Shown in pieces: positions 1 through 31,306 of a DNA stretch of 31,306 nucleotides. The notes under the pieces are model-generated. The model had not been told where the DNA came from, did not search any database, and was given only the letters and a program-made list of their open reading frames with translations. The translations under genes and the position numbers were made by a program. The stretch comes from a virus. The stretch covers positions 1 to 31,306 of IMG/VR virus record IMGVR_UViG_3300049216_000612; one strand, 5' to 3'. Positions within the stretch are counted from its first letter, which is position 1. Every line of letters begins with the position of its first letter.

Positions 1-348
1 TTAGCTGCGCGCCAATCGGCGGGCGGTCATGACGAGCAAGCGGCGATCTTCCGCTGAACAGGCGCGGTAGAGCCGAACGAGAGCCAGTTCATCGCCTTGC
101 AGGGACCCGGCTTCGCCGGAGACCAGATAGCCCAGCGAGGTGTTCAGCACTTTGGCGATGCGTTCCATATTATCGCGCACCTGGCCGGCACGGTCGGTTT
201 CCCATTGCGCGATCGCGGACCGCGATACGTTGAGCTTCGAAGCAAATTCGTCCTGGGTGAGATTAGCCGCGAGACGGAGTGCGCGAATACGGGCGCCGAC
301 CGATTCCGGGGGCAGTTGTTTTTTTGATGACATGCGGCTGTCTAACAC
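1..348 (-). CDS. XRE-family HTH repressor (CI-like)
   Basis: Probable DNA-binding repressor that keeps the prophage silent. Residues about 17-77 form a classic XRE/Cro helix-turn-helix, with LTQDEFASKLNVSRSAIAQW near residues 30-49. Only about 35 residues follow, so there is no LexA/S24 self-cleavage domain; induction would need another route, such as an antirepressor. The gene diverges from the GcrA-like gene, the usual arrangement for a lysogeny switch. The 115-residue version starts at a GTG (348); an internal ATG at 333 gives 110 residues, and neither has a strong ribosome binding site. TGTTAGA-like boxes lie at its start and in the divergent promoter and may be its operators. The HTH fold is clear; the phage-repressor role is inferred from position. 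Confidence 0.85.
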   Translation of the reverse strand: MLDSRMSSKKQLPPESVGARIRALRLAANLTQDEFASKLNVSRSAIAQWETDRAGQVRDNMERIAKVLNTSLGYLVSGEAGSLQGDELALVRLYRACSAEDRRLLVMTARRLARS

Positions 349-408
349 TCTTTTTCTGCCAACACTACGTTAGAATTAATTGACAAAAATTGTTAGATCA
401 GATAACGT
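341..408. promoter_or_regulatory. Divergent control region: promoter and TGTTAG boxes
   Basis: A good rightward promoter is visible: TTGACA at 380-385, a 17-base spacer and TAACGT at 403-408, about 20 bases before the GcrA-like start at 429. GTTAGA occurs at 369-374 and 392-397, the latter between the -35 and -10 boxes, and the inverse TCTAAC is at 341-346 at the repressor start. This layout fits autoregulation and rightward repression by the adjacent XRE protein. The leftward promoter is not clear. Operator identity is inference. Confidence 0.55.
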
Positions 409-428
409 TTTGGCTGCGGGAGGTCATC

Positions 429-767
429 ATGCCACAGCCACGGATATGGACGGAACAGTCGGATGCCTTGATCAAGGCCATGCGTGGCGACGGCCAGACA
501 TGGGCGGCGATCGGCCGCAGCCTCGGGTTGTCTCGGAATACGGTGATCGAACGCGGCCGGAGGCTGCGCGCTTGCGCCCCGGTGCGCGTGGCTCGGCCAG
601 CGATGGAGACCGAGGTTTCGGACGACCCGAACCGACCGCCGCTACGCGCCGGCCACCCGTTGACCTGGAGCCTGCTAACAAGCGAGGAATTCCCGGTTGA
701 CGGTTCGGTGATGACGCGCGTGCGGCAGACTAAAACGGCGGCGTCAGCGCGCGCCGTCGCGCCATGA
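429..767 (+). CDS. GcrA/AsnC-like HTH regulatory protein
   Basis: A 112-residue protein whose N-terminus has the tryptophan-led HTH layout of GcrA-like proteins: a WTEQSDALIKAM helix, then TWAAIGRSLGLSRNTVIERG as a helix-turn-helix. GcrA in Caulobacter recruits sigma70 to methylated promoters; whether this relative does so is unknown. The C-terminal PLRAGHPLTW segment resembles small proteins often labelled AsnC-like in Acetobacteraceae, recalled without a search. I chose ATG 429 because GGGAGG lies at 418-423; the longer frame from 390 would begin inside the promoter. As the first gene right of the lysogeny switch it is a candidate early or late transcription activator. The HTH is clear, the role is inference. 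Confidence 0.75.
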   Translation: MPQPRIWTEQSDALIKAMRGDGQTWAAIGRSLGLSRNTVIERGRRLRACAPVRVARPAMETEVSDDPNRPPLRAGHPLTWSLLTSEEFPVDGSVMTRVRQTKTAASARAVAP

Positions 768-899
768 GATATGTGAGGCAAACAATTAAGGGTTGCCTCT
801 TGAAAAAATTTTGTTTTGCAGACGCGTTTTGAAAGGACAGGGTCGTTGTCCGCTCATGCGGCGACGCGCCCGCCGACGAAGGGGTGCGGCGCGGATGGC

Positions 900-941
900 T
901 GTTAGGGCCGCTTTCGACGGAACGACGAGGCCAAACTAACA
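900..941. promoter_or_regulatory. Inverted TGTTAG...CTAACA pair upstream of the DUF6362-like gene
   Basis: TGTTAGG at 900-906 and CTAACA at 936-941 form an inverted pair about 65 bases upstream of the next gene. They match the boxes at the repressor promoter. An AT-rich TTTTATAAA follows at 942-950 and may be a -10 region, but no convincing -35 is seen. This may be a second operator under the same repressor. The rest of the 768-1003 gap shows no gene. Confidence 0.3.
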
Positions 942-1003
942 TTTTATAAACGTTCCGTAATGTGTTGGAGATCGCTCACAATCGGAAAATCGGGAGGTTA
1001 GGC

Positions 1004-1501
1004 ATGGTCGGGATCGTCAATCTGGAGCCACCGGGACAACGCCTCGGCTCGGGAATACGGCGACTGCAAGCAGCTTCGCGCGCGCCAAGGCTTGGCGCCG
1101 AGGAGATTGTGAAGCGGCTGGAGGATGCGGGGGCCACGCTACTCGCGATGCCCCATGCCGGCCATTCGACGCGGATGCGGCAGATGCGGTTCGACATCGT
1201 TCACACGGCGTTGGAAGCCTATGGCTGGGCGGAAGCGCGGGTCCGGGCGCCGGCGCCCGATGCGGCCGCCATCAGCGCCATGGACGAGGCTTTCGGGTGG
1301 CTGGCGCTGATCCCGGAAGCCAAATTCGTGCTGCGCCGGATTTTGGGGGCAAGGGCACTGGTGCATCCGATCACCGGACGTCACCTCTTTCCGTGGCGCC
1401 GGCTGGCAAGCACGCTCGGCGCTGACCATAAATCCGTGCAGAGATGGCACCGTGATGGAATCGACCATCTGATCCGCGCTTTCCAAGACGGCACGGGCTG
1501 A
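1004..1501 (+). CDS. DUF6362-like protein with C-terminal HTH
   Basis: A 165-residue protein that resembles the DUF6362 family found in alphaproteobacterial prophages; the match is by remembered motifs (RFDIVHTALEAYGW, a MDEAFGWL helix, ILGARAL, then ADHKSVQRWHRDGI). The C-terminus, residues about 130-160, looks like a helix-turn-helix that could bind DNA. ATG 1004 is preferred because GGGAGG sits at 992-997; a GTG at 962 would add 14 residues with no ribosome binding site. It lies between the regulators and the packaging genes where no small terminase is otherwise seen, so it could be a small-terminase equivalent or a late regulator. Function is unknown. Confidence 0.75.
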   Translation: MVGIVNLEPPGQRLGSGIRRLQAASRAPRLGAEEIVKRLEDAGATLLAMPHAGHSTRMRQMRFDIVHTALEAYGWAEARVRAPAPDAAAISAMDEAFGWLALIPEAKFVLRRILGARALVHPITGRHLFPWRRLASTLGADHKSVQRWHRDGIDHLIRAFQDGTG

Positions 1502-1569
1502 AGGCGCCTGACGGTCGTGGCGTTATGAGCCGCGCAGGTCAGCAAGCCTAGCCTTGCTTGCGCCGCGGA

Positions 1570-2031
1570 TTAAACGCCCGTCCGCTTGGCGTCGGGCTCC
1601 GTGGTCGGGCGGCGGCGTTTCAGGACGCTGGTCACGAATAGCGGACCGATCATCAAATATTGGACATCTTCGAGAAATGAGGGTTTTGCGCCTTCGATGG
1701 CGTGACCGATGAATTGGCCGATCCACGCGATGACGAAGATCGTGATCGCGGCGGGCAGAATGTCGTTGGCAGGGACCAGGAAGCGCCAGGCGGCGAGCAT
1801 GGCGATCAGGATGACGGCCATTTCAAGGGCCGCCCGCGCACTCAGGCGCGCGTAATAGAGCATGGCGATGGCGATCGCGACCAGCGCCGCGGCAAGGTTG
1901 ATATGGACGATGAGACCGAGGACGGCGAACAGGATGGCCGGGACGCAGGCACAGTGGATGAGCTCGTTCCACGGATTCCTGTGGCTTCTGGCGTAATGAT
2001 TGATCAGGTGATGGAGCCGGTCGGATGTCAT
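1570..2031 (-). CDS. Mpo1/DUF962-like membrane protein
   Basis: A 153-residue protein with the DUF962 (YGL010w/Mpo1) layout: an N-terminal HYARSHRNPWNELIHCACVP motif, then hydrophobic segments (about residues 31-75 and 85-115), then IGHAIEGAKPSFLEDVQYL and a last hydrophobic stretch. Yeast Mpo1 is an iron-dependent dioxygenase that alpha-oxidises 2-hydroxy fatty acids in the membrane; the bacterial relatives are little studied. It is the only minus-strand gene right of the repressor and faces away from the rightward genes, so it probably has its own promoter and acts as lysogenic cargo, or is a host gene captured in the element. The family call is fairly firm; a membrane-lipid role is inferred. 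Confidence 0.8.
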   Translation of the reverse strand: MTSDRLHHLINHYARSHRNPWNELIHCACVPAILFAVLGLIVHINLAAALVAIAIAMLYYARLSARAALEMAVILIAMLAAWRFLVPANDILPAAITIFVIAWIGQFIGHAIEGAKPSFLEDVQYLMIGPLFVTSVLKRRRPTTEPDAKRTGV

Positions 2032-2327
2032 GCCGCAAGCCTATACCACGCGGAAGCCGTTGGCGACGGGAGACGGGCGCGCGGGCAGGCTCCCCCGAGG
2101 ATGGACCGAAGAGGGCCGGAGGGGCGCGCCAACCCAGGCTCAACCATTGATTGTGTCGATTGGCGGGTTTCCGGCCCGTTTTGCCGTTGCGAAGGGGATG
2201 GCTTGCCGCGGCTCCACAGGCGCCAGAGGCCATTAAGATAAGCGGTTTCATGACGTTAGCCGAATAAAACTTCGCCATAGTGACATTTTTACAATTGGCG
2301 GCGGCGTGCCGTTTTGTTACAAAATAT

Positions 2328-3173
2328 ATGGTCATCATCCCGATTTACCACTTAAGGTTAGTCTTGCGCCGATTGGTCTTCATATTCGCCCTCGCCACTC
2401 TGGCGGCGATTCCGCCGGCGCGGGCGGCTGATCCCGCGATTACCGCGGCCGAGACCAATGTTCGGCTGGGTGTCACGGCCGGGTACGGGGATTATGAGGA
2501 AAATCTGGTGCCGCAGGATACCGGGGCCGGCGCGGTGATCGGCGTGTCGGCCGGCGTGAGTTCGCTGACCCCGTACGCCCTGTCCGGGTTTGATTTTCCG
2601 GATCTGTATGCCGATGCCGGCTATGATTTTTCGGCTGGGCTGATGAATGATCGCGGCAATCTGAAGAACCGGGCGGCAACGCCCTACCAGGCGCAGGATG
2701 ATTCCTATTACAACACGGCCATCGTGCGGCTGGGCGCGGGGGCGCCGATCGGCGCGGGAGAGGAGGTTATTCCTTATGTCGCCGGGGGGTATCAGAACTG
2801 GTCTCGAAATGTTGGGGGATCGGCGGGTTATGGTGAGTTTTATCGGGCGGAGATGATCGGCGGCGGGTTGAAAATCGATTTTGCCGGTAGCCCGAGCCTG
2901 GTTGTGCAGGCGGCGGCGGAGGCGTTTGCCGTGATCGGCGGCGGCGTGACGGTGCCGGCGGAGGGTTACGATGCCAGCTTTGGATCGAGCGCCGAAGAGA
3001 GAATTTCGCTGGACGCGGATTACCGGCTGACGCCGACCTGGCACGCTTTCGCCGGGTTGGGGTTCGTGCATTACGAATATGGCGGGTCGAAGCCGGATGA
3101 TTCGGGACGGTTTGAGGCCTTGAGCACAACGTTGCAGGTGAATTCCATGTTCGGAATCGCGTACGGATTCTAA
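2328..3173 (+). CDS. Outer-membrane beta-barrel protein
   Basis: A 281-residue secreted protein. The N-terminus has an arginine pair, a hydrophobic core (VFIFALATLAAI) and a PPARA-AD cleavage site near residue 33. The rest alternates short aromatic/glycine beta strands and ends in NSMFGIAYGF, whose terminal phenylalanine is the usual signal for insertion by the BAM machinery. ATG 2328 is used; TTG 2364, preceded by AAGG, would give a tighter signal peptide. It sits just upstream of the terminase, not a normal site for a virion gene, so it may be a lysogeny gene that changes the host surface or blocks a receptor. A 5-bp hairpin at 3154-3170 followed by a T-run may be a weak terminator. The 2032-2327 gap upstream shows nothing clear. 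Confidence 0.8.
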   Translation: MVIIPIYHLRLVLRRLVFIFALATLAAIPPARAADPAITAAETNVRLGVTAGYGDYEENLVPQDTGAGAVIGVSAGVSSLTPYALSGFDFPDLYADAGYDFSAGLMNDRGNLKNRAATPYQAQDDSYYNTAIVRLGAGAPIGAGEEVIPYVAGGYQNWSRNVGGSAGYGEFYRAEMIGGGLKIDFAGSPSLVVQAAAEAFAVIGGGVTVPAEGYDASFGSSAEERISLDADYRLTPTWHAFAGLGFVHYEYGGSKPDDSGRFEALSTTLQVNSMFGIAYGF

Positions 3174-3289
3174 TTTGTTATTTTTTTTAACTGACCGATA
3201 TTTTTTGCTTGCCCAGATTCCCCGGTTTGGACTATAGACCTTGTCATACTGGTTCTTTCCACGCAGAGCGCGGGATTCAAAAATATTTT

Positions 3290-4651
3290 ATGCCGGCGAT
3301 ACCGAGCCTGCTTGGCTTTGCCGAGCATGTGCTGGCCGAACAGGGGCAAAGCCCGGCGCGCCACCATCGGGCGCTGATCGCCAAGCTGGAGGATGTGAGC
3401 GAAGGCGGCTGTGACCGGCTGATGGTGCAGATGCCGCCGGGCTCGGCAAAGTCGACCTACGGATCGGTGTTGTTTCCGGTGTATTTTTTTTGCCGGCATC
3501 CTGGCCACAGAATTATCGCGACGGCGCATACGGCCTCATTGGCGCGGCATTTTGGGCGGGCGGTCCGCCGGTTAATTTTGGAACATGGTGGCCGCTATGG
3601 TCTGGCGCTGCACAGCGAGAGCAGAGCCGCCGCCGAGTTTTCGCTGCGGGATGGCGGGGCGTATTTTGCGGCGGGCGTACGTGGGCCGATTACCGGCCGG
3701 CGGGCGGATTTGATCCTGATTGACGACCCGATTAAATCCTGGGCCGAGGCGGAAAGCCCTACGTTCCGGGATGCGCTGTTCGACTGGTATCGGGCAGAAT
3801 TGGCGGCGCGGCTGAAGCCGCATGGGCGGATCGTGTTTATCATGACGCGCTGGCATGAGGATGACCTGGCCGGGCGGCTGATGCGGGGCGAGCGGGACTG
3901 GGAGATTTTGCGGCTGCCCGCCTTGGCGGAAGCGCAGGATCAGATGGGCCGGAACATCGGCGAGGCTTTATGGCCCGAATGGCAGAACGTGGAAGCCATT
4001 GAACGGCTGAGGGCGGAGATTGGCGAGCGCAGTTTTGCCGCCATGTATCAGCAACGGCCAAGGCCGCCGGATAGCGCGCTGTTCAATGCCGCAAAACTGG
4101 CCGTCTTGACTACGATTCCCGAGACGCACAGCACGGTGCGGGCGTGGGACCTGGCGGCGACGGTGCCGGCGCCGGGACGCGACCCGGACTATACGGTTGG
4201 TCTGAAGGCCGGCATGACGGCGGGGGGCCATATTGTGGTGCTGGATGTGGTGCGGATGCGCGGCAGCGTTGGCGCCGTTGAAGAGATGATCGTGCGGACG
4301 GCCGCGATGGATGGCCGGCAGACGATGATCTGTCTGCCGCAGGATCCGGGCCAGGCAGGGCTTGCCCAGGTGAATTATTTACGGCGGCAGCTTGACGGCT
4401 ATCAGGTTCATGCGACGCCGGAAACGGGTGCGAAGATGACGCGGGCGATGCCGGCGGCGGCGCAGGTTGATAAGGCGGCGATTTCGCTTTTGGCAGCGCC
4501 TTGGAATGACGGTTTTCGGCGCGAGCTGGAGGCGTTTCCGGACTCGGCCAAGGATGACCAGGTTGACGCGTTTTCACGGGCCGTTGCGTTTTTGCTCGCT
4601 TCGAAGGGGGAAGCGGCGGTCAGGCGCAATGTTAGGATCTTTGATCGTTGA
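3290..4651 (+). CDS. terL: Terminase large subunit
   Basis: The packaging motor that cuts concatemeric DNA and pumps it into the prohead through the portal. The 453-residue form has the ATPase motifs in order: Walker A PPGSAKST at residues 49-56, Walker B LILIDD at 141-146, and coupling motif MTRWHEDD at 185-192. The C-terminal nuclease is shown by RAWDLA (Asp287), LPQDPGQAG (Asp352) and KDDQVDAFSRA (Asp423/Asp426). ATG 3290 lines up with the usual family N-terminus (FAEHVL, PARHHRALI); a TTG at 3209 would add 27 atypical residues. The ribosome binding site is weak. No small terminase is recognisable upstream. Repeat R1 separates it from the portal gene. Confidence 0.95.
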   Translation: MPAIPSLLGFAEHVLAEQGQSPARHHRALIAKLEDVSEGGCDRLMVQMPPGSAKSTYGSVLFPVYFFCRHPGHRIIATAHTASLARHFGRAVRRLILEHGGRYGLALHSESRAAAEFSLRDGGAYFAAGVRGPITGRRADLILIDDPIKSWAEAESPTFRDALFDWYRAELAARLKPHGRIVFIMTRWHEDDLAGRLMRGERDWEILRLPALAEAQDQMGRNIGEALWPEWQNVEAIERLRAEIGERSFAAMYQQRPRPPDSALFNAAKLAVLTTIPETHSTVRAWDLAATVPAPGRDPDYTVGLKAGMTAGGHIVVLDVVRMRGSVGAVEEMIVRTAAMDGRQTMICLPQDPGQAGLAQVNYLRRQLDGYQVHATPETGAKMTRAMPAAAQVDKAAISLLAAPWNDGFRRELEAFPDSAKDDQVDAFSRAVAFLLASKGEAAVRRNVRIFDR

Positions 4652-4653
4652 GC

Positions 4654-4787
4654 GAAAGAAAGCGGTTCTTTTTTGAAAAAAAGAACCAAAAAACTTTTGC
4701 TCATGAGTCCACGGCGGTTTCAACGGCATGGTCTAAATTAAAAGAAGTTTTTTGCTTCTTTTTTTCAAAAAAGAAGTTCTTTCTTTC
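4654..4787. repeat. Palindromic intergenic element R1
   Basis: Fills the gap between terL and portal. Outer arms are GAAAGAAAG and CTTTCTTTC. The left hairpin (4664-4687) pairs GGTTCTTTTTT with AAAAAAAGAACC; the right hairpin (4755-4776) pairs CTTCTTTTTT with AAAAAAGAAG. The inner left arm is AAAAAACTTTTG; the right is diverged (AAAAGAAGTTTTTT). The centre contains GGCGGTTTCAACGGCATGGT, closely shared with R5. Confidence 0.9.
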
Positions 4788-4801
4788 CTTTCAGGATTAA
4801 A

Positions 4802-6196
4802 ATGTTCGAAACCATCTGCGACACAGTGCCGGTTGATAGCGGCCTGCCGGCGCGCGTTCGGAGGTTGGATATCTACAGGCGCGTTCTCGAAGGCACGATT
4901 TATGACGGTTTGCCCTATGAATTTCATGAGGAGCGGAATGGCGCCGGGGAATATGTGCCGCTACGCATGAGACGGCCTTCCGTGCGTTACGGGTTGTGCC
5001 GGGTTGTGGTTGAGGATTCGGTGGCGCTGCTCTTCAGCAATGCGCATTTTCCCACGGTGGAGAGCCCGGATGCTGAACTCGCCGGGCGCCTGGCCGATGT
5101 GATCGCGGAGACGCGGCTGAATGAGACGATGATCGATGCGGCGATTCGCGGATCGATCGGCTCGGTCGCGATTTTGATGCGGGTTCTGCGCAACCGGGTG
5201 TTTTTTTCGGTGCTCGATAGCCAGTATCTGACGCCGCAATGGGATTTGAGTGCGCCGGATACGCTGAGCCGGGTCACCGAAGTCTACAAGGTGAAGGGGG
5301 CGGACCTAGCGGCGCAAGGCTATGCGGATACGGATCCGTCGACAATGTACTGGTTTCAGCGGGTCTGGGATGTCGACGCCGAGACATGGTTTTTGCCGTG
5401 GGAAGTCAATGATCCGCTGGCGGGGCCGGTGGTGGATGTGGCGCGAAGCGTAACGCATGGGCTGGGGTTCGTGCCGATCGTGTGGATCAAGAATTTGCCG
5501 GGCGGCGATGCGGTGGATGGGGCCTGCACGTTTCGACCGGCGATCGAGACGAGCATAGAAATCGACTACCAGCTCAGCCAGGCCGGGCGCGGATTGAAGT
5601 ATAGCTCCGATCCGACGCTGCTGATCAAGGAGCCGGCGGTTCGTGATTCGGAAATTATCAAAGGTGCCGGCAATGCGCTGGTGGTCTCCGATAAGGGCGA
5701 TGCCAAATTGCTGGAAATTGGCGGCACGGCTTGCGACGCGGTAATATCCTATGTGCGGACGCTGCGGGAATTCGCGCTTGAAGCCGTGCACGGCAATCGC
5801 GCGAGCGCTGACCGGTTGACCGCCGCGCAGTCCGGACGGGCGCTGGAGCTGATGAACCAGGGTTTGATCTGGCTGGCCGATAATTTGCGGATTTCCTATG
5901 GGGATGGCGGGGTGCTGGCCTTGCTGAAGATGGTCGTCCGGGCGTCTCGGGTTTTTCCCTTGCGGGTCACGGGCGAGGATGTGGGGCCGTTGAATGACGC
6001 GGCAAGACTGAACCTGCGATGGCCGCGCTGGTATCCGCTTTCGGCGGATGACCGGATGAAGGAGGCGCAGGCCTATTCGATGCTGGCGGGCGCGGGCCAA
6101 ATCTCGCGCAAGACGGCGGTAAAATCGCTCGCGGATGCGACGGGTGTGGCGGATATTGAGGCGGAACTCGATGATATCGATCAGGATGTCGCATGA
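4802..6196 (+). CDS. Phage portal protein
   Basis: The dodecameric ring at the capsid vertex through which DNA enters and to which the neck binds. At 464 residues it has the usual length. The pattern fits SPP1 gp6-like portals: an N-terminal RRLDIYRRVLEG helix, a beta-rich clip region with VFFSVLDSQYLTPQWD (about residues 136-151) and WFQRVWDVDAETWFLPWEV, then a long helical part with ETSIEIDYQLSQAGRGLKYS and ALELMNQGLIWLADNLRISY typical of the stem and crown. The start has CAGGA a few bases upstream. It follows terL and its stop overlaps the next start (ATGA), so it is translationally coupled to the scaffold-like gene. Confidence 0.88.
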   Translation: MFETICDTVPVDSGLPARVRRLDIYRRVLEGTIYDGLPYEFHEERNGAGEYVPLRMRRPSVRYGLCRVVVEDSVALLFSNAHFPTVESPDAELAGRLADVIAETRLNETMIDAAIRGSIGSVAILMRVLRNRVFFSVLDSQYLTPQWDLSAPDTLSRVTEVYKVKGADLAAQGYADTDPSTMYWFQRVWDVDAETWFLPWEVNDPLAGPVVDVARSVTHGLGFVPIVWIKNLPGGDAVDGACTFRPAIETSIEIDYQLSQAGRGLKYSSDPTLLIKEPAVRDSEIIKGAGNALVVSDKGDAKLLEIGGTACDAVISYVRTLREFALEAVHGNRASADRLTAAQSGRALELMNQGLIWLADNLRISYGDGGVLALLKMVVRASRVFPLRVTGEDVGPLNDAARLNLRWPRWYPLSADDRMKEAQAYSMLAGAGQISRKTAVKSLADATGVADIEAELDDIDQDVA

Positions 6197-6585
6197 CGGA
6201 TGAGACCAGGGAGCCGGTTGAGAACTGGCAAGCACGGGCCGAGACGGCGGAAGCGGCACTTGCCGCGGCCCGCGCGCAAGCCGAGGAAAAACTCATCCGC
6301 GCGGCGTTGAAGGCCGAGGCGATCCGGGCCGGGATGATCGACCTGGATGGGCTGAAATTGCTCGATCTGACGCAGGTCACGGTTGATGAGAATGGAGACG
6401 TTGCCGAGTCTTCTTCGATTTTCGCACGTTTGAAGCGCGCGAAGCCGTGGCTGTTCGGCGGGGCGACGTCGTCCTCGGCCGCTTCTCACGCGCCGAAGCC
6501 GGAGCCGCCTCGGCCACGCCAGGCCAGCGAGTTGAGCCATGAGGAATGGCTGGCGGCGCGGGCGGCGTTGATAAAACGGCGCTAA
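6193..6585 (+). CDS. Putative scaffold/capsid-assembly protein
   Basis: A 130-residue charged protein. Residues about 8-50 form an alanine- and glutamate-rich coiled coil (WQARAETAEAALAAARAQAE). The middle, residues 50-75, holds DLDGLKLLDLTQV; a proline-rich linker follows, then a basic end (LAARAALIKRR). Small coiled-coil proteins with a basic C-terminus between portal and capsid are typical scaffolds (P22, GP20-like), where the basic tail binds coat subunits. It overlaps the portal stop by four bases (ATGA). Identity rests on shape and position, not on a catalytic motif. Confidence 0.65.
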   Translation: MTDETREPVENWQARAETAEAALAAARAQAEEKLIRAALKAEAIRAGMIDLDGLKLLDLTQVTVDENGDVAESSSIFARLKRAKPWLFGGATSSSAASHAPKPEPPRPRQASELSHEEWLAARAALIKRR

Positions 6586-6614
6586 GCCGCGCTTTTCAAA
6601 ATTTCGGGATGGTC

Positions 6615-6652
6615 GCTCCGCCGGCGTTCTGCCGGTCCGGAGCTTATTTGTT
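6615..6652 (+). terminator. GC-rich hairpin with T-rich tail before capsid gene
   Basis: GCTCCG (6615-6620) and CCGGC (6621-6625) pair with GCCGG (6631-6635) and CGGAGC (6638-6643), giving an 11-bp stem with a five-base loop and a two-base bulge, followed by TTATTTGTTTT. This looks like an intrinsic terminator or attenuator between scaffold and capsid. Since transcription must reach the capsid gene, partial read-through, antitermination or a protective 3' end are possible. Confidence 0.55.
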
Positions 6653-6679
6653 TTCGTAAACCAATAAGGATATGGGCTG

Positions 6680-8002
6680 ATGGGTATTCAAAATTTTCCG
6701 GCCGCGCTGCAGCCGATTATCCAGCAAGGGTTTCTGGAGCGCGAATTTGAGACGTCACTGAAATCGCGGCTCGGCTATCGCCTGATCGCGGATCGTGAGG
6801 AGTTTGCAGTTGGGATCGGCGAAACGCTGACCAAGACGCGCGCCGGGTTGAAGCCGAGTGTGACGACGCCGCTGGCGGCCGCGACCAACACGAATCTCGA
6901 TAACGGGCTGACGGCGACGAATTGGGGCGTCGAGCAGTATACGATCACGCTCAATTTCTATGCGGCGACGCAGGATTTGAACATGGTAACCAGTCGCGTC
7001 GGCATCGCCTCGCAATTTTTGCAGAATGCGGCGACGAATGGCGAGCAGGCGGCCCGCAGCCTGGATGAGTTGGCGCGCAATGCGCTGTTCGCCCCGTATT
7101 TCGGCGGCAATACGCGGGTGATCGCGACGCTGGGTTCCACCGGGCCGAGCGTTGACGTTGACGATGTGCGCGGATTTCAGACGGTGTTTGTGGATGGCGT
7201 GCAGCAGAGCGTGTCCGCGACGTATCCGATGACCGTGACGGTAGGAGCGAACGCGTATACGCTGATCGGGGTGACGCCGGATGCGACCAATATTTCCAGC
7301 GCTCCAAACGGGATTTCCGGTGCGCTACTATTCTCCGGGAGCGTATCAGTGGCCGATGGCACGGCGGGAAATGCGGTGAAGGCTGCGACAGCAAGCTCCA
7401 TTGTGCGGCCGGCCGGGCGCGCCACGACGTCGGCTTTGCAGGCGACCGATACGCTGGCGATGAGCAATCTGCTCGATGCGGTGGCCTTGTTGCGGCGCAA
7501 TGCGGTACCTTTGGTTGACGGTGTCTACAACTGCTATCTCGATCCGGTATCGGCGCGCCAGTTGTTTGCCGATTCGGATTTCAAGCAATTGTTCCAGGGC
7601 GCGACGTCGTCCAACCCCGTGTTCCGGCAAGGGATGGTGAGTGATTTCCTGGGGCTGCGCTTCATCACCACCACCGAGGCGTATGTGCAAAGCCATCCGA
7701 GCATTGCCGGGCTCTATGTGCGGCGGCCGATTGTTTGCGGCCAGGGGGCGTTGATCGAGGGTGATTTTGCCGGGATGGCGGCGGATGACGTGGCGCCGAA
7801 GGACAGCCTGGTGAACGTGATCGATAATGTCGCGATGGTGACGCGCGAGCCGATTGACCGGCTGCAGCAGATCATCGCGCAGAGCTGGTATTGGATTGGC
7901 GGTTTCTGCGCGCCGTCCGATACCACGACGACGCCGACGACGGTGCCGACGGCGACGAATGCGAATTACAAACGGGCCGTTATGATTGAGCACATTGGCT
8001 AA
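6680..8002 (+). CDS. Major capsid protein (HK97-fold, N4 gp56-like)
   Basis: The shell subunit. The 440-residue protein shows the coat layout of the N4 gp56/P22-like group: an N-terminal arm, EQYTITLNFYAATQDLNMVTSRV (about residues 85-107) as an E-loop/spine region, ARSLDELARNALFAPYFGG (125-143), and a C-terminal core with YNCYLDPVSARQLFADSDF and FLGLRFITTTEAYVQ. Residues about 150-240 are beta-rich and glycine/threonine-rich with no helix, and look like an inserted surface domain comparable to the P22 I-domain. AAGGA lies upstream of the ATG. Position after portal and scaffold supports the call. The insertion is inferred from composition only. Confidence 0.88.
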   Translation: MGIQNFPAALQPIIQQGFLEREFETSLKSRLGYRLIADREEFAVGIGETLTKTRAGLKPSVTTPLAAATNTNLDNGLTATNWGVEQYTITLNFYAATQDLNMVTSRVGIASQFLQNAATNGEQAARSLDELARNALFAPYFGGNTRVIATLGSTGPSVDVDDVRGFQTVFVDGVQQSVSATYPMTVTVGANAYTLIGVTPDATNISSAPNGISGALLFSGSVSVADGTAGNAVKAATASSIVRPAGRATTSALQATDTLAMSNLLDAVALLRRNAVPLVDGVYNCYLDPVSARQLFADSDFKQLFQGATSSNPVFRQGMVSDFLGLRFITTTEAYVQSHPSIAGLYVRRPIVCGQGALIEGDFAGMAADDVAPKDSLVNVIDNVAMVTREPIDRLQQIIAQSWYWIGGFCAPSDTTTTPTTVPTATNANYKRAVMIEHIG

Positions 8003-8019
8003 AAGTGCGTTTGGAAACA

Positions 8020-8158
8020 GAAAAAGCGCTTCTTTTTTTTGCAAAAAAAGAAGCAAAAAAACTCTCATTCATTGAGGGCTGTGGCACGATCCAGGCCAAC
8101 GCCCGCAAAGAGCAAAAGTTTTTTGGTTCTTTTTTTCAAAAAAGAACTTTTTCCTTTC
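8020..8158. repeat. Palindromic intergenic element R2
   Basis: Lies between capsid and decoration-like genes. The left hairpin (8028-8054) is GCTTC...GAAGC; the right hairpin (8126-8147) is GTTC...GAAC, so the two stems use different but self-consistent bases. The left inner arm is degraded (AAACTCTC) while the right is intact (CAAAAGTTTTTT). The centre shares GGGCTGTGGC with R4. Confidence 0.9.
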
Positions 8159-8183
8159 TTCCTTTAATTTGAGGACATCAACC

Positions 8184-8492
8184 ATGGCGACTGGTTCGAC
8201 GCAACCGTTCAGGCCGGCCGGTACGGCGACTATTGCGGCATCGACAAGTTCCGGAAATATCGCGCTGATTGGTGGCGGTACGGCGCTGCTGGTGTATAAC
8301 GCGGCATCCGAAACGGCTTTTTTCCGTCTGGGCGCGTCTTCCGATCTGGCGGCGTCCGCCGCCGATACGCCGGTGCCGCCGGGGCAGATGATGCTGGTGG
8401 ATGGCGGGCCGTTTATTCGCTATGCCGCGGCCATATTGGCATCGGGCTCCGGCAATTTGTATTTCACCATTGGCGATGGGGACACGTATTGA
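8184..8492 (+). CDS. Small structural protein, possible head decoration
   Basis: A 102-residue protein, rich in alanine, glycine, serine and threonine, predicted all-beta (TATIAAS, NIALIGGGTALLVYN, AFFRLGAS, LYFTIGDGD). No catalytic motif or signal peptide. ATG 8184 follows GAGGA at 8171-8175; an upstream start at 8169 would overlap that site. Its place right after the capsid gene is where decoration or capsid-stabilising proteins lie in many phages. I do not recognise the family; a decoration role is inferred. It ends two bases before the next start. Confidence 0.65.
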   Translation: MATGSTQPFRPAGTATIAASTSSGNIALIGGGTALLVYNAASETAFFRLGASSDLAASAADTPVPPGQMMLVDGGPFIRYAAAILASGSGNLYFTIGDGDTY

Positions 8493-8493
8493 G

Positions 8494-8889
8494 ATGTCCG
8501 CCAGTGTTCTGACGGGTTTCACGGACGCGCAGAAGGTGGATGTTCGGCGATTCTGCGGCTATCCGGCCTATGGCGCCGGGGCCGCGGGGTTTGAGTCCTG
8601 GCGGTTTTTTCAGGCTTTTGGAATGCTGGAATATCGGCTGAACAACCTGGCGCCGGCGGAGATTGCGGTGACGCTGCAATATATCTCCACGCTGGCGGCG
8701 TTGGAGGCGGCGATCCCGCCGGCTTCGGATAATCTGGACACCGACAGCGCGGCGGCCTGGACCCATAACGCGAACGAAACCGTGGATCGCGCGGCGTTGT
8801 TTGATGCGTGGCGGCGGCGGCTTTGCGGGTTTCTGGGCGTGCCGCCGGGGCCGGCGCTGGCACAGGCCGGCGTGACATTGGTTATGTGA
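8494..8889 (+). CDS. Putative neck/head-tail connector protein
   Basis: A 131-residue mostly helical protein starting MSASVLTGFTDAQKVDVRRF, with amphipathic helices in YRLNNLAPAEIAVTLQYIST and RAALFDAWRRRLCGFLGV. The start is one base after the previous stop, and its stop overlaps the region of the next start. Helical proteins of this size between the capsid block and the tail genes are usually adaptor/connector subunits that ring the portal. No known family is recognised; the role comes from position. Confidence 0.6.
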   Translation: MSASVLTGFTDAQKVDVRRFCGYPAYGAGAAGFESWRFFQAFGMLEYRLNNLAPAEIAVTLQYISTLAALEAAIPPASDNLDTDSAAAWTHNANETVDRAALFDAWRRRLCGFLGVPPGPALAQAGVTLVM

Positions 8890-8891
8890 GC

Positions 8892-9536
8892 ATGGATGGG
8901 GTGCGGTTGGCGGACCGGCTGGCCTATGGCGCCGGCTGCGCGGCACGGCGGGTCGGGTTTTTGCACGATGCCTATCGGCCGAATGGGCCGATTCGGCCGA
9001 TGGATTTGATGAATCGGTTTTTGCGGCTGGCGGTGGCTTATGTGCTGCCGGGCGGCAGCGTGGGCGCGCCGAGCGGGTTTGGCGTGCCGTTCCGCCAGGC
9101 CTGGGCGGATTGGAGCTATTTGCAGGTTGGCGATTACCTGGCCGGACCGAAAGGCGTGGTGTTTGTGGCGGCGATCGAGCCGCCGAAGCCGATGCTGGTG
9201 GTAATGACGAATGCCGAAATTGCGTTATGGCGGCCGGCAGCGCCGGTTCTGGCGGGCGTGAACCCGTATGGCGCGGTGCTGCCGGGGACGAGCACGGCGC
9301 TGATGGCTGGGTTTCCCGCGAGTTTGCTGGCGGGCGGATTGTCCGACCGGACACATGCGGGATTGCCGGATGATACGAAAGTGCCAGGGTTTGTCTGCAT
9401 GGTGCCGGTTGTGGCGGGTGTGCAGCCGCTGGTGGCGGACATCCTGGTAGACGCCGCCGGCGCGCGATATGTGGTGAACGCCGTGGAGGCCGTGAGCGGT
9501 GTCTGGCGGCTTTCGATGAATCAGGCGGTGAGCTGA
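8892..9536 (+). CDS. Putative head-tail joining protein
   Basis: A 214-residue protein beginning MDGVRLADRLAYGAGCAARR, with GFLHDAYRPNGPIRPMD and LPGGSVGAPSGFGVPF in the N-terminal part and a beta-rich remainder (GVVFVAAIEPPKPMLVVMTN, VPGFVCMVPV, AGARYVVNAVEAVSGVWRL). ATG 8892 sits three bases after the previous stop; GTG 8886 would overlap it. The stop overlaps the next ATG in TGATG, so translation is coupled. Comparable prophages carry such a protein between connector and tail terminator, so a neck or head-completion role is likely but not proven. Confidence 0.6.
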   Translation: MDGVRLADRLAYGAGCAARRVGFLHDAYRPNGPIRPMDLMNRFLRLAVAYVLPGGSVGAPSGFGVPFRQAWADWSYLQVGDYLAGPKGVVFVAAIEPPKPMLVVMTNAEIALWRPAAPVLAGVNPYGAVLPGTSTALMAGFPASLLAGGLSDRTHAGLPDDTKVPGFVCMVPVVAGVQPLVADILVDAAGARYVVNAVEAVSGVWRLSMNQAVS

Positions 9537-10357
9537 TGGCGGACCAGGCTGATGTTGAGACCGCTCTGGTGGCGATTATTGCGAATGCGCTGTATCCGGC
9601 GGGCACGGCGGCGGCCAGCGCGGTTGGGTGTACGTGCCGGGTGTATCGGGGGATGCCAAGCGCGCCGGTTTTGGGGCCGGACCTGGCGGCGGGGGCTGTG
9701 CATGTGACTGTGGATGCCGGGGACAGTGTGAAGAATGTGACGCGCTATCCTAGGCGCTGGCAGGCGGTGGCGCCGGTGCCGGCGAGCCTGACGGTGACTG
9801 TCGGGCCGCAGAGCGCAAGCTTTACGGGCAGTTGCGCGGTAGGGCAACTCGCCGGTGTGGCGGTGAATGGGGCGTTGTTTCCCTACGCCGTGCAAGCGAA
9901 TGATTCGCCGGCGACCGTGGCGAGCAATCTGGCGGCGCAACTGCGTGCGGCGGGATGGCTGGTCGAATATTCCGGCGCCACCATCACCCTGCCGAACGCG
10001 GCCATGTTCACCGCGCGGGTGGTGAGCGGTGCAAATGCCTTGCAAGAGATCAAGCGGCAGGTTCAGGATTTTTTGATCACATTATGGTGCCCGGCGCCAC
10101 CGGTGCGCTATACGGCGGCCGCGTTGATTGATGCGGCGCTCGGCGGCTTGCAGTTCATCGCACTGGCGGACGGATCCTCGGCGCGGTTGATCTATGCCGG
10201 AAGCGACGCGGAAGATGGCGCAGCGGATGCGACGCTTTACAAACGAACTCTGCGTTACAACGCGGAATATCCGACGACGCTGGCACAGGTTGAGCCCGCG
10301 ATGTTGTTTGGAACGGTGGGGTATCAGGCGGATGGGGTTTTTGTTTCGAGGCTTTAA
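9536..10357 (+). CDS. Putative tail terminator/completion protein with inserted domain
   Basis: A 273-residue protein. The N-terminus (VETALVAIIANALYPAG) and C-terminal half (YTAAALIDAALGGLQFIALA, then LYKRTLRYNAEYPTT and a beta end) fit tail-completion proteins that cap the tail and bind the neck. Residues about 83-165 look like a separate inserted beta domain (SLTVTVGPQSASFTG, GQLAGVAVNGALFPYAV, VEYSGATITLPNA), of the kind added to the surface of tail proteins. It starts at the TGATG overlap with the previous gene and is the last gene before R3. Function is from gene order: the next block opens with the sheath. Confidence 0.6.
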   Translation: MADQADVETALVAIIANALYPAGTAAASAVGCTCRVYRGMPSAPVLGPDLAAGAVHVTVDAGDSVKNVTRYPRRWQAVAPVPASLTVTVGPQSASFTGSCAVGQLAGVAVNGALFPYAVQANDSPATVASNLAAQLRAAGWLVEYSGATITLPNAAMFTARVVSGANALQEIKRQVQDFLITLWCPAPPVRYTAAALIDAALGGLQFIALADGSSARLIYAGSDAEDGAADATLYKRTLRYNAEYPTTLAQVEPAMLFGTVGYQADGVFVSRL

Positions 10358-10498
10358 GTAAGTAAGAGGTTCTTTTTTGAAAAAAAGAACCAAAAAACTT
10401 TTGGTTATTGGCCCTCGGGAGCGAAACAATCCAGGCCTAAATTATCAAAAGTTTTTTTGCTTCTTTTTTTTCAAAAAAAGAAGCGCTTTCTTCTACTT
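10358..10498. repeat. Palindromic intergenic element R3
   Basis: Begins directly after the tail-terminator stop. The left hairpin (10368-10391) is GGTTC...GAACC, the right hairpin (10459-10484) GCTTC...GAAGC. The inner arms are AAAAAACTTTTG and CAAAAGTTTTTT. The element ends just upstream of the small gene at 10517. Confidence 0.9.
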
Positions 10499-10516
10499 CC
10501 ATAGAAGGATTTTCGA

Positions 10517-10657
10517 ATGACATATCATCTGGTGGTGCTGCGGCCCTTTGAGGGCTTTGGCCGCGGCGATGTAATTAAGGACGCCGCCACCGTACAGAAA
10601 ATTCTGGCCGGCCCGCAGGCCGGTTTTGTTGTGCGCGTCAGCACGGGAAAGGATTGA
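10517..10657 (+). CDS. Small protein upstream of the tail sheath
   Basis: A 46-residue open frame that a length cut-off would miss. It starts MTYHLVVLRPFEGFGRGD, ends VVRVSTGKD and is preceded by AGAAGGA at 10502-10508, eight bases before the ATG. Its stop lies four bases before the sheath start. Mu-like phages have a short gene (DUF2635/Mu gp38 type) at this same place; this protein shares size, basic/aromatic character and position, but homology is not shown. The strong ribosome binding site and tight coupling support a real gene. Confidence 0.65.
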   Translation: MTYHLVVLRPFEGFGRGDVIKDAATVQKILAGPQAGFVVRVSTGKD

Positions 10658-10661
10658 GCCG

Positions 10662-12212
10662 ATGCCGGTTTTTGCCGAGGGGGCGTTGAACACGACGGCG
10701 CTGATCGTGCCGGATTTATATGTGCAGATTGTGGCGCCGCAGAGCCTGCTGCTGAATGGAGTGCCGACCGATACGCTGGGCGTGGTTGGAACGGCGAGCT
10801 GGGGGCCGGTGGGGGAACCGACGATCATCGGCGATATGGGGGGCTATGCCGCCTCGTTCGGGCCGGTGATGGCGCGCAAATATGATATGGGCACGCAGGT
10901 GGCAACCGCCGTGCAACAGGGCGCCGCGAATTTTCGCTGCGTTCGAGTGACGGATGGAACGGACAGCGCGGCGTCCGTGACTCTGCTTGGGGCCATTACG
11001 TTCACCGCGCTTTACACCGGCAGCCTGGGCAACCAGTTGGCGTTGACCTTGTCCGCCGGTTCCGCCGCGAATTCCTGGCGGCTGACGGTGGCGTTTCCGG
11101 GGCAGAGCCCGGAAGTGTTCGACAACATCACCGGCGCCGGCGCGGCATTCTGGACCAATCTGGCCAGCGCGGTGAATGCCGGTCATGGGGCGTTGCGCGG
11201 GCCTTCCAAGCTGGTTGCCGCTTCGGTGGTTTCATCTGGCGCGGCGCCGTTGGCCGGGACGTATCCGTTCTCGGCCGGGACGCCGGGGACGGATGGCGCC
11301 GGTGCGGTGACCGCGGCGACGCTGGTGGGCGGCGATACGCTGCCGCGGCGTGGCATGTTCGCGCTGCGCGGCCAGGGCTGCGCGCTGGCGATGCTGGCTG
11401 ACGCTGATGATGCCACGCAGTGGAGCACGCAGGTTGCGTTTGGGCTGAGCGAGTCGGTGTACATGATTCTGACCGGACCGGCAGGAGATACCATTGCCAA
11501 CGCGGTGACGGTGAAGGCGGAGGCGGGGATTGATACCTATGCCGCCAAGATGATGTTTGGCGACTGGGTGTATTGGTATGACCAGGCCAATGCGCTGACG
11601 CGGCTGGTTTCCCCGCAAGGGTTTGTGGCGGGGCGGCTTGCGAATTTGTCGCCCGAGCAGTCATCGCTGAACAAGCCGCTTTACGGCGTGATCGGCACGC
11701 AGAAATCCGGCCAGCCCGGCGGCGGTACGGCGACGACATACGCCACCGCGGATCTGGCCGTGCTGCTCTCGGCGGGGATCGACGTGATTGCCAATCCGCA
11801 GCCTGGCGGGGCGTATTGGGGGGTGCGGGGCGGGCATAACGCGTCCTCGAATGCCGCCACCAACGGTGATAATTATACGCGGCTGACGAATTATATCGCG
11901 GCGACGCTTTCGGCCGGCATGGGCGCATATGTGGGGCAGTTGGTGAATGCCACGCTGTTCCAGAATATTCGCGCGACGTTGCTGGCGTTTTTGAACGGGC
12001 TGCTGGGGCAGGGCTTGCTGGGAAGCACTGATGGCTCGCTGCCATTCGCGGTGGTGTGCGATACCAGCAATAATCCGGCGAGCCGGACCGGGCTGGGCTA
12101 TGTGCAGGCGGATGTGCAGGTGAAGTACCAGGCAATCAACGAGAAGTTTATCGTGAATGTGCAGGGCGGGCAGACGGTGCAGGTTAGCCGGCAGACGTCG
12201 CCGAGCATGTGA
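10662..12212 (+). CDS. Contractile tail sheath protein
   Basis: Forms the contractile outer cylinder that drives the tube through the envelope. The 516-residue protein has a sheath-type start (PGTALNT-like entry replaced by GALNTTALIVPDLYVQIVAP), a LGVVGTASWGPVGEP strand and an early GDMGGYAASFGP motif (about residues 45-70), and the conserved C-terminal domain: GVRGGHNASSN (about 390-400), NYTRLTNYIAATLSAGMGAY, and an IRATLLAFLNGLLGQGLL stretch, ending GYVQADVQVKYQAINEKFIV. A long variable middle (about 110-280) is the usual site for surface insertions. ATG 10662 follows the small gene closely; a GTG at 10626 lies inside that gene. It defines the phage as a myovirus. Confidence 0.93.
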   Translation: MPVFAEGALNTTALIVPDLYVQIVAPQSLLLNGVPTDTLGVVGTASWGPVGEPTIIGDMGGYAASFGPVMARKYDMGTQVATAVQQGAANFRCVRVTDGTDSAASVTLLGAITFTALYTGSLGNQLALTLSAGSAANSWRLTVAFPGQSPEVFDNITGAGAAFWTNLASAVNAGHGALRGPSKLVAASVVSSGAAPLAGTYPFSAGTPGTDGAGAVTAATLVGGDTLPRRGMFALRGQGCALAMLADADDATQWSTQVAFGLSESVYMILTGPAGDTIANAVTVKAEAGIDTYAAKMMFGDWVYWYDQANALTRLVSPQGFVAGRLANLSPEQSSLNKPLYGVIGTQKSGQPGGGTATTYATADLAVLLSAGIDVIANPQPGGAYWGVRGGHNASSNAATNGDNYTRLTNYIAATLSAGMGAYVGQLVNATLFQNIRATLLAFLNGLLGQGLLGSTDGSLPFAVVCDTSNNPASRTGLGYVQADVQVKYQAINEKFIVNVQGGQTVQVSRQTSPSM

Positions 12213-12349
12213 GAAGCAAGACCTTCTTTTTTTGAAAAAAAAGAAGCAAAAAAACGTCTGGTCCTGCGGGCTGTGGCGCCGGCGTCGCCCAAGCCCCCAG
12301 TGAGCAAAAGTTTTTTGCTTCTTTTTTTCAAAAAAGAAGTTCTTGCTTC
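12213..12349. repeat. Palindromic intergenic element R4
   Basis: Starts on the base after the sheath stop. Outer arms GAAGCAAG and CTTGCTTC are perfectly complementary. The left hairpin is at 12223-12246 (CTTC...GAAG), the right at 12318-12339 (CTTC...GAAG). The left inner arm has drifted to AAAAAAACGTCTG. The centre shares GGGCTGTGGC with R2. Confidence 0.9.
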
Positions 12350-12366
12350 CTTTATGGGAGTTTTTC

Positions 12367-12795
12367 ATGCCGTATAATACGTTTTCTGTTGGCAATGACT
12401 GCCAGCTTGTGGTGATGGGCCCGTTCGGGCGGGTGGATCTGGCGCATGTGACGGGGTTTGAGGCGCGCCAGGTGACTCAGGCGGTGCGGGTGGACCGGCT
12501 GGATGGCGTGCAGCTGGGAGCGGAATTGCCGAAGGGGTGGTCCGGCACGTTTACGTTGGATCGGGGCTCGCCGGCGGCGGATGATTTTATTGCGGCGATC
12601 GAGCAAGCGTATTTTGCGGGGCAGTCGATTGCGGCGGGAACGCTGTACCAGTATGTGAATGAGCCGGACGGGTCGACCTCGACGTATCAGTTTTCCGGTG
12701 TGGTGTTCAAGCTGACTTCGGCGGGGGCGTATAAGGGGGATGCGCCGGTGGCGCAGCGGCTGGACTTTTTTGCGTCCAGCCGGGTGAGCGTTTGA
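12367..12795 (+). CDS. Tail tube protein
   Basis: The 142-residue inner tube subunit of the contractile tail. The beta-rich sequence (NDCQLVVMGPFGRVDLAHVT, RQVTQAVRVDRLDGVQLGAE, GWSGTFTLDRGS, then YQFSGVVFKLTSAGAYKGDA) fits Mu/P2-type tube proteins. GGGAG at 12356-12360 precedes ATG 12367 by six bases; a farther ATG-like start at 12343 falls in R4. It lies between sheath and tail-assembly chaperone, the expected place, and its TGA overlaps the next ATG (TGATG). Confidence 0.88.
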   Translation: MPYNTFSVGNDCQLVVMGPFGRVDLAHVTGFEARQVTQAVRVDRLDGVQLGAELPKGWSGTFTLDRGSPAADDFIAAIEQAYFAGQSIAAGTLYQYVNEPDGSTSTYQFSGVVFKLTSAGAYKGDAPVAQRLDFFASSRVSV

Positions 12796-13097
12796 TGGAA
12801 CGGATTGTGACGGATAAGGCCGGGCGGGTGATTTCGTTACGGCGTGTGGGTGTGCTGGAGACGCTGCGGCTGTACAAGGCGCTGGGGCCGGAGCTTTCCG
12901 CGAACGCGGCTTATATGGGGCTTGCGAGCATCGCGGCGGCGGTGGCGGTGCTGGATGGGGTGCCGATGCCGTTCCCGGCGAATGAGGCGGGGGTTGAAAA
13001 CTTGCTGGAGCGGTTGGGAGAGGATGGGGCGAATGCGGTGAGCGCCGCGATTGCGCCGATGGCGCCGGACATGATGGTGGCGCAAGCGGGAAACTGA
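12795..13097 (+). CDS. Tail-assembly chaperone, short form (gpG-like)
   Basis: A 100-residue protein (about 14% of which is the MVAQAGN end region) directly after the tube gene. Proteins here bind and load the tape measure while the tail forms. The frame starts MERIVTDKAGRVISLRRVG with an overlapping TGATG and ends on GGA AAC TGA. The slippery heptamer G GGA AAC at 13088-13094 is the last sense sequence, and the -1 frame is open for 61 more codons. This is the lambda G/GT and Mu/P2-type arrangement, in which a small fraction of ribosomes make a longer fusion. Family identity is by position and frameshift, supported by the extension's motifs. Confidence 0.8.
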   Translation: MERIVTDKAGRVISLRRVGVLETLRLYKALGPELSANAAYMGLASIAAAVAVLDGVPMPFPANEAGVENLLERLGEDGANAVSAAIAPMAPDMMVAQAGN

Positions 13098-13279
13098 GCC
13101 GGCACCCTGGGCTGATTGATTGCCTGTATCTGGTGAAGTGCGGGGTGCCGTATGATGTGGCGTTTGGGTTGGATGACACGGAGCGGATGGCGCATGTGGT
13201 GACGTTGGGGGGCTTGGCGGGGGGACGGTTTGACTGGCGGCGGTTGAGGTGGGATGAGGGTTTGTTCGTGGAACGATAA
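13088..13279 (+). CDS. -1 frameshift extension of the tail-assembly chaperone (gpGT-like)
   Basis: After slipping on G GGA AAC (13088-13094) the -1 frame reads CTG AGC and stays open to TAA at 13277-13279. The extension of about 61 residues starts LSRHPGLIDCLYLVKCGVPY and contains DVAFGLDDTERMAHVV, then FDWRRLRWDEG. The fusion would be about 161 residues. A conserved LIDCLYLVKCGVPYDVAF-type C-terminus is what the T part of other chaperones looks like. It has no start codon of its own and would be missed by standard annotation. There is only a weak 4-bp hairpin downstream, so the stimulating structure is not clear. Confidence 0.8.
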   Translation, partial: GKLSRHPGLIDCLYLVKCGVPYDVAFGLDDTERMAHVVTLGGLAGGRFDWRRLRWDEGLFVER

Positions 13280-13740
13280 CGCAATAAATAAGCCGTTAAG
13301 ACCTTTTGTATTCATATGGCGGCCTGACACGATACGCTTCTCGCGGTAAGATGGGTGTTTGGGTTGCGTGCAGCGGTTTGGTCGTTTGTCTTGCTGTCTT
13401 TGGTTGGCTCTCGCGCTCGGTCCAGGGTGACGCTGTTGGCGAAGTTGAGTTTTAATACGCTCGCGCGGCCGGCCTGTCTGTCTGACGCGGATCGTTCTAG
13501 GAATGTTGTGGAGGAAAGCCTGAGGATGGGTGAAGCTGAATGCGAGACCGTTATCTGCGACAGTCCCTAAAACTTTGCTGCGTAGCATCATTGTTATTTA
13601 CGGCGAAACTGGCCTTCAGGGTGATGCTGGCGACTGGTTGGAATGGATGATTAAATCATTACGAGTTCAGTTGATGAGGAGAATATAGGTCTTTGGGTTT
13701 CTTTTTATGAACAGATCCACGGCGCTTTTTAGGACAGTCA
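13280..13740. other. Gap with no recognisable gene
   Basis: About 460 bases between the chaperone extension and the lipoprotein-like gene. The only rightward open frame (13355-13570, 71 codons) begins at an uncertain start, has no clear ribosome binding site and no recognisable motif. No transposase fragment or inverted repeat is evident. This is where the large tape-measure gene normally starts, so the stretch may be decayed or replacement DNA. Confidence 0.6.
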
Positions 13741-14178
13741 ATGCCCAAGTTCGGCTGGCTGGTGGTATTTTTGCCGATATGCTCATGTAGCATACAACAC
13801 GGCGTGACAGACTCTCGACAAATCAACTTTTCTCTTCTTGAAGAGAAAAGTCGCTTAAAGCCCCCTGACCAAACTCAAGATCTAATCATCGACAAAGATA
13901 GGATGGAGAATGAAGTCAAGTCTTATTTGGAAGGTCGATTCCCCCGCGGCTACCCATTATCGGCCGCTCTATCAGAATTGAGGAATGGAGGTGCGACTTG
14001 GTATTTCGTCACCGACCCTGAAGAAATGAATACATTCGTTTGCGATTTTAGCCACCCGGGATACGGTTTGATTGGACATTTTTTTGTAGACTTGGATTGG
14101 GTGGTTATTCTTCATTTGGACGACATGGATAAAGAAATATTAAGTTTGGAAGCGAATTTTGAAGAGTCGAGCTTCTAA
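13741..14178 (+). CDS. Putative lipoprotein, cargo-like
   Basis: A 145-residue protein with a short hydrophobic N-terminus and a possible lipobox ICSC (Cys16), then a soluble domain with YLEGRFPRGYPLSAALSELR, NGGATWYF and an acidic end (HLDDMDKEILSLEANFEESS). The FPxGxPL-L-xxL-xxGA pattern is seen in many small Gram-negative lipoproteins of unknown function. AGGA at 13731-13734 precedes the ATG by six bases. Codon use is much more AT-rich than the neighbours: 25 of 60 bases are G or C at 13801-13860. It overlaps the next gene by 20 bases. It may be an immunity or surface protein paired with that gene; this is inference. Confidence 0.65.
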   Translation: MPKFGWLVVFLPICSCSIQHGVTDSRQINFSLLEEKSRLKPPDQTQDLIIDKDRMENEVKSYLEGRFPRGYPLSAALSELRNGGATWYFVTDPEEMNTFVCDFSHPGYGLIGHFFVDLDWVVILHLDDMDKEILSLEANFEESSF

Positions 14179-14797
14179 AAATTATTTATTCAAAACGAAG
14201 GGCATAATAGGCAGTACAACAGTCTACTTCAAAAAACTTCATTATCTTGGTAATAAGACATATTATCACGAATTTCTGGTTTGGACCAAGGATGACGGAT
14301 CGCAAGTCATCATTCGTGGTGGTCCTTTGGGTTCAGGCGGTGGAAGTGGCGGAGGTAGCGGTAGTTTGGGATTTGGTGAGCCGGGCACCGGTGATAATGT
14401 TCCCTTCGCCAAGATCGCGGTTATAAGTCGGTCATTTCCGAGCTACTTTCGGGATTTCGAGGGATCGGCCGTTGATCCTCAAGATGTGGTAATGACGGGT
14501 TCCGACGGGATGTTGCAGCCGCGTGTTTGGCGTATGCTGCTAGCGGCCAAGCAAATCAACGAGCTGAATATCCCGTACGCGGCCGGCGGTCCGAATAGCA
14601 ATAGCGTCGTCACAACCTTGCTTCAAGCCGCGGGATTGCCGCAGCCGAAGGGTAATGGTTTGGATGGGCCTTATCCGGCGCCTGGTGCCGATATGTCGCT
14701 GTTGTACGGGAAATATTCGGCGGGACAGGGCTATGAGGAATTATTTGGAAATGTCGCCGAGCGTGGAGAAAAAGGACATCGGCCACACGGCGCATAA
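14159..14797 (+). CDS. Protein with YYHEFLVW / RGGP / PNSNSVV motifs
   Basis: A 212-residue protein. Motifs in order: YYHEFLVW (His37), VIIRGGP (51-56), a GSGGGSGGGSGSLG linker (58-71), then INELNIPYAAGGPNSNSVVT (133-152) and TLLQAAGL. The order of an early histidine followed by an N-S-N site resembles permuted papain/NlpC-like amidases in which the usual Cys is replaced; that comparison is from memory and tentative. The TTG start at 14159 has GGAAG six bases upstream and overlaps the lipoprotein gene, so the two are coupled. The C-terminus overlaps the next frame by 65 bases. It could be an effector, a peptidoglycan enzyme or part of a replaced tape-measure region. Confidence 0.6.
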   Translation: MKSRASKNYLFKTKGIIGSTTVYFKKLHYLGNKTYYHEFLVWTKDDGSQVIIRGGPLGSGGGSGGGSGSLGFGEPGTGDNVPFAKIAVISRSFPSYFRDFEGSAVDPQDVVMTGSDGMLQPRVWRMLLAAKQINELNIPYAAGGPNSNSVVTTLLQAAGLPQPKGNGLDGPYPAPGADMSLLYGKYSAGQGYEELFGNVAERGEKGHRPHGA

Positions 14798-15788
14798 CGT
14801 AGCCGGCGATATTGCACGCGCCGTGGACGAACCGGCCACTCAACCGGTTGATGGATCGGGAAGAACCAAAGGCCCTCCCAGACCGGCGCGGACGGGGTAC
14901 GCGAAAGGGGGCGCTGGGCTGACGCATCAGACGGTCCTGGCGATTGGGCACGGCGCGTATTTGTCGGTTGCGCCGATGGCAAAACTGCGACTGGTTAGCC
15001 GGCGATTCGGCGAGAACCTCCGATCCGGACGGGCTGAGCCTGGTGCGGCGCCGGCGGCCCTGCAAGTGCCCGCGTTGCCGCCTTACGCCTTGGCTGCCAT
15101 GCGGGGCGGTGCGGCGCTTTTGGGGCCGCGCCACGGCGCCGTGAACATGACCGGGCGGCATGCGCTTTTGCTTGCCAATAGGGGTCAATTTTTCAGGCCG
15201 CCGAACGTGAAGCCAGCCAATGATCAAAGGTTGAATGGTTTGTCGCCCGAATATGCGCGGCGATCGAGGCGTTCAAATATCAACCCGTGGGTGGCGCGGC
15301 TGTCGAAACCTTCGCAAGCCGGCAGTGACCAAAATTTCGCTCCCGGTAGAGCATCGGCGCTCGGCGGGTCAGGTCTCGATGTTGCGGTCAAAAATGCGAT
15401 TGCATTTCAGTCCACTCGCTTCGACGCGGGCCATTTGATGGGCCGGACCATGCCAAGCGTGGCGCCTCGCCCGCATGGTGCTGGGGCGGCGGGTTATAAC
15501 ATGATGGGTGCCGGATTGGATGTATCGGCGCCTAACGCGCCGTTGGACCGCCAGGGGATGGCAGCCGCAACGGATTTTTGGGCCCGAAAAAACCAGGCCG
15601 GCAAGGCGCTGGACGCACGCCCGGTGCAGACCGCGCACGCCATGGAGACGCCGCGCACGGATGGCGCCGCCATGAAGCAAGCCATCGAGGAGCATTTTGC
15701 CTTGGCTGCGCGCCTGCCGCCCGCCGGAATAACGGGGTTCGATCCGCGGCTGAGCCCGGCCTGGGCAGGTATGCAATTGCCGGGGTGA
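14733..15788 (+). CDS. Possible tape-measure remnant or small tail protein
   Basis: A frame of up to 351 residues that begins within the previous gene (ATG 14733, or 14751). It is rich in Gly, Pro, Arg and Ala, with few long helices, unlike a full tape measure. Its C-terminus (MKQAIEEHFALAARLPPAGI, then GFDPRLSPAWAGM) resembles the last segment of some alphaproteobacterial tape-measure/minor tail proteins, recalled without a search. Since no other tape-measure gene exists between chaperone and baseplate, this may be the surviving C-terminal end of one whose front was replaced. Alternatively it is an unrelated gene, or a non-functional frame. The start and function are uncertain. Confidence 0.45.
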   Translation: MRNYLEMSPSVEKKDIGHTAHNVAGDIARAVDEPATQPVDGSGRTKGPPRPARTGYAKGGAGLTHQTVLAIGHGAYLSVAPMAKLRLVSRRFGENLRSGRAEPGAAPAALQVPALPPYALAAMRGGAALLGPRHGAVNMTGRHALLLANRGQFFRPPNVKPANDQRLNGLSPEYARRSRRSNINPWVARLSKPSQAGSDQNFAPGRASALGGSGLDVAVKNAIAFQSTRFDAGHLMGRTMPSVAPRPHGAGAAGYNMMGAGLDVSAPNAPLDRQGMAAATDFWARKNQAGKALDARPVQTAHAMETPRTDGAAMKQAIEEHFALAARLPPAGITGFDPRLSPAWAGMQLPG

Positions 15789-15931
15789 TGAGTTTAGGAG
15801 AACGACGTTGTTGCCGGCTACACTGTGACGATAGGAAAATTGTTTCAGTTGCGCTGATCAGAACAATGTCGACAATGCCGGCCGGGAGCTGGATGCCGCT
15901 ACCTGTCTTTATCGGGGTGTTTTGGAAGTAA
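15788..15931 (+). CDS. Small open frame, unknown
   Basis: A 47-codon frame whose ATG overlaps the previous stop in TGATG, the junction used elsewhere in this operon. The protein (MSLGERRCCRLHC, then VALIRTMSTMPAG, MPLPVFIGVFWK) has no known motif. It is followed within a few bases by R5. It could be a real small gene or decay of the tape-measure region. Confidence 0.3.
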   Translation: MSLGERRCCRLHCDDRKIVSVALIRTMSTMPAGSWMPLPVFIGVFWK

Positions 15932-16067
15932 AAGTAAGAGGTTCTTTTTTGAAAAAAAGAACCAAAAAACTTTTGCTCTTTAGGCCCCTGGCGGTTTCAA
16001 CAGCACGGTCCGGGACCAAAAGTTTTTTGCTTCTTTTTTTCAAAAAAGAAGCGCTTGCTTTCTTTCT
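15932..16067. repeat. Palindromic intergenic element R5
   Basis: Sits between the atypical region and the baseplate cassette. The left hairpin (15940-15963) is GGTTC...GAACC, the right (16029-16052) GCTTC...GAAGC. The inner arms are complete, AAAAAACTTTTG and CAAAAGTTTTTT. The centre shares GGCGGTTTCAAC and CACGGTC with R1. Confidence 0.9.
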
Positions 16068-16078
16068 CTAGGAGTTTC

Positions 16079-16777
16079 ATGAGCAATATCGTCCTCACGC
16101 TCGGCGGCGTGACGTTCCAGGATTTCGAAGTCCCGGAAAAAATCACGCTGGGCAACACGCAGCGCGTTGCGATGCATGAGCTGATCGGCGGCGGCCAGGT
16201 CGTGGACGCGCTGGGCGATGCGATGGGAAAGATTGCGCTGGCAGGTGTTTTCTCCGGCGCGGACGCCGCGGCGCGGGCGCAGAGCCTGGAGGGCGCAACC
16301 GCGCTGGGGGCGCAACTGCCGATGCTGTGGGATTGTTTTTTCTATACCGTCATCATCGAGACGTTCGAGGCGGAATACGAAAAACCTTGGTGGATCCCAT
16401 TTTCGCTGGTCTGCCAGATCGTCTTCGATCCGGTGGCGGCGGTGGCGGATTCGGTATCCTCGTTAACTAATCTTGTCGCAGGCGATGTCGCATCGGCGGT
16501 GGCTCTGGCGCCGCAGGCGGGCCTTGCGTTGGGGTTGTCCGGCGTGCCCGGCGCCGCGGCACTTGCCGCCGCGCAAGGCGTCGTCGCGGCGGGCATCACC
16601 GCGTCGGACGCGGCGCTGACCGCCGGCGGGGCGTTTTTTGATGGCGCGGTAGATGCGGTATCAGGCGCAGCGGGATTGACGCAGCTCGTCGGTGTTTCAG
16701 GCCAGCTCGCGGCGGTCACCGGGCTGAGCTCCTATATCAACCGCGCGGCGACGAACACGGCGAACGAGCTCCTATGA
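16079..16777 (+). CDS. Baseplate/tail protein, Mu gp43-like N-terminus
   Basis: A 232-residue protein. The first about 115 residues have the layout of phage DNA-circulation/Mu gp43-type tail proteins (VTFQDFEVPEKITLGNTQRV, GGQVVDALGDAMGKIALAG, then a beta-rich YTVIIETFEAEYEKPWWIPF). The rest (about 130-230) is alanine-rich and helical (VAAGITASDAALTAGGAFF), perhaps packing inside the baseplate hub. AGGAG lies at 16070-16074, five bases before the ATG. The stop overlaps the next start (ATGA). It opens the baseplate operon, just where the tape measure should be followed by hub genes. Confidence 0.75.
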   Translation: MSNIVLTLGGVTFQDFEVPEKITLGNTQRVAMHELIGGGQVVDALGDAMGKIALAGVFSGADAAARAQSLEGATALGAQLPMLWDCFFYTVIIETFEAEYEKPWWIPFSLVCQIVFDPVAAVADSVSSLTNLVAGDVASAVALAPQAGLALGLSGVPGAAALAAAQGVVAAGITASDAALTAGGAFFDGAVDAVSGAAGLTQLVGVSGQLAAVTGLSSYINRAATNTANELL

Positions 16778-16962
16778 CGGCGCAAAAAATCACCGTGGCG
16801 GGGGGCAACCTTTTCGTGTTGGCGGCCCGGTATCTCAACGACGCGACGCAATGGATTCGGATCGCGCAGGCGAATAACCTGTCTGACCCGCAACTGGTGG
16901 GGGTGACTACGCTGGTGATGCCGCCGGTTGATCCGACGGCGGGGGGCGGTATTGCCGGTTAG
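16774..16962 (+). CDS. Small LysM-type tail protein (gpX-like)
   Basis: A 62-residue protein with the LysM-like pattern GGNLFVLAARYLNDATQW, then IRIAQANNLSDPQLVGVTTL. P2 gpX and Mu equivalents are small LysM proteins that glue the tube and baseplate hub together. It overlaps the previous stop by ATGA and its C-terminus overlaps the next gene by 11 bases, so the three are translated together. Confidence 0.8.
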   Translation: MTAQKITVAGGNLFVLAARYLNDATQWIRIAQANNLSDPQLVGVTTLVMPPVDPTAGGGIAG

Positions 16963-17935
16963 CCAGCCGCAGATACGGGTTAACATCGATGGTGTCGCCG
17001 TCGCCGGGGCGATTGCCGCGGAGATCGAACAGGTGGCGCATTTTGCTGCCGATCGATTTGTCGTCACCTTCGCCATGCAGCCCTCGCTTAATGGCGGGAT
17101 CCTATTTTTTTCAGCGCTCGGGGCTGGGCGTCTGACGATCGAGTTCGCCGCGCAGCGATTCGGCTATCAAACTCTGCTAACCGGGCAAATCGACGATATC
17201 CGTATTGATCTGCTGCAGAATACCGCCGTTCTATTTGGGCGGGATATGTCGGCCTTGCTGATCGACAGTGAGATCGCGGAGACATTTGCAAATCAAACGT
17301 CCAGTCAGATTGCAGCATCCGTCGCCGCCCGGCACGGCTTATCCTCGAACGTCACGAGCACCTCGACGCAGGTGGGACAATATTACGAGCTGGATTACGC
17401 AAAGACCGGCCTCGGTCTAAACTCCTACGCCGGCTCTGAGTGGAATTTGCTGTCCTGGCTTGCCATGGTTGAAGGCTTCTCCGTGTCGGTGAACGGGACA
17501 ACGTTGAATTTCGGGCCACCGGTTTCGTCGATACCGGTGGTCCTGACGCCGCAAAATTTCACCGAATTGGCGCTGGATTTGGCGACCGGCATTCCGACGA
17601 CGGCGATTATAAAATCATGGAACGTACGCAACAAGGCTGTGGTGACACAAAGCGCCGGTACGGGCAACGGCGCCAATGCCACGCTCATCCGTCCCAATCT
17701 TACAAGCCGGCAGGCCGCTACGGCCGCTTCTCATCGGCTGGCCGAGCTCGCCATGCACAAGACCCTGCTGCTCGGGACAATGCCTGGCGAATTATCACTC
17801 GCGCCGGGCATGCAACTCAGCCTGAGCGGCACCAACGCCCCGCTCGATCAGACCTATATGATCGACATGATCCGCCGGGTCATCGACGCCAGACGCGGCT
17901 TCACCCAGACGATCCGGGCCCATGCGGTGGGTTGA
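16952..17935 (+). CDS. Baseplate hub protein (late control gpD-like)
   Basis: A 327-residue protein from TTG 16952, which has a G-rich (GGGGGG) site just upstream; an earlier TTG at 16928 would add eight residues. The N-terminus (PQIRVNIDGVAVAGAIAAEI) and middle (FGYQTLLTGQIDDIRIDLLQ, VLFGRDMSALLIDSEIAETF) fit the gpD hub family, which forms the central hub below the tube. A SRQAATAASHRLAELAMHKT helix and a C-terminal GMQLSLSGTNAPLDQTYMID domain also match. It overlaps gpX and precedes the spike, as in P2. R6 follows. Confidence 0.88.
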   Translation: MPVSQPQIRVNIDGVAVAGAIAAEIEQVAHFAADRFVVTFAMQPSLNGGILFFSALGAGRLTIEFAAQRFGYQTLLTGQIDDIRIDLLQNTAVLFGRDMSALLIDSEIAETFANQTSSQIAASVAARHGLSSNVTSTSTQVGQYYELDYAKTGLGLNSYAGSEWNLLSWLAMVEGFSVSVNGTTLNFGPPVSSIPVVLTPQNFTELALDLATGIPTTAIIKSWNVRNKAVVTQSAGTGNGANATLIRPNLTSRQAATAASHRLAELAMHKTLLLGTMPGELSLAPGMQLSLSGTNAPLDQTYMIDMIRRVIDARRGFTQTIRAHAVG

Positions 17936-17963
17936 TTTCGGCTGTTTGGCGGTTTCAACGCCT

Positions 17964-18100
17964 GAAAGCAAGAACTTCTTTTTTGAAAAAAAGAAGCAAA
18001 AAACTTTTGTTAGTTTGTCCCGAGGTAGTTTCACCGCCCGGATTCATTAGCAAAAGTTTTTTGGTTACTTTTTTTCAAAAAAGTAACTACTTACTTTCTT
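17964..18100. repeat. Palindromic intergenic element R6
   Basis: Between gpD and the spike gene. The left hairpin (17975-17996) is CTTC...GAAG. The right hairpin (18064-18087) is GTTAC...GTAAC, a paired change of the usual GCTTC...GAAGC. The outer right arm TACTTACTTTC mirrors GAAAGCAAGAA. Inner arms are AAAAAACTTTTG and CAAAAGTTTTTT. Confidence 0.9.
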
Positions 18101-18128
18101 CTTTTTTTAATCGATACGAGATCACCGC

Positions 18129-18674
18129 ATGGATCAATTCTGGAATGCCGTGAAGGCGCGCGCCGGGGGAATGGATGGGCTGGCCGGCGTTGCCAGGTTT
18201 GGCTTGGTCTCCAGTTTTGATCCTACGGCTTATGCAGCGCGGGTGATGATACAGCCTGAGAATGTTTTGAGCGGCTGGTTGCCGATTTTATCCGCATGGG
18301 TTGGCTCGGGCTGGGGCCTGGCGGCGCCGTTGACACCGGGCGACCAGGTGCTCGTGGTGGCGCAAGAAGGCAATTCGGAACACGGGGTGATTATCGGCGG
18401 CGTCTGGTCGGCGGTGGACAAGCCGATGGCAACGCCGGTCGGCGAGCTCTGGATGCAGCACCAGACGGGGAGTTTCGTGAAATTGTTGAATGACGGCACC
18501 ATCGCCTTGCAGGCGGGCACGGTGAATGTCACCGGCAATCTGGTGGTCAGCGGGGATATTTCCGACCGCGGCGGCGCGCATGGCACAATGGCGGCCCTGC
18601 GCAACGCCCATGACGAGCACACCCATGCCGATCCGCAGGGAGGCGAGACGGGCTTACCCTCGGTGACCGTCTGA
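18129..18674 (+). CDS. Baseplate spike protein (gpV-like)
   Basis: A 181-residue protein. Residues about 20-95 form an OB-fold (GLVSSFDPTAYAARVMIQPE, GDQVLVVAQEGNSEHGVIIG), then a repetitive beta-helix (FVKLLNDGTIALQAGTVNVT, GNLVVSGDISDRGG), then a histidine-rich tip HDEHTHADPQGG (His161, 164, 166). P2 gpV and phi92 spikes bind a metal ion through such histidines. It caps the central hub. It starts from an ATG without a strong ribosome binding site and its stop overlaps the next ATG (TGATG). Confidence 0.92.
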   Translation: MDQFWNAVKARAGGMDGLAGVARFGLVSSFDPTAYAARVMIQPENVLSGWLPILSAWVGSGWGLAAPLTPGDQVLVVAQEGNSEHGVIIGGVWSAVDKPMATPVGELWMQHQTGSFVKLLNDGTIALQAGTVNVTGNLVVSGDISDRGGAHGTMAALRNAHDEHTHADPQGGETGLPSVTV

Positions 18675-19036
18675 TGGCCGATCTGGCGCTGAATTTCGGC
18701 GGCGATCTGACGATTGGACCGACCGGGGATCTTGCGCTGGCGGATGGCACGGCGCTGACGCAGCAGCGCGTGCTGCGCCGGCTGCTGACCAATGCCGGTT
18801 GCTATATCTGGCAAATTTCGTACGGCGCCGGTCTTGCGCAATTTGTCGGGCAGCCTGGCGCGCCGGCCGCGATGGCGGCGGTGGTGCGCTCGCAAATCCT
18901 GCAGGAAGCGGCGGTCGCCGGCAGCCCGGCACCATCGGTGACCGCCGTCGCCGGTCAGGACGGCACGGTTGATCTAACAATACGTTACACCGACGCCGCG
19001 GCGCGGCAGACCAGCCTTCTGACATTTTCGGTTTGA
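18674..19036 (+). CDS. Baseplate wedge protein (gpW/gp25-like)
   Basis: A 120-residue protein with the gp25/W layout: GDLTIGPTGDLALADGTALT in the N-terminus, a LTQQRVLRRLLTNAGCYIWQ helix that carries the lysozyme-like wedge fold, then a beta end (TVDLTIRYTDAAARQTSLLT). It is coupled to the spike gene by TGATG and lies directly before gpJ, as in P2. It joins the hub to the outer wedge. Confidence 0.85.
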   Translation: MADLALNFGGDLTIGPTGDLALADGTALTQQRVLRRLLTNAGCYIWQISYGAGLAQFVGQPGAPAAMAAVVRSQILQEAAVAGSPAPSVTAVAGQDGTVDLTIRYTDAAARQTSLLTFSV

Positions 19037-19040
19037 ACTC

Positions 19041-20165
19041 ATGCAATTATCGCTACAGAATTTCACCACGCTGGTACAGAACATGGCCGCCGCCGTGCAG
19101 GGTGCTGCGTCCGGCCTGCTGGATCTCACCGTCGGTTCCGTCCTGCGGGCGATTCTGGAGGCCAATGCGTCTCTGGCCCTGTGGCTGCAATGGCTGATCG
19201 TGCAGGTGCTGGCGACCACGCGGCTGGCGACCAGTCGCGGGGCGGATTGCGATAGTTTTGGCGCGGATTTTGGATTTTATCGTCTGGCGGCGGTGGCGGC
19301 GACCGGCCAGGTCACGTTTTCGCGGTTTTCACCCAACGCCGCCGCCTTCATTCCCGTCGGCGCCAATGTCGCGACGGCCGATAACAGCCAGACATTCACG
19401 GTAACTGCCGATCCGACCAACGCCGCCTACGCCCCCTCGCCCACCGGCTATCATCTGGCGGCGGGCGTGGCCAGCGTCACGCTGCCGGCAGCGGCGAATG
19501 CCGCGGGCAGCGCCGGCAATGTGCAACCAGGCAGCATCGCCGTTCTGTCCTCCGCGATCGCGGGGGTGGACATTGTCACCAACAGCCTGGCCTTCGCCGG
19601 CGGGCTGGACGCGGAATCCGACGCCGCATTTCGCGCGCGATTCGGCAATTATCTGGCCAGCCTGTCAAAGGCGACGCAAGCCGCGATCGGCGCCGCGATC
19701 ACAGGGCTGCAGCAAGGGCTGACCTACGTCATCAGCGAAAATGTCGACCAGACCGGCGCCGCCCAACCAGGGCATTTCGTGGTGACGGTGGATAATGGCT
19801 CCGGCGCGCCGCCCGCCTGGCTGCTGGCGAATGTTCAGCTTGCGGTGGACGCGGTGCGGCCGGTCGGGAGCAGTTTCGCGGTGCAGGGGCCGGTCGTCAC
19901 GGCCGCGAATATTTCCATGTCCATCTCCACGCCGGCCGGCGCCTCGCATCAGGACGCGGTCGCCGCGGTCGCCGGCGCGATCGAGGTCTATATTGCCGGA
20001 TTGGCGGTCGGCACCACGCTGAACTACACAAGGCTGGCGCAACTGGCCTATGCCGCATCCGCTTCGGTCATCAATGTTTCGGACATTCTGTTGAATGGCG
20101 GCACCGCCGATCTGGCGCCGCCGCTATTCGGCGCGGTGCGCGGCGGCACCGTGGCGGTGTCATGA
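19041..20165 (+). CDS. Baseplate wedge protein (gpJ-like)
   Basis: A 374-residue protein of the gpJ family. The N-terminal SVLRAILEANASLALWLQWL and TTRLATSRGADCDSFGADFG, the central beta segment and LDAESDAAFRARFGNYLASL, and the C-terminal PVGSSFAVQGPVVTAANISM match the family pattern. The wedge assembles around the hub in the baseplate. Its stop overlaps the next ATG (ATGA). Confidence 0.92.
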   Translation: MQLSLQNFTTLVQNMAAAVQGAASGLLDLTVGSVLRAILEANASLALWLQWLIVQVLATTRLATSRGADCDSFGADFGFYRLAAVAATGQVTFSRFSPNAAAFIPVGANVATADNSQTFTVTADPTNAAYAPSPTGYHLAAGVASVTLPAAANAAGSAGNVQPGSIAVLSSAIAGVDIVTNSLAFAGGLDAESDAAFRARFGNYLASLSKATQAAIGAAITGLQQGLTYVISENVDQTGAAQPGHFVVTVDNGSGAPPAWLLANVQLAVDAVRPVGSSFAVQGPVVTAANISMSISTPAGASHQDAVAAVAGAIEVYIAGLAVGTTLNYTRLAQLAYAASASVINVSDILLNGGTADLAPPLFGAVRGGTVAVS

Positions 20166-20821
20166 CCGGCGATGCGGCGGACATTCTGGGCCGGCTGAGA
20201 TCGGTCCTGCCGGAAGGTTGGTTCGGCGACGCGACGCCCGTTCTGGACGCGGTGCTGACCGGCCTGGCGGCGGCGTGGAGCGGGCTATACGCGCTGCTGC
20301 AAGGCGTGGCGGCGCAGACGCGGCTGGCGACCTGTTCCGGCATTTTTCTGGACATGGCCGCAGCCGATTATTTCGGCGGTGCGTTGCCGCGCCGCGGCGG
20401 CGAGAGCGATGCCGCCTTCAGCCTGCGCCTGCGCGCCAACCTGCTGGCGCCGCGCGCCACCAGGGCCGGCCTGGCCTATGCCCTGACCAGCCTGACCGGG
20501 CGGGCGCCAGCGATTTTCGAGCCGCTGAACGCGACCGATACCGGCGGGTATAATTGCGGCACGCTCGGCTATGGTGCTTCCGGCGGCTATGGCTGCGCGT
20601 CGCTGCCGTTCCAGTTTTTCGTCACCGCCTACCGGCCGGATGCGACGCCGGTGAGCAATGCCGGCGGCTATGGCACGGGTCCTGGCGGCTACGGCACGGC
20701 GCCGATGGTCTATGCCGATCTTTCCGACATTCCGGGCGCGGTGACAGACGCCGATATCTACGCCGCCGCCGCCGCGGCGCTGCCGGCCGCCAGCACCGCC
20801 TGGATGACACTCTCGAACTGA
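20162..20821 (+). CDS. Tail protein I-like wedge protein
   Basis: A 219-residue protein that follows gpJ, as gpI does. It has an N-terminal helix-rich part (ILGRLRSVLPEGWFGDATPV, AAAWSGLYALLQGVAAQTRL), then GGESDAAFSLRLRANLLAPR and RAGLAYALTSLTGRAPAIFE, a signature of DUF2313/gpI-type wedge proteins. A Gly/Tyr-rich middle (GYNCGTLGYGASGGYGCASL) is unusual and may be a surface patch. It links the baseplate to the fibres. Confidence 0.75.
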   Translation: MTGDAADILGRLRSVLPEGWFGDATPVLDAVLTGLAAAWSGLYALLQGVAAQTRLATCSGIFLDMAAADYFGGALPRRGGESDAAFSLRLRANLLAPRATRAGLAYALTSLTGRAPAIFEPLNATDTGGYNCGTLGYGASGGYGCASLPFQFFVTAYRPDATPVSNAGGYGTGPGGYGTAPMVYADLSDIPGAVTDADIYAAAAAALPAASTAWMTLSN

Positions 20822-20830
20822 GGACCACGC

Positions 20831-22084
20831 ATGGACCGCAACATCGTCTATCCCGGCAGCATTCCGCTGGACACGGATATTCTGAACCTCAACCGCAATG
20901 CCATGACCGGCATCGGCGCCCTCACCGCCGCGGCGCTGGGCAGTGGTGTCATCGTCGACGGCCTGGCCTGCTCCGCCACCGCGCCGGCATCGCTCACGGT
21001 GAATGTCGCGCCCGGCAGCATCACGCAGCTCGCAGCACTGGATTCGAACGCCTATGGGTCGCTGGCTGCCGACACGACGGACCAATTGGTGAAAACCGGG
21101 ATCAATCTGCAGCCGACCAGCTTCACGCTGACGCCGCCGACCGTATCCGGTGATTCGATAAATTACCTTATCGAAGCGGCATTTTCCGAAACCGATACCG
21201 ATGCGGTGGTGCTGCCCTATGTGAATGCCGCGAATCCGTCGCAGCCCTATTCCGGCCCTGGCAATTCCGGTACGGCGCAGAATACGCAGCGCATCGCGCG
21301 CGTGCAGTTGCAACTAAAGCCGGGGGTGGCCGCTGCCGCGGGCTCGCAGGCGACGCCGGCGGTCGATACGGGTTGGGTCGGTCTGTATGTGATCACGGTG
21401 AATTACGGGCAGAGCGCGGTTCATAACGCGGCGATCTCGGTCATGCCCGGGGCACCCTTTATCAGCTATAAGCTGCCGGCGTTGCGGCCGGGGTTTTCCA
21501 CCGTGCAGGTCTTCAACAATGCGGGCAACTTCACCGTCCCGAATGGCGTCACCGCGGTGCGCGTCACCGTCATCGGCGGCGGTGGGGCCGCCGGCTATCA
21601 TGCCACCATGCCCGGCGGCGGCGGCGGCGCCGGCGGGTCGGCCATCGGCATCGTCACCGGGCTGACGCCGGGGATGGTCATTCCGGTGACGGTTGGCGCC
21701 GGCGGGCCGGGGTCCGCCACGCCCACGGTCGGTGCGGCCGGCGGCACGTCCAGCTTCGGCACGTTCCTCTCCGCCACGGGGGGCGCTGGCGGCGGCGGCG
21801 GCACGGCGGCGGCCTTCGCCATGGCGGGCGGCGCCGGCGGCATCGGGGTTGGCGGGCAGTATAATTTCGGCGGCTCGATGGGCAGCGATTCCATCGTGGT
21901 GGCGTGCCGCGGCGGCGATGGCGGCGGGCCGGGCCAGGGCAAGGGCGCCAGCGGTCCGGTGGGCGGGTTTTCCGCCACCGGCTATGGCGCGGGCGGCGGC
22001 GGCGGCGGGTGCACCACCAGCGGCAGCCCGGTCGGGTCGCCGGGCGGGGTCGGGGCGGTTGGGATTGTTGTTGTGGAATACTAA
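20831..22084 (+). CDS. Tail adhesin with glycine-rich domain
   Basis: A 417-residue protein. Residues 1-235 are a baseplate-attachment-type region (RNIVYPGSIPLDTDILNLNR, QLVKTGINLQPTSFTLTPPT). Residues about 236-415 are a glycine-rich domain (VTVIGGGGAAGYHATMPGGG and GYGAGGGGGGCTTSG), which in T-even gp38 and relatives folds as stacked polyglycine-II helices and carries receptor loops. It begins with GAGGA before ATG 20831. It is the first of several adhesion genes and is followed by R7. The glycine-rich fold is a family-based inference. Confidence 0.82.
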   Translation: MDRNIVYPGSIPLDTDILNLNRNAMTGIGALTAAALGSGVIVDGLACSATAPASLTVNVAPGSITQLAALDSNAYGSLAADTTDQLVKTGINLQPTSFTLTPPTVSGDSINYLIEAAFSETDTDAVVLPYVNAANPSQPYSGPGNSGTAQNTQRIARVQLQLKPGVAAAAGSQATPAVDTGWVGLYVITVNYGQSAVHNAAISVMPGAPFISYKLPALRPGFSTVQVFNNAGNFTVPNGVTAVRVTVIGGGGAAGYHATMPGGGGGAGGSAIGIVTGLTPGMVIPVTVGAGGPGSATPTVGAAGGTSSFGTFLSATGGAGGGGGTAAAFAMAGGAGGIGVGGQYNFGGSMGSDSIVVACRGGDGGGPGQGKGASGPVGGFSATGYGAGGGGGGCTTSGSPVGSPGGVGAVGIVVVEY

Positions 22085-22225
22085 AGAAGAAAGTAAGCGC
22101 TTCTTTTTTGAAAAAAGAAGCAAAAAACTTCTGTTTGCTGGGGGTCGAGGCACCTCCGTCGTCACAACTCGCCATTAGCAAAAGTTTTTTGCTTCTTTTT
22201 TTCAAAAAAGAAGCGCTTACTTTTC
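22085..22225. repeat. Palindromic intergenic element R7
   Basis: The most perfect copy: the 41-base left arm (22090-22130) and 42-base right arm (22182-22223) are complementary apart from one extra A, flanking a 51-base centre. Outer AAAGTAAGCGCTTC pairs with GAAGCGCTTACTTT. It separates the glycine-rich adhesin from the adaptor. Confidence 0.92.
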
Positions 22226-22240
22226 TGAAAGGTCTCCCAG

Positions 22241-22723
22241 ATGACCACGCCGGCAAACCACACATGGCGGCCCTCCAACGCGCGCTACGTGCAGATCGAC
22301 GGCTTCGTGCCGACCCCGCGCGGCCCCAGCGTGCCACCCGCCACGCCGTTGACGTGGCCGGCCAAGGATCCGGGCGACACGCTGGATTATGTCTTCGACA
22401 TCTCGCCGGCATTGACCGCCAATCCGGGCGACACGATCGCGGCGCTCGATGTCGCCATTAGCCCCGCCAACCCGGGGGACCTCACCCTCGCCTCGGCCAC
22501 CGCGGATGGCGCCTGGGCGGTGCTTTGGCTAACACTGGGTCAGCCGCAGACCACCTACACGGTCACCGTCACCATCACCACCACCGGCGGGCGCACGCTG
22601 GCGCGCAGCATCGCGCTGCCGGTGGTGGCGCTCGCCTCCGTCCCGGCGCCGCTATCGGCGCTGACCACGCCTTCCGGCCAGGCGCTGACCGACCCGACCG
22701 GCACGCCGCTCACCACCATATAA
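22241..22723 (+). CDS. Fibre-tail adaptor-like protein
   Basis: A 160-residue beta-rich protein. WRPSNARYVQIDGFVPTPRG, then TPLTWPAKDPGDTLDYVFDI and an Ig-like pattern (TTYTVTVTITTTGGRTLARS) resemble the short adaptor proteins that connect fibres to baseplates in many Acetobacteraceae prophages; this is remembered, not searched. A good AAAGG lies upstream. It ends nine bases before the tailspike start, supporting a shared role. Confidence 0.65.
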   Translation: MTTPANHTWRPSNARYVQIDGFVPTPRGPSVPPATPLTWPAKDPGDTLDYVFDISPALTANPGDTIAALDVAISPANPGDLTLASATADGAWAVLWLTLGQPQTTYTVTVTITTTGGRTLARSIALPVVALASVPAPLSALTTPSGQALTDPTGTPLTTI

Positions 22724-22732
22724 GGGTCATCC

Positions 22733-25291
22733 ATGCCGACCATTGGACAATTGCCGCCGGCAAATTCGGTGGCCGATACGGATATGCTGCCGATTTTTCA
22801 AAATGAGGAGACGCTGGCGGCAACCCGCGCGCAGGTGCTGGCCGGCTATCAGCCGGCGCTCAGCGTGCCGCAGAATACCCTGCTCGGCGGTATCGGCCCC
22901 GGCACCGCCGCGCCCGCGCCGATCGCCATCGGCGCCAATCTCGCGCTGAACGGGTCCACACTCTCCGCCAGCGCCGCGCCGTTCAACATCGCCGCGCTGC
23001 CGGCCGGCGTGATCCCAGGTGGCGGCGATATCGTGCCGCTCGGCCAGAGCGGTAATAATGTCGGCGTCGCCTACGCCAATTTCATGGCCGGCATGGGCGG
23101 TGTCGCCGGCCTGCCAGGCGGCGCCCTGACGGCCCAGGCGAGCGCCGGAACCGCCACCCGGACAATGGCGGCGCTGGCGATGAACGCCGTGTCGATCGAG
23201 GATTTCGGCGCCGCCGGCGACGGCGTCACCGATGACAGTGCCGCATTGCTCGCCGCCATCGCCTCCGGCAACCCGGTCCGCTTCGGCGCCAAAACCTACG
23301 CCATCGCCGGCGAATGCGACATCGCCGGCGCCGCCTGCACGCTGCTCGGCGTGCCGGGTCTCACCGTGCTGACGCGCAGCGCGCAATCCAGGTCCGGCAC
23401 ATCCTCCCCCGCCGCCTGGATAAGTTTTTCAGCCGCCACGCTGTTCATCGACGGTATTATTTTCGACGCCAATGCGAGCATCACCAGCAATACCAGCACC
23501 GTCGCGGTGCAGGCGGCCTGCGCGAAATCACTAATCTTCCGCAGTGTCTTTCGCAACGCCAAGGGGACGAGTAACGGCTCCGGTCTCACCTTCGCCGCCA
23601 GCGATCCGGCGATCACCCAGCACCATGTGGATGATTGCGAATTCTACGGCAACGCGGCGCATGGGGTGAACATCGCGGCGACCGACGCGCTCAGCATCAC
23701 CAATTGCCGCGCGCATGACAATGGCGGCAACGGCATCAACGGCAATAGCGCGGACCCCGCCTTCATCCTCAAGATTCGCAACCTGCATGTCGTCGGCAAT
23801 ACGTGCTGGAACAATGTCTGCGGCATACTGGTCGGCAATTTCAACACGACGAATCGAAACAACGACATCATCTATGGCAACACCAACCCGGACGTTCTGG
23901 GCGCGCTGATCGCCTCGAATAATTGCTATTCGAACGGCAATTATGGCATTTATATTTCCGGCCGCAACGTTCTCGTCAGCGGCAATCTCTGCGCCAATAA
24001 CAGCACGGTGTTTTCCGGTGGCGCCGGCATTCTTTGCGATACCGGCTACTGCAAGGTCACCGGCAACATGGTCACCGGCGCATCCGCCTTCGGCATCGAT
24101 TGCGGCGGCTCGATCTATACGGAGGTGGCGGATAACTACATCAACGGCGCGCTGGTCGGCCTGAACATCGGCGGCGGTCTGAACTGCATGGCGCGCGGCA
24201 ATTTCATCCAGGATTGCACGGGCGTCGGAATCCAGGTGCAGAACATTGAATCCGACGGGATCGGCGATGATTTCAACCTGGCCTGCTTCAATCTCTCGAT
24301 CGTCGGGAACTGGATCAATTACGGCGGTTCGGCACTCGGGATCATGATCCGCGACGCGCCGCAAAATCTGGTGGTCATTGAAAATATCCTTCTGGCGCAG
24401 CCTAGCGCCAGCGCCACCAACGCGATCTCCGCCTATACCGACAGGCTCCTGCTGCGCGATAATCTGCTCGATTACATCACGCGCTGGGCGGTCAACCCGT
24501 CTTTTGTAAATGGTGTCTACACGCTGGTCGTGCCGGATATCGCGGATGTCGTCAGCGTCTCGCAATCCAGCGCGCCGATCGCCAGCATCGTCACCGCGCA
24601 GGGGGCGGCGACGGTTGGCCAGATCCTGTTCTGCAAGGTGATCAATGGCGGTAGCGGCTATAGCAGCGCCTCGGTCAATTTTACCGGCACCGGCAGCGGC
24701 GCCGCCGGGACCGTCTGGCTGTCCGGCGGAACGGTGCTCGGCATCCAGATGACCTCGTTCGGCGCGGGCTATGGTCCCGGCACCACCGCCACCATCACCG
24801 GCACGGGCAGCGGCGCCACCTGCACCGCGCAGGTCGGCCTGCCGGTCTGGCAGGACCACGCCTTGACCGTCGATTGCCTGTGCAGCGTCACCTTCGCGGC
24901 GGCGGGAAGCTCCCCGGCGCAGAATAACTGGACCGGCGCCCCGATCACGATTCCGGCCGGCGCCTCGATTGACTGGCTCGGCAATTTCGGCGGCTGGCGC
25001 GCGGCCCGCTTTACCCAAAGCGATTACGTTTCGCCGAATGGCGATGGCAGCGTCACGCTGCGCACGCAAAGCGGCGATATTTCGTTGCATCCCGCCGGTG
25101 GCGGCGCGGTGCGACTGCTTTCGGATACCGAGCCGACGGGTGCGGTGGAGCTGATCGGCCGCGGCTCGCCGTTGAATGCGGTTTCCGCGCCGCCTGGCTC
25201 GACATTCCGGAACTTGAACGGTGGCGTCGGCGCGACGCTCTGGGTGAAGCAGGCTGGTACGGGAAATTCGAATTGGGTTGCTGTTGCTTGA
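22733..25291 (+). CDS. Right-handed beta-helix tailspike (pectate-lyase-like)
   Basis: An 852-residue tail protein. Residues 1-80 are an anchor domain (PTIGQLPPANSVADTDMLPI) shared with the next fibre. VSIEDFGAAGDGVTDDSAAL at 153-172 is the classic start of pectate-lyase-like beta helices, followed by many short turns rich in Asn and Gly to about residue 600. A tandem tail (NGGSGYSSASVNFTGTGSGA, FGAGYGPGTTATITGTGSGA) and a trimeric-looking C-terminus end the protein. It probably binds or degrades a surface polysaccharide. AAGGG precedes ATG 22733. R8 follows the stop immediately. Confidence 0.88.
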   Translation: MPTIGQLPPANSVADTDMLPIFQNEETLAATRAQVLAGYQPALSVPQNTLLGGIGPGTAAPAPIAIGANLALNGSTLSASAAPFNIAALPAGVIPGGGDIVPLGQSGNNVGVAYANFMAGMGGVAGLPGGALTAQASAGTATRTMAALAMNAVSIEDFGAAGDGVTDDSAALLAAIASGNPVRFGAKTYAIAGECDIAGAACTLLGVPGLTVLTRSAQSRSGTSSPAAWISFSAATLFIDGIIFDANASITSNTSTVAVQAACAKSLIFRSVFRNAKGTSNGSGLTFAASDPAITQHHVDDCEFYGNAAHGVNIAATDALSITNCRAHDNGGNGINGNSADPAFILKIRNLHVVGNTCWNNVCGILVGNFNTTNRNNDIIYGNTNPDVLGALIASNNCYSNGNYGIYISGRNVLVSGNLCANNSTVFSGGAGILCDTGYCKVTGNMVTGASAFGIDCGGSIYTEVADNYINGALVGLNIGGGLNCMARGNFIQDCTGVGIQVQNIESDGIGDDFNLACFNLSIVGNWINYGGSALGIMIRDAPQNLVVIENILLAQPSASATNAISAYTDRLLLRDNLLDYITRWAVNPSFVNGVYTLVVPDIADVVSVSQSSAPIASIVTAQGAATVGQILFCKVINGGSGYSSASVNFTGTGSGAAGTVWLSGGTVLGIQMTSFGAGYGPGTTATITGTGSGATCTAQVGLPVWQDHALTVDCLCSVTFAAAGSSPAQNNWTGAPITIPAGASIDWLGNFGGWRAARFTQSDYVSPNGDGSVTLRTQSGDISLHPAGGGAVRLLSDTEPTGAVELIGRGSPLNAVSAPPGSTFRNLNGGVGATLWVKQAGTGNSNWVAVA

Positions 25292-25445
25292 AAGTAAGGA
25301 CTTCTTTTTTTGAAAAAAAAGAAGCAAAAAAACTTTTGCTCCTTGAGCCCGAGGCCATGTCGCCCCCGGCGGCCAACTAACAAAAGTTTTTTGCCGCTGC
25401 CCGCGGAGGGCTTCTTTTTTTCAAAAAAGAACCTCTTGCTTTCTT
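25291..25445. repeat. Palindromic intergenic element R8, with inserted mini-hairpin
   Basis: Begins at the tailspike stop. The left hairpin (25301-25324) is CTTC...GAAG. The right arm is interrupted by about 17 extra bases (25394-25410) containing CCGC-TGCCC-GCGG, absent in the other eight copies. The right hairpin has GCTTC opposite GAACC, one mismatch, as if from two copies. Confidence 0.88.
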
Positions 25446-25466
25446 CCTCTTGCAGGATTCTTGTCC

Positions 25467-27623
25467 ATGACAACCATCGCCCAACTCCCCGCCGCCGCCT
25501 CGGTCGGCCCCGCCGATCTGCTGCCGATATCGCAGGCGGGCGAAACCTATTGCGTTTCGGTGTCGGAACTCACCGCGACATTGCAGCCGCTGATCAGCAT
25601 CCCGACCGGCGAGTTGCTCGGCCGCAACAGCGCCGGCGCCGGCATGCCGGAATCGGTCGCGGTCGGCGGCGGCCTTACGCTCAGCGCCGGCACGCTGGCG
25701 GCAAACGGCGCTGACCATGCGGCGTTTCCGCTGCAGACGGCGATGTCGCTCAGCGACAATCTGGTCATCGAGTCCGGCGTGTCGCCCGGCTTGCTCGCGG
25801 TCACCGCCTTGCGTGGGCTGTTCAGCGCCGGCGGCGGCATCAGCATCGACGGCGACGGCGTCATCGCGGTCACCGAATCCGGCATTGCCGGCCCGGCCGG
25901 GCCAGCCGGCGCCGCCGGCGCGACGGGGCCGGCCGGTCCGCAGGGACCGGCCGGCCCGACCGGCCAGGGCCTGCTGCCGCCGGCGACCAATAATTCCGCG
26001 AGCACGATCGGCGGCGCCGACTATGTCGCGATCTGGCAGAATGGCGCCAATGCCTGGATTCCATACGGCCAGCTCATCGGCGGCCAGACCATCAACCAGT
26101 TGCCGGCCGCCGCGCCTGCTGCCGATAGCGACACGCTGCTGGTGGCGCAGGGTGGCAGCGACCTGCATGTGCAAAGCCTGGGTGCGCTCTGGACCTATGT
26201 GCAGGCGAAGCTGCCCAGCCTGAAGACGAATGTCGTCGAGCTGACCGCCAATACCGTGCTGGACGGCACGTCGCATAACGACCGGCTGCTGATCGCGAGC
26301 CAGCCGCTGACGCTGACCGCCAATTTCACCAATATGGGCTCCGGATTTTCCTGCACGCTGATCAATCTCAGCGCCGGCGCTGTCACGATGGGCACCGGCA
26401 TCACCTCCGGCTCGGGCGGCGCGTCGCTGCCGCCGGGCGGGTCCACGACGCTGGTCGGCATCACCTATTCCGGCGGCTCGCTGGTGTGGTGGAGCGGCAT
26501 CGTGCCAAACGCGCCGACCCTGACCATCGGCTCGATTTCCGCGCCGGCGCCGGACACGGCGTTCACGATTTCCGGCGGCATTTTTAACGACGCCCCGACC
26601 GCGCTCGATTATTCCATCGATGGCGGCGTCACCTGGGCGGCGGCGCCAAGCCCGGTGATCAGCGCCAATGCCTTCAGCTTCGTCGTGCCCGGCTTGAGCG
26701 CCGGCACCTACACAATACGGGTGCGCGACCATGCCGACCCGGCGGTGCTTGCCAGTTCCAACAGTTTCACCGTCATCGCGCCCTCGATCGCCTTCGCCGG
26801 TCTGCCGGCGAGCGTGACTCTGGGTGCGCCGCTCAGCGTCGCCGGCACGGTGTCGCCCGCCAGTGCGGCGGTCAGCCTCGGCGTGTCGGCCAGTGCCACG
26901 GTGGCGCCCTCATCCTGGGTCAACGCCACGGTCAGCGCCGGAAGTTGGACCGCGACCGTGACTCCCGGCACGAGCGGCACGATCTTTCTCTGGGCGCGGC
27001 AGACATCCGCCACGACGGTGCAGGCCATCTCCGGCGCCATCTCCGTGGTTACCGCCTCGCTCACGGTCACCGCACCCGCCACCGGCACCGCCGGAACCGC
27101 GCTCACGGCGACCGGCACCGTCTCGCCCGCCGGCGATGCGGTCAACGTTCAGCTGTCCAGCCAGAACACCGCGGCGCCGAGCACGGGCTGGACCGCCGCC
27201 GCCAACAGCGCCGGCACGTTTTCGGCCTCGCTCACACCGCCCGCAGCAGGCACTTATTATGCCTGGGCGCAGGACCCTACGACCGGGTTGGTCGCCGTAT
27301 CCGGCGCCATCACGGTCACGGCGCAGTCTTCGGTCACGTTCAGCTTCAATAACCTCGGCGGCACCAACAATGCCGGCCAGGGCGCGGTCGCGCTCAATGG
27401 CGGCATATCCCCGCCACAGAACATCGCGACCGAAATCAGCCTGTCATTGTCCAACACGGTGGCGCCGACATCCGGCTGGCAGGCGGCCAGCATCTTCAAC
27501 AACAACGAAAACTGGGCGATTTATTATTCGACGCCGGCGGCGCCCGGCAATTACTATGTCTGGGCGCAGACCGCCGCCGGCGCCAGCCTCGCCGTGTCGA
27601 GCTTCACCGTCGCGGTCGTCTGA
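25467..27623 (+). CDS. Tail fibre with collagen-like and Ig-like repeats
   Basis: A 718-residue fibre. Residues 1-75 match the tailspike anchor (TIAQLPAAASVGPADLLPIS). A collagen-like run of Gly-X-Y triplets covers residues 141-168 (GPAGPAGAAGATGPAGPQGP). A second anchor-like segment is at 208-250 (TINQLPAAAPAADSDTLLVA). Residues about 351-718 hold four Ig-like repeats, for example GTAGTALTATGTVSPAGDAV with GTYYAWAQD near each end. ATG 25467 is chosen since AGGA lies nine bases upstream; TTG 25461 is too close. It stops directly before the next start, so fibre and esterase are coupled. Confidence 0.85.
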   Translation: MTTIAQLPAAASVGPADLLPISQAGETYCVSVSELTATLQPLISIPTGELLGRNSAGAGMPESVAVGGGLTLSAGTLAANGADHAAFPLQTAMSLSDNLVIESGVSPGLLAVTALRGLFSAGGGISIDGDGVIAVTESGIAGPAGPAGAAGATGPAGPQGPAGPTGQGLLPPATNNSASTIGGADYVAIWQNGANAWIPYGQLIGGQTINQLPAAAPAADSDTLLVAQGGSDLHVQSLGALWTYVQAKLPSLKTNVVELTANTVLDGTSHNDRLLIASQPLTLTANFTNMGSGFSCTLINLSAGAVTMGTGITSGSGGASLPPGGSTTLVGITYSGGSLVWWSGIVPNAPTLTIGSISAPAPDTAFTISGGIFNDAPTALDYSIDGGVTWAAAPSPVISANAFSFVVPGLSAGTYTIRVRDHADPAVLASSNSFTVIAPSIAFAGLPASVTLGAPLSVAGTVSPASAAVSLGVSASATVAPSSWVNATVSAGSWTATVTPGTSGTIFLWARQTSATTVQAISGAISVVTASLTVTAPATGTAGTALTATGTVSPAGDAVNVQLSSQNTAAPSTGWTAAANSAGTFSASLTPPAAGTYYAWAQDPTTGLVAVSGAITVTAQSSVTFSFNNLGGTNNAGQGAVALNGGISPPQNIATEISLSLSNTVAPTSGWQAASIFNNNENWAIYYSTPAAPGNYYVWAQTAAGASLAVSSFTVAVV

Positions 27624-29762
27624 ATGACCTTTCTCTACACCGCGCTAGGCGCGCCGCTGTTGAGCGGCGCGCGGTCCCGCGCTTTGGTGGCGACCTTGCC
27701 GGCGGGCACCGCAACCACGCCGCCCGTGTTTGCCGGCCCCTACCCTTCCGCCATCTCCGGCCTGTCCGGCTGGTGGGATGCCGGGCTGCTGAACGGCATG
27801 GCGGATGTGAACGGCGCGCCGGTCGCCGCGGCCAATACCCTGGTCAGCCAGATCATCGACAAATCCGGCAACGGCGTCGCTCTATCGCCCTACCATATCG
27901 CCGCCGACACTTCGCCCGCCGTCACCTTGGCAACGACACGGCTCAACGGCTTCCTAGGCGGCGCCGGCGCGCCGGATACCAGCATCGTCACCTACGGCCC
28001 CAGCCTGGACCCTGACTGGGGCCTGGCGCATCCCGGCTTCGAGCTTGGTTCGGGCGCGGCCTGGACGCGCTATCTGGTCTGGACCCGCCCCAACCCTCGC
28101 CAGGGCACATACTACGTCAATGCCAGCGCGATCCCGCTGCTGCACGCCACCGAAGGCGGCCAGACCATCCTGCAGGCCGACAGCGCAGGCGCCAACCTGA
28201 CGCTGTTCCCCGGCACGGCAAGCCAGACCGTGCTCTCCGCCACGCTGGCGCGGCGGCATTCCCACGCCGTCATCCTGCGCCACACGCCCGGTCATGGCGT
28301 GGATGCCTGGCTGGATGGCGCCGCGGTGGCAAGCGCCGTTACCAACCCTCTGGCCGCCAGCGCCAACGGGCAGGTGCTGTTTCTGCATGACGGCAGCATC
28401 CAGGGCTCGGCGCAATGCTGGTTCCACGAGGCCGCCAACTGGGAACGCGCGCTCAGCGCCGCCGAGATCGCCACCCTCATCGCCGCCCAGGGGCGCTGGG
28501 TGCTGGGCGCCAGGCGCGGCGTCAGCCTGCTGGTCATGGGCCAGTCCAACGCCGCCTGGTTCACCAATGCCGGCGCGCCGGCCGCCATGGCGCAGGGCAT
28601 CGCCTGGTATCTGGGTGCTGCCGCCTATGCCGCCGACGCGCTGATCGCCGGCGGGGAAAATTCGCCGTCGCGCTACTCGATCATCTCCGGCCACCCGATC
28701 TCCAACTCCTCCCCGCCGCTGTTTCCGCCGGGCGCCCGCAACGGCACGTTCCTCACCAATCCCGGCGACGGCTCCGGCCCCTCGACCTGGAGTGGCGGCC
28801 CGGATTTCACCGCCCTGACCGACTACCTCACCGGCGGCGCCGCCCTCGTCTCCGCGGACGATGAAGCCGATATCGCCTTCATCGTCTGGCCCTGGAGCGA
28901 GCAGGACAGCACGATGCCTTATAGTAACAAATCGCTCTACAAGGGCACGGTCCTGCAATTGCTGGCGCTCACCCGCGGGCTGCTCGGCCGCGACGCCGCC
29001 TCGCTGCCGCTGCTCGCCTGGAACGCGATCCCCTACGAGACCAATGAAGGCGTGCAGATGGTTCGCGAATCAATCGCCGATCTGGCCGCCGATCCGGCGA
29101 ACAACATCCTCATCTTCGCCGCGCAGACCGCGGATTCCAACCCGCTCAACGCCAGCTACGACCCCAGCACCGGCCTGTTTTCCGGCGGCGACCCGCAACA
29201 CCGCGACCAGCCCGATTTGCTGCGCTATGGCCGCATCGGCGCGCTCGCAGCCGGCCGCGCCGCGATATTTAACGGGCTGAGCGACACGATTCCCGCAACC
29301 GCCCTGCCCGCTTCCGGCCTGCCGGCGCAAGGCGGCCCGCGGATCACCCATGTCTACCGCGCCTCGGCCACGAACCTCATCCTGACGATCGCACATGATT
29401 CCGGCACCGACCTGATCGTGCCCTTGCAGGCAGCGAACGGCGCCGGCTTCACGGTGATGGATGGCGGCAGCATCGCCAGCCCCGGCGCGATCATCAACGC
29501 CATCGCCGCCGCGCGGATCGACGCCACGCATCTCTCGGTGACGCTGGCTGCGCCCATGACGAATCCGTCGGCGGATATTTTGTTGTTCTATCCCTATGGC
29601 AGCAAGCAAATCGGCCGCGGCGACGCCGTCACCGACAACGCCGCTCTGCTAGCACCGCCGGCAAACTGGAACATCGCCGGCGACCTGGGTTCCGCCTGGT
29701 CGATCAACCTGCCGCTGCAGGCCACCTGCTACCCGATCATTCTTTCCGACCAACCAGACTGA
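27624..29762 (+). CDS. Tail protein with LamG-like and SGNH esterase domains
   Basis: A 712-residue protein. Residues 45-290 have a concanavalin/LamG-like beta sandwich (SAISGLSGWWDAGLL, GVDAWLDGAAV, WERALSAAEIATLIAAQ). Residues 300-550 form an SGNH/sialate O-acetylesterase-like domain: LLVMGQSNAAWF with Ser308 in GQSN, WSEQDS (424-429) in place of the usual QGESD, and DPQHRD with Asp523 and His526. A C-terminal beta domain follows. It probably removes acetyl groups from capsule or O-antigen at the tail tip. The start follows the fibre stop with no gap. Substrate is unknown. Confidence 0.87.
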   Translation: MTFLYTALGAPLLSGARSRALVATLPAGTATTPPVFAGPYPSAISGLSGWWDAGLLNGMADVNGAPVAAANTLVSQIIDKSGNGVALSPYHIAADTSPAVTLATTRLNGFLGGAGAPDTSIVTYGPSLDPDWGLAHPGFELGSGAAWTRYLVWTRPNPRQGTYYVNASAIPLLHATEGGQTILQADSAGANLTLFPGTASQTVLSATLARRHSHAVILRHTPGHGVDAWLDGAAVASAVTNPLAASANGQVLFLHDGSIQGSAQCWFHEAANWERALSAAEIATLIAAQGRWVLGARRGVSLLVMGQSNAAWFTNAGAPAAMAQGIAWYLGAAAYAADALIAGGENSPSRYSIISGHPISNSSPPLFPPGARNGTFLTNPGDGSGPSTWSGGPDFTALTDYLTGGAALVSADDEADIAFIVWPWSEQDSTMPYSNKSLYKGTVLQLLALTRGLLGRDAASLPLLAWNAIPYETNEGVQMVRESIADLAADPANNILIFAAQTADSNPLNASYDPSTGLFSGGDPQHRDQPDLLRYGRIGALAAGRAAIFNGLSDTIPATALPASGLPAQGGPRITHVYRASATNLILTIAHDSGTDLIVPLQAANGAGFTVMDGGSIASPGAIINAIAAARIDATHLSVTLAAPMTNPSADILLFYPYGSKQIGRGDAVTDNAALLAPPANWNIAGDLGSAWSINLPLQATCYPIILSDQPD

Positions 29763-29774
29763 GGGACTCGCAAT

Positions 29775-30110
29775 ATGGAGTCAGAATCGGTTTCGCTGCT
29801 GCGATCCGATGTCGCGGCGATGCGCGGCGATATCGGCAAGTCGCGGCAGGATTACGGCGTGCTCGACGCGCGCGTCGACGCGCTGGAGAACTGGCGCGAA
29901 CGCTATCTGGCGCAGGACGACCAGATCGTCGCCAAGCTGTTCACCAAGGTCGACGAGCTAACCGCGGCGCTCAGCGAGTTCCGTTCCAATCTCTCGCATC
30001 TTTCCGGCGAACGCGATGCGGAGCGGCGCGTCACCATGACCATCGTCAGCCTGCTCTCAGCACTTTGCGGCGGCCTGGCGGCGAATTTCCTGCATATTTC
30101 GGGGCACTGA
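29775..30110 (+). CDS. Coiled-coil protein with C-terminal membrane segment
   Basis: A 111-residue protein with heptad-like helices (LLRSDVAAMRGDIGKS, DARVDALENWRERYLAQDDQ, LFTKVDELTAALSEFRSNLS) and one hydrophobic segment at about 87-107 (MTIVSLLSALCGGLAANF). Such C-tail-anchored coiled coils occur in phage lysis cassettes as holin or spanin partners. GAGGG precedes the ATG. It ends one base before the endolysin start, consistent with a lysis role. The exact family is unknown. Confidence 0.65.
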   Translation: MESESVSLLRSDVAAMRGDIGKSRQDYGVLDARVDALENWRERYLAQDDQIVAKLFTKVDELTAALSEFRSNLSHLSGERDAERRVTMTIVSLLSALCGGLAANFLHISGH

Positions 30111-30111
30111 C

Positions 30112-30624
30112 TTGGACAATTTTTCGCGCTGCATCGCGTTTACTCTAGCGCAGGAAGGCGGCTATTCGAACAACGCCGCCGACCCGGGCAACTGGACCGG
30201 CGGCGCCGTCGGCCAGGGGGCTTTGCGCGGCACGAAGTTCGGCATCAGCGCCGCCGCCTATCCGGCGCTCGACATCGCCAGCCTGACCCAGGCCGATGCC
30301 GAGACGATTTATCGGCGTGATTATTGGTCTGCCGTCTTAGGCGACCAATTGCCGTTTCCCATCGCCCTGGTGGCGTTCGACGCGGCGGTGAATTCCGGCC
30401 CGCGCAAAGCGATCATCTGGCTGCAGCAGGCGGCCGGCGCGGCGGCTGACGGCGCGTTAGGACCGGCGACGCTGGCCGCGCTTCGCGCCGGCAATCCCGC
30501 CGCCATCGCGCGCGAGGCGCTGGCGCGGCGGCTGGAATTCTGCTCGCACCTGCCGGCCTGGGCGAATTTCGGGCTTGGCTGGACCAGGCGGGTTATTTGC
30601 CTGGCTTACGAAATTACGAGTTAA
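30112..30624 (+). CDS. Endolysin, GH108 muramidase
   Basis: A 170-residue cell-wall hydrolase with the GH108 (N-acetylmuramidase) motif QEGGYSNNAADPGNWTGG, where Glu15 is the catalytic acid, followed by GTKFGISAAAYPAL and the PG-binding-3 end (FDAAVNSGPRKAIIWLQQAA, DGALGPATLAALRAGNPAAI). No signal peptide is seen, so it needs a holin. It starts at TTG 30112, one base after the previous stop, with GGGG seven bases upstream. R9 follows directly. Confidence 0.93.
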   Translation: MDNFSRCIAFTLAQEGGYSNNAADPGNWTGGAVGQGALRGTKFGISAAAYPALDIASLTQADAETIYRRDYWSAVLGDQLPFPIALVAFDAAVNSGPRKAIIWLQQAAGAAADGALGPATLAALRAGNPAAIAREALARRLEFCSHLPAWANFGLGWTRRVICLAYEITS

Positions 30625-30763
30625 GGCAAGCAAGATGTTCTTTTTTAAAAAAAAGAACCAAAAAACTTTTGCTCCTTGGCCCCGAGGGGCGTCGCGCCCG
30701 GCGGCCCATTAGCAAAAGTTTTTTTGCTTCTTTTTTTTCAAAAAAAGAAGTCCTTCCTTTCTT
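30625..30763. repeat. Palindromic intergenic element R9
   Basis: Starts on the base after the endolysin stop. The left hairpin (30637-30658) is GTTC...GAAC with an all-A/T loop; the right (30726-30750) is CTTC...GAAG. Inner arms AAAAAACTTTTGC and GCAAAAGTTTTTT are intact. The centre shares GCTCCTTG and CCCGAGG with R8. Confidence 0.9.
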
Positions 30764-30786
30764 CATTTTTTCCAAAGGCACCCGTC

Positions 30787-30993
30787 ATGAACACAACCGT
30801 ATCAGCCGGCTCCGCCGCGGGCGGCGGCTCGCTCGCGATCGTCACTATCATCATCTACCTGCTGTCGCTAAAAAATATCCAGGTGCCGGACGGCGTCGCC
30901 GTCTCGATGGGCGCGCTACTGACAACGGTCTTTCACTATCTCATCGCGCTGAAAATGCTGCCGACCATCCATGATGAAACCGCAACGAAATAA
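30787..30993 (+). CDS. Holin-like two-membrane-segment protein
   Basis: A 68-residue protein with two hydrophobic segments (about 15-28, LAIVTIIIYLLSLK, and 38-57, AVSMGALLTTVFHYLIALKM) joined by a short charged turn (NIQVPDG) and a polar tail. This fits a small class II-type holin. AAAGG at 30774-30778 precedes ATG 30787; the longer frame runs through R9 and is an artefact. It follows the endolysin. It may equally be a membrane accessory protein. Confidence 0.65.
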   Translation: MNTTVSAGSAAGGGSLAIVTIIIYLLSLKNIQVPDGVAVSMGALLTTVFHYLIALKMLPTIHDETATK

Positions 30994-31006
30994 GGAGTCC
31001 TCCGCC

Positions 31007-31306
31007 ATGTCCAACACGCTGAATGAAATTGAAGCCGGCCTCAACCTCGCCGGCGCCGCCGGCGCCGTCTTCGGCGGCCCGATCGGCGCCACCGTCGACG
31101 CGGCGCTGCCCGTCGCCGAAAACCTCGTCAACAACATGACCGCCCCGCCGCCGCACCAGAGCGCGCTGAGCGACATCGCCAACGCCGTCACCGCCGCGGC
31201 GCCGGTGCTGGCGCAAGCCGCCGCCTCGCCGGCCACCACCGCGCAGGTCGCCAGCGGCGTTTCCGCGCTGCAAGCGCTCATCGCGTTTCTGAAAACGATC
31301 CTCTGA
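31007..31306 (+). CDS. Small alanine-rich protein, unknown
   Basis: A 99-residue helical, alanine-rich protein with moderate hydrophobic stretches (AGLNLAGAAGAVFGGPIGAT, VASGVSALQALIAFLKTIL) and no catalytic motif. AGGAG at 30993-30997 precedes ATG 31007 by nine bases. It ends at the last base of the window. It follows the holin-like gene and could be a lysis accessory or a late protein; I do not recognise it. Confidence 0.65.
   Translation: MSNTLNEIEAGLNLAGAAGAVFGGPIGATVDAALPVAENLVNNMTAPPPHQSALSDIANAVTAAAPVLAQAAASPATTAQVASGVSALQALIAFLKTIL

Follow-up and report, generated by a model that had tools for sequence, protein, structure and literature searches.

Nine palindromes in a phage-like gene cluster are probably copies of a host-wide mobile element of Acetobacteraceae

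Introduction

Why should an operon of phage late genes, all read in one direction, be interrupted nine times by the same palindrome? An earlier note on this DNA offered two answers, either RNase III-like processing or stability control of the late messages, or a host-wide mobile palindrome tolerated only in gene junctions, and reasoned that simple terminators placed in this way would silence the phage. Here, we argue that the nine palindromes (R1-R9) are probably copies of a non-autonomous mobile palindrome that occurs host-wide in Acetobacteraceae, is mobilised in trans, folds as a clover and is tolerated between genes.

Results

Nine palindromes in one co-directional cluster

The window, by which we mean the whole 31,306-nucleotide stretch of DNA analysed, contains a co-directional phage-like cluster (3290..31306, plus strand) with genes for TerL, portal, scaffold, major head protein, sheath, baseplate, fibres and a GH108 lysin. 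All nine palindromes that had been described are present in it, each about 140 bp long, and all nine occupy co-directional junctions, downstream of one gene's stop codon and upstream of the following start codon. On the plus strand, R1 (4654..4790) lies at the TerL-portal junction, which is empty in most relatives; R2 (8020..8160) is 3' of the major head protein gene; R3 (10356..10494) is between g7 and the small gene g8a; and R4 (12213..12351) is between the tail sheath gene and g9. R5 (15927..16063, g14-g15), R6 (17961..18098, g17-g18), R7 (22082..22225, tail-fibre-like gene g22 to g23) and R8 (25290..25445, g24-g25) each have a counterpart at the same junction of locus L240 (L240/L144 for R7). 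R9 (30624..30762) separates the GH108 lysin-like gene g28 from g29. Seven of the nine start no more than about 4 nt from the stop codon, with R2 and R6 farther off, and the g14 stop codon (15929-15931) falls within the outer arm of R5.

Each element is an inverted doublet. From the outside inwards, one half consists of an outer arm (AAGNAAG), a small A/T hairpin and a core arm (CAAAAAACTTTTG), and the other half mirrors it across a variable centre. Base composition over 274 halves gave the order AAGNAAG, two variable bases and hairpin at the foot of the half-element, with neither a GTAG nor a CGTC tag at the hairpin foot. The core AAAAAACTTTTG had 20 matches in the window (up to two mismatches, both strands) compared to 1.32 ± 1.17 after shuffling, and none of 100 shuffles of the window reached 20; two of the 20, at 802 and 3278, are outside R1-R9. 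Five copies (R3, R5, R6, R8 and R9) match the core exactly in both arms, while mismatches occur in the right arm of R1 (two) and in the left arms of R4 (two), R7 (one) and R2 (more than two). The centre measures 41-45 nt in the eight copies with both core arms detected. In R8, 16 extra nt separate the right core arm from the right hairpin; this insert is missing from the L240 copy and is almost the reverse complement of a left-arm insert in an L241 copy.

Covariation and the clover fold

The palindromes had been thought able to fold either as two small hairpins with an inner stem or as one long stem. Single-sequence folding gave a strong RNA fold for every window copy, with the longest uninterrupted stem in R7, as the earlier note had it. 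A single copy could adopt either fold; across copies, covariation points to the two-hairpin form and not to the long stem. In an alignment of 54 of the 84 full elements (core length 105-119) together with R3, R5, R6, R7 and R9 (R1 included as L001; R2, R4 and R8 left out), the covariation score of the clover, in which two small hairpins are combined with inner and outer stems, was reached by none of 500 shuffles, compared to 69 of 500 for the long stem. The local hairpins are conserved and their closing pairs co-vary. These data support the clover in preference to one long stem; by energy, RNAalifold gives the long stem. Pair counts were restricted to the strict pattern, which dropped 338 of 815 half matches. 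Coupling between the outer arms, apparent at first, shrank once halves were shuffled within hairpin classes, and we therefore claim it only as modest. At outer position -2, counting G-U pairs raised the pairing agreement to 63 of 84, which none of 2000 class-wise shuffles matched.

Doublet halves scored higher than singlets (median 46.5 for 72 halves versus 39.5 for the 35 singlets that do not adjoin a contig end; p = 0.004), and singlets are common as well (41 of 91 groups in G001, the richest genome). A search of Rfam returned 32 matches up to E = 5, none at the gathering score; the best (E = 1.6e-6) was to a microRNA family, and the matches were chiefly to microRNA precursors and plastid psbA 3'-UTR families.

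Spread through Acetobacteraceae

Counting the element in genomes of the host family, as had been suggested, gave 1,079 half-element matches in the 4.2-Mb genome G001, 817 in G002, 471 in G003 and from 7 to 279 in each of the 13 remaining genomes of the 16 searched, while the reversed pattern had no match in any of them. The element is widely but patchily dispersed: 66 of 249 Acetobacteraceae genomes are positive, and within a single genus one genome has 1,079 matches and another 16. Whole copies, centre included, are near-identical within G001, the best among the same-strand matches listed being 83-93% identical. The family is abundant and patchily distributed, and its amplification appears to be recent. 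The phage collection gave only short matches, which covered 16-27% of the query and included an exact 34-nt match in a Microviridae record.

In 291 kb of G001 there are 91 elements, or one per 3.2 kb, compared to one per 3.5 kb in the window; copies are about as dense between the genes of the cluster as they are elsewhere between genes in a host rich in the repeat. With genes called by a simple home-made caller, which placed 7 of the 91 elements within called ORFs, and with 24 of the 91 set aside (11 at an edge, these 7, and 6 in long gaps), 39 elements lay in 147 co-directional, 15 in 47 convergent and 13 in 42 divergent junctions of G001. The rates are similar across the three kinds of junction.

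Polymorphic junctions of a resident cluster

The element sites are polymorphic. In relatives, the homologous junctions are mostly empty (median 10-22 bp), degenerate copies such as that at the TerL-portal junction of L129 being scored empty because both arms had to be within two mismatches, and some relatives carry copies at other junctions. These counts are of distinct junction sequences, excluding g14-g15 and g28-g29, from 194 loci of which 37 were picked because they carry the element. Across 118 viral groups, each represented by one locus, none of 64 elements lay within a gene match. The nearest relative covers four of the window elements and has all four at the same junctions, 86-91% identical over aligned letters; these are therefore old insertions, with which retained function at those sites is compatible. 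Among hosts with zero or one pattern match, only one of four had a copy in the cluster, and the richest host has four there. No element was found in the examined part of the cluster (5-10 kb each) in the element-rich G002, G003 and G016.

The 'phage' of the window is a resident phage-like cluster in many genomes. Its capsid gene is present in 110 of 249 genomes, as a single copy in 102, its gene order is the same in six other genomes, and conserved host flanks surround it in three. This widespread contractile-tail cluster looks domesticated. The argument that silencing would be fatal to a phage is weakened, because the cluster is resident in so many genomes.

Search for a mobiliser

An autonomous parent was sought between distant half-elements, and the 38 pairs, in partial sequence, contained no recurrent ORF. 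When target-site duplication was sought in the 84 full elements, whose exact insertion ends are not fixed, no pair of positions lay consistently above shuffles. Close pairs of filled and empty sites, sought to fix these ends, were only about 83-91% alike among the best pairs listed.

RAYT transposases gave no match to PF01797 in G001-G003. An alignment of RAYT proteins from Acetobacteraceae, used as query, found five in G001 (two full length) and one, partial, in G002, so the PF01797 result is a false negative for these two genomes; G003 had no match with this query either. RAYT-like genes were found in 20 of the 37 genomes with at least ten element matches, including G001, versus 23 of the 212 others (Fisher p = 1.7e-8), which speaks for reading the element as a REPIN proper, mobilised by RAYT transposases that some of these genomes encode. 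The inverted doublet with its spacer, the better conservation of doublets than singlets and the clover fold fit this reading too, as do a full doublet ending about 100 bp upstream of a RAYT gene in G161 and a half-element ending about 90 bp upstream of one in G035. However, shared ancestry may explain the enrichment; 17 of the 37 genomes, G003 among them, had no RAYT match with the family query, and two of the 43 matches (G074 and G146) are weak and located in long ORFs of another kind. Moreover, the element was found in the examined flanks of only 4 of 30 RAYT loci, and the three RAYT genes with both flanks inspected (G001, G048 and G013) are bounded by GC-rich palindromes that differ from the element in sequence, at least one copy of which has GTAG at its foot. 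We consider it unlikely that the element is a RAYT-mobilised REPIN.

Discussion

Of the two answers first proposed, a host-wide mobile palindrome in gene junctions is strongly supported by the genome-wide counts, patchy spread, polymorphic junctions and placement between genes. In the mechanism we envisage, the copied unit would be the doublet, which may fold as a clover when single-stranded, and some enzyme acting in trans would insert new copies. Selection would remove insertions inside genes, and those between a stop codon and a ribosome-binding site would persist. The resident phage-like operon of the window may have accumulated copies as other operons of a rich host did.

The other answer, in which the transcribed element is cut by RNase III or shields the upstream message and so sets the ratios of late proteins, would suit the strong RNA folds, the covarying hairpins, the G-U pairs at outer position -2 and the four old insertions shared with a relative; passages of PMC10969869 also report that RNases affect transcripts of such repeats, with cleavage of Correia elements by RNase III and effects of RNase E on ERIC. 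Yet the same element is found genome-wide, at a density in a rich host genome like that in the cluster, it is missing from the same junctions in most relatives and sits at different ones in some, and in G001 it has no co-directional preference. A device specific to the phage is not supported by these data and seems to us quite improbable. Bidirectional intrinsic terminators spread with normal gene ends are very improbable: an A-tract, stem and T-tract can be read both ways, terminator-like calls slightly exceed shuffles (27 versus 19.0 ± 4.5; 17 versus 12.2 ± 3.5) and many of the long-stem calls are the element's own hairpins, but nine copies lie within one co-directional cluster and divergent junctions in G001 are filled about as often as convergent ones.

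If R1-R9 are mobile palindromes as we propose, they might belong to a new class of clover-folding elements. At least two families unrelated in sequence, the A/T-rich one described here and a GC-rich one in relatives (CCAGGGGGC...GCCCCCTGG), have AAGNAAG as their outer arm and follow one structural plan, in which outer stem, hairpin and inner stem alternate, and one machinery could conceivably read architecture and tag rather than sequence, without target duplication; we offer this tentatively, as a doubtful possibility. In an open-literature search, none of the matches listed described the element family, and a search for the GC-rich family gave no match. The repeated elements of a 'viral' contig may thus belong to the host's own repeats; here such a repeat led us to notice a widespread resident phage-like cluster.

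Comparison with known repeats

Like a classical MITE, the element is short and non-coding, with inverted repeats and many copies, but no fixed-length target-site duplication was detected in the 84 full elements. From Correia elements it differs in architecture: the terminal repeats of these are well defined and are accompanied by a direct repeat, whereas our element has soft ends and showed no target duplication. As short intergenic repeats whose copy number varies highly among related genomes, ERIC and Correia elements resemble it in the account given in PMC10969869. The GTAG- and CGTC-tagged REPs are likewise small palindromic repeats, as described in PMC3733652, where CGTC repeats are stated to be missing in Acetobacteraceae. 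Both tags are absent from the hairpin foot of our element, and it is GTAG-type repeats, not the element, that adjoin the three RAYT genes with both flanks inspected.

In design the element resembles REPINs, which are REP doublets that form hairpins. According to Bertels and Rainey (2011; PMC3116915), these too are extragenic, high-copy inverted doublets in which a spacer of variable sequence separates two small palindromes, and doublets are conserved better than singlets. The element differs from REPINs in its A/T-rich hairpins, in an outer arm that reads AAGNAAG and in having a further arm, the core; as a rule it does not lie beside a RAYT gene. Long-hairpin and 'clover' folds are both discussed there for REPINs, and the covariation of our element helps to choose between them.

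Palindromic elements at late-gene junctions

The nine palindromic elements (R1–R9, 4654–30762) that an earlier note had described between late genes are real: core matches with up to two mismatches numbered 20 against 1.32 expected, and a nine-copy repeat family was found. Each is a doublet of about 140 bp, in which two inverted half-elements (outer arm AAGNAAG, small hairpin and core arm) flank a variable centre. Both core arms are exact in five of the nine, while R8 carries an insertion and R2 has one divergent arm. All lie between co-directional genes of a late operon encoding terminase, portal, scaffold, major head protein (MCP), sheath, baseplate, fibres and a GH108 lysin. Throughout the co-directional phage-like cluster (3290–31306, + strand), every gap longer than about 20 nt is filled by an element, except g3/MCP (94 nt) and g10/g11 (643 nt; g numbers denote window genes). 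GC skew flips sign within this one operon, in about 20000–24000, being positive before about 22 kb and negative after.

Junctions filled in the window were mostly empty in relatives, as shown when 29 window proteins were searched by tblastn against 194 viral loci. Counted as distinct relative junction sequences, elements were present in 3/60 at TerL/portal, 0/82 at MCP/g5, 1/80 at g7/g8a, 2/84 at sheath/g9, 3/91 at g17/g18, 3/67 at g22/g23 and 3/53 at g24/g25. The median gap in relatives at these junctions was 10–22 bp, excepting MCP/g5, where the gene start used is internal. Some relatives carry an element where the window has none (g3/MCP, 6/72; g20/g21, 3/80; g23/g24, 4/58; g26/g27, 1/26). 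None of 64 elements in the viral loci lay inside a gene match, and 79 of 108 related groups were without any element. In the nearest relative, L240, all four elements within its range are at the same junctions as in the window and are 86–91% identical to their counterparts, counting aligned letters only; the gaps in R6 and R8 are sizeable. Since all four covered junctions are shared at this identity, insertions persist and diverge along with the cluster.

Other palindromes also occupy relatives' junctions. A second, GC-rich family (CCAGGGGGC..GCCCCCTGG) fills g3/MCP in L129, g24/g25 and g26/g27 in L126, and g17/g18 in L316; AAGNAAG lies within 2 nt of 9 of its 34 distinct hairpins (background 0.06%). 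Another hairpin, GGCGTGGATGGCCGCTTTCGCGGCCATGACG-like, occurs in junctions of L168, L188, L178 and L177, and resembles CGTC-tagged REPs.

Dispersal and density in host genomes

A genome-contig scan for the element matched at least 120 stretches; titles among the 80 matches listed were Acetobacteraceae, Rhodospirillales, Acidobacteria, Asaia and a few others. A 23-nt half-element pattern, with one mismatch allowed, gave 7 to 1,079 matches per genome in 16 whole genomes reached via element-bearing loci, and its reversed control gave 0. At least one match was present in 66 of 249 Acetobacteraceae genomes, many of them with low counts. The richest were G001 (1,079), G002 (817) and G003 (471); G062, of the same genus as G001 by the tool's grouping, had 16. 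Two Pseudoroseomonas cervicalis plasmids hold element matches of 120 and 126 bp (76% identity), one copy taking up a 130-bp gap that separates convergent genes and the other lying between co-directional genes. In an Acidiphilium plasmid, a 44-nt match falls within a small annotated hypothetical gene that stands among consecutive ABC transporter genes. An exact 34-nt match (5908–5941) to the left hairpin and core of R5 occurs in a Microviridae record from cattle blood (H26, MG945182.1).

In G001, contigs 2 to 19 (chosen by number, 291 kb) contained 91 elements, or one per 3.2 kb. With a simple gene caller, and 24 of the 91 set aside, elements occupied 39/147 co-directional, 15/47 convergent and 13/42 divergent junctions. 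The window has nine in 31.3 kb, which shows that its density is the background for a rich host; as G001 is the richest genome seen, this does not extend to every host. When the cluster was fetched from 19 genomes, many of the stretches ending early at contig ends, G001 had 4 elements in 19 kb and the others 0 to 2. Of four genomes in which the pattern matched at most once, only G202 has an element copy in its cluster.

The phage-like gene cluster

The MCP was matched at E ≤ 1e-20 in 110 of the 249 genomes, 102 of which had exactly one match. Gene order of this contractile-tail cluster was the same in six genomes. In G236, G202 and G161 it lies between the same host genes (Pfam names assigned on G236), with a Cpn60/Cpn10 pair on one side (92–96% identity) and polyphosphate kinase, AI-2E transporter and AIR synthase-like genes on the other (75–87%). 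A different left flank is common to G221 and G185, and the listed flank genes of G074 match none of the other genomes. Median dN/dS was 0.14 (69 of 70 comparisons, some of which pair loci that overlap on a single contig). Among the proteins searched, a set excluding g8a, g10, g14, g16, g19, g27 and two upstream ORFs, none was recognised as an integrase or replication protein.

This pattern suggests that the cluster is resident and maintained; it could be a domesticated prophage or else a gene transfer agent, in the latter case perhaps one with a contractile tail. Its ancestry may instead be that of a free phage, or it may still be active; the window also has a CI-like repressor gene at its left end. 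A peat-moss study reports contigs of phage-like type that align to single regions in genomes of Acetobacteraceae (PMC12142844).

Within this putatively resident cluster, 13100–15790 (g11–g13) has lower GC and is a variable region. Among the 194 viral loci, g11 and g12 matched in only 1 and g13 in 51; g13 also had the highest dN/dS (0.56).

Fold and covariation

Fold models were scored using 59 aligned full elements and 500 shuffles. The clover model, comprising two small hairpins with an inner and an outer stem, paired 92.9% of cells and, at 0.150, scored higher for covariation than all 500 shuffles (mean 0.086), although kinship among element copies inflates covariation counts. A single long stem paired 88.4% of cells and rose above the shuffles on no measure (373, 185, 186, 102 and 69 of 500 reached its values); its two closing positions were unpaired in 44 and 42 of the 59 sequences. 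Each model beat its own slid versions, the inner and outer stems being common to both. The hairpin closing position in 415 distinct half-elements was G-C in 231, C-G in 150, T-A in 23 and other in 11. Outer-arm pairing was modest, with 28, 23, 8 and 49 of 2000 within-hairpin-class shuffles agreeing at least as well as the real arms at positions −1 to −4. As RNAalifold, by energy, still yields the long stem, the preference for the clover rests on covariation; clover folding in the cell is inferred.

Comparison with REPINs

No target duplication was visible at the element, and no parent insertion sequence was seen for it in the partial sequence covered between distant half-elements. RAYT-like proteins, a transposase class associated with REPs, occurred in 43 of the 249 genomes and were enriched among element-positive genomes. 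RAYT genes at L481, L485 and L486 were missed or weakly scored by PF01797 and were clear with a family alignment; GC-rich GTAG-type palindromes flank them.

In its doublet architecture, its clover fold and the better conservation of doublets the element matches REPINs as described in PMC3116915, where a supplementary legend sets a stable hairpin against a clover form. Beside the RAYT genes examined in G001, G048 and G013, however, the flanks contain palindromes that are GC-rich and differ in sequence from the element, at least one copy having GTAG at its foot. The element itself was present in the fetched flanks of only 4 of 30 RAYT loci. In G161 a RAYT gene is preceded at about 100 bp by a full doublet, and in G035 by a half-element at a similar distance (about 100 bp). 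The element is therefore called REPIN-like rather than a REPIN.

What the first reader, a model, noticed from the sequence alone, without database searches (positions are those of the whole stretch)
13088..13279. Programmed -1 frameshift in the tail chaperone
G GGA AAC lies in the zero frame just before TGA. A -1 slip opens 61 codons ending at 13279 and containing LIDCLYLVKCGVPYDVAF-type sequence, as in gpG/gpGT of other phages. The layout is well known but the second product would be missed by gene callers.
Basis: partly seen in the sequence, partly recalled or inferred. Interest (0 to 1): 0.6.

Follow-up and report, generated by a model that had tools for sequence, protein, structure and literature searches.

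The report
Ribosomal frameshift making phage tail chaperone
Just before the stop codon of a phage tail-assembly gene, a slippery sequence followed by a conserved RNA hairpin lets some ribosomes slip back one base and make a longer second protein, a well-known phage trick found here in a family that databases still list as unknown.

Summary
G_GGA_AAC lies at 13088-13094, directly before TGA (13095-13097). A -1 slip there opens 61 codons (13094-13276, TAA 13277-13279). I compared 129 distinct relatives, mostly prophages of Acidocella and other Acetobacteraceae. The second domain is in the -1 frame in 129/129. An in-frame slippery heptamer is present in 128/129 (GGGAAAC 118, AAAAAAC 8, GGGAAAT 2). 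A stop follows directly in 112. In 116/128 there is no start codon in the -1 frame at or before the heptamer, so independent initiation cannot supply the conserved N-terminal residues. Codon choice at the heptamer is frozen, and the -1 frame is under purifying selection (median dN/dS 0.33). The upstream protein is predicted to have a tail-assembly-chaperone-like fold (Mu FS-gp41, HK97). This is a new family of a known kind: gpG/gpGT-type frameshifting. The same heptamer-plus-TGA layout was predicted earlier for Burkholderia phage KL1. Frameshifting itself is inferred, not measured.

The parts
12343..12795 (+). tail-tube-like gene (phrog_12993, unknown) directly upstream
   Evidence: follows the sheath gene 10626-12212 (phrog_23)
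12795..13097 (+). G-like tail assembly chaperone, 100 aa from ATG 12795 (TTG 12792 possible)
   Evidence: phrog_20383 E 2.3e-17; predicted fold pLDDT 90.5, nearest annotated folds HK97 chaperone, Mu FS-gp41 and Bacillus phage Gemini chaperone; 15 of 54 relatives match phrog_508 'tail assembly chaperone', best E 0.0026
13088..13094 (+). slippery heptamer G_GGA_AAC
13095..13097 (+). zero-frame stop TGA directly after the heptamer
   Evidence: a stop here in 112 of 128 relatives (TGA 80, TAG 24, TAA 8)
13094..13279 (+). -1 frame T-like domain, 61 codons plus TAA; fusion GT predicted at 161 aa
   Evidence: -1 frame in 129/129 relatives, dN/dS 0.33; alignment A3
13100..13109 (+). 5' arm of the conserved stem, CGGCACCCUG
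13110..13140 (+). 31-nt loop of the hairpin
13141..13150 (+). 3' arm of the conserved stem, CGGGGUGCCG

Best explanation
This is a programmed -1 ribosomal frameshift of the lambda gpG/gpGT kind in a contractile-tailed phage of Acetobacteraceae (host inferred from relatives). Ribosomes reading the chaperone gene reach G_GGA_AAC and are held by the stop codon and by a 9-10 bp hairpin that starts 5-6 nt downstream. A minority slip back one base, re-pair on GGG AAA, pass the stop and add 61 residues. The cell so makes much short chaperone (G, 100 aa) and a little long chaperone (GT, 161 aa). By analogy with lambda, G binds the tape measure and the T part recruits tube subunits. Shown here: heptamer, frame, conservation, selection on the second frame, hairpin under selection. 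Inferred: that slippage occurs, its rate, the role of hairpin and stop, and the binding partners.
For: In 129 distinct relatives the second domain is always in the -1 frame, and 128 keep an in-frame X_XXY_YYZ. In 116/128 the -1 frame has no ATG/GTG/TTG at or before the heptamer, and in 16 it is closed by a stop one codon upstream, so the conserved N-terminus of T can only come from the fusion. Synonymous codons are frozen at the heptamer (GGA 1.00 against 0.28) while codons further upstream behave as expected. Median dN/dS of T is 0.33 and of G 0.44. Hairpin: mean 9.09 of 10 pairs against 7.23 for synonymous recodings of the same proteins; mean MFE -28.2 against -16.7 kcal/mol, lower in all 95. 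Two sequences keep one stem pair by changing both sides (C-G to G-C in L012, to U-A in L158). The chaperone-like fold and position agree.
Against: No expression data. XXXAAAC is less slippery than XXXAAAG in E. coli (PMC5009743), so the rate may be low. One relative (L141) has no recognisable heptamer. The fold matches are weak (PDB rank 1 is the HK97 chaperone but E 2.2; Mu FS-gp41 probability 0.91, E 0.1). Covariation in the stem is sparse because the stem hardly varies, and it does not exceed shuffles convincingly.
Confidence: 0.95

Rival explanations
1. T is a separate small gene started from its own start codon by re-initiation after the G stop.
For: GTG/TTG codons do occur inside the T frame, 2-19 codons downstream of the heptamer start.
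Against: The conserved residues before those codons (LSRHPxLxDCLYL) could not be made; positions 6-11 of T are conserved as amino acids while their codons vary. The position of the first possible start differs between relatives. It would not explain the frozen heptamer.
Confidence: 0.03
2. The frame break is a sequencing error or a decayed gene.
For: A single break between two frames is what an error would look like in one contig.
Against: The same break at the same codon is found in 129 distinct sequences from metagenomes and cultured Acidocella, Acidisoma and Rhodopila genomes.
Confidence: 0.005
3. T is reached by transcriptional slippage or by stop-codon readthrough rather than by ribosome slippage.
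For: AAAAAAC in 8 relatives holds six A.
Against: GGGAAAC has no long homopolymer. Readthrough would stay in the zero frame. From established knowledge of both mechanisms, neither predicts the frozen XXXYYYZ.
Confidence: 0.01

Closest known systems
Phage lambda gpG/gpGT and the tail-chaperone frameshift conserved in long-tailed phages (Xu, Hendrix and Duda 2004, cited in PMC3483164; PMC5009743)
   Same: Two proteins sharing one start, -1 slip at XXXYYYZ near the end of the first frame, placed after the tube gene, fold of the chaperone kind
   Different: No sequence match of T to a named family; AAC instead of AAG as the second codon; immediate stop; conserved hairpin; contractile tail
Burkholderia phage KL1 gp18/gp19
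   Same: GGGAAAC immediately before TGA (PMC3483164); even gcGGGAAACtga is identical, and KL1 G also ends in AGN
   Different: Siphovirus, G 142 aa and GT 264 aa by the paper; no strong stem like the one here in a single-sequence fold of KL1
Caulobacter phages phiCbK (AAAAAAC) and Colossus (GGGAAAC)
   Same: The same two heptamers as in this family, in the pre-tape-measure chaperone (PMC3556154)
   Different: Large siphophages; homology to this family not tested here
Phage Mu FS-gp41
   Same: Contractile tail, frameshifted tail assembly protein, similar predicted fold
   Different: Sequence similarity not detected by the family profiles searched

Membership tests
gpG/gpGT-type tail assembly chaperone with -1 frameshift | slippery XXXYYYZ in frame near the end of the first ORF | tested here: met
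   128 of 129 distinct sequences, the window included
gpG/gpGT-type tail assembly chaperone with -1 frameshift | second domain conserved in the -1 frame with no start of its own | tested here: met
   129/129 in frame -1; 116/128 without a start at or before the heptamer
gpG/gpGT-type tail assembly chaperone with -1 frameshift | gene lies between the tube gene and the tape measure gene | tested here: inconclusive
   Tube side met. A tape-measure-like ORF with a conserved C-terminus follows in many relatives (62 of the 96 searched), but 18 of 54 relatives have no gene between T and the hub-adaptor gene, and the window ORF 14655-15788 matches no tape measure family
gpG/gpGT-type tail assembly chaperone with -1 frameshift | chaperone fold | tested here: inconclusive
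   HK97 chaperone is rank 1 of 350,542 chains but E 2.2, TM 0.46; Mu FS-gp41 and Gemini chaperone probability 0.91-0.92; phrog_508 weakly in 15 of 54
gpG/gpGT-type tail assembly chaperone with -1 frameshift | both products made, long one in the minority | not testable with these tools
   needs mass spectrometry or a reporter
-1 PRF with downstream structural stimulator | stem-loop or pseudoknot about 5-9 nt after the heptamer | tested here: met
   9-10 bp stem, spacer 5-6 nt, 95/95 relatives, selected beyond protein needs; effect on slippage not tested
-1 PRF with upstream Shine-Dalgarno stimulator (dnaX type) | SD-like sequence about 10 nt upstream | tested here: inconclusive
   only a weak excess of anti-SD pairing about 4-14 nt upstream, mean -3.4 against about -2 kcal/mol

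The most novel reading that the evidence does not exclude
The strict pairing of a codon that slips poorly in E. coli (AAC in 126 of 128, never AAG or AAA) with an immediate stop and a very stable hairpin marks a distinct sub-type. In it the slip is set by slow termination and by the Asn tRNA (possibly its queuosine state), so the chaperone ratio could respond to host release-factor or tRNA-modification levels.
Probability: 0.1. Interest if true: 0.55.

Novelty: new member of a known kind. Interest (0 to 1): 0.3.

Why it matters
It gives a name and a second product to a widespread but unannotated gene pair in prophages of Acetobacteraceae, and shows that standard family libraries miss the 61-codon extension. 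The conserved hairpin gives a clear, testable stimulator for a phage tail frameshift.

Tried and rejected
tblastn of G and of T against 50,697 phage records: no match. Pfam on G, lenient over 54 relatives: nothing relevant. PDB by sequence profile: nothing relevant. Rfam on 12950-13350: no match. Upstream Shine-Dalgarno stimulator: weak and inconclusive. I suspected the conserved gene 16055-16777 might itself be the tape measure; its fold is instead a gpU / Mu baseplate hub-adaptor-like domain followed by about 115 helical residues. A pseudoknot was not searched for beyond nested folding and a scan for conserved stems.

Full report
Observation. The ORF 12792-13097 (start most likely ATG 12795, overlapping the tube gene's stop) ends ...GCG GGA AAC TGA. 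G_GGA_AAC is at 13088-13094. In the -1 frame the sequence continues for 61 codons, from CTG at 13094 to TAA at 13277-13279. The finding's coordinates and count are exact.

Context. The window is a 31,306-base virus record with terminase, portal, major head, sheath, baseplate and tail fibre genes, so it is a contractile-tailed phage. Relatives of the tube gene lie in many IMG/VR contigs (304 stretches, best 80 kept) and in 63 genome loci, chiefly Acidocella, Acidisoma, Rhodopila and other Acetobacteraceae. No record in the phage collection encodes a recognisable G or T.

Conservation. I located G and T by profile in the fetched loci and removed identical stretches, leaving 129, the window included. 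T is in the -1 frame relative to G in all 129. An in-frame heptamer is present in 128: GGGAAAC 118, AAAAAAC 8, GGGAAAT 2. A stop follows directly in 112; in 13 the stop comes 18 nt later and in 3 it comes 3 nt later. L141 has no heptamer. In 116 of 128 no ATG, GTG or TTG occurs in the -1 frame at or before the heptamer, and in 16 the -1 frame is closed by a stop one codon upstream. T is therefore made as a fusion, if it is made at all. That it is made follows from selection: median dN/dS 0.33 for T and 0.44 for G among pairs with moderate synonymous divergence.

RNA signals. In 96 sequences dereplicated at 85% identity, same-amino-acid pairs share the codon GGA in 100% (28% expected) and AAC in 96% (58% expected); codons further upstream behave as expected. 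A second block of frozen codons lies 48-53 nt after the heptamer, GGG GTG (94% and 98% against 33% and 39%), and it is complementary to the CGG CAC CC near the start of T. Aligned (A1) and folded, these form a stem of 13100-13109 with 13141-13150 in the window, 10 pairs around a 31-nt loop. The window region has -28 kcal/mol, z = -2.4 against shuffles. Recoding each protein with synonymous codons in silico lowers the mean number of pairs from 9.09 to 7.23 and raises the mean energy from -28.2 to -16.7 kcal/mol; all 95 natural sequences are more stable than their recoded mean. Sliding the 3' arm by 1-3 columns drops pairing from 91% to 38-51%. Two sequences show a two-sided change that keeps one pair. 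Covariation counts otherwise say little, because the stem hardly varies. The spacer of 5-6 nt is within the range usual for -1 frameshift stimulators (general knowledge).

Identity of the proteins. G was modelled from 54 homologues (pLDDT 90.5). Among solved structures the HK97 tail assembly chaperone ranks first, though not significantly. Among viral models one unnamed phage protein is significant, and annotated chaperones, including Mu FS-gp41, follow at probability 0.9. Fifteen of 54 homologues weakly match PHROG 508, tail assembly chaperone. Together with the position I take G to be the chaperone.

Comparison with the literature. Lambda-type G/GT frameshifting is conserved among long-tailed phages (PMC5009743). 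GGGAAAC immediately before a TGA was predicted for phage KL1 (PMC3483164), and GGGAAAC and AAAAAAC for Colossus and phiCbK (PMC3556154). In E. coli, A_AAA_AAC slips much less than A_AAA_AAG; G_GGA_AAC and A_AAA_AAC are reported for haloarchaeal tailed viruses, with second codons called mammalian-like (PMC5009743). The near-complete preference for AAC here (126 of 128, the other two AAT), with a strong hairpin and an adjacent stop, is a notable combination, but not a new kind of system.

Verdict. Supported: a new, unannotated family of a known kind, with one addition, a conserved probable stimulatory hairpin.

Noticed in passing
4680-4761, 8114-8132, 10384-10466, 12306-12324, 15956-16036, 17990-18070, 22114-22198, 25318-25336, 30652-30733: Fifteen copies of a 19-nt repeat like AAAGAACCAAAAAACTTTT (none expected by chance), mostly in gene gaps and often as inverted pairs about 60 nt apart. 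Exact copies are rare in the relatives fetched. Perhaps a mobile palindromic element or terminator family.
   Followed up: partly
13280-15800: Between T and the hub-adaptor gene lies a stretch whose size runs from about 0 to 3.5 kb across relatives; 18 of 54 have nothing there. Many relatives (62 of 96 searched) carry an ORF of about 245-510 aa with a conserved C-terminus like RLPPSGxTGFDPRLTPAWAG and a variable body: a short tape measure or a variable cargo protein.
   Followed up: partly
13741-14797: Low-GC insert (36-57% GC) with two ORFs, P0005 (starts like a lipoprotein) and P0004, without family matches. Weak relatives of both lie at the same place in L033/L106.
   Followed up: partly
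16055-16777: Gene of unknown PHROG folds as a gpU / Mu baseplate hub-adaptor-like domain with an added C-terminal helical tail of about 115 residues.
   Followed up: partly
L141, end of its G ORF (about 6.7-6.8 kb in the locus): The only relative without the heptamer; it reads GCATTTTCC where GGGAAAC is expected. Perhaps a decayed prophage or another slip site.
   Followed up: no
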